DNA of 64,000 nucleotides from contig JBDTAC010000001.1 of the NCBI GenBank assembly GCA_039924845.1, positions 1 to 64,000 on the forward strand, in the 5' to 3' direction. The translations under genes and the position numbers were made by a program. Each line of letters opens with the position of its first letter. Within the stretch, counting starts at the first letter, position 1. Under the pieces are notes generated by a model that was not told the origin of the DNA, did not search any database, and saw nothing but the letters and a program-made list of their open reading frames with translations. The stretch is from Bacteroidia bacterium (lineage in GTDB: Bacteria; Bacteroidota; Bacteroidia; DATLTG01). This document shows, piece by piece, positions 1-64,000 of this stretch.

Positions 1-609
<609 letters not shown>

Positions 610-811
610 TAAGTTTGATTTTTTCCATTAAAGGAAATGTCTCGGATTTGTTTCTCATCGGAATCTCGAATATGAATTCGAGAAACGAGGGATATTTACT
701 ATTTCTTTGGCTTCTTCAATACTTCAAAGAACTTTACTTCTTTATATTTTAATTCCCACTTTCAGGAACCAATTTCATTCGTATTCAATTTGCCTTTTTT
801 AAAAGGGAGTG

Positions 812-840
812 CAAAGATACTAATTTTTTCTTCTCTGCAA
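812..840 (-). promoter_or_regulatory. Proximal rRNA promoter (P1)
   Basis: Read on the minus strand, TATCTTTG (812-819) matches the Bacteroidota -7 box TAnnTTTG, with TTG at 838-840 about 18 bases upstream as the -33 element. It would start transcription about 200 nt before mature 16S. A hairpin around 665-682 in the leader may take part in rRNA processing. Confidence 0.7.
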
Positions 841-968
841 CTATTTTCAAAATTATTTTAAAAATAATTTTTATTCCTTTTAAATATAATGGTTAATTAT
901 AAATAAACCTTCGCATTCATCACACTTTCATTCCCACTTTTATAAAGAACTGTTTTTTTAAGGGGATG

Positions 969-999
969 CAAATGTAGAATCATTAATTTTATCTTGCAA
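969..999 (-). promoter_or_regulatory. Distal rRNA promoter (P2)
   Basis: On the minus strand TACATTTG (969-976) is a perfect TAnnTTTG box, with TTG at 997-999 and 20 bases between them. The surrounding 60-70 bases resemble those around P1 (a T-run followed by AAGGGGATGC or AAGGGAGTGC on the plus strand), suggesting the promoter arose by duplication. Confidence 0.7.
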
Positions 1000-1108
1000 C
1001 ACTTTCTATAACTATTTTTCATATTTATTCTTTTTATCAGATATATTATTGATTTACAAGGTAATAATTTTACGAAGAATATTTCCTTTTGGGCTTTATC
1101 AACACCTT

Positions 1109-1819
1109 TTAAGGGGTGGAAATAGAAACAGGAATGATTTTTCCGTTAAAATAACGATTACCATTTAGCGCAAAGCCCTTTATATAATCTGCCATTTGCA
1201 CTGCATTTACGGGTGCAGTATATTCAGGAAACGCTTTCGAAAGCATCTCTGTTTGTACTGCTCCGAGCGCTAAACAATTCAAAAAAATATTTTTCGGACG
1301 CAGTTCTTCTGCTAAACATTCCGTTAAATTTACCAATGCTGCTTTGGAAGAGCTGTAGGCTGAAAGCCCTTTAAATTTGGCACTTCCCTGAAACCCTCCC
1401 ATACTACTTATATTAACGACGTGCGTACTTCTTTCCTTTCCCATCATCGGCAACAGCGCTTGTATTAGGAACATTGGAGCAAACACATTTGTATTGTATG
1501 TATTTTGAACGTCTTGAAAAATTAATTTTTCAAACGTCCTATTGATAAGCGTTCCAGCGTTGTTTAATAAAATATCTACGGATTTTATCTCTTCGAAAAA
1601 ATAATTTTTCAAAGTAGAGATCTTCGTTACATCAGATAAATCAAAGGTTACAGGAATTATTTTTGCAGCAGCATTTATCTTCGCGCATTCTTTTTGAAGT
1701 ATTTTTAATTTCTCCGTATTACGCGCAATCGCAACAATAGTATGATTTCCATCTTTACAAAATGCCTTTACTGTTTCGAATCCAATTCCGCTACTGGCAC
1801 CTGTTACAACAATATTCAT
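1109..1819 (-). CDS. SDR family NAD(P)-dependent oxidoreductase
   Basis: A classical short-chain dehydrogenase of 236 residues. The cofactor-binding motif TGASSGIG is at residues 6-13, NNAG at 86-89, the catalytic Ser near 138-139, and Tyr155/Lys159 form YxxxK. Substrate is unknown. It is the last gene of a minus-strand operon, 6 bases after the 2-oxoacid dehydrogenase E1 gene, so it may act on acyl or keto intermediates (inference). Two copies of the window-wide AT palindrome lie inside it; one encodes Glu-Lys-Leu-Ile-Phe and the other Lys-Asn-Tyr-Phe-Phe-Glu. Confidence 0.88.
   Translation of the reverse strand: MNIVVTGASSGIGFETVKAFCKDGNHTIVAIARNTEKLKILQKECAKINAAAKIIPVTFDLSDVTKISTLKNYFFEEIKSVDILLNNAGTLINRTFEKLIFQDVQNTYNTNVFAPMFLIQALLPMMGKERSTHVVNISSMGGFQGSAKFKGLSAYSSSKAALVNLTECLAEELRPKNIFLNCLALGAVQTEMLSKAFPEYTAPVNAVQMADYIKGFALNGNRYFNGKIIPVSISTP
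1514..1614. repeat. Two intragenic copies of the AT palindrome
   Basis: 1514-1533 is a perfect 20-base palindrome (TTGAAAAATTAATTTTTCAA). 1591-1614 is a second copy with core CGAAAAAATAATTTTTC. Both lie in non-catalytic parts of the SDR gene. Confidence 0.8.
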
Positions 1820-1825
1820 ATTGAT

Positions 1826-3913
1826 TTAATAAGAAAGAATTTCTTGAATTTGTTTGCACACTTTGTCTGCATTCGGCAACATTGTGAACTCCAAAGTGGA
1901 ATTAAGTGGAATAGCTGGCAAATTTTCCGAACCAATTATATCCACGGGTGCATCTAAATAGTGAAAGCATCTTTTTTGAATGCGTCCGGCTATACTTTGC
2001 GCGAAACTATTGTTAACAGGCTCTTCCGTAAGCACAATACATTTTCCATGCGTTTTCACGGAAGCAAAAATTGTATCTTCATCTAAAGGAGCGAGCGTTC
2101 GCAAATCAATAATTTCAATTTGATTTGGAAATTTTTTTGCAGCATTTTTTGCCCAATACACGCCCATTCCGTAAGTAATCACCGTAAGCGATTTTCCTTT
2201 TTCAATCATTGATTTTTCTGCTTCTTGCACTATTCGCGCTTTTCCGAAAGGAATAATATAATCTTCATCTGGCTCAATAGTTTTCGCATCTTCCGTTCCC
2301 TTTATTTTAGACCAATACAAGCCTTTATGTTCCAACATCACCACCGGATTGGGATCGTAATAGGCGGATTTCATTAAGCCTTTTAAATCGGCTCCAGTAG
2401 ATGGATATGCAATTTTTATTCCTCGAATATTTGTCAAAACACTTTCTACACTGGACGAATGATAAGGACCTCCGCTGCCATATGCACCAATAGGAACGCG
2501 GATAATACAACTCACAGGCCATTTCCCGTTTGATAAATAACACGAACGACTTACCTCTGTGAAAAGTTGATTTAATCCAGGCCAAATGTAATCGGCAAAC
2601 TGAACTTCAACAATCGGTTTACAGCCAGTAGCTGACATTCCGACTGTACTTCCAATAATAAATGCTTCTTGAATAGGTGTATTGAAAACGCGATCGTCTC
2701 CAAATTTTTGCGCCAATGTTGCTGCTTCTCTGAAAACTCCTCCAAGTCTGCCGCCCACGTCCTGTCCGTAAAGCAAACACTCTTTGTGTTTCGCCATTAA
2801 TTCTTGCACTGCAAAAAGCGCGCAATCTACCATCACTGTTTTTTCTTTTCCTTTCGGCTCACGTTCTCCTTTTTCGATTGTAATCGGAGTTGGCGCAAAA
2901 TCATGCGTAAATAAATCTGCTGGATGTGGATCTTCTGCTTTTAACGCTTTCTCATAATCTTCACGAACAAGCTTTTCAGCCAATTTTTCTATTTTATTTA
3001 ATTCCTCCACATCAAAACCTTCCACAATAAGTTGATTGCGAAAACGCGGAAAAGGATCGCGTTTAGAGGCTTCTTCCAAATCATCACGATACCATTCTTT
3101 ACGAACGCCAGAAGTATGATGATTGAGCAAAGGAACTTTTGCATGAATCATAAACGGACGTCTTTCTTTGCGAATAATTTCCAACACTTCTTTTATTGTT
3201 TCATACGATTTAAAAAAATCACTGCCGTCAATCGTACGTGTTTCCAAGCCTTTGAAGCCTTTCGCATATTCCGTTGCATCTTGCGCCCGCGTTTCCTTTG
3301 CATTCGCAGAAATATCCCATTCATTATCTTGAATCAAATAAAGTATCGGAAATTTTTTAAGCACCGCCATCTGAAAAGCTTCTGCCACTTCACCTTCCGT
3401 AATGGAAGCATCTCCGAGCGAGCAAACCATTAGTGGTTTTTCTCCTTCTTTATAAGAAGAAATTTTTTGTTTTTCTAAATATTGAATTCCCATCGCCACG
3501 CCAGTTGCAGGGATTGCTTGCATTCCAGTTGCCGAGGATTGATGTGGAATTTTAGGCATATTATCGCGCTTCAAACTGGGATGCGAATAATACGTTCTTC
3601 CGCCCGAAAACGGATCATCGCGTTTAGCCAACAGTTGAAGCATTAATTCATAAGGTTTCATCCCGATGCCCAATAAAATACTGTCATCGCGATAATAAGG
3701 AGCAACATAATCTTGCGGCTTTAATTGCAAACCCAAAGCAAGCTGTATCGCTTCGTGTCCGCGCGAAGTAGCATGCACGTATTTTGCGGTAATTTCTTTT
3801 TTGGCTTCGTATAATTCCGTCATTGCTTTTGCGGTACACATTAATTCAAATGCTTTTCGCAGAACGGTTTCAGGAATTACAGTTTGTATTTTTTTTGTTT
3901 CGATCATCGTCAT
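1826..3913 (-). CDS. 2-oxoacid dehydrogenase E1, fused alpha-beta (thiamine-dependent)
   Basis: A 695-residue fusion of the alpha and beta subunits of a branched-chain-type 2-oxoacid dehydrogenase E1. It decarboxylates a 2-oxoacid with thiamine diphosphate and passes the acyl group to lipoyl-E2. The alpha part (about 1-340) has the TPP motif GDASITEGE followed after a normal spacing by QDNEWDIS. The beta part begins near residue 360 (VDCALFAVQEL) and contains the usual FADYIWPGLNQL segment. The fusion is common in Bacteroidota. It sits 20 bases after an enoyl-CoA hydratase-like gene and 6 bases before an SDR gene, fitting branched-chain amino acid breakdown. No E2 or E3 gene is in the window; the true substrate is not shown. 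Confidence 0.9.
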   Translation of the reverse strand: MTMIETKKIQTVIPETVLRKAFELMCTAKAMTELYEAKKEITAKYVHATSRGHEAIQLALGLQLKPQDYVAPYYRDDSILLGIGMKPYELMLQLLAKRDDPFSGGRTYYSHPSLKRDNMPKIPHQSSATGMQAIPATGVAMGIQYLEKQKISSYKEGEKPLMVCSLGDASITEGEVAEAFQMAVLKKFPILYLIQDNEWDISANAKETRAQDATEYAKGFKGLETRTIDGSDFFKSYETIKEVLEIIRKERRPFMIHAKVPLLNHHTSGVRKEWYRDDLEEASKRDPFPRFRNQLIVEGFDVEELNKIEKLAEKLVREDYEKALKAEDPHPADLFTHDFAPTPITIEKGEREPKGKEKTVMVDCALFAVQELMAKHKECLLYGQDVGGRLGGVFREAATLAQKFGDDRVFNTPIQEAFIIGSTVGMSATGCKPIVEVQFADYIWPGLNQLFTEVSRSCYLSNGKWPVSCIIRVPIGAYGSGGPYHSSSVESVLTNIRGIKIAYPSTGADLKGLMKSAYYDPNPVVMLEHKGLYWSKIKGTEDAKTIEPDEDYIIPFGKARIVQEAEKSMIEKGKSLTVITYGMGVYWAKNAAKKFPNQIEIIDLRTLAPLDEDTIFASVKTHGKCIVLTEEPVNNSFAQSIAGRIQKRCFHYLDAPVDIIGSENLPAIPLNSTLEFTMLPNADKVCKQIQEILSY

Positions 3914-3933
3914 AAACCTCCTTCTATTTTCAT

Positions 3934-4698
3934 TTAAGCTTTCGCTTTAAATTTTTCAATTGCTTTTATAGTAAAATCAGATAACACTAATTTTCCGCTC
4001 ATTTCGGCTCTTTCAATTAATAATTGATCCCAATTTTCCGTTCCTTGCCAAAATATTTTTTTTAATAACCGCATCGCTTCCGGGTTACTTTTAGAAAGTT
4101 TTTCTGCCAACGCATCAACGCCTTTATCTAATTCTTGAATCGAAGAAAATACTTCTGCATACAATCCTTTTTCTTTTGCCCATTTTGCAGTTTGCCATTC
4201 CGTTGCATTGATGGCGAGTGATGAAAATGCTGCGTTTCCAATTTTACGTTCCACCGCAGGACCAACTACGAAAGGTCCAATTCCAACCGCTAATTCACTT
4301 AATTTTACAGCAGCAGCTTCGGTGGCAAGCGTATAATCAGCTGCAGAAGCCAAGCCAACTCCACCGCCAACAGCTTTTCCTTGCACACGTGCAATTATAA
4401 ATTTAGGTGATTTTCGCATCTCATTAATAACATTAGCAAATCCAGAGAAAAATCTTTTCCCAGTTTCGATATCTTTTATGGAAATTAATTCGTCAAAAGA
4501 AGCTCCTGCGCAAAAAGTTTTTTCTCCTTCACTTTTTAAAATAATCACTTTTGTCTCCGAATTATTACTGACACCATTTATTGTTGTTGCTAATTTATTG
4601 AGCAACGCTCCAGGTAAGGAATTACTTTGCGGGTGAAAAAAAGAAATAGTTGCTATTCCGTTTTCGATACTTGTTGTTACATTTCCGTTATCTGCCAT
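3934..4698 (-). CDS. Enoyl-CoA hydratase/isomerase family protein
   Basis: A 254-residue crotonase-fold protein. The two oxyanion-hole segments are FCAGASFDEL (about residue 62) and GKAVGGGVGL (about 107). One acidic residue is kept at the first catalytic position (KLSELAVGIGP), but the second glutamate of classical hydratases (rat Glu164 region) appears replaced in the AAFSSLAIN stretch, so it may be a methylglutaconyl-CoA-hydratase-like or isomerase-type member rather than a standard hydratase. It heads the operon with the E1 and SDR genes. Confidence 0.82.
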   Translation of the reverse strand: MADNGNVTTSIENGIATISFFHPQSNSLPGALLNKLATTINGVSNNSETKVIILKSEGEKTFCAGASFDELISIKDIETGKRFFSGFANVINEMRKSPKFIIARVQGKAVGGGVGLASAADYTLATEAAAVKLSELAVGIGPFVVGPAVERKIGNAAFSSLAINATEWQTAKWAKEKGLYAEVFSSIQELDKGVDALAEKLSKSNPEAMRLLKKIFWQGTENWDQLLIERAEMSGKLVLSDFTIKAIEKFKAKA

Positions 4699-4755
4699 TT
4701 TCTTTATTATTTTGAATTACAAAGTAATCGTTTTTTCATTGATATCGAAAAAACA

Positions 4756-4821
4756 GTTTGAAAAAATAATTTTTTGAAGCATAAAAAAAGCGTTTGAAAA
4801 ATTAATTTTTCAAACGCTTTT
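4756..4821. terminator. Two palindrome copies, one a perfect 36-base hairpin
   Basis: 4786-4821 is a perfect palindrome: AAAAGCGTTTG, then AAAAATTAATTTTT, then the complementary CAAACGCTTTT. It lies 20 bases downstream of the stop of the collagen-like gene and can act as a terminator for it. A second copy (4756-4780, TTTGAAAAAATAATTTTTTG core) stands next to it, upstream of the enoyl-CoA hydratase-like gene. Confidence 0.75.
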
Positions 4822-4841
4822 AAAGATTTGTTTTTTATTTC

Positions 4842-7016
4842 TTAATGAACACGATTTTTCGAGGAGGAACCTTTTGCCGACACTCTCGTTCTAACTGTAT
4901 TTTCTTTTGAAAGAGGTTGATCAACAATAGCAGAATGCGGAAATCTCAAATCTTGGAATTTAGAATCTAACACTCCATTTTTGTATGAATCTGACTCATT
5001 AGCAACTACATGATACGTAAATTTAGCATTAGATGAACCGCCCTTCAATTCTTTTACCGTAAAGCCGTTTGCTGTTTTGTCTGTAACATATACACCATTA
5101 CAATCACCTTCTAATTGGATTATAACACGCAAAGGGTGTTGATCATTTACAGCAATATTTTTAGCGAAAATTGGATCTAAGTTAATATTAACAGAACCAT
5201 TTGATAATTGACCTTCGCCATAATCTTCAAATAAAACCTCTGGAGCTTCTGGAGAAAACATCGTGCACATTGTTCCATTTTCATCTGGAACACTTTCTGA
5301 TACAGTAGCTGGTCCTGTAGGACTATATACTTTATAATTTGTACCATTATATCTTGTAGCAACAAATACTTGTATTACGGTTCCTGTAATTGTACTATCT
5401 CCAAACTCTCCACCCGCACTTATAGTTGCATTAGAATTTGACGCTTTTCGTGCTTGACCATATACTCCAATATATTGTCCTGTAAATGCACCTCCACTAC
5501 CTTGCGGTAAATAATTGGTAAGATTAGTGCCATTTCCAGCGCCTGCAACACCTGTACTACTGTTAGCCGCTGAACCGGTCTTTGTATTATAACCCCATAC
5601 TCCAAAATCAGTATTTGTTTGTGTTACTCCAAACACACCAGTACCCAAAGAGTCAAAACCAAAAACACCATCACTACCACCTCCCAATGCTTGCCCTAAA
5701 ACACCAATACCATTGGTATTATTTGGAGTAATGAGTCCAACTACACCAATACCTGCAGCATTGTTTTGTCCTTGCACACCCACACCTGTATTGGTAACAG
5801 AAGCACCAAGTACTCCTAAATTTCCACCTGCATCTTGCCCAACAACACCAATACCTCCATTGCTATATCCATCTATGGCAATAGCACCAAGTGGGTTAAT
5901 AGCACCTGCCGTACCAGTTGCATAAGCAGAAAAAACATCATTTGCGGCAGCGGTAGTATTATTATAAACACCTGGTCCTGCAGAAAGAATTCTCATTCGC
6001 TCGTTAGTTGCAGCAGAACCACCCGTTTTTGTAACAAAACTTTGTGCATCCGTAGTACCTATAAAATTAGTACCAGCAGTGGTACCTAAATTACCTGTTG
6101 TTAACCAAGCCGCATTTGCGGAAGTAATAGGTCCGCCAGATCCAGCAGTACCGTTTACTGTAACTGTTCCATTTGTATTATATGTTACAGTAGAAAGTGT
6201 CCAACTTGGTCCTGTAGCACCTGTAGCACCAGTTGCTCCTTTTGCCCCCGCAACTCCTGCTGCTCCTGTAGCTCCAGTTGCTCCAGTTGCTCCGTTTGTT
6301 CCATTTGTTCCATTTGTTCCATTTGTTCCTGTAGCGCCAGTTGCTCCGTTTGCCCCTGCAACTCCAGTTGCTCCAGTTGCTCCATTAGTTCCGTTAGTCC
6401 CATTTGTTCCTGTAGCGCCTGTTGCACCTGTTACTCCGTTAGTTCCTGCAAGACCAGTTGCTCCAGTGGGACCTGTAGGTCCAGTTGCCCCAGTGGCACC
6501 CGGAGTACCTGCTCCGAAACCCGTTGCACCTGTTGCACCTGTGGGTCCTGTTGCGCCCGTAGCACCTGTTGTTCCTACACCTGTTGCTCCTGTAGCTCCT
6601 GTTGCGCCAGCAGTTCCAATACCTGTTGCACCAGTTGCTCCAGCAGGACCAGTTGCGCCTGGGCTACCTGCAGGACCAGTTGCACCTGGACTACCTGCAG
6701 GACCTGTCGGTCCGACAGAGCCGGAAGTAGCATTGCAAAGAGAAACCCATTTAGGAATAACTGCATTCCAATAAAAGAAACAAGCAGAATCCGTATCATA
6801 TACCAACAAAGCATTTGCCGGCGTTACAATGGCTAAACGCTGTACAGCAGTCATTCTAGGAACAAGCATCCCTTGATTGATTGATTTTAACTCGAGTATA
6901 GAAGTAGGTGCAGGAGCATTTGTTCCAATACCTACATTATTTTGCGCATGAGACATTTCGCCAAAAAGCAAAAAGCAAGCTGCAAAAATCGTTTTACAAA
7001 GGGTAGTTTTTTTCAT
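4842..7016 (-). CDS. Collagen-like repeat surface protein with tail-fibre-type N-terminus
   Basis: A 724-residue secreted protein. It has an N-terminal signal peptide ending near SHAQ, then a stretch with NVGIGT and a [10 protein letters not shown] segment, which is common at the start of Bacteroidota tail-fibre-like proteins. Residues about 100-275 are Gly-x-y collagen repeats dominated by GATGATG and GTNGTNG. The middle is a Gly/Asn-rich set of VGVxGQ-like turns that resembles fibre or beta-prism repeats, and the C-terminal 150 residues form a compact domain. It probably forms trimeric extracellular fibres (inference). The repeats are prone to copy-number change. The gene ends just before a perfect palindromic terminator. 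Confidence 0.8.
6190..6715. repeat. Collagen-like tandem repeat DNA
   Basis: About 525 bases of degenerate 9-base units coding Gly-Ala-Thr or Gly-Thr-Asn triplets on the minus strand. On the plus strand they read as a false Pro-Val-Ala-Pro ORF. Internal blocks (runs of GTNGTN) suggest recent slippage. Confidence 0.85.
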
Positions 7017-7181
7017 TTTAATTTTAATTTTAATAAATTTTTAATTATCACGAAAGATGAATCTATTATTTTTTGGTAAAACTACAACAAAATTTCAAAC
7101 CTACAAATTTTTATTAAAATATTACGATAAAATTTTCTGATTACTTTATTTTACGAAGCAATTTATGAGGTTTGTGCTTAA

Positions 7182-7221
7182 AAAAAGGCGCTTGGAAAAT
7201 TAATTTTCTAAGCGCCTTTTT
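7182..7221 (-). terminator. Hairpin terminator containing the AT palindrome
   Basis: Arms AAAAAGGCGCTT and AAGCGCCTTTTT enclose GGAAAATTAATTTTCT. It begins 21 bases after the stop of the minus-strand lipoprotein gene and ends in a T-run, so it fits intrinsic termination. Confidence 0.8.
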
Positions 7222-7242
7222 GGGCTGAATAAAACAGTTCTG

Positions 7243-8043
7243 TTATGGGACAATCACATTGGAATTAATGGCATTAACACTAATGGCATTGTAAATCGTT
7301 CGTCCCGTGTTATAATCTTCATAAGAAGATGATGAAGCATAATTTACTGCGGCTCCATACACCGCGATATAGGCCATGGAACCTGTTGTAAATCCTGCAC
7401 CATATAAATCAGTAGCCGGGACTTCAAGCGTAAAACTAACAGCTTTTGCTCTAACATTGGTTCCATAAGTGAGTAAATAATTAGCTGGCACAGCAGACGC
7501 AGAAGAAGTTGCACCAACAAAAACAGACATTTCTCTTGCTTGATTATCCGAACCAACTGTTCCTCTTACTTTAACATATTTAGTTGTATCTCCGCCAATA
7601 ATTATCATCGTATCAACAGTTGTTACAGTAAGTGGACTAAAATTAGGTATTTGAGATATTTTTATATCCCTCTCTACGCCACCTCCTCCAACAAATCCTA
7701 ACTGTTGCACTTCGTTGGAACCATACGAAGAATCACTGACAGTTATGCTATAAGTGCCAGTGCTCACATTGGCAAAAGAATAATGTCCTAACGAATCTGT
7801 TGTTGTGCTTACTGTAGTTGTTCCAACTAAAGAGACCTTCGCATTTTTCAGATTCGAAAAAAGTTTTGTCCCATACTGATTATAAAAGGAAATATAGCCG
7901 TAAATGCTTCCTTGTAAATTCGGACCGGAAGGTCCTTGCGACCCAGTAGGTCCTGCAGATCCATCTTTTGAACACGAAGAAAACATTAATCCGATAGAAA
8001 TAGCTACCATAGAACCCATTGAAATAATTTTTTTTGCTTTCAT
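7243..8043 (-). CDS. Lipoprotein with short collagen-like stretch and carboxypeptidase-regulatory-like domain
   Basis: I place the start at 8043 (MKAKKIISMG), where the protein is a standard lipoprotein precursor: charged start, hydrophobic run and lipobox LMFSSC. An upstream ATG at 8082 would add 13 unusual residues. After the lipidated Cys come three Gly-Pro-x triplets (GPTGSQGPSGP), then a CarboxypepD_reg/SdrB-like beta-sandwich (GYISFYNQYG to SVSDSSYG), then an unclassified C-terminal half. Probably outer-membrane anchored. It shares the collagen-like motif with the neighbouring gene but is separated from it by a terminator. A -7-like box (TACTTTTG in complement, 8087-8094) lies just upstream. 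Confidence 0.75.
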   Translation of the reverse strand: MKAKKIISMGSMVAISIGLMFSSCSKDGSAGPTGSQGPSGPNLQGSIYGYISFYNQYGTKLFSNLKNAKVSLVGTTTVSTTTDSLGHYSFANVSTGTYSITVSDSSYGSNEVQQLGFVGGGGVERDIKISQIPNFSPLTVTTVDTMIIIGGDTTKYVKVRGTVGSDNQAREMSVFVGATSSASAVPANYLLTYGTNVRAKAVSFTLEVPATDLYGAGFTTGSMAYIAVYGAAVNYASSSSYEDYNTGRTIYNAISVNAINSNVIVP

Positions 8044-8086
8044 TTTTTTTATTGATTTAAAGGTTGTTGATTTTTTTATCAAAGTG

Positions 8087-8094
8087 CAAAAGTA
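8087..8094 (-). promoter_or_regulatory. Candidate -7 box of the lipoprotein gene
   Basis: TACTTTTG on the minus strand fits TAnnTTTG about 45 bases before the chosen start codon. No clear -33 TTG is seen at the normal distance. Confidence 0.35.
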
Positions 8095-8256
8095 CTTTTC
8101 TCCTTGTGAATTTTAAATGAAGATTATTAAAAAATTACGCATTCGTCCTTTTTTATGAGATGGTGGTGGGTCATAAATAATAATTTAGTCTAAATTATAT
8201 TGCATTATGGCAAAATAATATCGTATATTTACAGTCCCAATTGATTTTGTACTCCC

Positions 8257-8706
8257 ATGATCTATGAAATTCTAAAAAGTTTTGAAACAAAGTTTTCTCA
8301 CCTTAAAAAAAAGGGATTGAGAGTGGATGGACTTGCCATCACTGATCCAAAAAGGAAAACTCACGTTATTAAAGTAACACGTCCCTTGATTTTCGATAAC
8401 AGAGAATTACCGAGAATTTATCAAGGAATGATTGTAAAAACGAACATAAGCGGCGATTTGCCAAAAGAATTTGCAATTGATAGAACAAAAGAAGATTGGC
8501 ATAAACGTGAATATATTTGGGCACCTGAACGTTTTGAGAAATTTGTGGAACGCTGCTCTGGCGAAATAAAAACAAAACTCGATAATCCAAAAATGACTAA
8601 AAGCGAAATGCTCGATGCACTTTGTTTTGGTAATTTCAAAGAACACAAAGTGAAATGCGACCAATTGATAAAGGAGGGAAAATTACCAGCCTATCATAAA
8701 AATTAA
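8257..8706 (+). CDS. Conserved-looking hypothetical protein, 149 aa
   Basis: Not recognised. A soluble, lysine-rich protein of 149 residues without signal peptide or membrane segment. The N-terminal half (KGLRVDGLAITDPKRK) looks like a small beta-rich fold; the C-terminal half is helical and charged. It is a lone plus-strand gene between two minus-strand blocks and convergent with clpX. A weak TATATTTA box lies near 8224. Its stop codon lies in an imperfect AT palindrome (8696-8716). Confidence 0.6.
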   Translation: MIYEILKSFETKFSHLKKKGLRVDGLAITDPKRKTHVIKVTRPLIFDNRELPRIYQGMIVKTNISGDLPKEFAIDRTKEDWHKREYIWAPERFEKFVERCSGEIKTKLDNPKMTKSEMLDALCFGNFKEHKVKCDQLIKEGKLPAYHKN

Positions 8707-8770
8707 TTTTTGGAATGCACTTGTTGTAATTTTCTCAGTCGCTTAACTTTCTTGTTTTCCAGCTAATGTT

Positions 8771-10018
8771 TTAAGCCACTCGTAGTTTGTTGAGTGAGGA
8801 TTTTTTCAATTTTTCCTTCGCGTAAGACAAAGTGATTGCTATATTTGAAGATGATTTTTCGGAAGGAACTTCAAACATCGCATCCAACATAATGGCTTCG
8901 CAAATAGAGCGCAAACCGCGCGCACCCAGCTTAAATTCCATGGCTTTCTCCACAATTAAATCCAACACTCCTTTATCAAAACTGATATTCACTTTATCCA
9001 TTTCAAACAATTTGGTGTATTGTTTTATTAATGAATTTTTCGGTTCCGTTAATATGCTACGCAACGATTCTTTGTCCAAGGGATTTAAAAAAGTAAGTAT
9101 CGGCAATCGCCCAATCAATTCGGGAATTAAACCAAAACTTTTTAAATCTTGCGGACTTACATATTGCAATAAATTTTCTTTGTCAATTTGTTTGGATTCC
9201 GTATTCGTAGTAAATCCAAGCGTTTGTGTTTGAAGACGTCTCGCAATTTTTTTTTCAATTCCGTCGAAAGCACCTCCACAAATGAAAAGAATATTCTTGG
9301 TGTTTATCTGAATCATTTTTTGCTCCGGATGTTTTCGTCCGCCTTGCGGAGGAACGTTTACCACCGCGCCTTCTAACAACTTTAACAATCCTTGCTGCAC
9401 GCCTTCTCCAGAAACATCTCGCGTAATGGAAGGATTATCGCTTTTACGTGCGATTTTATCAATTTCATCAATAAAAACAATTCCTCGTTCTGCAGCAGCA
9501 GCGTCATAATCGGCAGCTTGCAACAAACGCGACAAAATACTTTCCACGTCTTCTCCCACATAACCAGCTTCGGTAAGCACCGTTGCATCCGCAATACAAA
9601 AAGGAACGTTTAGCATTCTCGCAATTGTGCGCGCCAACAAAGTTTTTCCTGTTCCCGTTTCACCCACCATAATTACATTCGATTTTTCAATCTCCACATC
9701 GTCCAATTTTTTTTGTTCGGATGGTTTTTGAATAAGTCGTTTGTAATGATTGTAAACCGCTACGGAAAGTACTTTCTTCGCTTCGTCTTGTCCGATAACG
9801 TATTCATCCAATTGCTTTTTTATCTCAATCGGTTTAAGCAAAGTAAGCGCCGCATGAATAGAATGTGTACTCTTTTCCTGCATTTCATCTTTCACAATTT
9901 TTTGCGCCTGTGTAATGCAATGATCACAAATATGTCCAGTGATTCCGGCAATTAAAACAGTAGTATCCTGTTTATCTCTGCCGCAAAAGGAACATTTTAT
10001 ATTGTTTTTATCAGCCAT
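8771..10018 (-). CDS. clpX: ATP-dependent Clp protease ATP-binding subunit ClpX
   Basis: A 415-residue AAA+ unfoldase that feeds substrates to ClpP. The zinc-binding domain has Cys9, Cys12, Cys31 and Cys34. Walker A GETGTGKT is at 119-126, Walker B VFIDEID near 181-187, and the pore motif AGYVGED at 151-157. [18 protein letters not shown] and the sensor region ELIGRLPI are present. Length is normal. The start ATG shares one base with the clpP stop (TAATG), so the two are translationally coupled in the order tig-clpP-clpX. Confidence 0.98.
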
Positions 10019-10692
10019 TATTTTGCCTTTACCAAAATCTCGTCAATCATACCGTATTCTTTGGCTTCTTGAGCTGTCATCCAATAATCGCGATCACTGT
10101 CTTTCCAAACTTTTTCATACGTTTGGTTGGAATGCTTCGCGATAATTTCGTACAATTCTTTTTTTAATTTCTGAATTTCGCGTGCTGTAATTTCAATGTC
10201 GGATGCTTGCCCATCTGCGCCACCCATAGGTTGATGTATCATCACGCGTGAATGTTTCAACGCCGTACGTTTTTTCGGAGCACCAGCGCACATCAGCACA
10301 GCGCCCATGGAAGCTGCCATTCCTGTACAAATAGTTGCTACATCAGGAGCAATGTATTGCATCGTATCGTAAATCCCCAAACCTGCATAAACAGAGCCTC
10401 CTGGAGAATTCAAATAAATTTGAATGTCTTTTTTAGAATCCACCGATTCCAAAAACAATAATTGGGCTTGAATAATATTTGCCACGTAATCATTGATACC
10501 AACGCCCAAGAAAATGATCCTGTCCATCATCAAACGCGAAAAAACGTCCATCGTTGCCACGTTTAATTGACGTTCCTCAATAATTGTTGGTGAAATATAT
10601 TCGCTTTGGATAGAAGTATATTTATCAAAAACATTGCTGTTAATGCCTTTGTGTTTAATGGCATATTTGCGAAATTCATCGTTGTTAAACAT
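10018..10692 (-). CDS. clpP: ATP-dependent Clp protease proteolytic subunit ClpP
   Basis: A 224-residue serine peptidase forming the proteolytic barrel of ClpXP. The catalytic triad is Ser128 (GMAASMG), His153 (MIHQPMGG) and Asp202 (SDRDYW). The N-terminus is about 30 residues longer than in E. coli and may be processed. It lies 23 bases after tig and overlaps clpX by one base. Confidence 0.98.
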
Positions 10693-10715
10693 CGTTTTTC
10701 AGTTTTAAATTTATA

Positions 10716-12059
10716 TTATGATTTTGAAAATTCTTCGTAAGATACCTCTTTTTCCTCGATTGTAAAGGTAGAAGTATAAAGTTTCATCGTTTTTTTCTCG
10801 TACAAATCGTTGTACACTTTTTTGGCTTCTTCTTCATTCGCTAAAACACGTTGCGCTGTTTTTTCAATTTCGTTTTCGTCGATATTGGCTTGTCCGGCTC
10901 TCAAATAATGCACTTTCACCAATTCTTTCACATAAGCAGTAGCTTCATCGTTGTCTACTTTAATTTGATGGTCTTTCAAAATTTTATTTTCGATGAGTTG
11001 CCATTTCAACATTTCAGCATAACCAACATATTCCGCGCTTATTTGCTCATACGTAAGTGGTTTTTCATTCACTTCCATCAACCATCTTTTCAAAAATTCA
11101 TCTGGTAAGGAAATCGCTATTTTTTTCATCAAAGCCTCTACAATATCTCTTTTTAAACGTTTTTCGCTGTCGTTCGAAAACATTCCTGTTAATTCTTCTT
11201 TGATTTTTGCATTAAATTCTTCTTCCGTTTTCACGACATCTTTACCATAAACTTTGTCGAATAATTCTTGATTTTTTTCAGCAGGTGCCAAACGACTAAT
11301 ATTGGTTACGGTGTATTGAAAATTACATTTTAATTGTGCTGCTTTTTCTTTATCGATACCCAACATCGCTGCTAAATCAGTCATGTTTTCGCTGAGTTTA
11401 GAAGATTCCACAATTACTTTATCGCCTTTTTTCAAACCGATAATTTGTTTTTTCAGCCCTTCATTTTTGATACGTTCCACCGCCAATGAAGACGATTTAA
11501 AAATACCGCCCGGAACAATATTTCCGGCAGCGTCCAATTCCACAAAATCTCCAAATAAAATATCGTCAGCTTCGGAGACCTCAGCCGTTGCTACTTTTCC
11601 GTAACGTTTGTAAATATCCGAAGCGTATTTATTAATCAATTCATCGTCAATACGAACAATGTATTTATTAAATTTTTCCTTCGCAGAAAGTTCCACATTA
11701 AATTTCGGAGCCAATCCAATTTCATACGTAAATTCAAAATCTTTTTGATTGTCCCAATCAATTTGCTTTTCTGCATCGTGCTTTGGCAAAGGATTTCCGA
11801 GTGCTTCAATATTATTTTCGGTAATATATTTATATAGATTTTCCTGCAATAATTTATTGATTTCATCTACCAACAATGATTTTCCGTACATTTTTTTTAT
11901 CATTCCGGAAGGCACTTTTCCAGGTCTAAAACCAGGCATATTGGCTTTTTTCTGATATGTTTTTAAAGCCGCGTCCACCTTTGTTTCGTAGTCTGCGGGC
12001 GTTACTTTTACTTTAATAACGGCATTAAGTTGATCTACTTCTTGTTTTGTAAAGTCCAT
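10716..12059 (-). CDS. tig: Trigger factor (ribosome-associated chaperone)
   Basis: A 447-residue trigger factor that binds the ribosome near L23 and shields nascent chains. The ribosome-binding signature is GFRPGKVPSGMIKKMYG near residues 42-58. The middle FKBP-like domain (about 155-245) is divergent, as in other Bacteroidota, so peptidyl-prolyl isomerase activity is doubtful. The C-terminal arms are helical. It is the first gene of the tig-clpP-clpX operon. Confidence 0.95.
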   Translation of the reverse strand: MDFTKQEVDQLNAVIKVKVTPADYETKVDAALKTYQKKANMPGFRPGKVPSGMIKKMYGKSLLVDEINKLLQENLYKYITENNIEALGNPLPKHDAEKQIDWDNQKDFEFTYEIGLAPKFNVELSAKEKFNKYIVRIDDELINKYASDIYKRYGKVATAEVSEADDILFGDFVELDAAGNIVPGGIFKSSSLAVERIKNEGLKKQIIGLKKGDKVIVESSKLSENMTDLAAMLGIDKEKAAQLKCNFQYTVTNISRLAPAEKNQELFDKVYGKDVVKTEEEFNAKIKEELTGMFSNDSEKRLKRDIVEALMKKIAISLPDEFLKRWLMEVNEKPLTYEQISAEYVGYAEMLKWQLIENKILKDHQIKVDNDEATAYVKELVKVHYLRAGQANIDENEIEKTAQRVLANEEEAKKVYNDLYEKKTMKLYTSTFTIEEKEVSYEEFSKS

Positions 12060-12079
12060 TTTTTCAAATTTTGAGGATG

Positions 12080-12087
12080 CAAAGATA
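12080..12087 (-). promoter_or_regulatory. Candidate -7 box of the tig-clpP-clpX operon
   Basis: TATCTTTG on the minus strand matches TAnnTTTG, 20 bases before the tig ATG. No good -33 TTG is visible, so it is tentative. Confidence 0.4.
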
Positions 12088-12134
12088 TTATTTTATCAGG
12101 AAATAGCCGAATTTGGGTTTTCCAAAAATATAGT

Positions 12135-12205
12135 GCTTCGAAAAATTATTTTTTTGAAGCAAGAAATTTCAAGCTAAAAACGAGTTTGGAAAAATAATTT
12201 TTCAA
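12135..12205. repeat. Two intergenic copies of the AT palindrome
   Basis: 12135-12160 has arms GCTTCGAAAAA and TTTTTTGAAGC around TTAT (one G-T pair). 12184-12205 is GTTTGGAAAAATAATTTTTC followed by AA. They lie between tig and the stop of the next minus-strand gene and may terminate the latter. Confidence 0.75.
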
Positions 12206-12213
12206 CCCTGTTT

Positions 12214-12879
12214 TTAGTCTTTTTCGAATTGTTGCAACGCATCTGATTCGTAAATAGTAGTTCCAAAATTATTTTTTTGAACGATGGAAATCATTGCTTT
12301 TGCAACTGTTTCCGCTTCAACGCCTTTGTATTTTTTTAAAGGTCCGAAAAATAAAAAACTAAATAATTTCATTGTTATCATCGCCAAGGCTTCTAAAAAT
12401 CTTCGATCATTCCGATCTCCTAAAATAAGCGAAGGGCGAACAATGGAAAGACTTTCAAAACCCATCTCGGAAAATTTTTTTTCGATTATTCCTTTTGTAT
12501 TGAGATAAAAATTACTTGATTTTTCATCGGCGTCTAAAGACGAAATCAAGACGCATTTTTTAATTCCATTTTGTCTCGCGAAAGCGGCAAATTGTGTAGG
12601 ATATCCAAGATCTATTTTCAAAAAATTATTTTTTGAACCCGCTTTTTTTAGCGTCGCTCCGAAACAACAAAACAGTTCATCTCCCTTTATTAAAGGTGCG
12701 TAGCGTTCCATCGCATCAAAATCAATAATACAATGTTGAATTTTCTCACTCGGAAAAGAAACCGGTTTTCGCGCAAAAATTTTTATGCATGAATAATCTT
12801 CATTTTGCAACAATTGTTGCAAACAAAAATTGCCAACAAGTCCAGAAGCACCAATTATTACAGCTGTTTTTTTTGTCAT
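12214..12879 (-). CDS. NAD(P)-binding Rossmann protein (TIP30/HTATIP2-like)
   Basis: A 221-residue atypical SDR with the nucleotide-binding loop IGASGLVGN near residue 9, a SSLDAD segment and a STYxxxK-like YLNTKGIIEKKF near 145. Such proteins bind NAD(P)H; the substrate is unknown. It follows dtd and mazG in one operon (8-base gap). Two AT-palindrome copies lie inside it, each giving Lys-Asn-Asn-Phe (near residues 83 and 206). Confidence 0.75.
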   Translation of the reverse strand: MTKKTAVIIGASGLVGNFCLQQLLQNEDYSCIKIFARKPVSFPSEKIQHCIIDFDAMERYAPLIKGDELFCCFGATLKKAGSKNNFLKIDLGYPTQFAAFARQNGIKKCVLISSLDADEKSSNFYLNTKGIIEKKFSEMGFESLSIVRPSLILGDRNDRRFLEALAMITMKLFSFLFFGPLKKYKGVEAETVAKAMISIVQKNNFGTTIYESDALQQFEKD

Positions 12880-12887
12880 TCGAAAAA

Positions 12888-13235
12888 TTATTTTTTCAAC
12901 ACGTTTATTTTTTGTAATTTTTTATTTTGCAGATGTCTTATTTTGTCGCGTTTTGTTTTTTTCTCAATATTTTTTTGAAGTGCTTCCGTCAAATCAATTC
13001 CAGTTTGATTGGCGAGGCAAATCAACACAAATAAAACATCCGCTAATTCATCTGCCAATTCTTTTTTTGAATCCGATTTTTTAAAGGATTGCTCTCCGTA
13101 TTTGCGTGCCATAATTCGCGCTACTTCTCCCACTTCTTCGGTTAAAATCGCCATGTTCGTTAATTCATTAAAATATCGAACGCCGTTCGTTTTTATCCAT
13201 TCGTCCACTAATTTTTGCGCTTGTTGAATCGTCAT
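12888..13235 (-). CDS. MazG-like nucleotide pyrophosphohydrolase
   Basis: I choose the start at 13235 (MTIQQAQKLVDEW), two bases after the dtd stop; the longer reading from 13283 lies inside dtd. The 115-residue protein has the MazG fold metal-binding motifs EEVGE and ELADELADVLFV, as in enzymes that hydrolyse (d)NTPs to NMP and pyrophosphate. The C-terminus ends Val-Leu-Lys-Lys-stop, with the Lys-Lys-stop and the following bases formed by an AT palindrome (12879-12899). Confidence 0.85.
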   Translation of the reverse strand: MTIQQAQKLVDEWIKTNGVRYFNELTNMAILTEEVGEVARIMARKYGEQSFKKSDSKKELADELADVLFVLICLANQTGIDLTEALQKNIEKKTKRDKIRHLQNKKLQKINVLKK

Positions 13236-13236
13236 T

Positions 13237-13689
13237 TTATTCTTTGTTTTTTGAATCAATTGTAATGGTAACCGGACCATCATTTATCAAATTTATTTTC
13301 ATATCAGCGCCAAATATTCCACTTTTTATCGGCTTCGAAAAATTATTTTTCAAACACACTAAAAATGCTTCGTACAAAGGAATGGCAATTTCCGGTTTTG
13401 CCGCTTTCAGAAACGATGGACGGTTTCCTTTTTTAGTACTTGCATACAATGTAAACTGCGACACGACCAGAATTTCGCCATTTATTTCTTGTACCGAAAG
13501 ATTCATCGCACCTTGTGCATCACTAAAAATGCGGAGTTTGCAAATTTTTTCGCAAAGCCATTCAATGTCTTCCTGATTGTCTGCCGCTTCAATTCCCAAT
13601 AAAATCAGCAATCCTTTGGAAATGGAAGCCGTATTTTTTCCGTCAATTGTTACGCCGGCTTCGGAAACGCGCTGAATCACCATTTTCAT
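13237..13689 (-). CDS. dtd: D-aminoacyl-tRNA deacylase
   Basis: A 150-residue DTD enzyme that removes D-amino acids from tRNA. The conserved SQFTLYAS motif (about residues 78-85) and the C-terminal NDGPVT motif (136-141, the family's Gly-cis-Pro) are present. An AT palindrome inside the gene encodes LKNNFSK between conserved blocks near residue 115. First gene of dtd-mazG-NAD(P)-binding protein. Confidence 0.95.
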   Translation of the reverse strand: MKMVIQRVSEAGVTIDGKNTASISKGLLILLGIEAADNQEDIEWLCEKICKLRIFSDAQGAMNLSVQEINGEILVVSQFTLYASTKKGNRPSFLKAAKPEIAIPLYEAFLVCLKNNFSKPIKSGIFGADMKINLINDGPVTITIDSKNKE

Positions 13690-13839
13690 TTTGAAAAAAA
13701 TTTATCCGCGAATGTACGATTAGGAAATTAATTATCCGTTCTCGTAATAGAAATGCTTCATTTATCTAAAAAATATTTTTGGGAAAGTCTAAATAATCCT
13801 TTCCCTTCCTTTTCTTAAAAAAAAGATAGAAAAATGGGG

Positions 13840-13862
13840 TTTGAAAAATTATTTTTTTGAAA
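13840..13862. repeat. Intergenic AT palindrome
   Basis: GTTTGAAAAATTATTTTTTTGAAAG core, in the 270-base divergent gap between dtd and the OmpA-like gene. No other clear element is seen in that gap. Confidence 0.7.
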
Positions 13863-13968
13863 GGATTTTTTAATGTTGTATTTTTATCAAATACAAATCA
13901 TCGTAGTAATTTATTGATGATAAAAAAAATAACATTTCTTCTTAACTAAATAGCAAAGTATGAGTTGT

Positions 13969-15168
13969 ATGAAAAAATTATTCATCGTATTAATTGGAAT
14001 AATGGTTTTCTTTTCCTTAAAAGCACAAGTAGCTTTATCACCTGTTTCGAATGATTGCCATAATCCTGTAAAACTTAGTGTTTTTGAAGAAACTAAATAT
14101 GGTTTAACAGTATCTCCACAGGATGTTGGAAAAATAAAAGAATTGAAAGCAAGTAAGAATACCAATGCAAAGATGAATCATACTGCTTATTATTTGTTAA
14201 CGATGGAACTGAATGGAGAATTGGTTTTTGATATTGTTCCGCAAGATTCTACCAATGATTATGACTTTATATTATATAAATATACCGATTCTACTTTTAG
14301 CAAAAATTTAGCTGCCGGAAAAATTAATCCGTTAAGGGCAAACCTTTCAAGAAATCAAAAAAATGGAATTACTGGATTATCCTTAACGGCAAAAAGCACA
14401 TTTGTTGAAAAAGGAATTGGTTCTGCATATTCTAAATCAATCCAAGTTGAAAAAGGATCGCAATACATGCTCGTATTGGACAATGTTTATGCTAACGGGA
14501 AAGGTCATACTATTAAATTTAATTATTATAAAAATGTGGACATATCAGGTAAAATAATTAATGAGGAAAATGTACCAATGGAAACCAATATTCTATTTTC
14601 TGATTATCAAGGTACGGTATTGAAAAAAATAACGACCGGAAAGGACGGATCTTACGAAATTAAAACACCTATTAAAGAAAATCTTAATTATATCCTGACT
14701 TTTGAGAATGATAGTTCGTTTCTATCCACTGCCATTATTAACACCATAAAATTAAAAGACGATACTGTTTTTCCTCCACTAAAAACGGTTTTACAAAAAC
14801 TAAAAAAAGGAAAAAAATTTACAGTTGGCAATATAAATTTTTATGGTAATTCGCCTATTTTGTTACCTGCATCAAATCCTTCGGTGGACGCTTTATTTCA
14901 TTTAATGAAAGCAAATAAAAAAATGATTATTCAATTGGAAGGGCATGTAAATGATCCAAGTTACATCAATTCAAAAGACGATGACTATCAATTATCAAAC
15001 AATAGATGCATTACAGTTCGTAATGATTTGATAAAAAGGGGGATTGATGGAAAAAGAATAACTTACAAAGGTCTGGGGGCATCGGGTTTGCTATATCCGT
15101 ATCCAGAAAATGAAGCCGAAATGTCTGCAAACAGACGCGTTGTCGTTAATATTGTTTCACTTAATTAA
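13969..15168 (+). CDS. Secreted OmpA-like protein with carboxypeptidase-regulatory domain
   Basis: I prefer the start at 13969 (MKKLFIVLIGIMVF), giving a signal peptide ending after Lys-Ala-Gln; an ATG at 13960 adds three residues. The N-terminal part (about 30-190) resembles uncharacterised Bacteroidota beta-sandwich domains. Residues about 190-260 form a CarboxypepD_reg-like domain (ISGKIINEENVPMETN). The C-terminus is an OmpA-type peptidoglycan-binding domain (IQLEGHVND, LSNNRCITVRNDLIKRGID, SANRRVVV). It may link an envelope structure to the cell wall. Confidence 0.75.
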   Translation: MKKLFIVLIGIMVFFSLKAQVALSPVSNDCHNPVKLSVFEETKYGLTVSPQDVGKIKELKASKNTNAKMNHTAYYLLTMELNGELVFDIVPQDSTNDYDFILYKYTDSTFSKNLAAGKINPLRANLSRNQKNGITGLSLTAKSTFVEKGIGSAYSKSIQVEKGSQYMLVLDNVYANGKGHTIKFNYYKNVDISGKIINEENVPMETNILFSDYQGTVLKKITTGKDGSYEIKTPIKENLNYILTFENDSSFLSTAIINTIKLKDDTVFPPLKTVLQKLKKGKKFTVGNINFYGNSPILLPASNPSVDALFHLMKANKKMIIQLEGHVNDPSYINSKDDDYQLSNNRCITVRNDLIKRGIDGKRITYKGLGASGLLYPYPENEAEMSANRRVVVNIVSLN

Positions 15169-15180
15169 ATAATGAATTGT

Positions 15181-15201
15181 AAAAAAATTATTTTTTCGAG
15201 C
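15181..15201. repeat. AT palindrome between convergent genes
   Basis: AAAAAAATTATTTTTTCGAGC, placed between the stops of the OmpA-like gene (plus) and the EamA gene (minus). It could terminate from both sides. Confidence 0.7.
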
Positions 15202-15216
15202 AACAAAAAATCGCCT

Positions 15217-15630
15217 TCAAAAAATCATCACAACTGCACCACCAATAATCATGGCAACGCCAATAGCGGTTTTTAATGTGAAGGTTTCGTGCAAAATAAA
15301 AACAGAAAGCAATACCACAAACGCCACACTTAATTTATCGATGGCTGCTACTTGAAAGGCTTTACCCAGTTGCATTGCTTTGAAATAAAATATCCACGAT
15401 AAACCAGTTGCAATGCCCGAAAGAATTAAAAACACCAATGTTGATTTTGTTATTTTTCCAAAATCACCGGAATTAGAGCGCGCAAAAAATATTCCCCACG
15501 TAACAACTAAAACAACCACTGTTCGGATAGCAGTTGCCAAATCAGAATTAATATTTTTAACACCCAGCTTTACTAAAATTGCCGTTAATGCTGCAAAAAC
15601 TGCTGATAACAATCCGTAAATCCACCACAT
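15217..15630 (-). CDS. EamA-like half transporter (DMT superfamily)
   Basis: A 137-residue membrane protein with about five hydrophobic helices forming a single EamA repeat (WWIYGLLSAVFAALTAILVK to IGVAMIIGGAVVM). Full-size DMT transporters carry two repeats, so it probably works as a dimer. Substrate unknown. It starts two bases after the stop of the upstream M16 gene and is its operon partner. Confidence 0.8.
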   Translation of the reverse strand: MWWIYGLLSAVFAALTAILVKLGVKNINSDLATAIRTVVVLVVTWGIFFARSNSGDFGKITKSTLVFLILSGIATGLSWIFYFKAMQLGKAFQVAAIDKLSVAFVVLLSVFILHETFTLKTAIGVAMIIGGAVVMIF

Positions 15631-15632
15631 AA

Positions 15633-17705
15633 CTATTTATTTTTTACTGTTGAAAAAACGTCGTCTTTAATTCCAGTGTTGATTTCAATGGAACTTACCT
15701 TCATCAAAAATGTTTGAGAACCGATGGTTTGCGAAATTAGATACGGATATTTTACATCGTTCACCGCTTTGTAATCGCTCATATCTGTTATTTGTATTTT
15801 ATCTCCTTCTATTTGCGATACGCGCACTTTAAAACCACTGTTTACATCGTAATATTCGGTTTGTTTTTTACCTGTTGGCGATTCTACATCCAACACGTAG
15901 GCATCGTTTCCGTTTACTACATCTATGCCTTTTAATGTTAATTTGAAACCTAATTTTTCGTAATTCATTTCCAAATTTAAAGTGGATTGATTTTTTAATT
16001 CTTCCAACTCTTTCCCTTTCATCTCTTTGCTGTCGCCCATTCCAGACGTGATCCCTTTTGTTCCGTCAAAAATTTGCTTTTGATAAATCATTTTTCCTTT
16101 TCCCATCGACATAAAAAATTTATCGGGCGCTTTTTGATAATTCACAATTTCCAAATCCATTCCTTGTATGGAAGCCGTCATTTTTGTGGTTACATCTTTT
16201 ATTTTATCGAGATTTTCTTTTCCGCCAATGGCTTTTACGTAATTGTCAATTACCGTTTCGGCAGTGATACCTGGCGGTACAGAGCGCATTGTTTTTTCTT
16301 CTTCTCCGTCCGTATTCAAAAAAATAATTTTTCCGGAGGCACTAAACTTAGCAAGTTTTGAAGCGATTTCCTCTTTATTTCCCACTACTAAAATAGTTGC
16401 ATTTTGCGGCGTCATGTATTTCTGCGCCACTTCGTAAATGTCGTCGGGCGTAATTGCATTCAAATTTTTCAAATAATTGGTATAATAATCTGCGGGCAAT
16501 TTATATTTCTCGATGTTGATGGCGTAGTTTGCCACTGTTTGCGGACTTTCCAAACCGATGGCAAAAATTCCAGTCATATAATTTTTAATACCTTGCAATT
16601 CATCATTGCCTACTTTTTCATCGCGCAATTTTTTCATCTCGTACAAAATTTGTGTTACGGAACTGTCGGTTACCGCATTTCTCACTTTCGCGAAAGCAGT
16701 GAAAGAACCCACCAATTCATCGTTACTCAAACTCGAATACGCGCCATACGTGTAGCCATGTTTTTCGCGTAAATCCAAAAACAACCGACACGATGCGCCA
16801 CCACCTAAAATAGTATTCATCACTTTTGCTTTCAAGGCATCCGGATCGCTCGGCAATAAATTAATCGGATACGTAACATTCACAACCGATTGCACCGCTC
16901 CAGGTTTATTGACCACAATGACTTGATCTGCATCTGGCGCCTTCGGAACATCGTATTTTACAGAAGGAACATCGGCTTTTTGCCATTGTCTGAAATATTT
17001 TTCCGTTAGCTTTTTTGCTTTTTTAAAATTAATATCGCCCACAATAGCAAGGTACGCCACGTTGGGATGAAAATACGTTTTGTAATAATTTTCGCATTTA
17101 TCCAAGGTAATATTTTTCACACTTTCTTTACTTTCAATTTCTCCGTATGGATGTTGTTTTCCAAAATCCACCACATCGCGAATACTCGATGCAATCGCGT
17201 CCGGATCATCTTCGCGATTTACAATTTGCGAGGTCATTTTCTTTTTTATCTTATCTAATTCTGTTTGTGTAAACTGAGCATTCATCAACTCATCCGACAT
17301 AATGTCCAATAATTTATCTTGGTGTTGCACCAAACATTCGCCGTACATTCCTTCCGCAGAAGTAGAAAACGTAGCTCCGATAAAATCTACTTCGTTGTTC
17401 AATTCGTCTTTGCTACGTTTTTGCGTGCCAGTGCTCAATAATTCTCCTGCCGCATCTACATATCCTTTGCTATCGCCTTCCAATACTGGATTTACGTCTA
17501 ACACCAACGAAAAAGCAACGCGCGGTAATTTATGATTTTCCACCACAAATACTTTTAAGCCGTTGGGTAAAACAAACGATTCAATATTTCCCAATTGTAT
17601 TTTCGGAGCGGGTCCAGCAACAGGACGGACGCTTCTGTCCAATGTTTGCGCGGGTGAAATTATCACAGAGATAATCATTACTAAAAACGAAAAAATCTTT
17701 TTCAT
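15633..17705 (-). CDS. M16 family peptidase, non-catalytic subunit with C-terminal LolA-like domain
   Basis: A 690-residue secreted protein (signal peptide through PAQ). Two M16 halves cover about 30-470. The HxxEH zinc motif is absent from its expected place (AGELLSTGTQKR), but the Arg/Tyr substrate-binding pair is kept (SCRLFLDLREKHGYTYGAYSS region). This is the pattern of the non-catalytic partner in two-subunit bacterial M16B peptidases. Residues about 480-690 look like a LolA/LppX-type lipoprotein-carrier fold. It follows the catalytic subunit by 37 bases. An AT palindrome inside encodes GKIIFLN. Confidence 0.85.
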   Translation of the reverse strand: MKKIFSFLVMIISVIISPAQTLDRSVRPVAGPAPKIQLGNIESFVLPNGLKVFVVENHKLPRVAFSLVLDVNPVLEGDSKGYVDAAGELLSTGTQKRSKDELNNEVDFIGATFSTSAEGMYGECLVQHQDKLLDIMSDELMNAQFTQTELDKIKKKMTSQIVNREDDPDAIASSIRDVVDFGKQHPYGEIESKESVKNITLDKCENYYKTYFHPNVAYLAIVGDINFKKAKKLTEKYFRQWQKADVPSVKYDVPKAPDADQVIVVNKPGAVQSVVNVTYPINLLPSDPDALKAKVMNTILGGGASCRLFLDLREKHGYTYGAYSSLSNDELVGSFTAFAKVRNAVTDSSVTQILYEMKKLRDEKVGNDELQGIKNYMTGIFAIGLESPQTVANYAINIEKYKLPADYYTNYLKNLNAITPDDIYEVAQKYMTPQNATILVVGNKEEIASKLAKFSASGKIIFLNTDGEEEKTMRSVPPGITAETVIDNYVKAIGGKENLDKIKDVTTKMTASIQGMDLEIVNYQKAPDKFFMSMGKGKMIYQKQIFDGTKGITSGMGDSKEMKGKELEELKNQSTLNLEMNYEKLGFKLTLKGIDVVNGNDAYVLDVESPTGKKQTEYYDVNSGFKVRVSQIEGDKIQITDMSDYKAVNDVKYPYLISQTIGSQTFLMKVSSIEINTGIKDDVFSTVKNK

Positions 17706-17742
17706 ATCACTACTTTTTGGAATGAATTTTTATGTTGAAAAT

Positions 17743-19071
17743 TTATTTTTTATGAGTCTTTGGAAGATAATAAAGTACCACGCGATTTTCTTTTGTCAAA
17801 TATTTATTCGCCGCATTTTGAATGTCTTCGCGCGTTACGTCCATGTATTTTTTAATTTCATTGTTGATTAAATCTGTATTTCCAAAATACACATGATAAT
17901 TGGATAAACTTTCTGCAATGCCTGCATTAGTAGCATTTTTATTGATAAATTGATTTTCAATTTGATTGCGTACTTTCTGAAATTGTTCTTCCGTAATCAG
18001 TTTTACTTTTACCGAATCAAATTCTGAATTCATCGCATTTTCAAGATCTTTCGGATCGACGCCCATATTTGCCACGCCAAACATCAAAGCCAAACCTGGA
18101 TCTTCCGTAGGAATAGAAAAAGCTCCAGCAAAAACAGCTTTCTGTTCTTTGTCCACCACTTCTTTTTGCAATAAAGAACTTTTCCCTTGCGACAAAAGCG
18201 TGGTCAACATACTCACGGCATAAAAATCTTTCGAACTTTCGGCAGGAATATGATAGCCTTCTACCACCGCCGGAAGTTGAATATGATCATACACCGTATC
18301 GCGCACTTCTTTTGTTTTCATAGGTTCCACAACCGTAGGGCGCGGAATCAGACGCGTGCCTTTCGGGATATCCATAAAGTATTTTGCGATCATTTTTTTT
18401 GCTTGTTCTATATCTATATCTCCAGAAATAGAAAGCGTTGCATTTTGCGGCACATAAAAAGTTTTGTAAAAATCTCTGAACTCTGCAATGGTAGCTTTAT
18501 TGATATTTTTATCCGTTCCTGTGGGCGTCCAACGATACGGATGCACAGTATAAGCATGTGCGTACATTTGGTTTAATATCGAGCCGTAAGGCGTATTCTC
18601 ATTGCGTTCTTTCAATTCTTCTTTCACCACTTTGCGTTGCGTTTCCACGCCGGCAGAATCAATTTTGGCGTGCATCAAACGCTCGGATTCTAACCAAATT
18701 CCCAATTCCAATTGATTGGAAGGAAGAATTTCGTAAAAAAATGTGCGGTCAAAGGTTGTGTTTGCATTCAGCTCTCCGCCTGCATTTTGAACTATTTTCA
18801 TGTATTCACCGCGTTTGATATTGTCCGAACCTTCAAACATTAAATGTTCGAAAAAATGAGCAAAACCAGTACGTGTAGAATCTTCATTTTTAGAACCCAC
18901 GTGGTACAACATCGTAACGGCAACAATGGGTGTAGACGCATCTTTGTGTAAAATTACGTGCAAACCGTTCGGTAAATCGTACTCCGAAAAATTAATTTTC
19001 GGAACCTGTGCAAAAGCGTTTATCGCGAAAAGCATTGCTACGACAAAGGAAAGAGAAATTTGTTTCTTCAT
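17743..19071 (-). CDS. M16 family zinc peptidase, catalytic subunit
   Basis: A 442-residue secreted peptidase. The signal peptide ends near AFAQ, and the zinc site HFFEH is at residues 72-76, with further acidic ligands expected in the LESERL region. It lacks the Arg/Tyr pair found in the next gene, so the two are probably a heterodimer acting in the periplasm or on the outer membrane. A -7-like TACATTTG lies at 19097-19104 in complement. It ends in His-Lys-Lys-stop close to the repeat's Lys-Lys-stop reading. Confidence 0.9.
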   Translation of the reverse strand: MKKQISLSFVVAMLFAINAFAQVPKINFSEYDLPNGLHVILHKDASTPIVAVTMLYHVGSKNEDSTRTGFAHFFEHLMFEGSDNIKRGEYMKIVQNAGGELNANTTFDRTFFYEILPSNQLELGIWLESERLMHAKIDSAGVETQRKVVKEELKERNENTPYGSILNQMYAHAYTVHPYRWTPTGTDKNINKATIAEFRDFYKTFYVPQNATLSISGDIDIEQAKKMIAKYFMDIPKGTRLIPRPTVVEPMKTKEVRDTVYDHIQLPAVVEGYHIPAESSKDFYAVSMLTTLLSQGKSSLLQKEVVDKEQKAVFAGAFSIPTEDPGLALMFGVANMGVDPKDLENAMNSEFDSVKVKLITEEQFQKVRNQIENQFINKNATNAGIAESLSNYHVYFGNTDLINNEIKKYMDVTREDIQNAANKYLTKENRVVLYYLPKTHKK

Positions 19072-19226
19072 TTTATATTTTGAAATGTGTTGACGACAAA
19101 TGTATAAAAAGGAACGTGAAAAAATATTTTTTTGAGCGGCAAAAAATTGATTTGAAGATTTGAAAATGAGTAGATGTGCCGATTGAAAATTATACCGCCA
19201 TGCTGAAATAATTCAGCAGCAACGCC

Positions 19227-19247
19227 TTCAAAAAAATAATTTTTCAA
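19227..19247. repeat. AT palindrome at the mfd 3' end
   Basis: TTCAAAAAAATAATTTTTCAA immediately after the mfd stop. A second small inverted repeat (tgctgaaataattcagca, 19201-19218) follows it. Either may end mfd transcription. Confidence 0.75.
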
Positions 19248-19248
19248 A

Positions 19249-22200
19249 TCAATTTTTATTCGGTTCTACTAATTCCGAAATTGTTTTTTTACGATTGATT
19301 TGCGAAAGCGCGTGAATAGCAGTTTCTATGCTATTGATGTGATCGAAAGAAAGCGTGAGTTTTGCATTGTTTTCTTTCATTTTACATGCGTGTGGATTTT
19401 TTTGTACGAATTGTAAAACTTGAGTAAACATTTCCGATTGATAAAACGGCGCATCTTGTTTGGAAATAAAATATCCAATTAGTTTTCCGGATTTCAACAC
19501 TACTTTTTCCAAACCCAATTCCATCGCTATCCAACGCAAGCGAATGGTTCTGATGAGTTCGCGCGTAGCTTGCGGTACAACACCAAAACGATCTTTTAGT
19601 TGTTGTTCGAATAAGATTAATTCTTCTTCTTTTTGAAAATTATCCAACTCTCTGTAAAGTGAAAGTCGTTCGCCTGTATTTTGCACGTATTCCTCCGAAA
19701 TCAACAATTCTAAATCGGTATCTATTTGACAATCTTTCACAAATTTTTGTGGACGATTTTGTTTGTTGGCAATCGCTTGTTCCTCGCCCATTTCTTCGGT
19801 TAATTCTTGCATCGCCTCGTCCAATATCTTGTGATACATTTCAAAACCAATTTCATTGATAAATCCGCTTTGCTCCGCTCCTAAAAGATTTCCAGCACCT
19901 CGAATATCTAAATCCCGCATCGAAATATTAAATCCACTTCCCAAATCAGAAAATTCTTCAATCGCTTTTAACCGTTTTCTCGCTTCTGGCGTTAGCGTAG
20001 AAAGCGGCGGCGTAATGAGATGACAAAATGCTTTTTTATTGGAACGCCCTACTCTACCGCGCATTTGATGCAAATCACTCAAACCGAAAAAATGCGCTTT
20101 GTCAATAATAATTGTATTCGCATTGGGAATATCCAATCCAGATTCGATAATACTTGTCGCCACTAACACATCCGTGTTTCCTTCAATAAAATCAAGCATC
20201 ACTTCTTCCAATTTATGTCCTTCCATTTGTCCATGAGCAATAGCTACTTTGGCATCCGGGCAAAGTCGTTGAATCATTCCGGCAAGTTCTTTAATAGATT
20301 GTACGCGATTGTGAATGACAAAAGTTTGTCCGTTCCGCGACATTTCATACGCAATGGCATCTCGAAAAACTTCTTCGTGAAAAGAATGTAATTCTGTTTG
20401 CACAGGATGGCGATTTGGCGGTGGCGTATTGATAACCGATAAATCGCGCGCGCCCATCATCGAAAACTGCAAGGTGCGAGGAATCGGTGTAGCAGTAAGC
20501 GTAAGCGTATCTACATTGGTACTAATTGTTTTTAATTTTTCTTTAACAGAGACACCAAATTTTTGCTCTTCATCAATAATTAATAAGCCCAAATCTTTGA
20601 AAGAAACATTTTTTCCTGCCAAAATATGTGTGCCTATAAGTATATCAATTTCTCCTCTTGCTGTTTTTTCCAATACTTCTTTTTGCTCTTTCGCTGTTCG
20701 AAAACGATTGAGATAATCGACTTTACAAGGCATTTCTCCCAAACGTTCCTTAAATGTTTTATAATGTTGTAAAGCCAAGATAGTAGTAGGAACTAATACT
20801 GCCACTTGTTTACTATCAGCAACAGCTTTAAAAGCAGCACGAATTGCAATTTCTGTTTTTCCGAAACCAACATCTCCGCAAATAAGCCTATCCATGGGTG
20901 ATTCCGACTCCATGTCTTTTTTCGTATCGACTGTTGCTTTTACCTGATCAGGCGTATCTTCATAAATAAAAGAGGCTTCCAATTCTGTTTGTAAATACGT
21001 ATCGGGCGAAAAAGCAAGACCTTTTAGCGCTTTCCGTTTTGCGTAAAGCTGAATTAAATCGAACGCAATTTCTTTTACTTTTTTCTTTGTTTTTTGTTTT
21101 AGAACACTCCAAGAATTGGAGCCGAGTTTATTTATTTTCGGCTCTGCACCTTCTTTTCCAGAGTATTTTGCAATGCGATGAAGCGAATGAATGCTTACGT
21201 ACAACAAATCATTGTCTCTGTACATTATGCGAATTACTTCTTGTTGTTTTCCATTCACATCCATTTTTTCCAGACCGGCAAAACGTCCAACACCGTGATC
21301 AATATGCGTTACAAAATCTCCTGGATGCAATCCTTTTAATTCTTTTAATGTGATGGCTTCGCTCGTTTTTTTGAAACCACTTTTAAGTCGAAAACGTGCA
21401 TGGCGATTAAAAATTTGATGATCGGTATAACACGCAATTTTTAAATCATTGTCTGTAAAACCTTCCGAAAGTGTACCTGTATTTCCTTCCTGAAAAAATA
21501 AAGAATTGGTGCCTGAAACATCTTCAAAAATTTTATGTAAGCGCTCTAGTTGTTTCGGAGTGTCTGAAAAAATAATATTTTGAAAACCCTTTGCAATGTT
21601 GCCTTTTAAATGATCCAACAATAAATTAAAATTTTTATTAAAAGGAATTTGCGGAACAATATTATACTGAATTTCGATATCCGAATTAAAATAAAAATGC
21701 GATCCAAATTCGATTGTTTTAAAATTTTCTAATTGCTCGAAAAAAAGTTTTTTGCTGCTGTAAATTTCAGAAGGTTGTAATTGTTCAATGAGCGATTTTT
21801 TTTGTTCGTATATTTTTTCTGCTGCATCAAAAGCTTGTTCTATTTTATCAGCTGCATAAGCGGTGTCTTTGAGCCAAACAATGGTATTTTCTGGAATAAA
21901 TTCAAAAAATGTTTGTCTGTTTTCTTGCGCTATTTTAATTTGCAAATTCGGAATAATGCTACAAGAGGAAACCGTTTGAACAGAAAGTTGCGTAGCTGCA
22001 TCAAAACTACGAATAGAATCCACGCTGTTTCCCGAGAATTCGATACGATACGGAAGTTCGTTCGCAAAAGAAAAAATATCCACAATACCTCCACGTACCG
22101 AAAATTCGCCCGGTTCCGCTACATAATCCACACGATTAAAATGATATTCCAACACCACTTGCGTGATAAAATCAATCGAAATTTTTTCTCCCACTCGTAA

Positions 22201-22632
22201 AGAAAGTGTGTTTTTTTCGAGGTGTTTTTTAGTAACTACCTTTTCATTTAATGCTTCCGGATACGTTACAATAAGCGTATTCGATTTGGTTGAAATCGCA
22301 CTCAACACTTCCGCTCTAAGCGAAATATTCGCATTGTCGGTATGCTCCGGATCGTACGCTTTTCGGTAAGAGGAAGGAAAGAAAAAAATATTTTTTCCGC
22401 CTGTATTATTTTCTAAATCATTTAAAAAATAAGCCGCCTCTTCTTTTTCTGTGAGAATAAAAAGATGCGTTTGCGGAATGGTTTTGCTAATGGCAGAAGC
22501 GACAAAAGATGCGGAAGAACCTATCAATCCTTTCAAACAGACATATTGCGCCCCGCCCGATTTTAACTTTTCAGTAAGTTGTAAAGTTTTGTCGGAAGAA
22601 ATGTATTGTTGCAGAACGTTGTCAATCGCCAC
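19249..22632 (-). CDS. mfd: Transcription-repair coupling factor Mfd
   Basis: A full-length (1127 aa) ATP-dependent translocase that removes stalled RNA polymerase and recruits UvrA. The UvrB-like N-terminal domains come first, then the RNA polymerase-interacting domain (LHPGDFVTHIDHGVGRFAG). The helicase motor has Walker A GDVGFGKTEIA, Walker B as LLIIDEEQKFG, and TATPIPRTL. The C-terminal regulatory domain follows. A TACTTTTG -7-like box lies at 22656-22663 in complement, about 25 bases upstream. Three AT palindromes sit between it and the next gene. Confidence 0.97.
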   Translation of the reverse strand: MAIDNVLQQYISSDKTLQLTEKLKSGGAQYVCLKGLIGSSASFVASAISKTIPQTHLFILTEKEEAAYFLNDLENNTGGKNIFFFPSSYRKAYDPEHTDNANISLRAEVLSAISTKSNTLIVTYPEALNEKVVTKKHLEKNTLSLRVGEKISIDFITQVVLEYHFNRVDYVAEPGEFSVRGGIVDIFSFANELPYRIEFSGNSVDSIRSFDAATQLSVQTVSSCSIIPNLQIKIAQENRQTFFEFIPENTIVWLKDTAYAADKIEQAFDAAEKIYEQKKSLIEQLQPSEIYSSKKLFFEQLENFKTIEFGSHFYFNSDIEIQYNIVPQIPFNKNFNLLLDHLKGNIAKGFQNIIFSDTPKQLERLHKIFEDVSGTNSLFFQEGNTGTLSEGFTDNDLKIACYTDHQIFNRHARFRLKSGFKKTSEAITLKELKGLHPGDFVTHIDHGVGRFAGLEKMDVNGKQQEVIRIMYRDNDLLYVSIHSLHRIAKYSGKEGAEPKINKLGSNSWSVLKQKTKKKVKEIAFDLIQLYAKRKALKGLAFSPDTYLQTELEASFIYEDTPDQVKATVDTKKDMESESPMDRLICGDVGFGKTEIAIRAAFKAVADSKQVAVLVPTTILALQHYKTFKERLGEMPCKVDYLNRFRTAKEQKEVLEKTARGEIDILIGTHILAGKNVSFKDLGLLIIDEEQKFGVSVKEKLKTISTNVDTLTLTATPIPRTLQFSMMGARDLSVINTPPPNRHPVQTELHSFHEEVFRDAIAYEMSRNGQTFVIHNRVQSIKELAGMIQRLCPDAKVAIAHGQMEGHKLEEVMLDFIEGNTDVLVATSIIESGLDIPNANTIIIDKAHFFGLSDLHQMRGRVGRSNKKAFCHLITPPLSTLTPEARKRLKAIEEFSDLGSGFNISMRDLDIRGAGNLLGAEQSGFINEIGFEMYHKILDEAMQELTEEMGEEQAIANKQNRPQKFVKDCQIDTDLELLISEEYVQNTGERLSLYRELDNFQKEEELILFEQQLKDRFGVVPQATRELIRTIRLRWIAMELGLEKVVLKSGKLIGYFISKQDAPFYQSEMFTQVLQFVQKNPHACKMKENNAKLTLSFDHINSIETAIHALSQINRKKTISELVEPNKN

Positions 22633-22688
22633 GTAAATCGTATTCGTAATAAATGCAAAAGTACGGAATCTGCTTTGATTTTATTAAA

Positions 22689-22782
22689 TGAAAAATAATT
22701 TTTTAGGCGTTCAAAAAAATAATTTTTCAAAGATGAAAAAAGGTGCAAAAAAAAGTGCTCGAAAAAATAATTTTTCGAGCAC
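22689..22782. repeat. Cluster of three AT palindromes
   Basis: Copies at 22689-22704 (partial), 22709-22732 (GTTCAAAAAAATAATTTTTC core) and 22755-22782. The last has perfect 12-base arms, GTGCTCGAAAAA and TTTTTCGAGCAC, around ATAA. They fill the gap between mfd and the stop of the FadL-like gene, and the last is well placed as its terminator. Confidence 0.8.
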
Positions 22783-22816
22783 GAGAATTTATTTTCCTAC
22801 AAAAGGAATTCAAAAA

Positions 22817-24295
22817 TTAATATCTAAACACAATTGTAACCATAAAACTGGAGTTGATCATGTGATTTTGAGCTGGATTTACCAAACTTGGATTATAGAG
22901 ATAATACGTTTGATTGTACGTGTTGTAAACGTATGCAAAATCTACAAAATAATTATTGTTGTGAACACCAAAACCAGCTGTATAGCTTGTTTTTTGTCCG
23001 TTTATACCAGCATTTTCGGGATTGGAACTAAAAGGGTTTCCGTACAAAGCATATCCTGCGCGAATACTAATGGGAGGAACAATGCGGTATTCTGCTCCAA
23101 CGCGAATATTTCCTGCTGCGGTATATTTGGTTTGAATACTATTATTTACATCCGTAAATGTACCAGGAGTAGAAGAGCCTAAACTGGCGGTGGAATAATC
23201 TTCAAACTCGTAATCAGCACTGAGCAAGCCCTTTTTAGCAATGATAAAAGCAATACTTCCTGTGGCACGCATGGGTGTTGCTAATGTATAATTATAATTT
23301 CCTTGCGGCGATTGGCTGTTGTATTGAATTCCTTTGTCATCCACAGCAGTTATAGAATTGGAATAGACATCGGTCATGTTGTACAAAGTAGGCGTATGAA
23401 ATGATCCGCCAATTCGGATAAAATCGTTGAGCCGATAAATCAATCCGAACTTTAAATTAATACCAGTTCCTTCCGTACTGACATTGTCAGAATAAGAGTA
23501 ATTGGATAAATGAGTTAAACTCTGATTAAGAATCGTTTCTGTATAGACAGAAGACTCATCGTAATGAATTCGATCAATTCCTACAGTACCACCTACAAAA
23601 AGTTTATTACCATAATTTCCACCAAAACTAATTACAGTTTCGCCCATAGAACCAGAAGTTACAATGGCTTTTTCTTGGGTGATGGGAGTTCCTTTAGGAA
23701 TGCTGCTGTTTTGATATTGTGCCTGATTGCCAGGTACGGTATCAATTAAACCAATATTAAAAGCTAAGCCAGCTGAAAAAGGATTCAAATTGGCGTACGA
23801 TGTTCCGTTAGCACCTGCCACAAAATCATCTAATTGAGAACTGCTATTATTTGTTCCTTTAATATCAATGCTGTTGTTAAAATTATTTTGTCGGTTATAA
23901 CCGAAACCAAAATTAAAACTTACCCAGCGATTTTTATTTCCATTCTCTTCGCCACGATGATTTTTATACGTAGCAACTATTCCAGCATTTCCAAAATTGA
24001 AATTGTATTTGTTATCGCTGGTCGAATTTCCGTTGTAAGTAGCATCCGTTGTTTGATTGAAAAGGGAAGGCGTAAAAGAAATTTCCGTTTGTCGAAAAAG
24101 TGCAATCCCTGCTGGATTCTCACTCAAAGAGGAGAAATCTGCCCCCAAGGCTCCAAAAGCACCTCCCATACTGGAATATCTGGCTGTTCCACCAAAAGTA
24201 GTTTGAGAATAGCGCAAAACATCTAAATCATTTTGTGCGAAGGAGGATATGGACATAGCACACCCCACTCCAATTATAAAAATTATCTTTTTCAT
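22817..24295 (-). CDS. FadL/OmpP1-like outer membrane protein
   Basis: A 492-residue protein with a signal peptide ending after SSFAQ. The N-terminal segment (LRYSQTTFGGTARYSSMGGAFGALGADFSS, seen as a RYSSMGGAFGALG core) and the SENPAGIALF motif are typical of Bacteroidota FadL-like barrels. The rest alternates in beta-barrel style and ends in a terminal Phe-Arg-Tyr. It likely moves hydrophobic compounds across the outer membrane. It lies 22 bases after the Asn/Gly-rich lipoprotein gene, probably in the same transcript. Confidence 0.8.
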   Translation of the reverse strand: MKKIIFIIGVGCAMSISSFAQNDLDVLRYSQTTFGGTARYSSMGGAFGALGADFSSLSENPAGIALFRQTEISFTPSLFNQTTDATYNGNSTSDNKYNFNFGNAGIVATYKNHRGEENGNKNRWVSFNFGFGYNRQNNFNNSIDIKGTNNSSSQLDDFVAGANGTSYANLNPFSAGLAFNIGLIDTVPGNQAQYQNSSIPKGTPITQEKAIVTSGSMGETVISFGGNYGNKLFVGGTVGIDRIHYDESSVYTETILNQSLTHLSNYSYSDNVSTEGTGINLKFGLIYRLNDFIRIGGSFHTPTLYNMTDVYSNSITAVDDKGIQYNSQSPQGNYNYTLATPMRATGSIAFIIAKKGLLSADYEFEDYSTASLGSSTPGTFTDVNNSIQTKYTAAGNIRVGAEYRIVPPISIRAGYALYGNPFSSNPENAGINGQKTSYTAGFGVHNNNYFVDFAYVYNTYNQTYYLYNPSLVNPAQNHMINSSFMVTIVFRY

Positions 24296-24317
24296 ACAAT
24301 TATTTTTTACTGTTTAT

Positions 24318-25751
24318 TTAGCGTCTTCCACTGCTCGCATGACCGCCGCCACCGGATGAATGTCCGCCTCCGCCGCCGCCACTGTAGGAAGCATGTCCAC
24401 CGCCACCGCCATAAGAAGCATGACCACCACCTCCATAAGAAGCGTGATTTCCGCCACCGCCGTTAGAGCTATGACCACCACCATTGTAGTAGGAGCGGTT
24501 GTAGGAATTGCTCCTAGGAGCTGTGTTGTAATGCTGACCCGATCCGTTATAACGATAATTATTATTTTGGTTTCCATTATAACGTTGCTGACGGTTATTT
24601 TGGTTGTTATTATGGTATTGAGGCGCTTGTTGAGAATTGTTGTTATAATGTGCTGGCTGAGTATTTTGACGATTTGAATTTACTGCAGTATTTGAAAGAT
24701 GTGGAGCTGTTGTATTTATCCGTTGTACCGATTGGTTTTTAGTAGTCTTCGATAAGTTATTTACTCTATCATAAGATGCTGCCACATGCACAGGTTGTGA
24801 CATTTTTTCCGATGAAGCAGTTAAATTTGTCACATTAGAGTGAGAAACAAAGAGTTCCGGATTATTATGCCCCATACTTCCATTTACAGCACTTTGATAA
24901 CGTTGTGCAAAAGTAGTATTCGAAACATTGTTCGGATGAGTTGTTATTCTACTGTTTGAGGAATTTGAAAATCTCGGTCCGTAGTAATAACTGTTATTGT
25001 CGTAGCTGTTGTAATAATAACTACTGTTGCAACCAGCCCAGCCATTGTTATAGCCATAACCACCACCCCAACCATAACCATAACCATAGCCTCCTCCATA
25101 ATAATTCCATGGATTGTAACCAAAACCGTATGTAAAACCTCCATAATAACCAGGGAAATAAGAATAGCCATAGTAAGCAGGTCCCCACCAAGGAGATCCC
25201 ATGTAAATGCTCATTCCAAATTGATATGGATTATAGTTGTACCAATAGGTATTGGTATAATAATCATCGTAATAACCTAAATCGGAAGGATTGTCAAAAC
25301 GGCGGATTCTGGCAGAATATTCATAATCATTGTAATCGCTCGGATCGTAGTTGTCGTCATTTGCGTAAGCATCGTCGTCATTGTAATTTCCGTTATTCGC
25401 TTGCTGATTGTTGTTGTTGTAATAATTCGAGCTATCTCCGGAATTATTTTGATTCGATTGATAATTATTATTTTGATTCTGATTAGTCGCATAGCCATTA
25501 TTCGACTGATTATTTTGATTCTGATTAGTCGCATCACCGTTGTTCGACGGATTATTTTGTTGCGAATTATTCGAATTCTGTGGAGGCGTGGTGTTATTTT
25601 GCGCCGAAGTATTTGCATCGTTGGAAGGAGTATAATAGACATCATCTGAAGTAGATGAGTTGTTACGACTTTGACTCAACCCTTGAGGGGCGATGCAACT
25701 GCCTGCGAAAAGTAGACTTCCTGCTGCAACTATTTTTACGATTGTTTTCAT
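24318..25751 (-). CDS. Asn/Gln-, Tyr/Gly- and His/Gly-rich lipoprotein
   Basis: A 477-residue low-complexity lipoprotein (lipobox LLFAGSC). After the Cys comes an Asn/Gln-rich part with a repeated NGYATNQNQNN-type unit (about 45-125), then an acidic Tyr-rich part (YDDYYTNTYWYN), a Gly/Tyr-rich aromatic part (GGGYGYGYGWGGG), a Ser/Asn/Thr linker, and a C-terminal run of HASYGGGG units. No enzyme domain is visible. The composition is prion-like, which fits an adhesive or matrix protein; that is inference. It is divergent from proS. Confidence 0.7.
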   Translation of the reverse strand: MKTIVKIVAAGSLLFAGSCIAPQGLSQSRNNSSTSDDVYYTPSNDANTSAQNNTTPPQNSNNSQQNNPSNNGDATNQNQNNQSNNGYATNQNQNNNYQSNQNNSGDSSNYYNNNNQQANNGNYNDDDAYANDDNYDPSDYNDYEYSARIRRFDNPSDLGYYDDYYTNTYWYNYNPYQFGMSIYMGSPWWGPAYYGYSYFPGYYGGFTYGFGYNPWNYYGGGYGYGYGWGGGYGYNNGWAGCNSSYYYNSYDNNSYYYGPRFSNSSNSRITTHPNNVSNTTFAQRYQSAVNGSMGHNNPELFVSHSNVTNLTASSEKMSQPVHVAASYDRVNNLSKTTKNQSVQRINTTAPHLSNTAVNSNRQNTQPAHYNNNSQQAPQYHNNNQNNRQQRYNGNQNNNYRYNGSGQHYNTAPRSNSYNRSYYNGGGHSSNGGGGNHASYGGGGHASYGGGGGHASYSGGGGGGHSSGGGGHASSGRR

Positions 25752-25908
25752 GATGTCCTCCGATTTATTATTTAGATACTAAAACGATGTAAAGGTTTAA
25801 TTTTTTATTTTCTATTTTTGTCATTCATTTTTTGGGATGAAAAAATAAATTTGAAATTTAAAATTACAAATATTATACCACAAATCTAAAATAGAGAAAA
25901 AAGAATTT

Positions 25909-27369
25909 ATGAACCGAGAAGAAAATTATTCGCAATGGTACAACGATTTGGTTGAAAAGGCTGATTTAGCACAACATTCAGCTGTTAAAGGTTGCATGGT
26001 TATAAAACCTCACGGTTATGCTATTTGGGAAAAAATGCAAGCCGTATTGGATAAAAAGTTTAAAGATACTGGACATTCCAATGCCTATTTTCCGCTCTTT
26101 ATTCCGAAATCTTATTTTAGTAAAGAAGCCAGCCACGTAGCAGGTTTTGCGAAAGAATGTGCTGTTGTAACGCATTATCGTTTAAAAAATGCACCCAATG
26201 GTTCTGGAATCATTGTGGATGAAGATGCCAAATTAGAAGAAGAATTAATTGTTCGGCCTACTTCAGAAACCATTATTTGGGATACGTACAGAGGTTGGAT
26301 TCAATCGTATCGTGATTTACCTTTACTTATTAATCAATGGGCAAACGTAGTACGCTGGGAAATGCGAACACGATTATTTTTACGTACAACCGAATTCCTT
26401 TGGCAGGAAGGCCACACAGCGCATGCTACTTCTGCGGAAGCAGTGAAAGAAGCGGAACAAATGTTGGATGTGTATGCTGATTTTGCTGAAAATTGGATGG
26501 CTTTACCTGTTGTAAAAGGAGTGAAAACAGAAAATGAACGTTTTGCAGGTGCGATTGAAACCTATTGCATTGAAGCGTTGATGCAAGATGGAAAAGCATT
26601 GCAAGCGGGTACTTCTCATTTTCTTGGACAAAATTTCGCGAAAGCATTCGATGTAAAATTTACAAATAAAGAAGGTATACTGGATTACGTTTGGGCAACA
26701 TCTTGGGGCGTTTCCACGCGATTGATGGGGGCATTAATTATGGCGCATTCGGATGATCAAGGCTTGGTAATTCCTCCAAAATTAGCGCCGATACAAGTAG
26801 TTATTGTTCCTATTTACAAAGGCGAAGAACAACTTCAAGCCATTTCTGAAACAGTTTTGAAAATTAAAAGATCCTTGGAAGAAAAAGGTGTTTCTGTAAA
26901 GTATGATGATCGCGATACGCAGAGACCTGGCTGGAAATTTGCTGAATATGAAATGAAAGGCATTCCAATCAGAATTGCCATTGGCGCAAGAGATATGGAA
27001 AACAAAACAGCTGAAATTGCCCGTAGAGACACGAAAACAAAAGAAACCATTCGTCTGGATGAAATCGAAACAAAAATTCCAGCTTTATTAGAAGAGATTC
27101 AAAAAAATCTTTTTGAGAAGGCAAAAAATTTCAAAGAAAAAATGACGGTGGAAGTAAATTCCTACGAAGAATTTAAAAAAGTAATCAACGAAAAAGGCGG
27201 ATTTGTAATGGCACATTGGGATGGAACATCGGAAACAGAGCAAAAAATAAAAGACGAAACAAAAGCTACGATTCGCTGTATTCCCTTGAACAATAAAAAA
27301 GAAAACGGAACGTGTATTTTAACGGGAAAGCCTTCCGTGCAACGCGTCATGTTTGCCAAAGCATATTAA
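25909..27369 (+). CDS. proS: Prolyl-tRNA synthetase (archaeal/eukaryote-like type)
   Basis: A 486-residue class II synthetase without the bacterial editing insertion, i.e. the ProS type 3 form. Motif 2 region [14 protein letters not shown], the RPTSET segment and the anticodon-binding domain ([25 protein letters not shown]) are present. It ends with a C-terminal zinc-type domain. A TATTTTTG box at 25813-25820 could be its -7 element. Confidence 0.97.
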
Positions 27370-27400
27370 TTAATAATATATTTGTTAGACCTCATTTATC

Positions 27401-28096
27401 ATGGCACAAAAAGAAAATCCGCACGAACTCATCCTCAAAACGCTGAAAGAAAAAGGAGGAATGAATTTAAAAATAGCCGAAAACAGGAATGCGGCTTTTG
27501 AAGATTTGAAAAAAATTGCTAAAAAAACGGCAAACGATTTGAATGGGAAAATGGATTCTTCGAATATTAAAATTTCTGTTGTTTACAAGGATAAAGGTCC
27601 ACTCGAATTCGAACTTGCCGTAGCAGATGACATTCTCATTTTTTACATGCACACCAATATTTTCGAATTCGATAAAAGCCACGCTTTGTGGAAAACATCC
27701 TACTTGAAAGACGATGCATCCCGTTCGTATTGTGGCATCATAAACATTTACAATTTCTTATCAGATTCCTTTAAATACAATCGCACCAGCGATGTTGGAT
27801 ACATGATTGGACGTATTTTTATCAACAAAGATTCTCATTATTTTGTAGAAGGCAAAAGGCAATTAGGCTTTTTATACAATGATTTTGTAAACGAAACAAT
27901 TGATTCCACTAAGCTTGAAAATATATTAGAATCCGCTATTTTGTATTGCTTAAGTTTTGATTTATTGACGCCGCCTTTTGATACGGTAAAAGAAGTCAGT
28001 GTTTCTGAAATGCAAGAAGTAACCGATAATTTACAAATTAAAACTGGAAAACGGCTGGGTTTCCGCTTTCAGGCAGACAACGATCAGATTGATTAA
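27401..28096 (+). CDS. Hypothetical protein, 231 aa, downstream of proS
   Basis: Not recognised as a named family. A soluble protein without signal or membrane segment. Helical N-terminus (HELILKTLKEKGG), then a mixed alpha/beta core (KISVVYKDKGPLEFELAVADD, NIYNFLSDSFKYNR). It starts 31 bases after proS in the same direction and probably shares its transcript. Confidence 0.65.
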   Translation: MAQKENPHELILKTLKEKGGMNLKIAENRNAAFEDLKKIAKKTANDLNGKMDSSNIKISVVYKDKGPLEFELAVADDILIFYMHTNIFEFDKSHALWKTSYLKDDASRSYCGIINIYNFLSDSFKYNRTSDVGYMIGRIFINKDSHYFVEGKRQLGFLYNDFVNETIDSTKLENILESAILYCLSFDLLTPPFDTVKEVSVSEMQEVTDNLQIKTGKRLGFRFQADNDQID

Positions 28097-28157
28097 TGCA
28101 AATTTTTGCAAGTGCGTACACAAATATTTTTTCTGATTTTACTTATTCCCTCTTTTT

Positions 28158-28189
28158 TTTGTAGAAAGAGAAAAAATAACATACATTTG
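28158..28189 (+). promoter_or_regulatory. tRNA-Glu promoter
   Basis: TTTG at 28158-28161 and TACATTTG at 28182-28189 are separated by 20 bases, a perfect fit to the Bacteroidota sigma-A promoter. The tRNA begins 18 bases downstream. Confidence 0.8.
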
Positions 28190-28207
28190 CGCTCCATTTT
28201 AAAAAAT

Positions 28208-28279
28208 GGCCCGTTCGTCTAGGGGTTAGGACGTCAGGTTTTCATCCTGGTAACAGGGGTTCGATTCCCCTACGGGCTA
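28208..28279 (+). tRNA. tRNA-Glu (anticodon TTC)
   Basis: A 72-nt cloverleaf. The acceptor stem is GGCCCGT with ACGGGCT (first pair G-U), the D-arm contains TAGGGGTTAGGA, and the anticodon loop TTTTCAT has TTC. The T-arm is AGGGGTTCGATTCCCCT. The 3' CCA is not encoded. Confidence 0.97.
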
Positions 28280-28280
28280 C

Positions 28281-28322
28281 AAAAAAGGGAAATTCACTAA
28301 AAATAGCGAATTTCCCTTTTTT
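28281..28322 (+). terminator. Terminator of tRNA-Glu
   Basis: Arms AAAAAAGGGAAATTC and GAATTTCCCTTTTTT with a short loop, starting directly after the tRNA and ending in a T-run. Confidence 0.9.
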
Positions 28323-28854
28323 ATTGTTTTTTAAAATTCTTACCAACAGTACAATTAGTTCTATTATTTCATTAGGTTTTGCGGTTCGATAAGTATTTTC
28401 GCTGAATATCAGTTATTCAGGAAAGATCAAACCAACACTCTTAACTTTCTGCTCTAAAAAGGGCTCTTTTATACTAAAACAGGTGCTTATATAGAGCATC
28501 AAAATGAAAGATCTTCTTCAAAAGAATACCTCGTAAATGAACAAATTATCAAAAATAGTAAACATGGTGTCCGAAATAGTAGAATAGCGAATGATACAAG
28601 CGTGGCAATAATAAGATTTCGAACTTTTTTACTCATCTTTTTTAGCCTTTCATATTAGCCGCCAATCCCCTCGTAGGCGCGAAGATGAAGCATTGGCTTT
28701 GTGCGTTGCACTTCGTAACTGATTAAACTTATAAGCTGCGCTTACAAATAAGTTTTTTGCCTTCAATAGATAGGTTTGAAAATTATATTTCAAACAGCTA
28801 AAATAGATTTAAAAATCTATCAATCAAAAAAATATTCTTTGCGGTACAACTCAT
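28323..28854. other. 530-base gap without a recognisable gene
   Basis: No ORF with coding character on either strand. It holds an imperfect AT palindrome near 28769-28796 (gtttgaaaattatatttcaaac), which could terminate the minus-strand gene ending at 28855. The rest may be decayed sequence. Confidence 0.5.
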
Positions 28855-31800
28855 TTAAAAAAAGGCTCTTACTTGTGCGCCTCCGGTGTTTACAATATTA
28901 ACGCCTTCCGATTTCCGTCCGTCGTAAGTAATGCTTAATTGCATGTTATTGGAAAGATTGCGTTGGTACGAAATACCCCAAGTAAAATTATTTCCGTTTC
29001 GTAAGCCGTCCAACATTTCGAAAGCGAGAGCTGTATTTGCCAATCCGTTATAATTAATGTTCACATAATCTGCTTTCAAATTAAAACTCCCGGTGGAAAG
29101 CACATTGTATTTTAGTTCGGTCGTATAATCTTGTTCGATGGCATTTTGTCCGCCATCGCCCACACTATTTTGTTTGTCGGTATATTTAAATGCAAAGCTG
29201 AGGCGGAAAACACTTCCGGGTTGATAGCTAACTTTCGGCGTTGCCTGATAATAACGGATGTTGTAATTATTGGCAATAAAGTATTGCGAATTACTGAGTT
29301 TCACTCCGTCTTGATAATTGCTTGTGAAGGTCCATTTTTGAGAAAGATTCCAACGCAAGTTTACTTCTTTGTAAGTATTTACGCGCGCATCCAATCCATA
29401 AGTAAGCAATGATTTATTGCTGATGTTTTGCCAACCGGCATCTATCCCGAAAACGGGATCTAAGGGATTAAAAAAAATGGTGTTCCGAAAAGAAGAGTTG
29501 AGCGAAACCAAACTGGTATCCAATGTGCTTTGCATAAAAGGATTGTACGCCGTAATTAAATTGCTATTGGTTGTTTGCTTGTCGGTGCGATACGCTGTTT
29601 GATCGGAGAAGTGAGAAATTATTTTTTTGAAGCCCGTTTTATTTGCCCAAATAGCTGCGGGTCGCAGGTTAAGTTGTTCACTAAACTGGTCGGTATACGT
29701 TTTTATGTATTGATTGGTGGGCGTATAAACGCGGATATAATCTGCTTGATCTGGAAAAGCCGCAATCGGAAACTCGTTTAATTCCTTGATGCCGTCGCCA
29801 TTATAATCTACCCAAGTGTAAACGCCTTGTCCTGGTGGAACTTGAATATATGTGTATTGTTGTTTGGCTTGTAAACCAGATCCGATTTGATAAAAAGAGT
29901 TGGAGGTAAGTGTACCTTTAAATGCTCGAAAATTGTATTCAATTCTTCCCAATACAGAGTTATCCGGCTTTTGCAGCGAAATGGTGGTGTCCAAAATTTG
30001 TAATTGACGATAGGTAATAGTGGCTTTGAACAAGCTATTACTATTCTTCAAAAAATTAAAATTGAATGAAAAATTTCGAGCAAAATCGGCTTTTTGCAAG
30101 CCATTGTTTTTTTCTGCATAATCAGTGCGTTGTAAATAATCGAAGGCACATTTGTTTTTTACTGTATCTGCATTGCTGATAAAAGCTTCTTGTTGAAAAA
30201 ACTGATAACTGTTTGCTTGTAAACTGTCCGAATTCTTATTGATAAAATGATTCACTTCGGAAGCTTCTTTCAAACCTATTATCAAAAAAATAATTTTTTG
30301 AGAGGCGGAAATATAGTGCCGTAAAAAATCAGTTTTATCCACTAATGTTTTTGTATTGAGATAACTTCCGTTGAAATTAAGCATGAAATTTTTATCTTTA
30401 TAGTTTCCAGACAAGCCATTTTTCAAAGCATTGTAATCGTTGCCTTCATAAAAAGTATTAAACGTATAATTGATCATTCCTTTGGTTTGATTAGATAAGC
30501 CGAGGTTGGCGCCAAAAATATTTTGGTTGTTGTAAATGGTTGAATTGCTACGGTTCCAATCGCGATCAAATTCGGTGCTTCGATACGTTTCAATCGGTGC
30601 AAAATTTTTCTGAACGGCTTCATAATCTATAGAAGAAATAAAATTCCAGAAATCCATTTTCTTTCGCTCCATACTGTCGCTGCTCAACGGAATTACATTA
30701 TTGAGTTTCATTTTCAAGCCGTAGCCTACATCGTTTTGCTTGCCGATAGTCGAAAAAGTATTGACATCGTTATTGCTCAAAGCTGTTTCTACTGTTACAT
30801 TACTGTATTTCGAAAGCAAGTAATCGGCGCCGAGTGTCAGCATTTGTTTCTTTTTAGGCGTAACGAGTAAAGCAACTGGTTCGTAAGCGCCTTGCGGTAC
30901 GCCACTTATAGGAGTAATCCACTGAAAGACTTTTCCGTTGGCACTTGAATTTATCGGATTGTAATTTCCTTTTCCTTGTCCTACTAGCCCGAAACTTAGT
31001 TGAAAATGGGCTTTCGTAGAATCAATAGAATAGGCATAAATCGGATATGTAATAAAATTAACAATCGTGTCTTTTTTGGCATATAATACTTCCGAATTAT
31101 TAAAAGCAACACTGTCGACACTCGGCGTTATAGCTTGCTGAATGCTATCTCCAACGCTTGCTATTAATTGTTTTTGTTGTTGTGTAAGTTGTTGTTGCAG
31201 CGGTTGACTTTTACTATCTTGTTCCGAATAGGCATTAAAACGCAGTTTCAATTTTTTGGTATCGTATTCGTCTCCAAAATGAACGAGTGAGCGTACGTAA
31301 TTTTGGTCGGAATATTGGAATTGCGCCACAATCCGCGTATCTTTTGTGATAATGTGTTTCGGTGTAAACGTAACTTCGGCAGTATTATAATTAATTACGT
31401 AATCGTTGTCTTGCCCGCGCACCATCAGTTGCCCGTCAATATAAATTTGTTCTGTTCCAGATAAAACGATGACATACAATTCGTTTTCTGCGCCATTTAA
31501 GCGATACGGTCCTTGGTTTCCATCAATTCCAATAATTTCATTGCGCGAAAATTTTCCTTTAGAAATAGCAGCGCTGAAAGTTGTCTTCATCACTTTTGAG
31601 GTATCTTTTTTAGTGGACGAAATCGGGAACAGTGTGGAAAAGCTCAAGCCAGAGGCTTTTTTATCAAAAACCATAAAATAACTGTTGGGTCGCGTAAGTA
31701 AAAAATCGCCCGCAATTAATTTGGAACGTTTATCTGTTAATTGAATAAAAACTCTATCGAACTGCTGCAATTGCTGCGTATTTCCATCGGGCTGGATTGG

Positions 31801-32376
31801 AATATTATTATCCGTAGCCGCCATTAAAATATCAATATTATTAGTCAAATGTCCGGAAAGCTGCAAATTCAAATTCGAATTGACAGAAACATCTTGCGTA
31901 TTGCCCATAGTAATACCTCTGGAAATACTGCCGCTTTTGTTTAACCCTGTCGTTTTAAAGGGATCTGTGTCGGTTGTTTTGTCCACATCGTATTCAAAAG
32001 GATTGTAGTTTCCAAAAATATCTGGACGAATTTTATCGACATTTTTATGCTGCCGCGATTGTGAAAATAAGTATGGAAAGACACGATAGGAGAGAAAAAC
32101 CTTTTTTCCGGCAACCTGTTTTTGAGGTATTTTTTTTAGATCAAAAATAAGTAAGGCATTCACATAATCTATGCGATAAAAAGCAGAATCCATTTTTACG
32201 GTGTCCGAAAAATTAATTTTCAAAGAGCCCGGAATAATGCTCAACGAATCTATTTTTACGGTATCTTTTTCAGATAAGAAAATAAATTTGGTGTGTATAT
32301 TGCTTCCGCTTTGCGCGAAAACAGTGCAAGGCGAAGCTAAAATAGAAACAAGGAAAATCGAAAAAAAAATTTTCAC
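28855..32376 (-). CDS. Large secreted envelope protein, 1173 aa
   Basis: Signal peptide to VFAQ. The protein is rich in alternating polar and aromatic residues and ends with a beta-strand (GAQVRAFF), as in outer-membrane barrels. Around residue 145 it has a SGSISRGITMGNTQD segment and NLQLSGHLTN, which I associate with uncharacterised large Bacteroidota envelope proteins (family recognition only, no named function). A calcium-binding-like DYNGDGIKELNEFP sits near residue 850. Two AT palindromes inside give KKIISHFSD and QKIIFLI. Divergent from xth. Confidence 0.65.
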   Translation of the reverse strand: MKIFFSIFLVSILASPCTVFAQSGSNIHTKFIFLSEKDTVKIDSLSIIPGSLKINFSDTVKMDSAFYRIDYVNALLIFDLKKIPQKQVAGKKVFLSYRVFPYLFSQSRQHKNVDKIRPDIFGNYNPFEYDVDKTTDTDPFKTTGLNKSGSISRGITMGNTQDVSVNSNLNLQLSGHLTNNIDILMAATDNNIPIQPDGNTQQLQQFDRVFIQLTDKRSKLIAGDFLLTRPNSYFMVFDKKASGLSFSTLFPISSTKKDTSKVMKTTFSAAISKGKFSRNEIIGIDGNQGPYRLNGAENELYVIVLSGTEQIYIDGQLMVRGQDNDYVINYNTAEVTFTPKHIITKDTRIVAQFQYSDQNYVRSLVHFGDEYDTKKLKLRFNAYSEQDSKSQPLQQQLTQQQKQLIASVGDSIQQAITPSVDSVAFNNSEVLYAKKDTIVNFITYPIYAYSIDSTKAHFQLSFGLVGQGKGNYNPINSSANGKVFQWITPISGVPQGAYEPVALLVTPKKKQMLTLGADYLLSKYSNVTVETALSNNDVNTFSTIGKQNDVGYGLKMKLNNVIPLSSDSMERKKMDFWNFISSIDYEAVQKNFAPIETYRSTEFDRDWNRSNSTIYNNQNIFGANLGLSNQTKGMINYTFNTFYEGNDYNALKNGLSGNYKDKNFMLNFNGSYLNTKTLVDKTDFLRHYISASQKIIFLIIGLKEASEVNHFINKNSDSLQANSYQFFQQEAFISNADTVKNKCAFDYLQRTDYAEKNNGLQKADFARNFSFNFNFLKNSNSLFKATITYRQLQILDTTISLQKPDNSVLGRIEYNFRAFKGTLTSNSFYQIGSGLQAKQQYTYIQVPPGQGVYTWVDYNGDGIKELNEFPIAAFPDQADYIRVYTPTNQYIKTYTDQFSEQLNLRPAAIWANKTGFKKIISHFSDQTAYRTDKQTTNSNLITAYNPFMQSTLDTSLVSLNSSFRNTIFFNPLDPVFGIDAGWQNISNKSLLTYGLDARVNTYKEVNLRWNLSQKWTFTSNYQDGVKLSNSQYFIANNYNIRYYQATPKVSYQPGSVFRLSFAFKYTDKQNSVGDGGQNAIEQDYTTELKYNVLSTGSFNLKADYVNINYNGLANTALAFEMLDGLRNGNNFTWGISYQRNLSNNMQLSITYDGRKSEGVNIVNTGGAQVRAFF

Positions 32377-32439
32377 AAGTCGAATTTATTGATTTTTAGT
32401 TTAATTTATACTTTTGACAATTATACAATACGTAAAAAA

Positions 32440-33207
32440 ATGAAAAAAATTATATCCTATAATGTAAATGGTATTCGATCGGCACTTAGCAAAGGTTGGA
32501 TGGATTGGCTAAAAGCAACCGATCCAGACATTGTTTGTTTGCAGGAAATAAAAGCAAATCCAGAACAATTAGATCTCACGCTTTTCGAAAATGCAGGCTA
32601 TCATCATTATTGGTATCCCGCTCAGAAAAAGGGTTACAGCGGTGTTGCCATTTTATCGAAACAAAAACCCAAACACGTAGAATACGGTTGTGGCATCGAA
32701 AAATACGATGCGGAAGGAAGAGTTTTACGCGCCGATTTCGAAAATTTTTCGGTAATGAGCGTTTACATGCCTTCGGGCTCCAGCGGAGAGGAGCGTCAAG
32801 CATTTAAAATGGAGTGGCTCAAAGATTTTCAAAAATACATTGACGGTTTGAAAAAAAAATTCCCAAACCTGGTTATTTCAGGCGATTATAATATTTGCCA
32901 TAAACCCATCGACATTCACAATCCGGTGAGTAACGCCAATTCTTCGGGCTTTTTGCCGGAAGAAAGATCGTGGATTGACGGTTTTATGAAAAGTGGTTTT
33001 GTGGATACATTCCGACATTTTAATGCAGAGCCACACAATTATACTTGGTGGAGTTTTCGCGCCAATTCGCGCGCAAAAAACTTAGGTTGGCGCATCGATT
33101 ATCATTTGGTGAGCAGTCCCTTGGAAGCAAAACTAAAACGTGCCGTTATTTTTCCGCAAGCTAAACATTCCGATCATTGTCCGATTTTAGTGGAACTGGA
33201 TTTTTAG
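32440..33207 (+). CDS. xth: Exodeoxyribonuclease III (AP endonuclease)
   Basis: I choose ATG 32440 (MKKIISYNVNGIRSAL), the standard family start; the upstream in-frame ATG at 32389 would add 17 atypical residues. A 255-residue Mg-dependent ExoIII/APE1-type enzyme of base-excision repair. Motifs: NVNGIR, LQEIKA (metal-binding Glu), GDYNICH and the C-terminal HSDHCPI with the catalytic His. The stop overlaps the first base of an AT palindrome. Confidence 0.95.
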   Translation: MKKIISYNVNGIRSALSKGWMDWLKATDPDIVCLQEIKANPEQLDLTLFENAGYHHYWYPAQKKGYSGVAILSKQKPKHVEYGCGIEKYDAEGRVLRADFENFSVMSVYMPSGSSGEERQAFKMEWLKDFQKYIDGLKKKFPNLVISGDYNICHKPIDIHNPVSNANSSGFLPEERSWIDGFMKSGFVDTFRHFNAEPHNYTWWSFRANSRAKNLGWRIDYHLVSSPLEAKLKRAVIFPQAKHSDHCPILVELDF

Positions 33208-33230
33208 TTCAAAAAAATAATTTTTTGAAC
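33207..33230. repeat. AT palindrome at the xth stop
   Basis: Perfect 10-base arms GTTCAAAAAA and TTTTTTGAAC around ATAA, beginning at the last base of the xth stop codon. A T-run follows, so termination is plausible. Confidence 0.8.
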
Positions 33231-33325
33231 GCTTTTTTACTTTTCTTTAAAAAAAGTATCATTTCTAAATTTAATCATTACATTTGTAATGTAGTTGACT
33301 TTAGCTTTAATTCATCGAAGAATAT

Positions 33326-35083
33326 ATGAAGAAAATTTTTTACACCCTACTTGTATTGGGTTTCTTGAGCTCATGTGGCGGAAATCACAATGATAACACA
33401 GACAATCGCGTCGCAAAAGGCAATGTATCTTATGGTGGCGTTTTTCGGATGAATGAAGTAGAAGATTTTAGGAGCCTTTTTCCTTTGAATGTTACGGAAA
33501 TTACCAGTTTTCACATTACATCTCAAATTTACGAAGGATTGGTAAAACTTTCGCAAAGCGATTTAACAGTAATACCTTGTATCGCTCAAAAATGGGATAA
33601 AAGTCCAGATGCAAAAACGTGGACTTTTTACCTTCGTAAAAATGTTTATTTTCAAGATGACGCTTGCTTTCCGGACGGAAAAGGGAGAGCCGTAACTGCA
33701 AAAGATTTCAAATATTGTTTTGATCAATTGTGTGCTGTTAGTCCGCAAAACCAACAATACCAAGCTACTTTTAAGGATCGCGTAGAAGGTGCTAATGAGT
33801 ATTATCAATCTACTATTGATAAAAAGCCTTTGGTTGGAGGCGTTTCAGGAGTAAAAGTGATTGATGATTACACCATTCAAATTACGTTAAAATATCCTTT
33901 CGCGGGCTTTCTTAACATACTTACGATGCCAGGCTGTTGGCTGTATCCAAAAGAAGCAATTGATAAATATGGAATTGATATGCGTTCAAAATGCGTTGGT
34001 ACTGGACCTTTTCAAGTAAAAGAAATGAAAGAAGGCGATGCCGTTATTTTAACCCGCAATCCAAAATATTGGGACGTGGACGAATTTGGGAACCAACTTC
34101 CGTATTTAGATGCCGTTAAAGTGAGCTTTATCAAGGAAAAGAAATCGGAATTGCTCGAGTTCAAGCAAGATCATTTAGAAATGGTTTTTCAACTTCCTAC
34201 CGAATTTATAGATGATATAGTGGGCGAAGTACAAAATGCTAAAAAAGTCAACAATTTCAATTTGCAAGTAGAACCGGCGATGAGTATTTTTTATTACGGT
34301 TTTCAAAATCAAACTGTTCCTTTCGAAAATAAAAAAGTACGCCAAGCCTTTAATTACGCAATTGATCGTGAAAAAATTGTGAAGTTTACGCTGCAAGGAG
34401 AAGGCATTCCGGGCTTTTACGGAATTGTTCCACCTTCCTTCAGTAATTATGATTACAAAGACATAAAAGGCTATGATTTTGATGTCAATAAGGCACAAAA
34501 ATTACTTGCCGATGCAGGATATCCAAACGGGAAAGGATTTCCGAAAATTACCTTGCAAACCAACAGTGGAGGAGGAGATAGAAACATTCAGATTGCCGAA
34601 GTCATCCAAAAGATGCTGAAAGAAAATTTGAATGTAGATATAGAAATAAATGTGATGCCTTTTGCGCAACATTTAGAAGCATTGGAAACGGGCAAAGCAA
34701 CTTTTTGGAGAACGGGCTGGATTGCCGATTATCCCGATCCAGAAACATTTCTTTCCTTGCTTTACGGACCTTATGTTCCGAAAACACTTTCTGAAAAATC
34801 GTACATCAATTCTGTGCGTTATAAAAGTGCCAAATTCGATTCTTTGTTTTCCATGGCTTTGCGCGAAACCGATGATACCAAACGTTTTGAATTGTATAAA
34901 GATGCCGACCAAGTGGGCATAGACGATGCGGCTTACATGCCAATTTTTTATGAAGAAAATTATCGTTTGGTTCAAAAATATGTGAAAAATTTCGACATCA
35001 ATGCGATGGAATACCGCGATTTAGAAAAAGTATATTTCGATAAAAAAGAACAAGAAAAAGAACAACAATCTTTGACACAATAA
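33326..35083 (+). CDS. ABC transporter substrate-binding lipoprotein, family 5 (peptide type)
   Basis: A 585-residue periplasm-facing lipoprotein with lipobox GFLSSC (lipidated Cys17). It has the SBP_bac_5 fold: WTFYLRKNVYFQDD, ALNYAIDRE-like QAFNYAIDREKI near 340, and GYPNGKGFPKITLQ. It would bind peptides or similar solutes. No permease or ATPase gene adjoins it, so partners lie elsewhere. A TACATTTG box at 33279-33286 may be its -7 element. Confidence 0.9.
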   Translation: MKKIFYTLLVLGFLSSCGGNHNDNTDNRVAKGNVSYGGVFRMNEVEDFRSLFPLNVTEITSFHITSQIYEGLVKLSQSDLTVIPCIAQKWDKSPDAKTWTFYLRKNVYFQDDACFPDGKGRAVTAKDFKYCFDQLCAVSPQNQQYQATFKDRVEGANEYYQSTIDKKPLVGGVSGVKVIDDYTIQITLKYPFAGFLNILTMPGCWLYPKEAIDKYGIDMRSKCVGTGPFQVKEMKEGDAVILTRNPKYWDVDEFGNQLPYLDAVKVSFIKEKKSELLEFKQDHLEMVFQLPTEFIDDIVGEVQNAKKVNNFNLQVEPAMSIFYYGFQNQTVPFENKKVRQAFNYAIDREKIVKFTLQGEGIPGFYGIVPPSFSNYDYKDIKGYDFDVNKAQKLLADAGYPNGKGFPKITLQTNSGGGDRNIQIAEVIQKMLKENLNVDIEINVMPFAQHLEALETGKATFWRTGWIADYPDPETFLSLLYGPYVPKTLSEKSYINSVRYKSAKFDSLFSMALRETDDTKRFELYKDADQVGIDDAAYMPIFYEENYRLVQKYVKNFDINAMEYRDLEKVYFDKKEQEKEQQSLTQ

Positions 35084-35103
35084 TTTTATAAAATTTTTAT
35101 TTT

Positions 35104-35166
35104 AAAAAACCCGCGAAAAATTTCGCGGGTTTTTTAATGCTCGAAAAAAATAATTTTTTGAAACGC
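35104..35166 (+). terminator. GC-rich terminator followed by an AT palindrome
   Basis: 35104-35135 has arms AAAAAACCCGCGAAA and TTTCGCGGGTTTTTT, a strong intrinsic terminator for the substrate-binding protein gene. Directly after it, 35139-35166 is an AT palindrome (GCTCGAAAAAAATAATTTTT core). Here the repeat is not needed as a terminator, which matters for judging its role. Confidence 0.85.
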
Positions 35167-35219
35167 ATTTTTAATATTGTATTTTTATCGAACCGCAAAT
35201 TATTGTAATAATACATTGC

Positions 35220-36437
35220 ATGAAACGAAAAATAAAATTTCTATTTTTTCTAATTCTGATTTTTGCTTTTGCACAAATTAGCAAAGCCCAAAATAAACAA
35301 TTGCATTATACTTCTTATGGAAAAGATTCTACTAAAACAGAAGTAGATTGGTATAATAATCATCAAAAAAGGAAAGAAATAATTACTGAGCCAAATGGAA
35401 TTGAAGTGAAAAAATATTGGTGCGCAAATGGGCAATTGTTATTGAAAGATTCTTTAAAAAATCATTTACTGATAAACCGATTGGTTTGTAACGATACTAA
35501 AGGAGTTCCTTTAAATATAGGAACATTCAAAAATGGCAATGGTATTTTGTTAAGCTATTCCGATATGGAATATTTTTATGGTGGGGACAACACTGATAAA
35601 GTGAAAACAAGTTATACTTACAAAAACGGAAGACGATATGGATTGACAGTAACTTATTTTGATTATCCAAAAGATACTTCGGGAATATATCATTACGATA
35701 AAAATGGTGCTGTTACTGGAAAATATATTCAATATTTTTCTAATCACAAAGAGGCAGAAGTGGGCTATTATAAATCTGGACAGCAACAAGGTTTGGTAAA
35801 AACTTACAACACAGATGGTAAATTGATAGAGGAAAGCAACTACGTAAATGGAAAATTAATTAGCAAAAAAGATTTTTTAAATGAGAACAAAGTTGTAGAT
35901 GATAAAAAAAGAATCGCAATTATTAATTCATTTTTAAATGCACTAAAAACAAATTACAATCCAGATAGTGTTCGGTTTAAATATTATTATCCAAAAGTAC
36001 TTGCGCTTCTTTATAGTAAATATTTAGCTTTTAGTGAAAGTGATACATCTGATATTTATCAACAACAGAAAGTAGATATAAGAACAGAAAATAACTTGAT
36101 AAAAGAATTAAGTGATAGTGTAAAAAAGAATAAATATATTGTATTGAATTACAAAACAGCAGAAATAAAATATCCTCATGTCGCTTCTTATAGTCGTTAT
36201 TCGTCCAGTCCAACCAATTCGTATTACTATTCATTAAAAGATGTATTTGTTATAGTTTTTGAAAAAAAATTCTACCGTTACATTTTGATGCGCGGAAATA
36301 AAATACAAGATATTCTTTATGGTATTTATAATCCAAAGGCTCTTGATTATTGGGTATTTCCAGTTGATTATGGATATACTTATAAAGTAAATTTTTGGGA
36401 TGATACTGTTAAAATACCTTTGATTTTAAAGAAGTAA
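35220..36437 (+). CDS. Secreted MORN-like repeat protein
   Basis: A 405-residue protein with a signal peptide ending at SKAQ. Residues about 120-220 contain MORN/YwqK-type repeats (YKNGRRYGLTVTYFD, YDKNGAVTGKYIQYF, YKSGQQQGLVKTYN, YVNGKLI). The C-terminal half is unclassified. Such proteins occur widely in Bacteroidota without a proven role. Its 5' region repeats the sequence context seen before the OmpA-like gene at 13.9 kb (tatttttatc preceded by an AT palindrome). Confidence 0.7.
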   Translation: MKRKIKFLFFLILIFAFAQISKAQNKQLHYTSYGKDSTKTEVDWYNNHQKRKEIITEPNGIEVKKYWCANGQLLLKDSLKNHLLINRLVCNDTKGVPLNIGTFKNGNGILLSYSDMEYFYGGDNTDKVKTSYTYKNGRRYGLTVTYFDYPKDTSGIYHYDKNGAVTGKYIQYFSNHKEAEVGYYKSGQQQGLVKTYNTDGKLIEESNYVNGKLISKKDFLNENKVVDDKKRIAIINSFLNALKTNYNPDSVRFKYYYPKVLALLYSKYLAFSESDTSDIYQQQKVDIRTENNLIKELSDSVKKNKYIVLNYKTAEIKYPHVASYSRYSSSPTNSYYYSLKDVFVIVFEKKFYRYILMRGNKIQDILYGIYNPKALDYWVFPVDYGYTYKVNFWDDTVKIPLILKK

Positions 36438-36438
36438 T

Positions 36439-36508
36439 TTAAAAAATAATTTTTCAAAGCCCTAAAATCAACACGAAAATTCACCTTCAAAAAAATAATT
36501 TTTCAAAC
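36439..36508. repeat. Two AT palindromes between the MORN-like gene and asnS
   Basis: 36439-36458 follows the MORN-like stop; 36485-36508 reads CTTCAAAAAAATAATTTTTC plus AAAC. No other terminator is seen here. Confidence 0.75.
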
Positions 36509-36599
36509 ATCTTTTTCTTTCTCCAATTATATTCTAACAAAACCTTGCCGAACGGTATAAATTTCGTTTTTTTGTATTCGGATTTTTATCAAAATAATT

Positions 36600-37991
36600 A
36601 TGACACTTAAAAGAACAAAGGTGATTGATTTGCTGAAATCAGCAGATTACGGAAAAGAAGTAATAGCAAAAGGTTGGGTACGCACCAAGCGCGGAAATAA
36701 AAATGTAGCGTTTATTGCGCTCAACGATGGCTCCGTGATTCATTCCATACAAGTGGTGGTAGAGATTGCAAATTTCGGTGAAGAAGCATTAAAAAATATT
36801 TCTACCGGAGCGTGTATTGGCGTAGTAGGAACACTTGTGCAATCACAAGGACAAGGACAAGCCGTGGAAATTCAAGCAACGAAAATAGAAGTGTATGGCA
36901 TTGCCGATGCGGAAACTTTTCCCTTACAGAAAAAAGGACACACACTCGAATTTCTTCGCGAAATAGCACATTTGCGTCCGCGTACCAATACGTTTGGAGC
37001 CGTTTTGCGCATTCGTCATGCAATGGCTTTCGCGATTCATAAATTTTTTAACGACAAAGGATTTTTCTATTTGCATGCGCCCATTATTACAGGATCGGAT
37101 GCAGAAGGCGCGGGAGAAATGTTTCACGTTACCAATTTTGATTTGGCAAATCCAGAAAAAAATCCAGACGGAACCATCAATTACAAAAAAGATTTTTTCG
37201 GAAAAGAAACCAACCTCACTGTTTCCGGTCAGTTGGAAGCAGAATTGGGCGCATTGGCTTTGGGTTCTGTTTATACTTTTGGTCCTACATTTCGTGCAGA
37301 AAATTCAAACACACCGCGCCATTTGGCGGAATTCTGGATGATTGAACCAGAAATGGCTTTTTGCGATATTCATGATAACATGGATTTAGCCGAAGAAATG
37401 CTGAAATATTTAGTGCGTTACGCCTTGGAACATTGCAAAGATGATTTGGAATTCTTAAATACAATGTACGACAAAGAATTATTGAATCGTTTAAAATCTG
37501 TTACTGTAAAGCCTTTTCAGCGATTGTCTTATACCGAAGCAGTCGAAATCCTTCAGAAATCAGAAAAGAAATTTGAATTTAAAGTCGAGTGGGGAACGGA
37601 TTTGCAAAAGGAACACGAAAATTATTTGGTGGATCATTTCGCTTCACCTGTTATTCTTTCGGATTATCCGAAACACATCAAAGCATTTTACATGAAACAA
37701 AATGACGACGGAAAAACGGTGCGTGCAATGGATGTTTTGTTTCCGTATATCGGAGAAATTATTGGTGGATCACAGCGCGAAGAAAATTACGAAAAATTAA
37801 TTTCACGCGTTACGGAAATGGGAATAAAAGAAGAACATTTGTGGTGGTATTTAGAAACACGAAAATTTGGAACCTGCGAACACAGCGGCTTCGGACTCGG
37901 ATTTGAACGTTTGGTGATGTTTATTACTGGTATGACAAATGTGCGCGATGTGATTCCGTTTCCGCGAACTCCGCAAAACGCTGAATTTTAA
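36600..37991 (+). CDS. asnS: Asparaginyl-tRNA synthetase
   Basis: A 463-residue class IIb synthetase. It has an N-terminal OB-fold anticodon domain ([15 protein letters not shown]), motif 2 as [17 protein letters not shown], and motif 3 as [21 protein letters not shown] points to AsnRS rather than AspRS. First gene of asnS-rpoN-tyrS; rpoN follows after 11 bases. Confidence 0.97.
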
Positions 37992-38002
37992 TTTTACAGA
38001 AA

Positions 38003-39463
38003 ATGTTAAATCAGAGATTACAACAAAAGCTTCTTCAAAAACTTTCACCACAACAAATTCAGTTGATGAAAATGTTGCAATTGCCAACCGTGGCTTTGGA
38101 AGAAAGAATAAAAGAAGAAATAGAAACGAATCCTGCGCTGGAAGAAGGTTCTGACGAAAACGATGCTGACGCAGATGAGCTTCAAGATGAATCTTTTGAT
38201 GAAGGAACCCACGATGAAGACCACGAGCGCGATGATTTCGCGATGAGCGATTACATGGACGATGATGACGGCGCGCTGTATAAATTACAAGTAAAAAATA
38301 CTGGACCAGATGACGATCGCAAAGAAGTTCCTTTTGCTTCGGGCGTTGGTTTTCACGATGTGTTGGAAAGTCAGTTGGGAATGTGCGCCTTGAATGATAA
38401 ACAACATCAAATTGCAGAATATTTAATCGGAAATATTGATGATGATGGCTATTTACGTAGAGATTTGAATTCAGTAGTGGATGACATCGCTTTTTCTCAA
38501 AACATTCACACAACAGAAGCTGAATTACTTTCACTTTTAAGAACAATTCAGGAATTTGATCCCGCAGGAGTAGGCGCGCGAACTTTACAGGAATGTCTTC
38601 TTATTCAGTTGCAACGCAAACATCCGAAAACAGAAATTGTGGAGATGGCGATAAAAGTGGTGCAAGATATGATGGATGAATTTTCTAAAAAGCATTACGA
38701 TAAAATAGAAAAAAAATTAAATGTCAATCCGGATGTGTTGAAAAATGTGATTCACGAAATTTTAAAACTCAACCCAAAACCCGGTAGTTCTGCGGCAGAT
38801 ACGGAAAAAACATTTCAACAAATTACACCTGATTTTACGATTTCGAACAACGAAGGAGAATTAGAAATTTCGCTTAATTCTCGTAATGCGCCTGCCTTAC
38901 GTGTGAGCAAAGATTATCAAGCGATGTTGGCTACGTACACGAAGAACAAGGAAGATCGCGCGAAAAAACAAGCTGCACTTTTTGTGAAACAAAAAATTGA
39001 TGATGCCAAATGGTTTATGGATGCCATTCAGCAACGTCAGGAAACCTTGCTGATTACGATGCAGGCGATTATGGAATATCAACATGACTATTTTTTAGAA
39101 GGCGACGAAACGAAACTTCGCCCAATGATTTTAAAAGACATTGCGGAAAAAGTAGGTTTGGATATTTCTACCATTTCGCGTGTGGCGAACAGTAAATATG
39201 TGCAAACACATTTTGGTACTTTTTTGATAAAATCTTTTTTCTCCGAATCGCTTTCTACCGATAGTGGCGAAGAAGTTTCGACACGCGAAGTGAAAAAAAT
39301 TCTTTCGAATTGTGTAGGCGAAGAGAACAAGAAAAAGCCGATTACAGACGATGCGCTTGCCAAAATATTGAAAGAAAAAGGATACAACATTGCGCGTAGA
39401 ACCATTGCTAAATATCGAGAACAATTAGATATTCCAGTAGCGCGACTACGAAAAGAATTGTAA
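38003..39463 (+). CDS. rpoN: RNA polymerase sigma-54 factor
   Basis: A 486-residue sigma-54. Region I (LNQRLQQKLLQKLSPQQIQLMK core, glutamine/leucine rich) is followed by a very acidic region II (about 45-95). The core-binding and helix-turn-helix parts come next, and the RpoN box ARRTIAKYRE is at about 464-473. It needs AAA+ activators; none is in the window. Its presence makes -24/-12 promoters possible in this genome (see the hsp20 region). Confidence 0.97.
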   Translation: MLNQRLQQKLLQKLSPQQIQLMKMLQLPTVALEERIKEEIETNPALEEGSDENDADADELQDESFDEGTHDEDHERDDFAMSDYMDDDDGALYKLQVKNTGPDDDRKEVPFASGVGFHDVLESQLGMCALNDKQHQIAEYLIGNIDDDGYLRRDLNSVVDDIAFSQNIHTTEAELLSLLRTIQEFDPAGVGARTLQECLLIQLQRKHPKTEIVEMAIKVVQDMMDEFSKKHYDKIEKKLNVNPDVLKNVIHEILKLNPKPGSSAADTEKTFQQITPDFTISNNEGELEISLNSRNAPALRVSKDYQAMLATYTKNKEDRAKKQAALFVKQKIDDAKWFMDAIQQRQETLLITMQAIMEYQHDYFLEGDETKLRPMILKDIAEKVGLDISTISRVANSKYVQTHFGTFLIKSFFSESLSTDSGEEVSTREVKKILSNCVGEENKKKPITDDALAKILKEKGYNIARRTIAKYREQLDIPVARLRKEL

Positions 39464-39473
39464 ATTTTCATCG

Positions 39474-39495
39474 CTCAAAAAAATAATTTTTCGAA
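39474..39495. repeat. AT palindrome between rpoN and tyrS
   Basis: CTCAAAAAAATAATTTTTCG core in the 49-base gap. Its position within a likely operon argues against a strong terminator at this copy. Confidence 0.75.
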
Positions 39496-39512
39496 GACTC
39501 AAAAAATAGAAC

Positions 39513-40796
39513 GTGAACAAAAATTTTATAGAAGAACTGAAATGGCGTGGCATGTTGCACGATGTAATGCCTGGAACAGAAGAAATTTTAAACAAAGAAA
39601 TCGTGTCGGGCTATATAGGTTTTGATCCAACGGCTGATTCCTTGGGCGTTGGAAATATGGTGCAAATTATGACACTGTTGCATTTCCAAAAATGCGGACA
39701 TAAACCCATTGTGTTGGTTGGCGGAGCTACCGGAATGGTAGGCGATCCATCGGGAAAATCGCAAGAAAGAAATTTGTTGGATGAAAACACTTTACAACAT
39801 AATTTGGATTGCCAAAAAAAACAACTCAGTCAGTTTTTAGATTTTAATTGTGGAGAAAATTCGGCTGAAATAGTTAATAATTACGACTGGTTTAAAAATA
39901 TTTCTTTTTTAGAATTTATTCGCGATACCGGAAAACACATCACTGTAAATTACATGATGTCGAAGGATTCTGTGAAAAATCGTTTGGAAAACGGAATGTC
40001 TTTTACCGAATTTAGTTACCAATTAGTGCAAGGATTTGATTTTTATTATCTCTGGAAAAATAAAAATGTGAAACTGCAAATGGGCGGCTCCGACCAATGG
40101 GGAAATATTGTTACTGGAACGGAATTGATTCGCAGAAAGTCGGCAGGAACAGCTTTTGCACTTACAACGCCATTAATTAAAAAAGCAGATGGAACAAAAT
40201 TCGGAAAAACAGAAAGTGGAAATATTTGGTTAGATCCGAAAAAGACTTCTCCGTACCAATTTTACCAATTTTGGTTGAATACAACTGATGACGATGCGAA
40301 AAATTACGTCCGCATTTTTACGCTTTTCTCGAAACAAGAAATAGAAGCGATGGAGTTAGAACATGCGCAAGCACCGCATCTGCGACTGTTGCAAAAAGCA
40401 TTGGCGAAAGATATTACTTTGCGCGTACATTCCGAAGCAGATTATTTAGCGGCTGAAGAAGCGTCTGAAATTTTATTCGGAAAAGGCACAACAGAATCGC
40501 TTCAGGAACTTTCGGAAAATGATTTTTTAACTATTTTCGAAGGTGTTCCGCAAGTAGAAGTTTCAAAAACAGAATTAGAAAAAGGAATCAATATTATTGA
40601 TTTGGTTTCGGATAAAAATATTATTTTCCCCTCTAAAGGTGAAGCAAAAAAAATGATTTTAGGAGGAGGCGTTTCGCTCAATAAACTAAAAGTGGAAGAC
40701 CTAAATCTATCAGTAAATACAAGTAATTTATTGAATGGAAAATACTTGTTGATACAAAAAGGGAAGAAAAATTATTTTTTGATAAAAGCGATTTAG
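39513..40796 (+). CDS. tyrS: Tyrosyl-tRNA synthetase
   Basis: A 427-residue class I TyrRS. It has the GFDPTADSL segment, the [14 protein letters not shown] loop, the tyrosine pocket region GSDQWGNI, the KMSKS-like KFGKT (with the family-typical [10 protein letters not shown]) and a C-terminal S4-like domain. The usual HIGH sequence after DPTADSL reads GVGN, so both histidines appear changed. The start is GTG at 39513 (gtgaacaaa, read as Met). It ends with an AT palindrome reading KNYFLI. Confidence 0.93.
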
Positions 40797-41211
40797 TATT
40801 GATTTGAAAATTAAAAAAAGAGTCCTCAAAAAAATAATTTTTCAAATCATTTTTTTAATTTCTTTTTTCTTGAAAAAAGGGACATTTTGTACTTGATACG
40901 GAATCTGCGCGTAAGGGAAAGTCTCATCTAAATTATCTCCAAAGGAGGACTTATTATTCTGCTCCATAGGAGCAAAATAGTAATAATGAATAAGCAATCG
41001 TTAAACCATTTTTAGATCTGAGGGAGCGAAATAATATTGAGTACAAAGAGAAATATTATTTCGCCTCTTCGGAACTTTATTTTCTTAGAACATTATTGCT
41101 AATAAGATTAAACTCATAAGGAGCTATGAAATAAATTGTGATTTTGGGTACAGCAATCGGAGTAATAGTGGTTATGTTGCCAAAAAAGCACAATGAACAA
41201 ACATTTATAAA
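40797..41211. other. 415-base gap with palindrome and hairpins
   Basis: 40826-40846 is an AT palindrome after tyrS. Further on are a small hairpin CTCCaaaGGAG (40937-40948), a hairpin around TGCTCCataGGAGCA flanked by attatt/aataat (about 40954-40986), and a 13-base inverted repeat GCGAAATAATATT / AATATTATTTCGC (41026-41064). No coding sequence is seen. The stretch lies directly before a decayed mrr gene and may be a remnant of the event that damaged it. Confidence 0.5.
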
Positions 41212-41573
41212 ATGAATATAGAAATACCTAAATTTCACGAAACCTTTAATCCAATTTTGGAAATATTGAGTAATGAAGAAACAATTCACACAAGAGAATT
41301 ACAAAAATTAGTTATTGGAAAATATTTTTCGCAGCTAACAGAAGAACAATTAATAGAAAAAACAAAATCCGGCGAAAATTTAGTTAACAACAGAATTGCT
41401 TGGGGTAAATCTTAGTTGGAGCAATTGAAAAGGCAAAAAATGCGCATCATAAAATAATATTATTGGACGGAAATAAATTAGTTGATTTAATGCATGAATT
41501 TAATGTAGGAATTCAAATTAAAGCAACTTACGAAGTAAAAAAATTAGACGAAGATTTCTTTGACGAACAATAA
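41212..41573 (+). pseudogene. mrr: Mrr-type restriction endonuclease, internally deleted
   Basis: The first 67 codons (41212-41415) match the Mrr N-terminal winged-helix domain (IPKFHETFNPILEILSN, NRIAWGKS). After the stop, in the frame starting at 41418, about 51 codons match the Mrr C-terminus (HHKIILLDGNKLVDLMHEFN, then KLDEDFFDEQ and a stop at 41571-41573). The whole catalytic nuclease core between them, roughly 170 residues in intact family members, is missing. So the gene is a deletion remnant of a type IV modification-dependent restriction enzyme and cannot cut DNA. Confidence 0.85.
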
Positions 41574-41642
41574 ACACAATCGCTAACAATGGTTTTACGT
41601 TAGTTGGAAAATATCATTTCAAAACAATTCAGAATCTACTCA

Positions 41643-41660
41643 TTGAAAAATTAATTTTTC
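41643..41660. repeat. AT palindrome overlapping the 3' end of the pgpH-like gene
   Basis: TTGAAAAATTAATTTTTC. On the minus strand it contains the last codons (Pro-Lys-Asn) and the stop of the HD-domain gene. Confidence 0.7.
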
Positions 41661-43750
41661 GGATACTCCATCCGCACGTGGTAAATATTGACCAATTTAC
41701 GTTTCAGAATTTTTTTAACAGTTGTAATATCTTTGAAAGTAATATCCGCATTGTCAAATTGTTTTTGCTCCATTTGTCCGTTGATAATTTTATCAATTAA
41801 AGCTTCAATGGTTTCCTCTTCAAAAGATTTCAAACTTCGAGAAGCTGCTTCTACAGAGTCTGCCATCATTAGTACAGCAGTTTCTTTCGAATACGGAATT
41901 GGTCCTGGATAACGGAAATCATTTTCATCCAACATGCCATCCAACACTTGTTTTTTATACGTATTAAAGAAAAAAGCAGTAACCATTGTTCCGTGATGCG
42001 TACGAATAAAATCAATAATTTTTTCAGGAATTTTATGTTTTCGTGCCTTCTCAATGCCTCTAATAACGTGGCTTATAATGATAGATGCACTTTCTTCGCT
42101 GGGTAATTCTTCGTGCGGATTTACGCCTGTACTTTGATTTTCGATAAAGAAAAAAGGCATATCCATTTTTCCGATATCGTGATACAGCGCGCCTGTACGC
42201 ACTAATTGAGGATTTCCGCCAATACTAAAAATGGCTTCTTCCGCAAGGTTTGCCACTTGCAAAGAATGTTGAAACGTACCGGGTGCTTTCGATGCCAATT
42301 CGCGCAACAGCGGATTATTAGTATCGCACAATTCCATCAAAGAAACATCCGAAATAAAACCAAATGTTTTTTCAAAAACAAAAATAAGCGGATACGAAAA
42401 AAGTGTAAGTCCGGCACTCAGCAAAAAATAAATATAATTGTGCCAATTTACGGCTTCGCTTGTATCGCCTTCCACAATTGAAATTCCTATAAAAGCCAAG
42501 CAATACATAAAGAAAATAATTCCAGCAGAATAAAATATCTGAGAACGTTTTCCCAAATTTAAAATACTGAAAATCGCAACCATCCCCACCACTAATTCGA
42601 TGAAAATAAATTCGAAACGATTGGGCGCGAGAAAAGATAAAATCAGGATGTTGACCAAATGTGTAAAAAGCGCCACGCGCGTATCAAAGAAAGCACGCGT
42701 CATAATCGGTAAAATACAAAACGGAAGGATGTAAATGCTGACATCGTATTGCGCTGAAAATACTGCCATCATTACAAATATGACAGTCATCAATAAAATA
42801 AAAGTAAGTTGAGAGTTGTCTGAAAAAACATTTTTTCGAAACAGAAAAATGAAGAAAAATAAAACCGATAAACAAATCGAGACAACAATTATTTGTCCGC
42901 CCAAAATGAAAAAATAATTACTGCTGTTATTAGTTTGTCCTTCGTATTCTGTCTTTAAAGAGTGTAATATTTCGTATTTATCCGCATCCACAATTTCACC
43001 TTTTCCGATGATACTTTGATCTTTTACAATTTCTTCGTGCGAAGGCGAAAGGCTTTCCAATTGCTCTTTTAAGGCTTTGTCAGAAATATCTTTGTCGTAA
43101 AAAGTATTTTGTGCGATACAATTTTCCAATACCGGAAGCAATACTTTTTTATCCTCTTTTTCATCGGAAGAAACAGCTTGTTCCATAAAATTATAAGCCG
43201 TTTGTACGGTATAAAAATCCGCTAATTCTTTTTCGGAAGACGTATTGTTTTCCACTACAAAAATGCTGAAATCCGGCGGTTTATTATCCAACACATCGCT
43301 TAACTGAACAATACCTTTTTTGTAAACAGAATCGAGAATGGCAAGTCCTTTTAAATATGCAATTGTTGCGGCTGAATGTTCGATGGTATCTAAATCATCC
43401 AGCGTTAAATCTTTTCCTTTTACACTTTTCCAATTTTCTATAAAATGGGTATTGAAAATTTTTTTTTCAGATTCTAAAACGGTATGGTTTACTTTAAAAT
43501 ACGGTTTGAAATTTTTGAGCAATTCGTTTTTTTCTGCCGTTAATTCTTGATTTGTTTTTTGGATGGAGAAATTAAACGGAGCAATTAAATTTTCGTGCTG
43601 CCAAGGTTTTCCTTGAATTCCAGAAATATCGTATTTGAATTTTCCTTGTTTCGGAAATAGAAAGACAATCAATATAAGCGTTGCTAAAAAAATAAATATT
43701 TTATAGATTTCGGAATGCTTATTCCACAAATAGGTCAGTGCTTTTTTCAT
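41651..43750 (-). CDS. 7TM receptor-type HD phosphodiesterase (YqfF/PgpH family)
   Basis: A 699-residue membrane protein. It has one N-terminal TM segment, an extracytoplasmic 7TMR-HDED domain (to about 275), seven TM helices (about 280-470) and a cytoplasmic HD domain with YHDIGKMDMPFFF near residue 523 and RTHHGT. Characterised relatives (PgpH) hydrolyse cyclic di-AMP, so a role in that signalling is likely but inferred. The start follows the DUF2279 stop by one base (TGAGATG), so translation is coupled. Confidence 0.88.
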   Translation of the reverse strand: MKKALTYLWNKHSEIYKIFIFLATLILIVFLFPKQGKFKYDISGIQGKPWQHENLIAPFNFSIQKTNQELTAEKNELLKNFKPYFKVNHTVLESEKKIFNTHFIENWKSVKGKDLTLDDLDTIEHSAATIAYLKGLAILDSVYKKGIVQLSDVLDNKPPDFSIFVVENNTSSEKELADFYTVQTAYNFMEQAVSSDEKEDKKVLLPVLENCIAQNTFYDKDISDKALKEQLESLSPSHEEIVKDQSIIGKGEIVDADKYEILHSLKTEYEGQTNNSSNYFFILGGQIIVVSICLSVLFFFIFLFRKNVFSDNSQLTFILLMTVIFVMMAVFSAQYDVSIYILPFCILPIMTRAFFDTRVALFTHLVNILILSFLAPNRFEFIFIELVVGMVAIFSILNLGKRSQIFYSAGIIFFMYCLAFIGISIVEGDTSEAVNWHNYIYFLLSAGLTLFSYPLIFVFEKTFGFISDVSLMELCDTNNPLLRELASKAPGTFQHSLQVANLAEEAIFSIGGNPQLVRTGALYHDIGKMDMPFFFIENQSTGVNPHEELPSEESASIIISHVIRGIEKARKHKIPEKIIDFIRTHHGTMVTAFFFNTYKKQVLDGMLDENDFRYPGPIPYSKETAVLMMADSVEAASRSLKSFEEETIEALIDKIINGQMEQKQFDNADITFKDITTVKKILKRKLVNIYHVRMEYPKN

Positions 43751-43751
43751 C

Positions 43752-44675
43752 TCAAAAATACAAGGGTTTAAAATAAACTTTTTTCTGAGTAAATTCCAAT
43801 GTTGGCGCTGGAATTTTTATAAAATCAGTGGTTTCAAAAATGGTTTCAACAAAAGGTGAAACATTTGGTAAGCGAGTAAAATCGGCGCCTGGCGCGAAAA
43901 AAAATTTCCGATAACGCTTAAAAACAATCGGATTTCCAAGCGAATCTTTCATCTCTGGATTTTTCATACCGCCCGTCATTCCTTCTGCTCCGTAACCAAA
44001 ATCCATATCCAACCATTTCGGAAAATTAGTTCCAGTTTTCACAAAAGAAGAAATATTTGCAGCAAACCAATAGGTTTGTCCGTTGTAATCTTTCACTAAA
44101 TTTTCCCACAAATTACTGCCTAATTCATCCGGACGATAACTCGAATAAATGCTGGCATGATAGGAAAATTGCATAGAAACACGTTGCTCATTCCAAGCCA
44201 ATTGCTGCCCGATTAACAAAGTTGCACCAAGTGTATTTGCTGTCATATCTCCCATCGAAAATCCCCATTCTTTCGAAAAACCGTCTGCTACTTCTACCGT
44301 CGCTAAAAACAGTAAACCCAAGCTGCCGCCGTACCAAATAGATTGTTGATTGCTTACTCCACTCCAACGCAAAGCATCCATTCCTAATCTTCCCACATTG
44401 TACGATGTGGTAAAATGACCCATTTTATCCATTTGTTGCCACTCGCCATTATCGTTAAAAAAATGAAAAGGAGAATGCGGATATTTCTTGTACCAAATAC
44501 GGCTCAAGCCAATCATAGTTACGGCGTAAATCAAGCTTTCTGAAATAACAACTCCCGTAAATCGTCCGCGATTAAATGTAGGCGAAGGCGTAAAAAAATT
44601 TTCCTGCGCATTTATGTGCCTCGGAAAAAGAAGGCTTAAAATAAGGAGTAGAAAAATTATTTTTTTGAAGTACAT
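43752..44675 (-). CDS. DUF2279 family protein
   Basis: A 307-residue protein with an N-terminal signal peptide (to HINAQ). Residues about 85-175 carry the DUF2279 hallmark (MDKMGHFTTSYNVGRLGMDA, DMTANTLGA). Function unknown; the domain is thought to be periplasmic or outer-membrane associated. It lies 9 bases after the giant SPOR protein and one base before the pgpH-like gene. An AT palindrome falls within the signal peptide and reads KKIIFLLL. Confidence 0.82.
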   Translation of the reverse strand: MYFKKIIFLLLILSLLFPRHINAQENFFTPSPTFNRGRFTGVVISESLIYAVTMIGLSRIWYKKYPHSPFHFFNDNGEWQQMDKMGHFTTSYNVGRLGMDALRWSGVSNQQSIWYGGSLGLLFLATVEVADGFSKEWGFSMGDMTANTLGATLLIGQQLAWNEQRVSMQFSYHASIYSSYRPDELGSNLWENLVKDYNGQTYWFAANISSFVKTGTNFPKWLDMDFGYGAEGMTGGMKNPEMKDSLGNPIVFKRYRKFFFAPGADFTRLPNVSPFVETIFETTDFIKIPAPTLEFTQKKVYFKPLYF

Positions 44676-44684
44676 TTTTTGTTT

Positions 44685-47600
44685 TTATTGCAATAGCTTT
44701 TGAGCTTCGTCCAATGTTATTTTTTTTCCATTGTTGAAAGCCACCACAAAAGCGTCTGTAATACCAGCTTTCACGATTTTATCTTTCAAAGTAACAGCAT
44801 CATCAAAAGTAGAAAAACTTCCTGTCGTATAAATCGTTATTCCGTTTTCATCCACAAAACTATTCACACCATTTCCGCCAAGCGCTAAAAATTTATTTGC
44901 TATGTCTAATGGAATTTGTTTTTTGTACGCACCAATTTGAACTTTAAAAACAATTTTATTTCCAAACGTATTTTTATCTGGAACATTTGTATTTGAAGTA
45001 TTTGGCGGATTTGTTGTATTCGTATTTGTTGGCGGATTACTATTTACTGAATTATTATTTTGCGACTTAATACTTGTCTGATTATTTTGCGATGGCATCA
45101 CATTCGTGTTCGCATCGCTGGTATATTGGGCTTGTCTGGAACTAATCAAGGTTTTTGCTTTATCTGGATCAATGCGAGTACCATTGTAATACGCCGTTAC
45201 AAATGCGTCTTTAATTCCAATTTGGACGATCGTATTTTTAGCCGTATTTGCTTTGCCGAAATCGTTAAACTTACCGCTGTTGTAGCGAATAAAACCATTC
45301 GTTGTTTTTGCGCTGTACAAAGGCTGAATATTAAATAATTTGGAAGCAGGTTCAGGACGCTTATAAACGCCCACTTGAACCGTATAAAACAATCCTTTTA
45401 CTTGTACCACATCTGTTGAAACAGCAGCATTCACTGTATTTTCAGAACTATTTGTTGTAGAAATATTTTTATTTTGATTGTCCTGATTTGTATTGCTATC
45501 TGCTGAAGATGCTTGTTGTTGTGTATTGTCCGAAGTGTTTTTTTCATTTGAAGAGGAATGCAAAGCAGCCATCGCTTCGTTCATCGGTACACGTTTTCCG
45601 TTTACAAAAGCTACCACAAATGCGTCTTTATAACCCATTCCGATTATTTTATTTTTCGCATCGTCTGCTTTGTCAATGCCCGTGAACATTCCGGCAGAAT
45701 ATCGGATAAACCCTTGAGGTGTTGTTTCCCCAATAACAGGTTTCATTCCTTTAAATAAATCTTGCGGAATTTGATTCCTGAATGCACCTATTTGCACTTT
45801 AAAATAAACTCCATTCGGCATTTTCGGATTTATTGGAATCGGATTACTTGTAGTATAAACTGGTGTTTGCGAAGCTTCAAAAACATCCGTCAATGAAATA
45901 GAAGTTTCATTCACAGCAGTATTTGAATTGCCTTTATTCACCGAATCTGAAGAAGCAGTGGTTGAAAAATTATTTTTCGGAACCGCCGAATTGTCTGTTG
46001 TTGTAGTATTCGATTTTACATTTGTATTTGCAGGATTTTCTTGTGTAGAATTTATATTGTTATTCGATGCAATCGTATTCGTTGTATTGTTGTTATCAGA
46101 AGTATTCGTGTTGTTTTTAGGATTCAAATTAGTAACCGAATTGGTTGAATTATCCGTATTTATTGGAGGAGTTGAAACAGTCCCAATGTTGGATGCTGTC
46201 TGCTTATCCAATGAATTCAAATACGTTGCTGCGTCTGCTTTTTTGTTGATGAAATTGGATTGATTTTGATTCGCCAAAGTAGTTAATGAATCAGATTTAC
46301 TTTTATTCAAGTTTGCCTGGATTGCTTCGTATTGAGCCTTTTCAAGCAGGTTTTGTTTTTGTTCAGAATCCTTAATGGTATCGGCGACGGTTTTATTTTG
46401 TGTCGCAGAATCTGCTTCTGCAGCCGAAATTGTTTTGTAATTATCTGCCGCAGCAAAATTTGTTTTCGAAACATTTTTCAGCGAATCCGACTGATTAATC
46501 ATCGCTATATATTTTTGATATTCCGCCGTATTTTTAATTTTTTGATTGTCGGAAGAAGCAGTAGAATTAATATTTTGCGATTGATTTTTCAGATTATCAG
46601 CTGAAGAAATTGATTGCCCATTATTCGTTTTTACAGTATTGTTTGTTGGATTATTTCCAGTGTTATTAGGCGCAGCATTTATAGCCACAGCAGTTGAATT
46701 CGAATTTTGATTTTGATTGAACTGAGTCGCTACATCTGGCGCGTATTTCGAGTAAATCGCAATCGCTTTTTGTTGTTTCGACAAAGCCATATTTTCCTCA
46801 TTCCGCGCATGTTTCAGTAAATATTCTTTTCCTGTATAATCAGATTCTTGCGCTGCCGAATTTCTATCTTTTTGGGCATTGTTGTAATGAAGTGTTGCGT
46901 CATCTTTCATCGCTCCAGCAATCAATAAATCGTCATCGTCTTTGCTGGCAGTGGCTTCCGAAAATTTTTCTATTTCTTGATTGTTTTTAACATACTGAAT
47001 TTCATCTGCTTTTGCATACGCGTTATCCGACTGCAATTGCGCTTGTTGAGCCTGTGCTTGCGCGGCATTCGCATTTTCAATCAATTGTGTTTTTTGAGCC
47101 GTATCTTTTTCCGACGAAGCATTTTGCATCAATTCCGTGTATTTATCATTTTCTTTTGCAGCTTCTTGTTCCGATTGTTTTGCCTGATTTTCATTGTTTA
47201 CGGCATCAGTAGACGAATACAATGGAATTGTTTTTGTAGCGTCTAAAGAATTATTTTTAGCATTGGAAGAAGTTGTATTTCCATTATCTGAAAAATTATT
47301 TTTTGAAACGGTTTTACTTGAATCACTTGTAGAATTAGTATTCGCAGGAGTTACTGTATTATTTTTAGAAGTATTTACACTCGCTGTATTCGTGCCGTCT
47401 GAAAAATTATTTTTCGAAATCGTTTTACTCGAATCACTTGTAGAATTCGTATTATCAGGAGTGCCTGTATTATTTTTAGAAGTATTTACTCTCGCTGTAT
47501 TTGCGCTGTCTAAATTATTATTTTTTGAAACAGTTTTAGTTGAATCACTTGTAGAATTCGTATTATCAGGAGTGACTGTATTATTTTTAGACGTATTTGC

Positions 47601-50600
47601 ACTTGCTGTATTTGTGCTGTCTGAAAAATTATTTTTTGAAATCGTTTTACTCGAATCGCTTGTAGAATTGGGATTTCCTGAATTCGTATTTTCTGTACTC
47701 GCCAAATTTTGCTTAATTGTTTCTGCTTGCTGATTGCTTTGTTGCGCAAGACTTTGCTTCGTATAGAAATCCTTTTGCAAACTCGCAATTGTTTGTTCTG
47801 CTGATTTTTTTTCTTTTTTAGTTTTGATTGTTTTTAAGTCGGTTTTCTTTTCGGAAATATCATTTTTAATGGCAGCTGCCCAATCGGAATACACCGCAGA
47901 TTTAGCTTCTTCGCGATTATACGCATCCGGAATTTTTTCTGCTTCCGCTAAAGCGTCTGAATATTTAGTGGAATAATTGCTGCTGTCAGCTGTTTTATTT
48001 TCCGTAGAATCACCCGCCGAAAAATTATTTTTTTGAACACTCGAATCTGTAGTAGAATTACTGTTATTATTTGCTATAACTGTTTGTTGATTGGTTGTTT
48101 TATTGGTCGTGTCAGCACTGTTTTCTGCAGTATTTGCTTGTTTGTACGACGAAACTTCTGCTTGTAATTTTTGTTTATCAATGGATGAAACATCCGAGTT
48201 GGAAGGGTTTTGCGCACCTTGTTTTATCTTCGTAATCATTCCACTCGACATACTCAACTGATCTTTCAGATCATTCGACTCATCCTGTAACTCTGATGCC
48301 TTCTTGCTTTCCGAAGCAAGGTCGTTTTGTTTTTGGGTACGTTCCGTTTTTAATTCATTCACCTGACTTTGCAAATCTTGCTTCAATGTTTGATTGCTGC
48401 TCGTATCTGCTTGCGCTTGCATTTGATTGATATTGTTGTCCAAATCTGTTAATTGCTGCTGATTATTCTTCAAAGTTTGGTTCGCATCGTTCGCTTCTGT
48501 TTGCTTATTATCCGCATCCGATTTCAAATTATTATACACATTATCAGTACCAACAGGCTGCTGATTCATTTTTTCCAAACTATCTTTTTGCACCGCCAAT
48601 TGTTTCAAGGCATCGTCCGCATTTTTAGAATTGGAATGAACAACTTTGTCTAATTGCTTCGCATAATTTTGAGAAAAGTCCGCTTCTTGGCGCTTTGCTG
48701 TGGCATCGCTTTGTAATTTTGTAGCAATGTTAAAAGCAGCCACTGTTTCTTTTGCCGATTTAGAAGCATCCTTTTTTGCATCGTTGTAATCTTCTAAAGC
48801 AGCTTGTTTCTGCGATGGATCCTGAGTTTGATCGGCTTTTGTTTGCAATTCATCTGCTTCTGAATTTTTATCTTTCGTTTCTTCGTTTTTTTCGTTTGCG
48901 ATGGAAAGCGCCATGTCCGCCTGCTTTTGCATGTCTTTCGCTTCCTTATCGGATTCTTTTGCATCGTTGTACGCAATTTTTACGATGTCAGAATTAGATA
49001 AATTGGAATTGATAACTTTCGAAGAATCACCGCCACCATCAGTATTAGATACCGTTGAAGAACTATCAGGGCTCGAAGTATTGGAAGATTCCAGCGAATC
49101 TTTGTAAATGCCCAAATTGGTATTTTTATTCGCGGCAAGCGAATTATTATTACTATTATTTTGAGAAGTATTTTTATCCTTCTCATTTCCACCGTTCGAA
49201 AAATTATTTTTTGAAGACGACGTACTGTCTGCGTTCACATCCAGTTTCGCGCGTTGCTTGATGTAATTCATCGCCAGTAAATAATTGTTGTCGTCTATTG
49301 GTTGATCAAATAAATTTTTGATGATTAATTTTCCAGTTCCTGCTTCGTAACTAATTTCTTGTTTCAGCGGTTTCAACTCGTACTGAACAGGAATCGTAAC
49401 CATGCCTGATTGTGTTTTAAAACCATCCGTTTCTACTGTAAATAAAAATTTTCCGCCATTGGGAAGATTCATAAAATAATTTCCAGTGCTATCATTTCCT
49501 TTAAAAATCCCTTCTATTTCATTGGTTTCCATGTTTTGCACCGTAATTTTAGCATCTAAATGTTGATTGTTTTCTGTTTTTACAATTTCTCCTTTAATGA
49601 TAGAAATATCAACAGGTTTACGAGCTACATTGATTTTATAAATCATAATTTTTCCATCTGGACTGGAGCGATTGGACGAGAAATACGCCATCTGCTCATC
49701 TGTATCGGTGATGTATAAAATATCGTCATCAGGCGTATTTACAGGAAAATCAAGATTTACGGGTTGTTGCCAACTTTTTGTACTATCGTTCCAAGTGGAT
49801 TTAAACACATCATAACCACCCATGCTGTTGTGCCCTTTCGAACAAAAATAAAGTACTTTTCCGTTGGGATGAAGAAAAGGATAATCCTCGTCATATTCTG
49901 TATTGATAGGGTATCCTACGTTTTGTGGTTTACTCCATTCTCCCGAAGGTAATTTACGAATCACATAAATATCTTTCCCATTTTCTCCGTTTTTTCCGTA
50001 GCTCGAATAATAAATTTGATTGTTGTTTTTTGAAAGAAAAATAATAGAGTTTACTTTTTGTTTTTTATCGTACGGAGTTTTAAAATCATCTGGTTCTACC
50101 AATAATTTTCCACCAATATCTGGCAAATTATAGGAAAGAAAATAATCTTCCACCGTCAATTCCTTTTTCTCAATCACATCCAAGCCACTGATGTTTCGCA
50201 ATAATTTTTTTCCGTTACGACACATTTCAATTTGACGATCAATTTGAAATTTCTCTACTTGAGATTTTTCACCCAGCGTTTTGTATTTCTGATACATCGC
50301 AATAGCATCGTCAAAACGATAATTTAAATGATATGCTTTTGCCAAATAATAAAAAACATTTTTATCTACATTGGGTTGTTTGGAAGCATATTCAAGGTAT
50401 CCAATTGGTTTTTCCTTATCGCCGGTAGAAAGTAAAATACACACGCTAAATTTAAAATTATACTCTCCACTTTTAGGGTCAAGGCTTAGCAATTGCGAGT
50501 ACAAAGGGTAGGCAGAGGTAAAATCTTCTTTATCGAAAAATTTAGCGGCTTGCTTTTTCAGATCTGCTTCCGATTTATACGCACTTTGTCCATGAACAAT

Positions 50601-50663
50601 CGCGGGAAACGTGCAGCACAAAACAATAAAAACAAATATATAATAGAGATACTTTTTCTGCAT
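44685..50663 (-). CDS. Giant secreted protein: TPR, WD40-like PD40, coiled coils, three SPOR-like domains
   Basis: A 1992-residue protein with signal peptide to VHGQ. Order: TPR-like helices (about 30-150); PD40/WD40-like propeller repeats (about 215-345, e.g. LHPNGKVLYFCSKGHNSMGG and YFSSNRSSPDGK); a beta-sandwich (about 350-430); and a long Asn/Ser/Thr/Gln-rich, Ala/Lys/Glu coiled-coil region (about 480-1610). Three SPOR-like repeats of about 90 residues follow near 1617-1705, 1753-1846 and 1902-1992, each starting with FKVQIGA or YTVQVGV. TPR-PD40 recalls PorE/OmpA-family envelope proteins, but the OmpA domain is replaced by SPOR repeats that would bind denuded peptidoglycan. Many AT palindromes lie in the disordered part as Lys-Asn-Asn-Phe-Ser. 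First gene of a three-gene operon. Confidence 0.8.
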   Translation of the reverse strand: MQKKYLYYIFVFIVLCCTFPAIVHGQSAYKSEADLKKQAAKFFDKEDFTSAYPLYSQLLSLDPKSGEYNFKFSVCILLSTGDKEKPIGYLEYASKQPNVDKNVFYYLAKAYHLNYRFDDAIAMYQKYKTLGEKSQVEKFQIDRQIEMCRNGKKLLRNISGLDVIEKKELTVEDYFLSYNLPDIGGKLLVEPDDFKTPYDKKQKVNSIIFLSKNNNQIYYSSYGKNGENGKDIYVIRKLPSGEWSKPQNVGYPINTEYDEDYPFLHPNGKVLYFCSKGHNSMGGYDVFKSTWNDSTKSWQQPVNLDFPVNTPDDDILYITDTDEQMAYFSSNRSSPDGKIMIYKINVARKPVDISIIKGEIVKTENNQHLDAKITVQNMETNEIEGIFKGNDSTGNYFMNLPNGGKFLFTVETDGFKTQSGMVTIPVQYELKPLKQEISYEAGTGKLIIKNLFDQPIDDNNYLLAMNYIKQRAKLDVNADSTSSSKNNFSNGGNEKDKNTSQNNSNNNSLAANKNTNLGIYKDSLESSNTSSPDSSSTVSNTDGGGDSSKVINSNLSNSDIVKIAYNDAKESDKEAKDMQKQADMALSIANEKNEETKDKNSEADELQTKADQTQDPSQKQAALEDYNDAKKDASKSAKETVAAFNIATKLQSDATAKRQEADFSQNYAKQLDKVVHSNSKNADDALKQLAVQKDSLEKMNQQPVGTDNVYNNLKSDADNKQTEANDANQTLKNNQQQLTDLDNNINQMQAQADTSSNQTLKQDLQSQVNELKTERTQKQNDLASESKKASELQDESNDLKDQLSMSSGMITKIKQGAQNPSNSDVSSIDKQKLQAEVSSYKQANTAENSADTTNKTTNQQTVIANNNSNSTTDSSVQKNNFSAGDSTENKTADSSNYSTKYSDALAEAEKIPDAYNREEAKSAVYSDWAAAIKNDISEKKTDLKTIKTKKEKKSAEQTIASLQKDFYTKQSLAQQSNQQAETIKQNLASTENTNSGNPNSTSDSSKTISKNNFSDSTNTASANTSKNNTVTPDNTNSTSDSTKTVSKNNNLDSANTARVNTSKNNTGTPDNTNSTSDSSKTISKNNFSDGTNTASVNTSKNNTVTPANTNSTSDSSKTVSKNNFSDNGNTTSSNAKNNSLDATKTIPLYSSTDAVNNENQAKQSEQEAAKENDKYTELMQNASSEKDTAQKTQLIENANAAQAQAQQAQLQSDNAYAKADEIQYVKNNQEIEKFSEATASKDDDDLLIAGAMKDDATLHYNNAQKDRNSAAQESDYTGKEYLLKHARNEENMALSKQQKAIAIYSKYAPDVATQFNQNQNSNSTAVAINAAPNNTGNNPTNNTVKTNNGQSISSADNLKNQSQNINSTASSDNQKIKNTAEYQKYIAMINQSDSLKNVSKTNFAAADNYKTISAAEADSATQNKTVADTIKDSEQKQNLLEKAQYEAIQANLNKSKSDSLTTLANQNQSNFINKKADAATYLNSLDKQTASNIGTVSTPPINTDNSTNSVTNLNPKNNTNTSDNNNTTNTIASNNNINSTQENPANTNVKSNTTTTDNSAVPKNNFSTTASSDSVNKGNSNTAVNETSISLTDVFEASQTPVYTTSNPIPINPKMPNGVYFKVQIGAFRNQIPQDLFKGMKPVIGETTPQGFIRYSAGMFTGIDKADDAKNKIIGMGYKDAFVVAFVNGKRVPMNEAMAALHSSSNEKNTSDNTQQQASSADSNTNQDNQNKNISTTNSSENTVNAAVSTDVVQVKGLFYTVQVGVYKRPEPASKLFNIQPLYSAKTTNGFIRYNSGKFNDFGKANTAKNTIVQIGIKDAFVTAYYNGTRIDPDKAKTLISSRQAQYTSDANTNVMPSQNNQTSIKSQNNNSVNSNPPTNTNTTNPPNTSNTNVPDKNTFGNKIVFKVQIGAYKKQIPLDIANKFLALGGNGVNSFVDENGITIYTTGSFSTFDDAVTLKDKIVKAGITDAFVVAFNNGKKITLDEAQKLLQ
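47281..47690. repeat. 111-base tandem repeat, each unit headed by the AT palindrome
   Basis: Inside the giant gene, about 3.5 units of 111 (one of 114) bases encode SKNNFSDSTNTASANTSKNN-type peptides. The palindrome copies start at about 47290, 47400, 47511 and 47622; the third is degenerate (Lys-Asn-Asn-Asn-Leu). The nearly uniform spacing shows expansion by duplication, not separate insertions. Confidence 0.85.
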
Positions 50664-50788
50664 CTATTTCTTCCGTGTAATTTTTATTTTATTTAATTTT
50701 GAAATCCTTGCTAAGCCTACTTATTGATTAACCCACAAAGTTATATCTTTTTTAAGATTTGCCTAATCAGTAGGCGCTCGAAAAAAGC

Positions 50789-50813
50789 GGTTTGAAAAAT
50801 AATTTTTGAAGCC
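50789..50813. repeat. Intergenic AT palindrome
   Basis: GTTTGAAAAATAATTTTTGAAG in the divergent gap between the giant gene and rplU. Confidence 0.65.
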
Positions 50814-50859
50814 GTCTTAAAACGCATTAAGAGCTATTTAGGAAGCAATTCCTGTTTTC

Positions 50860-50891
50860 TTTTGCCAATTAAAAATCTTTTTATACCTTCG
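50860..50891 (+). promoter_or_regulatory. rplU-rpmA promoter
   Basis: TTTTG at 50860-50864 and TACCTTCG at 50884-50891 (one change from TAnnTTTG) are 19 bases apart, leaving a leader of about 45 bases to the rplU start. Confidence 0.6.
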
Positions 50892-50944
50892 TCCCCCCAA
50901 TAAATGTTTTATCGGGAATTTGTTTCATTAAAAAACACAACAAA

Positions 50945-51421
50945 ATGTACGCAATTGTAGATATAGCCGGGCAACAATTTAAGGTGAAAAAAGACGAGAA
51001 AGTCTATGTACACCGCCTCGAAGCTAATGAAGGTGCCAACGTTGAGTTTAACAATGTATTATTGTTAGATAACAACGGTAAAATAACCGTGGGCACGCCT
51101 TCTGTAGAAGGAGTGAGGATTGCCGCTAAGGTACTTTCACACGTTAAAGGCGATAAAGTAATCGTTTTTAAGAAAAAAAGAAGAAAAGGGTATCAGAAAT
51201 CGAACGGTCATCGTCAACAATTTTCGCAAATCCTTATACAAGGTATTTTAGCGAAAGGCGAAACCTTGAAAGTAGAAGATGCAAAACCTGTGAAAGCTAA
51301 AAAAGAGGTAACGGCTGAAGTGGTTGAAAAACCGGCAGCAAAAAAAGCAGCTCCTAAAAAGGATGTAGCAGAAAAGCCTGTAAAAGCAGCAGCAAAAAAA
51401 ACGACTAAAACAAAAGAATAA
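50945..51421 (+). CDS. rplU: 50S ribosomal protein L21 with basic C-terminal extension
   Basis: Residues 1-103 are a normal L21 (MYAIVDIAGQQFKV, KKRRRKGYQKSNGHRQQ region) that binds 23S rRNA. About 55 more residues form a Lys/Ala/Val-rich tail (PAAKKAAPKKDV, KAAAKKTTKTKE) resembling histone-H1-like tails. Such extensions occur in some Bacteroidota. Followed by rpmA after 23 bases, the universal pair. Confidence 0.96.
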   Translation: MYAIVDIAGQQFKVKKDEKVYVHRLEANEGANVEFNNVLLLDNNGKITVGTPSVEGVRIAAKVLSHVKGDKVIVFKKKRRKGYQKSNGHRQQFSQILIQGILAKGETLKVEDAKPVKAKKEVTAEVVEKPAAKKAAPKKDVAEKPVKAAAKKTTKTKE

Positions 51422-51444
51422 TCATTTTAAAAAATTCTTAAAAA

Positions 51445-51711
51445 ATGGCACATAAAAAAGGAGCCGGTAGTTCCAAAAACGGACGCGAATCGCACAGTAA
51501 ACGCTTAGGCGTTAAAATTTACAGCGGACAAGCTGCGATAGCTGGTAATATTATTGTTAGACAAAGAGGCACGAAACACAATCCGGGCGAAAATGTAGGT
51601 ATTGGTAAAGATCATACCTTGTTTGCATTGGTGGATGGAATGGTGAATTTCCGTAAAAAACGCGATGATAAATCGTTTGTTTCGATAGTTCCGTTTCCTG
51701 CTGAGGCGTAA
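51445..51711 (+). CDS. rpmA: 50S ribosomal protein L27
   Basis: An 88-residue L27: [16 protein letters not shown] start, [26 protein letters not shown]. The N-terminus begins MAHKKG directly, without the cleaved leader seen in Firmicutes. Confidence 0.98.
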
Positions 51712-51723
51712 TTAAATTTTATT

Positions 51724-51763
51724 AAAATCTCCTGAACTTATAAAAAAGTTCAGGAGATTTTTT
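51724..51763 (+). terminator. rplU-rpmA terminator
   Basis: Arms AAAATCTCCTGAACTT and AAGTTCAGGAGATTTT with a 6-base loop, followed by T's, 13 bases after the rpmA stop. Confidence 0.92.
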
Positions 51764-51820
51764 ATTTTATATATTCTCTTGATTGTGCTAATTTTGCATT
51801 TGTAAATTAATTTTTCAGAA

Positions 51821-52045
51821 ATGAATACATCTCAAATAAAATTAGAAATTTTCAGAAAAATAGATGTGCTGGAAGAAGCCAAATTACTCTACTTGTATCA
51901 GTTTTTGGTGAAAAAAAACACTTCTGAAAAAGATTTTTTCAAAACATTGAATGAAGCTCAAAAAGCAGATATAGAAGCTGGATTGGATGATTTAGAAAAA
52001 GGTAGAAAAAGCAAATTTGATAAAGTAATTTCCAAATATAAATAA
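51821..52045 (+). CDS. Antitoxin-like protein of a ParE-type module
   Basis: A 74-residue acidic/helical protein (VLEEAKLLYLYQFLVKK, then LNEAQKADIEAGLDDLEKGR). The C-terminal pattern ending in a charged KFDKVISKYK tail is common in Bacteroidota antitoxins encoded before RelE/ParE toxins. Its stop overlaps the start of the broken toxin gene by one base (TAATG). Assignment rests on the neighbour and size. Confidence 0.7.
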   Translation: MNTSQIKLEIFRKIDVLEEAKLLYLYQFLVKKNTSEKDFFKTLNEAQKADIEAGLDDLEKGRKSKFDKVISKYK

Positions 52046-52341
52046 TGTTTTTAGATGTTATTATTTCTGAACGCGCAGAAAAAAATTTGGATGCAATTGT
52101 AAAATATTTAATGGAGAAATGGTCGGAGCGTGTAAAAGAAAATTTCATTAAAAAAATAATTTAACTCATTCATCAAATTTCAAATAATCCGCTCATGTTT
52201 CCCGCTTCTGAAAGTAGAAAAAGTATCCGAAAAGGAATTATTACAAAGCATACAGCCATTTATTATCGCGTAAAAAACAAAAAAATCGAAATTATTACCA
52301 TTCAAGATAATCGTCAAAATACTGCATTTTTGAAAATATAA
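52045..52341 (+). pseudogene. RelE/ParE-family toxin with internal stop
   Basis: A 98-codon toxin reading frame interrupted by TAA at 52162-52164 (codon 40). Before it: MFLDVIISERAEKNLDAIVK...; after it: LIHQISNNPLMFP and a C-terminal YYRVKNKKIEIITIQDNRQN typical of ParE/RelE toxins. All codons are otherwise in one frame, so a single nonsense change explains it. The stop lies 5 bases after a sequence like the AT palindrome core (AAAAAAATAATTT). A 39-residue product would lack the active core. serS starts 3 bases after the frame ends. Confidence 0.85.
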
Positions 52342-52344
52342 ATT

Positions 52345-53616
52345 ATGCTACAAATACAAACCATCCGCGAAAATAAAGAAGAAATTATTCAGCGACTTTC
52401 TGTCAAAAATTACGATGGAAAAGAAATTATCGAACAAATTATTGAACTTGACAACGCTCGCAGAAAACTGCAAAAGGAATTAGAAGAGGTGCTTAATCAA
52501 GCTAACCAATTGGCGAAACAAGTAGGAGATTTATTCAAAAGTGGAAAGCAAGCGGAAGCCAACGAATTAAAAAATAAAAGTGTTTCGCTAAAAGAAAATG
52601 CAAAGGCTTTTGAAGAAAAATTAACAGCCATTGAAGCTCAACAGACCACGTTATTATTGCAAATTCCGAATACGCCGAGCGTAAAAGTTCCGAAAGGAAA
52701 GACGCCTGCCGATAATGAAAATGTTTTTCAAGAAGGTGAAATTCCTGAACTTCCAACGGACGCAAAACCGCATTGGGAGCTTACTTCGCAATATGATTTA
52801 ATTGATTTTGAACTCGGCGTAAAATTAACAGGCGCCGGATTTCCTGTGTACAAAGGCAAAGGAGCGAAATTGCAACGCGCTTTGATTCAGTTTTTTTTAG
52901 ACAATGCAACGGCAGCAGGTTACACAGAAATTCAGCCTCCGATTTTGGTAAACGAAGCTTCGGGCTTTGGAACTGGTCAGTTGCCGGATAAAGAAGGACA
53001 AATGTATTTTGTGGGCTTGGATAAATTGTATTTGATTCCTACGGCGGAAGTGCCGATTACCAATATTTACCGCGATGTGATTTTAAAAACAGAACAATTG
53101 CCAATTAAAAATTGCGGCTATACACCTTGTTTCCGTAGAGAAGCAGGGAGTTACGGAAAAGATGTACGCGGTTTAAATCGTTTGCACCAATTTGATAAAG
53201 TAGAAATTGTACAAGTAGTGCATCCGGATAAATCCTACGAAACATTGGAAGCAATGCGAAATTACGTAGCTGGATTATTGCAAAAATTAGAATTGCCTTA
53301 TCGGATTTTAAAATTGTGTGGCGGCGATATGAGTTTTGCTTCGGCACTTACGTACGATTTTGAAACTTTTTCGGCTGCACAAAAAAAATGGTTGGAAGTA
53401 AGTTCTGTTTCTAATTTTGAAACCTTCCAAAGCAACCGATTAAAATTACGCATTAAACACGGCGATGAAAAACCGCAATTGGCACACACATTAAACGGAA
53501 GCGCTTTGGCATTGCCTCGAATTGTGGCGTCGTTGTTGGAAAATAATCAAACACCCGAAGGAATAAAAATTCCGAAAGCATTAATTCCGTACACCGGTTT
53601 TGAAATTATTAATTAA
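52345..53616 (+). CDS. serS: Seryl-tRNA synthetase
   Basis: A 423-residue class IIa synthetase with the long N-terminal antiparallel coiled coil (about 30-105) that binds the tRNA-Ser variable arm. Motif segments are PTAEVPITN, FRREAGSYGKDVRGLNRLHQ (motif 2) and LNGSALALPRIVASLLEN (motif 3). First of a run of plus-strand genes to proline dehydrogenase. Confidence 0.97.
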   Translation: MLQIQTIRENKEEIIQRLSVKNYDGKEIIEQIIELDNARRKLQKELEEVLNQANQLAKQVGDLFKSGKQAEANELKNKSVSLKENAKAFEEKLTAIEAQQTTLLLQIPNTPSVKVPKGKTPADNENVFQEGEIPELPTDAKPHWELTSQYDLIDFELGVKLTGAGFPVYKGKGAKLQRALIQFFLDNATAAGYTEIQPPILVNEASGFGTGQLPDKEGQMYFVGLDKLYLIPTAEVPITNIYRDVILKTEQLPIKNCGYTPCFRREAGSYGKDVRGLNRLHQFDKVEIVQVVHPDKSYETLEAMRNYVAGLLQKLELPYRILKLCGGDMSFASALTYDFETFSAAQKKWLEVSSVSNFETFQSNRLKLRIKHGDEKPQLAHTLNGSALALPRIVASLLENNQTPEGIKIPKALIPYTGFEIIN

Positions 53617-53631
53617 TAAAAAATATATTTT

Positions 53632-54213
53632 ATGACACGCAAAAAATTATTTTTCACAAGCCTTTTTTTAATTTCCGCAATTACAATTTCTACTTTTTTG
53701 TCTTCGTGTTCTACGCAAAGTAGACATCAGAGCCAGGTAAAATACATGGATAGTTTAGCGACGCAATTGGATCAAGCAGCATTGAATTTGAAAAAAGTAG
53801 ATACCGTTGTTATTCGTAAAAATTTCAATACGTTGCTAAAAAACCTTTCCTTGATTCAGAAAAATTACAAAGACACAATGGACAGTCCGACGGCTATTTT
53901 CCTTTCTGGATACCGCGAAACAGGAAGAGCGTTCGAGATTTTTTTGGGAAGAGATACGCTGTTACAAAATCAAATTTCAAAATCAATAAAACAATTGAAA
54001 AGTTTGGAACACGATGTGAAAAACAATTTGATTGATGAAAATAAAGTGCAATCTTATTGTGCCAACGAATGTTCGGAAGCAGCGGAATTATTGGAAGCAA
54101 GTTCCGTGAGCATTGCCATTATCAACGAAAAATTGCCGATGTTTGACATACAAAATCCGAAGGTAGAAGAGCTGGTGAAAAAATATTCTTCGTCGGGCGA
54201 TTCAAAAAAATAA
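53632..54213 (+). CDS. Lipoprotein, unknown function, 193 aa
   Basis: Lipobox TFLSSCS. Mostly helical with no recognised domain; the spacing of charged and hydrophobic residues suggests a helical bundle. It lies 15 bases after serS. The C-terminus SKK-stop is provided by an AT palindrome (54201-54222). Confidence 0.7.
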   Translation: MTRKKLFFTSLFLISAITISTFLSSCSTQSRHQSQVKYMDSLATQLDQAALNLKKVDTVVIRKNFNTLLKNLSLIQKNYKDTMDSPTAIFLSGYRETGRAFEIFLGRDTLLQNQISKSIKQLKSLEHDVKNNLIDENKVQSYCANECSEAAELLEASSVSIAIINEKLPMFDIQNPKVEELVKKYSSSGDSKK

Positions 54214-54222
54214 TTTTTCAAA
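54201..54222. repeat. AT palindrome supplying the stop codon
   Basis: TTCAAAAAAATAATTTTTCAA; read in the gene's frame as Ser-Lys-Lys-stop, so the palindrome spans the end of the lipoprotein gene. Confidence 0.8.
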
Positions 54223-54234
54223 CACCCATTTTTA

Positions 54235-56073
54235 ATGCGTCAGAAAATTAATTTTTCAGTCATTTTTCTGATTTCGCTTTTTGTGCTTAGCGCGAAAATA
54301 ACTATTGCGCAAGACTCCACCAATATTGCCTTAGCGCAACAATATTATCAAAATAAAGAATACGATAAAGCTATTTTTTATTTCGAAAAAAATTATACAA
54401 ATGAATCGGAAACATTTATTTACAAAGCGTATGTAGATTGTTTTGTACAAACGCAAGATTTTAAAAAAGCGGAAAAAATCGTCAAAAAAAGAATTAATTA
54501 TTCTCCCGAAAACTTGCGCTATTATGTGGATTTAGGACAAATATATGCTTTTGCAAATGATAAGGACAAAGAGAAAGATGCGTATAAAAAAGCCATCAAA
54601 GAATTGAGTCCGAACCAAAACCAAATTTTAGATTTAGGACAAGCATTCATCGCTGTAAAGCAATGGGACGAAGCGATTGAGACGTATAAAAAAGGAAAGA
54701 AATTATTAAACGGTGATTATCCTTTTCTTTTTGAATTGGCAGAAGTTTACAACAATATGGGCAATACGTCGGAGATGATTGACGAATATTTGGATGCGCT
54801 CGACATCAGCGATGGCTATATACAAAGTGTGCAAAATGCGCTGCAAACCAGTTTCGGGCAAGATGCAGATGCGAAGAAAAATGAGATATTAAAAACAGAC
54901 CTTTTAAAACGCATTCAACACGAGCAGAGCAAAACTATTTTTTCGGAATTATTGGTGTGGATGCAAATTCAAGAAAAGGATTTTGAAGGTGCCTTTATTC
55001 AAGTAAAAGCATTGGATAAACGCAATAAAGAAAGTGGAACTCGAATGATGTCTTTGGCTAAAGTGTGTGCCGATAATGGTAATTACGATGTTGCCAATCA
55101 ATCGTATCAATACGTAATTGATTTGGGAAATTCTGGATTTAATTACATGCACGCACGCATCGCGCAATTAAATTTGTTGTACAAAAAAGTCGTTTCAAAA
55201 AATAATTTTTCAAACGCCGATTTAATGTCGCTCGAAAATAAATACAAAATAGCGTTGGATGATTTAGGTAAAAATACGTCCACTGTGCCGATGATGAAAG
55301 ATTTGGCGCACATCGAAGCATTTTATTTACACAATACAGATACAGCAATTGTTGTGCTGAATGAAGCGATTGAAGTCCCGCAAATTTCCGGAAAATTACA
55401 AGCAGAATGCAAATTGGAATTGGGCGATGTATTGCTTTTTGACGGACAAATTTGGGAAGCATCTTTACGTTATTCGCAAGTGGAGAAAGCCTTTGAAGAA
55501 GATCCGATTGGCGACGAAGCCAAATTTAGAAACGCAAAAATTTCCTTTTATACAGGAGATTTTAAATGGTCGAAAGCGCAATTGGATGTGTTGAAATCTG
55601 CTACTTCTAAATTGATTGCAAACGATGCGATGGCACTTTCGCTGTTGATAAGTGACAATACCGCAATTGATACGAACACCGTGCCTTTGTTGATGTTTGC
55701 GCAAGCAGATTTATTGGCGTATCAAAATAAAGACGATGCTGCAATTCAAAAATTAGATTCCATTACCACCTTGTTTCCCAATCACAGTTTGACGGGCGAC
55801 ATTTATTACAAGAAATTTGAAATCCGAAATAAAGAAGGAAAATATGAAGAAGCTGCTACCTTTTTACAAACCATTTTAGATAATTTTCCACAAGGAGTTT
55901 TAGCAGATAAAGCACTTTTTAATTTAGCAGAACTCAATGAAGAGAAGTTAAATGATACCGAAAAAGCAAAAAAGTTATACGAACAATTATTAACCGATTA
56001 TCCGGGAAGCCTTTACGCGACGGATGCACGCGAGCATTTTCGGAAATTACGTGGCGATAAAATAGTAAATTAA
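54235..56073 (+). CDS. Secreted TPR protein, 612 aa
   Basis: Signal peptide to TIAQ, then TPR repeats over nearly the whole length (QQYYQNKEYDKAIFYFEKNY, DLGQIYAFANDKDKEKDAY, ending in a KAKKLYEQLLTDYPGS unit like YbgF/BamD). Probably a scaffold in the envelope. An AT palindrome inside encodes SKNNFSNAD between TPR units near residue 323. It lies between the lipoprotein and DUF4286 genes with short gaps. Confidence 0.85.
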   Translation: MRQKINFSVIFLISLFVLSAKITIAQDSTNIALAQQYYQNKEYDKAIFYFEKNYTNESETFIYKAYVDCFVQTQDFKKAEKIVKKRINYSPENLRYYVDLGQIYAFANDKDKEKDAYKKAIKELSPNQNQILDLGQAFIAVKQWDEAIETYKKGKKLLNGDYPFLFELAEVYNNMGNTSEMIDEYLDALDISDGYIQSVQNALQTSFGQDADAKKNEILKTDLLKRIQHEQSKTIFSELLVWMQIQEKDFEGAFIQVKALDKRNKESGTRMMSLAKVCADNGNYDVANQSYQYVIDLGNSGFNYMHARIAQLNLLYKKVVSKNNFSNADLMSLENKYKIALDDLGKNTSTVPMMKDLAHIEAFYLHNTDTAIVVLNEAIEVPQISGKLQAECKLELGDVLLFDGQIWEASLRYSQVEKAFEEDPIGDEAKFRNAKISFYTGDFKWSKAQLDVLKSATSKLIANDAMALSLLISDNTAIDTNTVPLLMFAQADLLAYQNKDDAAIQKLDSITTLFPNHSLTGDIYYKKFEIRNKEGKYEEAATFLQTILDNFPQGVLADKALFNLAELNEEKLNDTEKAKKLYEQLLTDYPGSLYATDAREHFRKLRGDKIVN

Positions 56074-56079
56074 AAAATC

Positions 56080-56379
56080 ATGATAATATACAACGTTACC
56101 ATCAACATTGAAAACGAAGTGCACGACGAATGGTTGAAATGGATGCGCGAAGTGCACATTCCAGATGTGATGAAGACAGGCTGTTTTGTAGAAAATAAAC
56201 TCTGCAGAGTGTTGGTAGAGGAAGAAACAGGAACGACGTATTCTTTCCAATATACGAGTAAAACAATGGACGATTATTTGAACTATAAAAAGCAGCATGC
56301 AGCGCGTTTGCAAAAAGACGTAAGCGAAAAATTCGCTAATAAATTTGTCGCTTTTCGTACATTATTAGAAGTGCTTTAG
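56080..56379 (+). CDS. DUF4286 family protein
   Basis: A 99-residue protein (MIIYNVTINIENEVHDEWL, YSFQYTSKTMDDYLNYK) of the ferredoxin-like dimeric alpha/beta type. Function unknown; it is usually found next to rsmA in Bacteroidota, as here. Confidence 0.85.
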   Translation: MIIYNVTINIENEVHDEWLKWMREVHIPDVMKTGCFVENKLCRVLVEEETGTTYSFQYTSKTMDDYLNYKKQHAARLQKDVSEKFANKFVAFRTLLEVL

Positions 56380-56421
56380 GAAAATTATTTTTTCAAAAAC
56401 ATATTTTTAAATTTCATAGAT

Positions 56422-57201
56422 GTGACTTTCGTTAAAGCAAAAAAACACCTCGGACAACATTTTCTGAAAGACGAAAATATTGCACACAAAATCGTGAATA
56501 GCTTGTCGGGAGAGGGTTACACGAATGTGTTAGAAATTGGTCCGGGCATGGGTGTGCTCACTCAATTTTTATTTCAAGAAAAAAAATTCGAAACATCCAT
56601 CATCGATATTGATCGCGAATCCATTGATTTTTTAAAAAAGAAATTCCCGTCATTCGAAAAAAAAATTCTGGAAGGCGATTTTTTACAACTGGATTTGAAA
56701 ATGCTTTTCAGCGATTCTTTCGCTGTTATCGGCAATTTTCCATACAATATTTCTTCTCAAATTTTATTCAAAGTATTAGAAAATAGAAACCAAGTAGTGG
56801 AAACGGTTGGGATGTTTCAGAAAGAAGTGGCAGAACGAATTGCCGCGAAAACACGTACCAAAGCGTACGGAATTCTCAGCGTTTTGGTACAAGCATTTTT
56901 TGATGTAGATTATTTATTTACCGTCAATGAAAATGTTTTTAATCCGCCGCCAAAGGTCAAATCGGCGGTGATTCGTTTGAGAAGAAAAGCCAATTTTCAA
57001 TTGGGTTGCGATGAAAAATTATTTTTCGACGTGGTGAAAACAGGATTCAATCAGCGTCGCAAAATGCTGCGAAACGGATTGAGTAAATTTACCTTTTCGG
57101 AAGAAAATAAAACACATAAATATTTTACACAACGTGCCGAAGAGCTTTCTGTTGCTGAATTTTCGGAAATAACGAATTGGATTAGTGCTTCGAAAAAATA
57201 A
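56422..57201 (+). CDS. rsmA: 16S rRNA dimethyladenosine transferase RsmA (KsgA)
   Basis: A 259-residue SAM-dependent enzyme that dimethylates two adjacent adenines in 16S helix 45. It has the GQHFLKDENIA start region, SAM motif EIGPGMGVLT, and catalytic GNFPYNISSQ. Translation must start at GTG 56422, because the nearby ATG at 56420 runs straight into TGA. The gene ends Ser-Lys-Lys-stop inside an AT palindrome (57187-57213), and 56380-56398 holds another copy upstream. Confidence 0.97.
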   Translation: MTFVKAKKHLGQHFLKDENIAHKIVNSLSGEGYTNVLEIGPGMGVLTQFLFQEKKFETSIIDIDRESIDFLKKKFPSFEKKILEGDFLQLDLKMLFSDSFAVIGNFPYNISSQILFKVLENRNQVVETVGMFQKEVAERIAAKTRTKAYGILSVLVQAFFDVDYLFTVNENVFNPPPKVKSAVIRLRRKANFQLGCDEKLFFDVVKTGFNQRRKMLRNGLSKFTFSEENKTHKYFTQRAEELSVAEFSEITNWISASKK

Positions 57202-57213
57202 TTTTTTGAACGC
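57187..57213. repeat. AT palindrome supplying the rsmA stop
   Basis: CTTCGAAAAAATAATTTTTT core followed by GAACGC and a T-run; the TAA at its centre is the rsmA stop. Confidence 0.8.
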
Positions 57214-57251
57214 TTTTTTATTTAGAATATCTTTACAGAAAATTTTATTTT

Positions 57252-58427
57252 ATGATTTCTTTTGACAATACTGAAATTGCCTTTTCCGGAAAAACGGCTA
57301 CCGATTTAAACCGTTCGTATTGGCTTTTCAAAATGGTGAGCAATATGCGTTTGGTGAAGATTGGAAAATCGCTGACCACTTTCGCAATTAACTTTCATTT
57401 GCCGATTAAAAGCATTATTAAAGCCACTATTTTCAAGCAATTTTGTGGCGGCGAAACCATCGCGGAATGCGATCACACGATTGAAGTTTTACAAAAATAC
57501 AAGGTCGGAACTATTTTAGATTATTCGGTAGAAGGCAAGAAAAGTGAAAAAGATTTAGAAGCCACAACGCTGGAAACTATTGCTACAATTGAAAAGGCAA
57601 AAAATAATTCCGGAATTCCTTTTTGTGTTTTCAAAGTTACGGGCATTGCACGTTTTGATTTACTGGAAAAATATGAGACGGAAAACGGTTTAACAGAATC
57701 TGAAAAAAAAGATTTTGAGATTATTAAAAATCGCGTGAAACGTATTTGCAAAGCAGCTTTCGAAGCATCCGTTTCTATTTTTATAGATGCAGAAGAAAGT
57801 TGGATTCAAAAAGCAATTGACGATTTAGCTGACGAAATGATGGCTTTGTACAATCATGAAAAAGCAATTATTTACAATACCTTTCAGCTTTATAGAACAG
57901 ATCGTTTGAATTTTTTAAAACGGTCTTTGGAAAATGCGCGCTCGAAAAATTATTTTTTGGGAGCTAAATTAGTGCGTGGTGCTTACATGGAAAAAGAGCG
58001 TTTGCGTGCGGCTCAGAAAAATAGTATTTCGCCGATTCATGAAAACAAAATAAATGCAGACAAAGATTACGATGCGGCACTTTCATTTTGTGTGGAAAAT
58101 ATCGCATCAATTTCTTTTTGTGCCGGAACGCACAACGAAAAAAGTTCCATGTATTTAGCGCAATTGATGCAAGAAAAAGGAATTACTCTTTCGGATAAAC
58201 GAATTTATTTTTCGCAACTTTTTGGGATGAGCGATCACATCAGTTTTAATCTCGCCAACGGTGGATACAATGTGGCGAAATATGTGCCTTACGGACCAGT
58301 GAAAGAAGTGTTGCCGTATTTGATTCGGCGGGCACAAGAAAATACTTCGGTAAAAGGACAAACCGGCAGAGAGCTTGGTTTGATTATTAAAGAAAAAGCG
58401 CGGCGAAAAAAAGAAGGCTCAAAATAA
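57252..58427 (+). CDS. Proline dehydrogenase
   Basis: A 391-residue FAD-dependent monofunctional PRODH that oxidises proline to pyrroline-5-carboxylate. TIM-barrel motifs: KLVRGAYMEKER (Lys/Arg near the flavin), FCAGTHNEKS and the C-terminal RRAQENTSVKGQTGRE (substrate carboxylate-binding Arg pair). The partner dehydrogenase is not in the window. An AT palindrome gives SKNYFLG just before KLVRGAY. Convergent with the next gene, one base apart. Confidence 0.95.
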   Translation: MISFDNTEIAFSGKTATDLNRSYWLFKMVSNMRLVKIGKSLTTFAINFHLPIKSIIKATIFKQFCGGETIAECDHTIEVLQKYKVGTILDYSVEGKKSEKDLEATTLETIATIEKAKNNSGIPFCVFKVTGIARFDLLEKYETENGLTESEKKDFEIIKNRVKRICKAAFEASVSIFIDAEESWIQKAIDDLADEMMALYNHEKAIIYNTFQLYRTDRLNFLKRSLENARSKNYFLGAKLVRGAYMEKERLRAAQKNSISPIHENKINADKDYDAALSFCVENIASISFCAGTHNEKSSMYLAQLMQEKGITLSDKRIYFSQLFGMSDHISFNLANGGYNVAKYVPYGPVKEVLPYLIRRAQENTSVKGQTGRELGLIIKEKARRKKEGSK

Positions 58428-58428
58428 T

Positions 58429-58833
58429 TTACTTACAACCGCAATTTTCGTTTTTCATTTTCAGATTTTGCACATATAAAACGCGCGTAATCGAATCGAA
58501 ATTGTCAATGCAATACACGCGCAGCGAATCGCCTTTCTTGGTGATTCCGTCAATGGCATAACTCGGATGCGGCTTGGCAAATTCCTTACTCGCTTTAAAA
58601 TTTATTTTTCCGTTGTAAAAAATTTCTTGTACGGCAGCCGTATCAATGTGTTCGCATTTCATTAAACACGTGGCGCTGTCGGAGTACAATCTTGTTTGTA
58701 TTGCTAATTGATCTAATTTCACCGTTCCGGGCGTCATCATGCGACAACCACGGTTTCTGAAAATCATTACCACAGACAAAGTACCGAGAAGAATCCCGAC
58801 AAAATACAAACGCACTCTTCTCGCAAACGTCAT
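58429..58833 (-). CDS. DUF4258-like membrane-anchored protein
   Basis: A 134-residue protein with one N-terminal TM helix (LYFVGILLGTLSVVMIF) and a soluble domain resembling DUF4258 (AVQEIFYNGKINFKASKE, YAIDGITKKGDSLRVYC). The C-terminus is a Cys-rich NCGCK. Function unknown. Confidence 0.7.
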   Translation of the reverse strand: MTFARRVRLYFVGILLGTLSVVMIFRNRGCRMMTPGTVKLDQLAIQTRLYSDSATCLMKCEHIDTAAVQEIFYNGKINFKASKEFAKPHPSYAIDGITKKGDSLRVYCIDNFDSITRVLYVQNLKMKNENCGCK

Positions 58834-59172
58834 CCTAAAATTTATTTTTCGAAGGTGAAATTACTATTAAATAATTGACAATGGAGAATGCAAAATTGAT
58901 TTGAAGGTTAGATAGGTGCTGTTTTTTCCTTTGCGCAGATTCCGTATCATTAAGTATGTCCACTCATGTCGTACTCCAAACTGTCCAATGCACAACTGTA
59001 AATTTAACAGAATGCAGTTTTGTCATAAAGAATATAAAAAATGTCATTTTGGGAAAGTAATTACCACTTTATATTTCTGTCATTTTGTCGGTTTTTATTA
59101 CTTGGTATTTATTTTGAAAAGGTGAAAAATGAATTTTTAAAATAAGTATTAACCAATTAAAACCTAAGAGCC
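58834..59172 (+). promoter_or_regulatory. hsp20 upstream region with TGTCA repeats
   Basis: No gene is seen in this 339-base gap. TGTCATTTTG occurs at 59042-59051 and again at 59078-59087, and TGTCATAAAG at 59021-59030. They stand ahead of the small heat-shock gene and could be operator sites (inference). TGGTATTTATTTTGAA at 59103-59118 loosely resembles a sigma-54 -24/-12 promoter. Confidence 0.4.
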
Positions 59173-59631
59173 ATGTCACTAATTAAATGGACAAAACCCT
59201 CAAACGGGTTAACAAAAAGGCAAGACCTGATGATGCCTTCTATGGAGAACTTACTAAGTAATTTCTTCAACGATGATTTAGGATTTGGGGACTATGCAGG
59301 TTACGTTCCTACAGTAAATATCACCGAAAGCGAAAAGGCATACGGTATTGAAGTTTCTGCTCCGGGATTTGAGAAAAATGATTTCAATCTGAGAGTTGAA
59401 GACGGAGTGCTTACTGTTTCTGGTGAGCATAAAATGGAAAAGAACGAAGAAAAGAAAAACTTTGTTCGCAAAGAATTCAACTATGGTTCGTTTTCTCGCA
59501 GCTTCAATCTGATTGATTTGGTTGACGAAGAAAAGATTGATGCTAAGTATGAGAGCGGAATTCTAAAGTTGGAGCTTCCGAAAAACGAGAAAGCAAAAGC
59601 GCAGAATGTAAGGGAAATTAAGATTTCCTAA
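59173..59631 (+). CDS. Small heat shock protein, Hsp20/alpha-crystallin family
   Basis: A 152-residue ATP-independent holdase. The alpha-crystallin domain spans about residues 40-140, with the ESGILKLELPKNEK signature (about 128). The N-terminal arm has the MPSMENLLSNFFND pattern usual in Bacteroidota Hsp20. It has its own long upstream region with repeats and stands alone. Confidence 0.95.
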   Translation: MSLIKWTKPSNGLTKRQDLMMPSMENLLSNFFNDDLGFGDYAGYVPTVNITESEKAYGIEVSAPGFEKNDFNLRVEDGVLTVSGEHKMEKNEEKKNFVRKEFNYGSFSRSFNLIDLVDEEKIDAKYESGILKLELPKNEKAKAQNVREIKIS

Positions 59632-59756
59632 GCTCGGGCTTTAAAGTCTTTGTAATATTATTTTCCTATTACACCAAACTTGATGCGTGGTAGAATGTAT
59701 GAATAACCACTTAAACCCCAATGTATCCTGCCGCGTGTTGTGCGTTCGTAGTTTTT

Positions 59757-60270
59757 TTAGTTGTCATCATTAATATCTAATTGATATTTATAAAGAAGTC
59801 CTTCAAGTTGAAATGCAGAAAACTTTGCTTTTTTCAATTTATTAAATTCAGGGTTTATCGAAAAGTTGCTTGCACTTCTAAAGTCGGCTTTTTCAAGTAT
59901 GGTTCTGGAAAATATTGCTCCCGTCAAATCTGATTTAGTAAAATGAGCAGAGCTTAAGTCTGTTTCAGTGAAATCTACTTCTTTCAACGAACACTGCAAA
60001 AACTTTGTATTTTTTAATTTGGTTCCATAAAAAGTACAATAATCCATAATGCAATTGTCGAAGCTAAATGAAAACATAAATTTGTCGCATCGGGTAAAAT
60101 CAACACCTAAAATCTTACAATTTTTAAAAGTTGCATTTCTAAATCCAGCATCATAAATTGTTGTCATCGAAAAATTACAATTGTCAAAAGAGCAATCATC
60201 AAATTTATTAGTTTGCAAATCACTTTTGGCGAAATTACATCCATTAAATGTACACTTATTAAAATCCCTG
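59757..60270 (-). CDS. Pentapeptide-repeat protein, 5' end lost or fused
   Basis: Residues follow the A(D/N)LxX pentapeptide pattern (NKCTFNGCNFAKSDLQTNKF, CSLKEVDFTETDLSSAHFTK), which forms a right-handed quadrilateral beta-helix. The frame is open from about 60326 but has no ATG; the first usable start is TTG at 60218, which would cut repeats off. The repeat homology begins about 60270, right after a Bro-N remnant in the same frame. I take it as a 5'-truncated gene. Expression is uncertain. Confidence 0.65.
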
Positions 60271-60521
60271 TTTCTTAAGATCTTTGCTGTATAGTCTGTA
60301 AAATTTGCCGTCTGCCGATTCCATTTTCAGTTGGTTACAATTTGTAACCAACTGATTCCTTCCTTTGAGAGCCTACGTTTTAGAATTTTCCAATAATTTC
60401 TTGGATTAGGACTATCTGTTAAAACACCAATTACATCCGTAACCGACAAATACCATTTTTCTTCTGTATCATTCCAAGCGGTGCGTATTTTGTTGTGTTC
60501 AAATAATTTTACGTTACTCAT
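60271..60521 (-). pseudogene. Bro-N (antirepressor/DinD-like) domain remnant with frameshifts
   Basis: From ATG 60521 the frame gives the Bro-N start (KIRTAWNDTEEKWYLSVTDV, DSPNPRNYWKILKRRLSKEG) and stops at 60327. Inserting one base after the GGA of KEG restores QLVTNCNQLKMESADGKFYR in the next frame, the expected continuation. A further shift gives TDYTAKILR, like the Bro TDVADTxxILR. Homology then ends and pentapeptide repeats begin. The gene is broken by at least one, probably two, small indels and a 3' deletion. Confidence 0.75.
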
Positions 60522-60653
60522 TTTCTGCTATACTTTTAAAAATCCCAACTCATACTGAAAAATTATTTTTTTATAAAGAGAAATAGCTACGCCACGTTTT
60601 GACGCAGTTGCGTTCTACTTTTGCTTTCAGTATTCACAAAAACAGTAAACAAA

Positions 60654-60971
60654 ATGAAAATAACATCTGAAAAATGGGAAGAAAAAAAACGCTTGGAGCT
60701 AATCGAAAAGAAAATAGACATTCAAAAAAAGCGATTGGAAATTCGTAAAGAAAAGATAGAAGTAAAGAAACAAGAGATTAAAAAAACAGATGCAGATGAG
60801 CAAATGCTGCTGATTCTGAAGGTGGACATGTTGAATAAAATATTGAGCAACTTTAGTATTGACGAAGCAAAAACTCTTTTCGGAAGTGAACCTGTTTTCA
60901 AAAATACATTTTCTGAAAATGAAAGTGTAGCAGTGAAAGCAAAATTGATGGAAATTATAAAACGGTTTTAA
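60654..60971 (+). CDS. Hypothetical coiled-coil protein, 105 aa
   Basis: Start chosen at ATG 60654 (MKITSEKWEEKKR) rather than the upstream TTG. Residues about 8-45 are a highly charged Lys/Glu helix (KKRLELIEKKIDIQKKRLEI), probably coiled coil; the rest is helical. Not recognised. It lies in the accessory stretch. Confidence 0.55.
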   Translation: MKITSEKWEEKKRLELIEKKIDIQKKRLEIRKEKIEVKKQEIKKTDADEQMLLILKVDMLNKILSNFSIDEAKTLFGSEPVFKNTFSENESVAVKAKLMEIIKRF

Positions 60972-61040
60972 TCTTTTTTGTCTGCGACACAGTTTGGCTG
61001 AGTTGCCAAGTATTTTTGTAATTGAATATTAAAAATAGTG

Positions 61041-61469
61041 ATGAAAAATTTGTACGAATTATTGGAGATTGTATATAAGACTCAGATCAACTTTGTTAAT
61101 GTATTTGAAGATAACAAAATTTATATTTTTTGCTCAAAATCATTTTACGATTATTTTGGAGAAGTGCCTGATGCGGTTGAATTACGAGGTGTTGATTTTA
61201 AAAAAGCGAAACAATGGATAGAAAAAGAATTAGCAGATCAAATCCATAAAAAAAAAACAAGAGAAGTACTTAATTTGAATATCGGGAAACGAGATAATTT
61301 AAGTGTTTTGTTTGTAATGAAAAACAAGATGTTAATAGAGATTCAAAATGATGAAATGCAGCTATTTTATGTGCAGAAAAATCATGCAAAAATTAGAGAA
61401 CTGATTGATAAAATGATTCCTGAAATAAGGGCAACAAAAAAAATAACCGAGAAGCCGAAAACGGAATAG
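61041..61469 (+). CDS. Hypothetical protein, 142 aa
   Basis: ATG 61041 preferred over GTG 61038. A mixed alpha/beta protein (NFVNVFEDNKIYIFCSKSFY, LIDKMIPEIRATKK) with no signal peptide and no family I can name. It lies 27 bases before the zinc-knuckle gene and in the same direction. Confidence 0.55.
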   Translation: MKNLYELLEIVYKTQINFVNVFEDNKIYIFCSKSFYDYFGEVPDAVELRGVDFKKAKQWIEKELADQIHKKKTREVLNLNIGKRDNLSVLFVMKNKMLIEIQNDEMQLFYVQKNHAKIRELIDKMIPEIRATKKITEKPKTE

Positions 61470-61496
61470 AGTAGGCAAAAAATAAAATTCAAAATA

Positions 61497-61751
61497 ATGG
61501 CACAAAATTTTTATTGCGAACACTGTGGAAGTAAAGCTCCCAGCGTTGCAGGTTTAACTGGCGGTTTTTGTTCCCGTCATCCAAATGGGGCTAACAAAGG
61601 GAAACATTCGCTGTATCAAGGAAGCGAAAAATCGCATTACACGTGTAAATATTGCGGAACAAATGCTTCCAGTATTGCGGGTTTAACAGGAGGTTTTTGT
61701 GTTCGTCATCCAAGCGGAGCAAACAAAGGACATCACTCTCCAGCTTTATGA
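61497..61751 (+). CDS. Double zinc-knuckle protein, 84 aa
   Basis: Two near-identical 43-residue units. Each has CxxC (Cys7/Cys10; Cys50/Cys53), then 14 residues on a Cys and His (Cys25/His28; Cys68/His71), and the shared string AGLTGGFCxRHPxGANKG. Cys3-His would bind one zinc per unit. It resembles a zinc-ribbon nucleic-acid-binding module, but I know no named family. Its TGA overlaps the ATG of the exonuclease gene (ATGA), so the two are probably made together. Confidence 0.7.
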   Translation: MAQNFYCEHCGSKAPSVAGLTGGFCSRHPNGANKGKHSLYQGSEKSHYTCKYCGTNASSIAGLTGGFCVRHPSGANKGHHSPAL

Positions 61752-62245
61752 TGAACGATACATTTACAGCCATTGATTTTGAAACCGCGCAAGGCAAGCG
61801 TTGGAGCATTTGTCAAATAGGTTTGGTGCGTGTGGAAAATGGAATTATTAAAAACAAAATTTCTATTTTGGTTCAACCGCCAACAAATTATTATTGGGAT
61901 AGGTTTATTGATATTCACGGAATAACGCCCGAACAAACGGCAAATGCGCCAACCTTCGATAAAATTTGGGAACAAGTAAAACCATTTATCGAAAACCAAC
62001 ACGTAGTTGCTCACAATGGTTTTGCTTTTGATTTCCATTGCTTGAAACAAACCTTAGCTTATTATGACTTGGCTGAACCGAAGTTTAAGGGACATTGCAC
62101 GTACCGAATTTTCGGAAATAATTTGGCTGACTTATGTGAAAAGTATAAAATTCCTTTGAATCATCACGATGCTTTAAGCGATGCAATGGCTTGTGCGAAA
62201 CTTTTTAAATTACATCTTGAAGAGGATTGTGTCGGATTAAAATAA
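61748..62245 (+). CDS. DEDDh 3'-5' exonuclease
   Basis: A 165-residue (or 164 from the second ATG at 61751) exonuclease of the DnaQ/ExoX type. Counting from the second ATG, metal ligands are Asp9 and Glu11 (AIDFETA), Asp94 (HNGFAFDFH) and the His139-x4-Asp144 motif (NHHDALSD). It would trim DNA or RNA from the 3' end. Four-base overlap with the zinc-knuckle gene. The upstream in-frame extension lies within that gene and is not used. Confidence 0.88.
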   Translation: MMNDTFTAIDFETAQGKRWSICQIGLVRVENGIIKNKISILVQPPTNYYWDRFIDIHGITPEQTANAPTFDKIWEQVKPFIENQHVVAHNGFAFDFHCLKQTLAYYDLAEPKFKGHCTYRIFGNNLADLCEKYKIPLNHHDALSDAMACAKLFKLHLEEDCVGLK

Positions 62246-62252
62246 TTTTTTT

Positions 62253-62736
62253 ATGACTGATAAAATTAAATTCCTTTCTAATCTAAATAAAGTGTTAACG
62301 CTATTAGAAAAGGAAATCATAGAACGTGTAATAGTATGTTTGGAAACTGGAGAAAAAGAGTTAAAAGATAAATATGCTTTTACAACAGATTATGAAGTGG
62401 AAGCTAAAGTAGCATATTATTTAAAAAAAGGAAACTGAGCCGGTTCACTGTTTTCGGACATCTTACAATTATGAACAGATCATCGTAAATAAAGATTATG
62501 GACTATTTTTAGATAATGGGAAAGGAAATTATTGGCATAGAGAAAGTTTTATGCCATTGTTAAATGCGCCTTATTGTTATTTAATGCACGATGTGATGGA
62601 TCATTCCGGTTTATATACGAAAAATAAAATATTCAAATTAGATGGAATTTGGGCTGACGTTGTATTTACAAATCAGAAAGCAATAAAAATTAATAAAGAT
62701 GGAAGTAGTAGTGTAATTAAAAGTAACAGCGAATAA
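62253..62736 (+). pseudogene. Hypothetical gene split by a frameshift in an A-run
   Basis: The first part (62253-62438, 61 codons, MTDKIKFLSNLNKVLTLLEK...) ends soon after a run of seven A's at 62423-62429. With six A's the frame would continue as ETEPVHCFRTSYNYEQIIVN and run to 62736 (FKLDGIWADVVFTNQ), giving one protein of about 160 residues. So either the gene is broken, or slippage or a sequencing error is involved. No family recognised. Confidence 0.6.
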
Positions 62737-62775
62737 AACAATAAACTAACTAAAACTCCTGACTAAAACTAAATT

Positions 62776-63357
62776 TTGGACACCATTCATATAAATTTCT
62801 TTGGCATTGCTTGTCGTGTTATTAAAGGGAAATTTAATGAGCGAACGTGGGAAAAATTTAAAACAGGAGCTAACAAAATAGGCATTAATTTGGAAGAAGT
62901 TATTTTTGAAAAATATTTTTTTGAAACCCTGAAAATTCCTAAGCTTAATACTTGGTCCGATTTGGGAAACCAATTAAACAGTTACGGTTTAATGGATTGT
63001 TACCAAAGCAGCATCGAAATACGAATTAACAACAGACAAAAAAGAAAACTTTTTTTGGCAGACATTTCTAACGAGCAACTTCTTTTTCCGCTTTACGAAA
63101 CAAGCATTTCGGTAATTGATATTTCTGCCTTTAAAGCGGGCAGTTTAATAGCGATAGAAAAAGAAATTGGAACCATTGCCAGTTATAAATTTGAAACCGA
63201 TAACTTTTCGCTTAACCAATTACAATTTACACTTCAGTCCATTATTATTCACAAAAATTTAAAGATTCAGCTTTTAGCAAAACTTGCCTATAAAGGAGTG
63301 GAATTAATAAGCAAAAAGCAGGACACCTTGGTTAAGGAACGCTTTGTTTTGATGTAG
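62776..63357 (+). CDS. Hypothetical protein, 193 aa, probable TTG start
   Basis: No ATG lies near the 5' end: the frame opens after TAA at 62770 and the first plausible start is TTG 62776 (MDTIHINFFGIACRV). Mixed alpha/beta, no signal peptide, ends KERFVLM. Not recognised. A loose AT palindrome (about 62896-62920) reads EKYFFET. It probably forms a unit with the next two small genes. Confidence 0.5.
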   Translation: MDTIHINFFGIACRVIKGKFNERTWEKFKTGANKIGINLEEVIFEKYFFETLKIPKLNTWSDLGNQLNSYGLMDCYQSSIEIRINNRQKRKLFLADISNEQLLFPLYETSISVIDISAFKAGSLIAIEKEIGTIASYKFETDNFSLNQLQFTLQSIIIHKNLKIQLLAKLAYKGVELISKKQDTLVKERFVLM

Positions 63358-63408
63358 AAATATAAATTACCTTTGAAAAAATAATTTTAAAAACTAAATA
63401 GAAATAAC

Positions 63409-63543
63409 ATGAGAGAAGTAGAAAAAAAATGTGAAGAAGATTGCGATCCAGAACAATATTTTTTTAATGGGGTTGAATGGGAATGTCCAAATTGCGACCG
63501 TACATGGGATGATGACGATTTGGTAATTGATGAAGAAGAATAA
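63409..63543 (+). CDS. Small acidic Cys4 protein, 44 aa
   Basis: A 44-residue ORF with Cys8-x3-Cys12 and Cys26-x2-Cys29 (WECPNCDRTW) and an acidic tail (DDDDLVIDEEE). It could bind one metal ion. Too short for most gene finders. It lies 38 bases before a nuclease-like gene. Role unknown. Confidence 0.5.
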   Translation: MREVEKKCEEDCDPEQYFFNGVEWECPNCDRTWDDDDLVIDEEE

Positions 63544-63581
63544 TTTTTTTACATTAAACTATATCGTTACCTCAATTTAAT

Positions 63582-64000
63582 ATGGAACAGGAAAAAAATA
63601 TTTTTTTAACATTCTTTAAAAAGCTTTCGGAGCGACAAAATTACGAGAACCATTTATCTGATGTTACGTGGGCAATGTGCGAAACATCTAAAGATTTCAA
63701 ATTTTTATTCCTTTCATTTTTTTTTGGAGGAGACGCTTATAAAAACTATGTGCCTGAATTTAGAAAAGTTAAAATTGAAAGAGAATATCTTCGCAGAGAA
63801 AGTCGTCCAGATTTTTATTTCAAAATAAAAGAAAAAGAATTTATTATTGAAAATAAGATTGATGATTTGGATGACCATTTTGACAAATATAAAAGAGATT
63901 TTGAAGGTGCATTTTTTGGGTGGATTGCAAATTACAGGAAAGACAAAGAAGATGAAATTGAAATTCGAACTTGGGGAGAATTTAAAGAATTTCTCGAATG
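63582..64000 (+). CDS. PD-(D/E)XK nuclease-like protein, 3' end outside the window
   Basis: 139 codons are present and the frame runs off the right edge. Pro76-Asp77 (SRPDFYFKIKE) followed by Glu90-Asn-Lys92 (FIIENKID) fits the PD-x(n)-(D/E)xK catalytic core of restriction-like nucleases, with a beta-hairpin between. The family is unnamed to me. Position after accessory genes suggests a defence or mobile context (inference). Confidence 0.7.
   Translation, partial: MEQEKNIFLTFFKKLSERQNYENHLSDVTWAMCETSKDFKFLFLSFFFGGDAYKNYVPEFRKVKIEREYLRRESRPDFYFKIKEKEFIIENKIDDLDDHFDKYKRDFEGAFFGWIANYRKDKEDEIEIRTWGEFKEFLE

Follow-up and report, generated by a model that had tools for sequence, protein, structure and literature searches.

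Only a handful of short sequences are known to have reached thousands of copies per bacterial genome through drive, and the Pasteurellaceae and Neisseriaceae are, to our knowledge, the only families with established sequence-specific uptake of DNA. The known uptake sequences depend on type IV pili, and the DUS of Neisseriaceae are dense and lineage-specific, are used as terminators and are thinned in acquired DNA. The USS of Haemophilus influenzae number about 1,300 copies, pairs of which serve as terminators at 3′ ends (PMC5217627), and the USS core is adjoined by AT blocks (PMC12616744). Uptake sequences evolve by point mutation (PMC1939737), and DNA repair has been proposed as the origin of the cyanobacterial palindrome HIP1, GCGATCGC (PMC4390886).

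The 22-bp palindrome described here, from a genome of the Bacteroidia, suggests an undescribed signal for DNA self-recognition or chromosome organization. It resembles the USS of Pasteurellaceae in a copy count of the same order, occurrence in genes and gaps, origin by point mutation, AT blocks and apparent co-option as terminators, but the USS has a 9-nt non-palindromic core with one-sided AT blocks and works with type IV pili, whereas the blocks here are two-sided and no pilus ATPase was found. Density, lineage specificity, probable terminator use and thinning in acquired DNA are shared with the DUS, although the DUS is continuous, non-palindromic and received by the minor pilin ComP, and a role in uptake would be assigned here by analogy. 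Uptake sequences are non-palindromic oriented motifs, whereas the present core is a dyad. HIP1 is likewise a highly iterated genome-wide palindrome of genes and gaps, but it is 8 bp long, GC-rich, tied to GATC/CGATCG methyltransferases and entirely different in sequence from this longer, AT-rich and AT-block-flanked motif. Among the analogues proposed in the earlier note, uptake-like behavior appears to fit best, HIP1 is unlike in sequence, and REP or other insertion elements are disfavored by substitution in place within genes and the lack of an extended homologous flank.

Abundance and lineage restriction

In the window, the whole 64-kb stretch analyzed, non-overlapping matches to TTYRAAAAAWTAWTTTTTYRAA numbered 11, 5, 17, 16 and 17 at 0, 1, 2, 3 and 4 mismatches, and the 49 sites at ≤3 mismatches are compatible with the roughly 40–45 copies of a ~22-base palindrome previously counted by eye (Table 1). 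Their density, about one per 1.3–1.5 kb in both gaps and genes, bears out the former figure of about one per 1.4 kb, and the outermost near-consensus sites (1513–1534 and 57189–57210) agree with the range of 1514–57213 then given. The strong excess over composition that had been claimed is also present, with 33–34 sites at ≤2 mismatches against a mean of 0.24 in 100 dinucleotide shuffles (0, 0.02 and 0.22 matches at 0, 1 and 2 mismatches); the highest total in any shuffle was 3, against 34 in the window. The suggestion that the accessory end of the window has only weak or single copies holds in a weak form, as 57963–64000 contains none at 0–1 mismatches but three at 2–3, with ~1.7 expected from the remaining window, so that this alone proves little; long site-free stretches do occur genome-wide.

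Table 1. Palindrome sites in the window
Position	Mismatches	Context	Remarks
1513..1534	1	within CDS 1109-1819(-)	
1592..1613	0	within CDS 1109-1819(-)	perfect consensus
4757..4778	0	intergenic	paired with copy 36 bp off
4793..4814	0		hairpin-forming GCGTTTGAAAAATTAATTTTTCAAACGC between A-run and T-run, terminator-like
12137..12158	0	intergenic	paired with copy 48 bp off
12185..12206	2	intergenic	
12616..12637	2	coding	
12879..12900	1	start of CDS 12214-12879(-)	
13840..13861	0	intergenic	
19227..19248	0	3′ of mfd-like gene 19249-22632(-)	
21563..21584	2	within mfd-like gene 19249-22632(-)	
22710..22731	0	intergenic	paired with copy 48 bp off
22758..22779	2	intergenic	extended perfect stem GTGCTCGAAAAA/TTTTTCGAGCAC
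30281..30302	2	coding	
33208..33229	0	3′ of CDS 32389-33207(+)	
35141..35162	2	intergenic	
36437..36458	2	intergenic	paired with copy 49 bp off
36486..36507	0	intergenic	
39474..39495	1	intergenic	
40825..40846	1	intergenic	
41642..41663	2	end of CDS 41651-43750(-)	
42819..42840	2	coding	
44648..44669	2	intergenic	
47287..47308	2	1992-aa gene	peptide VSKNNFSDN
47620..47641	2	1992-aa gene	peptide ISKNNFSDS
48016..48037	2	1992-aa gene	peptide VQKNNFSAG
49195..49216	2	1992-aa gene	peptide SSKNNFSNG
54201..54222	0	overlaps 3′ end of a CDS	
55193..55214	1	coding	peptide VSKNNFSNA
56376..56397	2	intergenic	
57189..57210	0	overlaps 3′ end of CDS 56422-57201(+)	
62904..62925	2	coding	site-poor window end
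63372..63393	2	intergenic	site-poor window end

The excess extends over the genome (2.66 Mb, 99.1% complete), of which 1.73 Mb (65%) was covered by detailed counts. Against the Markov background that the earlier note had called for, here an order-5 sequence, 849 sites at ≤2 mismatches compare with 12 (271, 264 and 314 at 0, 1 and 2 mismatches against 0, 1 and 11), and at ≤3 mismatches the density is 0.68 per kb, or roughly one per kb, in genes and gaps. The whole genome holds 834 sites at ≤1 mismatch, with 0 for a reversed-motif control, and the total is estimated at about 1,800 copies. The same search at ≤1 mismatch returned 0–4 sites in each of the other Bacteroidota genomes, none of them a close relative, and an excess of comparable size was found in none of those searched, so that the palindrome is restricted to its own lineage among the genomes compared, as anticipated for a lineage-specific signal. 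The sequence had been called unrecognized, and indeed no Rfam family matched above the gathering score at any copy, no Bacteroidota motif of such kind was found in the literature, and a search of IMG/VR for paired sites gave none. Copies per 10-kb bin are near Poisson (mean 6.9, variance 7.6), except for site-poor stretches, which include palindrome-free runs of 13.6, 13.0 and 10.2 kb and one contig (C14) with a single site in 18.7 kb; acquired-looking DNA, equally AT-rich, is without sites.

Anatomy of the palindrome and its flanks

The consensus, TTYRAAAAAWT|AWTTTTTYRAA, is a dyad centered on a TpA step. The core had been given as A5-TAA/TTA/TTAA-T5; its palindromic nature stands, but it is better written as the TpA dyad with W on each side (the centers ATAA, TTAT, ATAT and TTAA are all present) and outer positions C/T then G/A. 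Both sides of the copies carry GC-richer shoulders and AT blocks ~17, 31 and 42 bp from the dyad, a pattern missing from AT-run controls. Neighboring copies prefer center-to-center spacings of 35–37 and 47–50 bp, so that two copies can share AT blocks. Outside the core the flanks are alike in composition and not in sequence. A 10.6-bp phasing out to 136 bp was first read as wrapping of DNA over 130 bp, but when sites with even weak neighbors were removed, AT blocks at ~17, 31 and 42 bp were left in gaps and at 17 bp (31 weakly) in genes; since the distant phasing disappeared, the longer wrap was dropped and is not claimed. In the asymmetric majority the two arms vary independently, with no covariation, as would be expected of half-sites for a dimeric DNA-binding protein.

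Copies within genes and at gene ends

Coding sites at ≤2 mismatches number 162, whereas shuffling codon order leaves 1.5 and shuffling synonymous codons 39; the excess over both indicates that the DNA motif shapes even the encoded peptides, QKNNFS among them. Intergenic copies are most frequent at 0 mismatches (251, 212, 195 and 167 for 0–3), whereas coding copies climb with mismatch (20, 52, 115 and 171), opposite trends of the kind expected when selection favoring the motif is opposed by constraint on the protein. When the palindrome-bearing regions of three genes were aligned with homologues, HisS and the AcrB-type pump needed no gap, and MutS had a 2-residue gap rather than a 7-residue insert; residues were thus replaced without obvious insertion, and the motif was not pasted in. 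A thiolase copy was not counted as it falls upstream of the aligned domain, in an N-terminal extension of the predicted protein that probably reflects a wrongly called start. Genome-maintenance genes, a small set picked by regex, showed no clear enrichment.

The gene-end bias that had been raised for checking is present, with density highest 10–40 bp past stop codons (10–12 per kb); the 20–40 bp before start codons are avoided. In 55 of 500 intergenic copies (~11%), mostly at 3′ ends, the palindrome extends into a long stem bordered by an A-run and a T-run, and ~89–90% of intergenic palindromes have no extended pairing stem. Stable folds occur in 24–27% of copies at 3′ ends versus 6% in divergent gaps or genes. 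The hairpin-extended minority is terminator-like and, judged by its sequence, may represent co-opted copies.

Possible readers of the palindrome

The best-fitting reading, which we hold tentatively and at somewhat less than an even chance, is by analogy a protein-read, genome-wide self-DNA signal of ~1,800 copies that would have accumulated by drive like uptake sequences. Both a reading protein and a function in uptake are inferred, as follows. A putative dimeric DNA-bending protein would read the copies as double-stranded DNA, each copy offering two inverted TTYRAAAAAWT half-sites joined at the TpA step. Copies would arise and improve by point substitution where genes tolerate it, so that gaps and 3′ ends would fill and genes would hold weaker ones; signal-bearing DNA would be favored in uptake or recombination, and under such drive the lineage would gain copies over time, whereas newly acquired DNA would be without them. 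Copies of the hairpin-extended minority at 3′ ends might also serve as bidirectional terminators. It is possible, though less likely than not, that this is the first sequence-specific self-DNA signal identified in Bacteroidota, palindromic and AT-flanked, with a pilus-independent dimeric DNA-bending receptor, and driven within a single deep lineage to ~1,800 copies.

A close rival, only a little less probable, is that the sites bind or nucleate an abundant dimeric nucleoid-associated protein, which would bend the dyad, contact AT-rich minor grooves on both sides and organize the chromosome, the sites being kept by selection. Such a protein would suit the dyad symmetry with independent half-sites, the two-sided AT blocks that persist after removal of neighbor-like sites and are absent at matched AT runs, the spacings allowing shared blocks and the avoidance upstream of start codons, and the genome has three HU-family genes; yet we know of no nucleoid protein with ~2,000 near-perfect maintained sites, including sites inside enzymes. 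Lrp/AsnC, suited to wrapping, was rejected as the reader (PF01037 has no match in the genome), and acquired-looking AT-rich DNA without sites is not the pattern of a xenogeneic silencer. The remaining readings are much weaker. That the palindrome is primarily a bidirectional intrinsic terminator, the lineage reusing one stereotyped stem, appears unlikely: the post-stop peak, the flanked long stems and the commoner stable folds at 3′ ends speak for it, but most copies lack a pairing stem, many sit in divergent gaps or inside genes, places where termination would serve no purpose or do damage, and the absent covariation rules out an RNA hairpin as the general explanation. Still less probable is a HIP1-like origin, in which biased repair or modification of DNA, and not a binding protein, would have produced the motif. 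HIP1 is the closest named precedent of a highly iterated palindrome, with its proposed repair-based origin (PMC4390886), but 22 bp with AT flanks greatly exceeds the length of a methyltransferase site, and the tolerated Y, R and W changes and flanking AT blocks resemble protein contacts. Many insertions of one mobile repeat, whether a REP, a MITE or a palindromic element, could account for high copy number and palindromic form, but this is scarcely credible given the in-place substitutions in HisS and the AcrB-type pump, the gap of just 2 residues in MutS and flanks that are alike in composition and not in sequence.

A true uptake signal would be an independent case beyond Pasteurellaceae and Neisseriaceae, and one from a lineage where no type IV pilus motor was detected; a nucleoid-protein site would instead give a bacterial chromosome an unusually explicit code for positioning, and thousands of high-affinity sites for one nucleoid protein, maintained over evolution, would be almost equally novel. 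ComEC and DprA, which are common in many bacteria, were found in the genome. The type IV pilus/T2SS ATPase (PF00437) had no match in the 99.1%-complete assembly, which sets aside canonical pilus-based uptake. Transformation in Bacteroidota appears to use proteins other than type IV pili (PMC8459023), one of which, DUF5689, was not found in this genome. Elsewhere in the phylum, Riemerella columbina is transformed preferentially by its own DNA, with no signal known there (PMC7965970), and the palindrome is thus a concrete candidate for the type of signal that might be involved.

Excess and lineage restriction

The host genome of the window, 2.66 Mb in 101 contigs, belongs to a deep Bacteroidia lineage, and the best relatives of its ClpX are 73% identical. 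Copy-level analysis covered 1.73 Mb of this genome, in which every copy was studied and genes were called with a hexamer model (about 88% coding). An earlier note had claimed a strong excess of an AT palindrome, described here by the 22-bp consensus TTYRAAAAAWT|AWTTTTTYRAA, with its dyad on a TpA step. The excess was borne out in the window, where 34 matches at ≤2 mismatches compare with a shuffle mean of 0.24, and also genome-wide. In the 1.73 Mb, the consensus was matched 271, 264, 314 and 365 times at 0, 1, 2 and 3 mismatches, against 0, 1, 11 and 66 times in order-5 Markov sequence. A 16-bp core was found 615 times on one strand of the whole genome and 631 times on the other, whereas the reversed pattern, as a control, gave 1 and 2. 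At ≤3 mismatches there are 0.68 copies per kb, which scales to ~1,800 copies per genome.

The lineage specificity proposed in the same note also held, with genomes sharing the class with the host at closest: at ≤1 mismatch there were 834 copies in its own genome versus 0–4 in the other Bacteroidia of the same scan (295 genomes in all). A further phylum sample of 248 genomes, partly overlapping the Bacteroidia scan, contained 0–3 copies, and 33 named relatives contained 0–13 matches at ≤2 mismatches (controls, 0–7).

Placement and site-poor stretches

The core pattern reaches about 4 per kb in gaps versus 0.38 per kb in genes, and at least one copy is found in about 65% of the gaps of 60–400 bp. 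Palindrome density is at its maximum, 10–12 per kb, 10–40 bp past stop codons, and is low 20–40 bp upstream of start codons. Coding copies at ≤2 mismatches numbered 162, against 1.5 in codon-order shuffles and 39 in synonymous shuffles.

Site-free stretches of 10–13.6 kb are also present in the genome. Contig C14 (L023:1-18660) has one copy in 18.7 kb and carries polyhydroxybutyrate genes, with two phaC genes as well as thiolase and CoA-ligase genes, and the site-poor start of contig C57 contains an efflux cluster of the CusB/RND type together with a gene for a universal stress protein. The GC content of the site-poor stretches is not unusual. Some of these stretches hold ordinary genes, such as urocanase, so that an acquired origin is only putative.

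Anatomy of the site

Outward from the dyad, the sequence of either half is (A)(W)TTTTT(Y)(R)AA, followed by 3–4 GC-richer bases and then an AT block. The main AT block lies 15–20 bp from the dyad, with weaker ones near 31 and 42 bp, whereas control AT runs of similar length elsewhere in the genome are without this pattern of GC-richer shoulder and AT block. Phasing farther than about 45 bp from the dyad is largely the product of neighbouring copies, for which centre-to-centre distances of 35–37 and 47–50 bp are favoured; such spacings might let two copies share AT blocks.

Origin and possible function

A pasted-in element is disfavoured for the coding copies, judging from a small sample of three genes. 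The copy in HisS (peptide IEKINFLKQ) and the one in an AcrB-type pump (LRKINFLRD) both align without gaps to solved homologues, and that in MutS (SEKIIFQL) shows a 2-residue gap, shorter than the palindrome, which together argues that coding copies would have arisen by substitution. A role as RNA structure was rejected, since in the asymmetric cores, which form the majority, flank pairing is no commoner than with partners shuffled between sites; clear flank pairing is confined to the TTAA-core class. Stem extension was found in 55 of 500 intergenic copies (≤2 mismatches), the stem being typically preceded by an A-run and followed by a T-run. Of the copies at 3′ ends, 24–27% form stable folds, but the share is 6% for those in genes, upstream regions or divergent gaps. 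The stem-extended copies look like terminators built upon the palindrome.

The dyad, the independent half-sites, the tolerated Y/R/W positions and the AT blocks on both sides suggest that the reader could be a dimeric DNA-bending protein. Like DNA-uptake sequences, the palindrome accumulates by substitution, peaks at the perfect match in gaps with weaker copies in genes, is spread near-evenly, is co-opted in terminators and thins out in some stretches (PMC1939737, PMC5217627, PMC12616744). Because of this uptake-like accumulation, together with ComEC and DprA encoded in the host genome, the apparent reliance of Bacteroidota transformation on other proteins (PMC8459023) and the preference of R. 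columbina for its own DNA (PMC7965970), a signal marking self-DNA is tentatively ranked first, even though a pilus or T2SS ATPase was looked for in the host genome and not found. A nucleoid-protein site is ranked close behind, as a possible but somewhat less probable explanation. In its manner of accumulation, the palindrome works most like the uptake signal sequences of Pasteurellaceae (USS) and the DNA uptake sequences of Neisseriaceae (DUS). It is not filed under either, because two of their defining features are a non-palindromic motif and pilus machinery, whereas here the motif is palindromic and the search of the genome for a pilus ATPase gave no match.

Other features of the window

Features observed in the window
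Position	Strand	Feature
1-610	-	Inside 16S rRNA gene; contig break apparently at rRNA operon
4842-7016	-	724-aa protein, collagen-like triple-helix repeats (PF01391)
around 23000		GC skew, negative to positive
28855-32376	-	1173-aa protein, no Pfam match
44685-50663	-	1992-aa protein, long N/S/K-rich low-complexity region, SPOR-like C-terminal repeats (by eye)
47287, 47398, 47509, 47620		Palindrome in the 1992-aa gene, period exactly 111 bp
61445-61477	+	DUF805b cis-regulatory RNA motif (Rfam RF02914), 3′ end of small CDS, site-poor window end

Given its exact steps in the 1992-aa gene, the palindrome is carried along by a 37-aa tandem repeat, as SKNNFS. The sign change in GC skew could stem from the strand of the genes or from a feature of replication.

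Follow-up and report, generated by a model that had tools for sequence, protein, structure and literature searches.

In the Panacea (PanA) hyperpromiscuous antitoxins, one small conserved protein occurs with many unrelated partner genes, and an architecture of one sensor with many effectors is already known in bacterial immunity. The ToxIN type III toxin-antitoxin systems consist of a tandem-repeat element, a terminator-like hairpin and then a nuclease, the antitoxin being an RNA. The GmrSD/SspE-like type IV restriction proteins (DUF262, DUF1524) are defence enzymes, and PDC-S26, a PDDEXK_4 nuclease, is listed in PADLOC as a single-gene candidate.

The gene described here, ZN, encodes a small protein with two predicted zinc fingers and lies just upstream of a DEDDh exonuclease gene in the window, the whole 64,000-nucleotide stretch of DNA that was analysed (Table 1). 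ZN has many unrelated partner genes, as PanA does, but differs from it in having two matched zinc units, no match to the Panacea domain and a sequence that varies beside a constant partner. The ToxIN order of tandem-repeat element, terminator-like hairpin and nuclease is also found in part of the ZN loci, although ZN is a conserved protein and not an RNA. GmrSD/SspE-like genes are frequently found downstream of ZN, but not in the window itself, and to our knowledge the published descriptions of GmrSD and Ssp systems do not include ZN. PDC-S26 lies directly downstream of ZN at four loci (L043, L005, L006 and L009), while its PADLOC entry does not include ZN. The window exonuclease belongs to the same superfamily as the CRISPR-associated DEDDh exonuclease of PADLOC (PDLC01247, 2.3e-26); that model is generic, whereas the window enzyme shares an operon with ZN, a protein corresponding to the AAA+ N-domain, and WYL.

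Table 1. Features of the ZN locus and of a second small repeat family. Positions refer to the window unless a locus is named.
Feature	Position	Strand	Evidence or remark
142-aa protein with homology to the AAA+ ATPase N-terminal domain of related operons	61041..61469	+	
DUF805b cis-regulatory RNA (RF02914)	61445..61477	+	cmscan 38.2 bits, gathering cut-off 35.6
ZN, predicted double zinc-finger protein, 84 aa	61497..61751	+	ORF translation; AlphaFold2 pLDDT 83.6
ZN unit 1, residues 6-37	61512..61607	+	alignments of ZN relatives
ZN unit 2, residues 49-80	61641..61736	+	variable residues matched to unit 1
DEDDh 3'-5' exonuclease	61748..62245	+	Pfam RNase_T (PF00929) 5.2e-22; operon-specific clade
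193-aa protein, candidate member, same island	62776..63357	+	
PD-(D/E)XK-like protein, 319 aa	63582..64000	+	continues beyond the window; full length in L056
Second small family, three repeats	L088:5517-5816	-	
Second small family, three repeats	L102:5321-5623	-	
Second small family, three repeats	L104:61-384 (reverse complement)		

The ZN protein and its two units

The ZN protein (MAQNFYCEHCG...HHSPAL) is built of two units that share 22 of their 32 residues, as counted from the sequence. The two-unit organization and the ATGA overlap with the exonuclease gene, both reported in a preliminary description of this locus, were present as described in the sequence and its ORFs: the ZN stop codon TGA (61749-61751) overlaps the exonuclease ATG at 61748, and a second ATG is found at 61751. 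The same description had labelled the units zinc knuckles, a name that does not apply. Zinc knuckles are CCHC motifs (C-x2-C-x4-H-x4-C), whereas each ZN unit has the pattern C-x2-C-x14-C, followed by x2-H and another conserved His, and no match to zf-CCHC was obtained at E<=1.

Cys7, Cys10, Cys25, His37, Cys50, Cys53 and Cys68 are invariant across the aligned ZN relatives, and the linker LYEGSEK is conserved. In the alignments, the His of the 'CxRHP' motif has been lost from several members (L025, L026, L042, L048 and L050), while the final His of each unit is almost always retained (Cys in L020), suggesting that the fourth zinc ligand of each unit is probably this last His (His37 and His80) and not the 'CxRHP' His. 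We infer from this pattern that each unit binds zinc through a C-C-C-H set.

No family in Pfam, NCBIfam, PHROGs or PADLOC covers ZN, the zinc-ribbon matches being weak, partial and below cut-offs. The AlphaFold2 model is of fair quality, but a Foldseek search of it against the PDB gave no match at E<1, and the ZN sequence gave only borderline matches to C2H2 fingers in the PDB (best E 0.005).

The DUF805b leader RNA

The DUF805b element, the sole match to this RNA in the window by cmscan, ends 19 nt upstream of the start of ZN, and it overlaps the stop codon that closes the 142-aa ORF. A DUF805b-type motif also precedes ZN in L023, L024, L027, L044, L048, L052, L140 and L141, and the GSL/GSW-type genes described below in L088, L102 and L104; the leaders of L044, L088 and L104, like that of the window, scored above the Rfam cut-off. 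The motif was further found in 45 viral contigs (L144-L188), mostly 20-27 nt before the starts of varied, unrelated genes, indicating a leader of general use, not one restricted to ZN. In the viral contigs it often precedes a conserved protein of ~98 aa (MSALINVSLRVDKLPKEKF). Upstream of the leader, window positions 60984-60998 read GCGACACAGTTTGGC, almost identical to a stretch (ACGACACAGTTTGGC) of the leader that precedes ZN in the L027 cassette, a likeness that is possibly a trace of a shared mobile leader.

The exonuclease and its operon

The assignment of the downstream gene as a DEDDh exonuclease proved sound, with an RNase_T score above the cut-off and intact DxE, D and Hx4D motifs in the alignment. 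A tree built from 25 exonucleases placed the window enzyme within a clade of seven members (the window, L044, L048, L026, L043, L088 and L089; support 99/94). All seven have a WYL gene in the operon, and in six the same AAA+ family, represented in the window by its N-domain, lies beside ZN or the exonuclease; plasmid L026 carries a different AAA protein, further downstream. ZN is present in five of the seven operons, adjacent to the exonuclease in the window, L044, L048 and L026, where the junction is an ATGA overlap or a gap of 0-3 bp, and not adjacent in L043. In L088 a GSL-repeat protein replaces ZN, and in L089 ZN is absent. Relatives at 50-59% that fall outside the clade are located at ordinary chromosomal places. 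The L088 exonuclease (genome G590) has an in-frame stop and is probably inactive.

The five exonucleases of G146's family closest to that of the window (63-75% identity) belong to genomes G513, G540, G590, G584 and G146. ZN was found in three of these five genomes versus 8 of 247 in the family (Fisher p = 2e-4). The pairing of ZN with the exonuclease is therefore not due to chance, and it recurs outside the window. The coupling proposed in the preliminary description thus holds as a neighbourhood that recurs in independent lineages (the window; L044 and L048, from two species of one genus; the Chryseobacterium plasmid L026; and, as an operon, L043), but an exclusive two-protein complex is unsupported, given that 53 of the 57 ZN loci lack an exonuclease gene next to ZN and that ZN often lies directly upstream of unrelated genes.

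In a comparison with six AAA+ proteins, the 142-aa ORF upstream of ZN matched their N-terminal domain (blastp 4e-7 with L043 and 3e-6 with L089; profile 48.6 bits), and the ATPase domain is absent from the window protein. Downstream, the 193-aa protein belongs to no family in Pfam, NCBIfam, PHROGs or PADLOC, and the 319-aa protein was assigned as PD-(D/E)XK-like from its RPDFYFKIKEKEFIIENK motif only, with no Pfam match. Beyond the window, the contig continues with genes for cREC and WYL proteins (Pfam). Because the 142-aa ORF corresponds to the AAA+ N-domain and the contig continues with the PD-(D/E)XK-like, cREC and WYL genes, the window holds a reduced version of a recurring operon composed of AAA+, ZN, exonuclease, further genes and WYL. 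No GmrSD gene was found in the window or in L056. A partial 16S rRNA gene is located at window positions 1-610 (-).

PADLOC gave no match for ZN, the AAA+ protein or the PD-(D/E)XK-like protein and only generic or partial matches for the exonuclease and WYL, and none of its system models matched ZN or the gene set. The earlier remark that no described system with this pair is known agrees with the lack of a curated PADLOC defence model for it, and no description of the gene set of the operon was found in the literature searched.

Distribution and gene neighbourhoods of ZN

ZN is not a chance ORF: it has full-length relatives, mostly of 83-84 aa, in Bacteroidota, Brachyspira, Treponema, Lachnospiraceae and Deferribacterota. 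The first genome search yielded 21 loci, above all in Brachyspira and also in Parabacteroides, Bacteroides, Treponema and a Lachnospiraceae MAG, and ZN was found on six plasmids (Myroides, Hymenobacter, Calditerrivibrio and Chryseobacterium); later searches added further genomes. The gene is uncommon, being present in 7 of 396 genomes of a phylum sample, 8 of 247 of one family and 16 of 250 of one genus. It was not found in the phage records searched and was found at one locus in viral contigs. Comparison of 57 ZN loci showed shared ancestry among them, above all in Brachyspira, and 57 is therefore not a count of independent events.

An exonuclease gene adjoins ZN at four of these 57 loci, which rules out a strict partnership of the two. 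At 33 of the 57 the next gene is on the same strand within 80 bp, and these genes come from unrelated families. GmrSD follows ZN in L004, L023, L024, L027, L050, L052, L140 and L141, and is near it in L015 and L026; PDDEXK_4 follows it in L003, L005, L006, L009, L013 and L043, the gap to the PDC-S26 gene being 11 bp in L043 and 12-13 bp in L005, L006 and L009. Both pairings were found in Bacteroidota as well as in Brachyspira. Genes without assigned function also follow ZN at some loci. Several partners match candidate or known defence families of PADLOC (PDC-S26, HEC-06 and Orf5/SspE), while the neighbours at many other loci, including the kinase-linked Flavobacterium loci and several of Brachyspira, carry no defence annotation. 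Terminator-like hairpins separate ZN from the gene behind it in several unrelated lineages (L003, L004, L016, L023, L027, L046, L052, L140 and L141).

In Flavobacterium and related loci, ZN is located downstream of a two-component kinase gene, with varied genes close behind. ZN after a beta-propeller histidine kinase gene was observed in L045, L046, L049, L051, L053, L054, L126, L129, L130, L133, L135, L137 and L138; in several of these it is directly downstream, and varied small genes follow.

Variation of ZN in GmrSD cassettes

In the four loci of a single cassette type that were compared (L023, L027, L140 and L141), the GmrSD proteins are 97.5-98.8% identical (dN 0.006-0.010, dS 0.23-0.41), whereas the ZN proteins are only 67-92% identical (dN 0.08-0.35, dS 0.5-1.2). 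Since the dS of ZN is raised too, recombination or allele swapping contributes to its divergence. In these loci the leader, ZN and GmrSD form a block of ~2.2 kb that moves as a unit and resembles an integron cassette, with complementary ends (GTTACCTGCTRTGTT and AACACAGCAGGTAAC) and long hairpins, although its core sites are non-canonical for attC. The ZN differences may thus include swaps. Ends and hairpins of this type were not seen at the ZN-exonuclease pair of the window. Whether by divergence or by swaps, the effector does not dictate the variable residues of ZN.

Matched variable residues and other repeat proteins

At eight variable finger sites, which were picked after viewing the first set of 21 ZN proteins, units 1 and 2 of the same protein agreed at a frequency of 0.63 versus 0.22-0.25 between proteins (29 proteins), a value reached in 0 of 20,000 permutations. 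With all 16 varying sites of the first set of 21, agreement was 0.65 within and 0.44 between proteins. Codons were alike at 74 of 146 variable sites with identical amino acids, versus 50.1 (sd 5.3) expected from codon usage. Recent gene conversion as the only cause of the matching was rejected, as codons differ at half of these sites; the excess of codon identity indicates that the matching is in part due to gene conversion of older date or to duplication of the unit.

A second family of small proteins, unrelated to ZN, contains three repeats (GSLIEVYD, GSWYYTYD and KNKMYYTRD). These proteins are encoded upstream of GmrSD or of a PDDEXK-like protein, or in the place of ZN in the exonuclease operon, and by eye the three repeats agree within each protein and differ between proteins (L088, L102 and L104). 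In genomes G442 and G590 a GSL/GSW-type protein occupies the place of ZN before the same GmrSD family (76-84% identical). A 77-aa protein with two DDAGxSW-like repeats was also observed beside the WYL gene of the Chryseobacterium plasmid island (L106:2843-3076, -), and may represent a third kind of such proteins.

Discussion

The matching of the ZN units at their variable residues and the fast divergence of ZN beside GmrSD suggest a recognition role. The reading we favour, tentatively and on sequence comparisons, is that ZN may be a small protein of recognition or control that evolves fast and belongs to modular, mobile loci, often of the defence type; this reading best fits a small protein of constant frame with matched sites, promiscuous effectors, nearby regulators and mobile loci. 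Two zinc-stabilized fingers with the same variable residues would contact a repeated or symmetric target, which could be a phage-made or nucleic-acid ligand, and binding would license or direct the effector encoded alongside. This effector would be the pair of DEDDh exonuclease and AAA+ N-domain protein in the window, and GmrSD, PDDEXK_4 nucleases or other proteins elsewhere. A defence role is suggested by gene neighbourhoods. Weighing on the other side are the raised dS of ZN, the excess of identical codons between its units, the four-locus basis of the speed comparison, the many neighbours that carry no defence annotation, and a fold for which the PDB gave no confident match.

Its small size and its position just upstream of varied effectors could also make ZN a promiscuous antitoxin-like inhibitor that, like Panacea, restrains varied toxic effectors and is made in excess; the hairpins after ZN in several unrelated loci would indeed yield more ZN than effector. 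However, an inhibitor fitted to its target should not diverge as broadly as ZN does next to a GmrSD that hardly changes; moreover, a small protein of another family can stand in for ZN, and the exonuclease clade is also found without it, so we regard inhibition as unlikely. The occurrence of same-clade exonucleases without ZN in L088 and L089, together with the scarcity of adjacent exonucleases among the ZN loci, weighs against the dedicated complex of the preliminary description, in which ZN would give the exonuclease its nucleic-acid specificity. The tight junctions at four loci, the operon-specific exonuclease clade and the weak similarity of ZN to C2H2 fingers speak for such a complex, which we nevertheless consider quite improbable.

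A further explanation is that ZN is a mobile, hitch-hiking gene, with a promoter and leader of its own, that is functionally unconnected with the genes behind it. Its DUF805b leader, the hairpins behind it at some loci, the cassette-like mobility with structured borders and its highly varied neighbours are all consistent with this, but close spacing to the next gene at most loci and the re-pairing of ZN with GmrSD and PDDEXK_4 in phyla as distant as Bacteroidota and Brachyspira make it a doubtful one. Least probable, in our judgement, is that ZN, as a small DNA-binding protein, regulates the operon in which it lies: its zinc fingers and the nearby WYL and two-component regulators would suit that role, but these operons already hold regulators, and ZN is often located inside the operon behind another gene (the window, L044 and L048).

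ZN could further belong to a class of small, exchangeable recognition proteins of a 'matched-repeat' kind, comprising the double zinc fingers, the GSW-type proteins with three repeats and perhaps others, that diversify fast, stay alike between repeats at the variable residues and plug into common effectors (GmrSD, PDDEXK_4 and the exonuclease operon). Such a class, which would amount to an undescribed form of sensor-swapping immunity, is a speculative extension to which we give rather low confidence. No description of the ZN family or of its matched-repeat feature was found in the literature and libraries searched, which is not proof of absence.

Should the recognition role be true, an unnamed protein family would contribute specificity to many defence loci, and GmrSD cassettes that are almost identical but carry different ZN proteins would represent a ready natural experiment on what ZN recognizes. 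The orphan DUF805b leader RNA would likewise gain a context.
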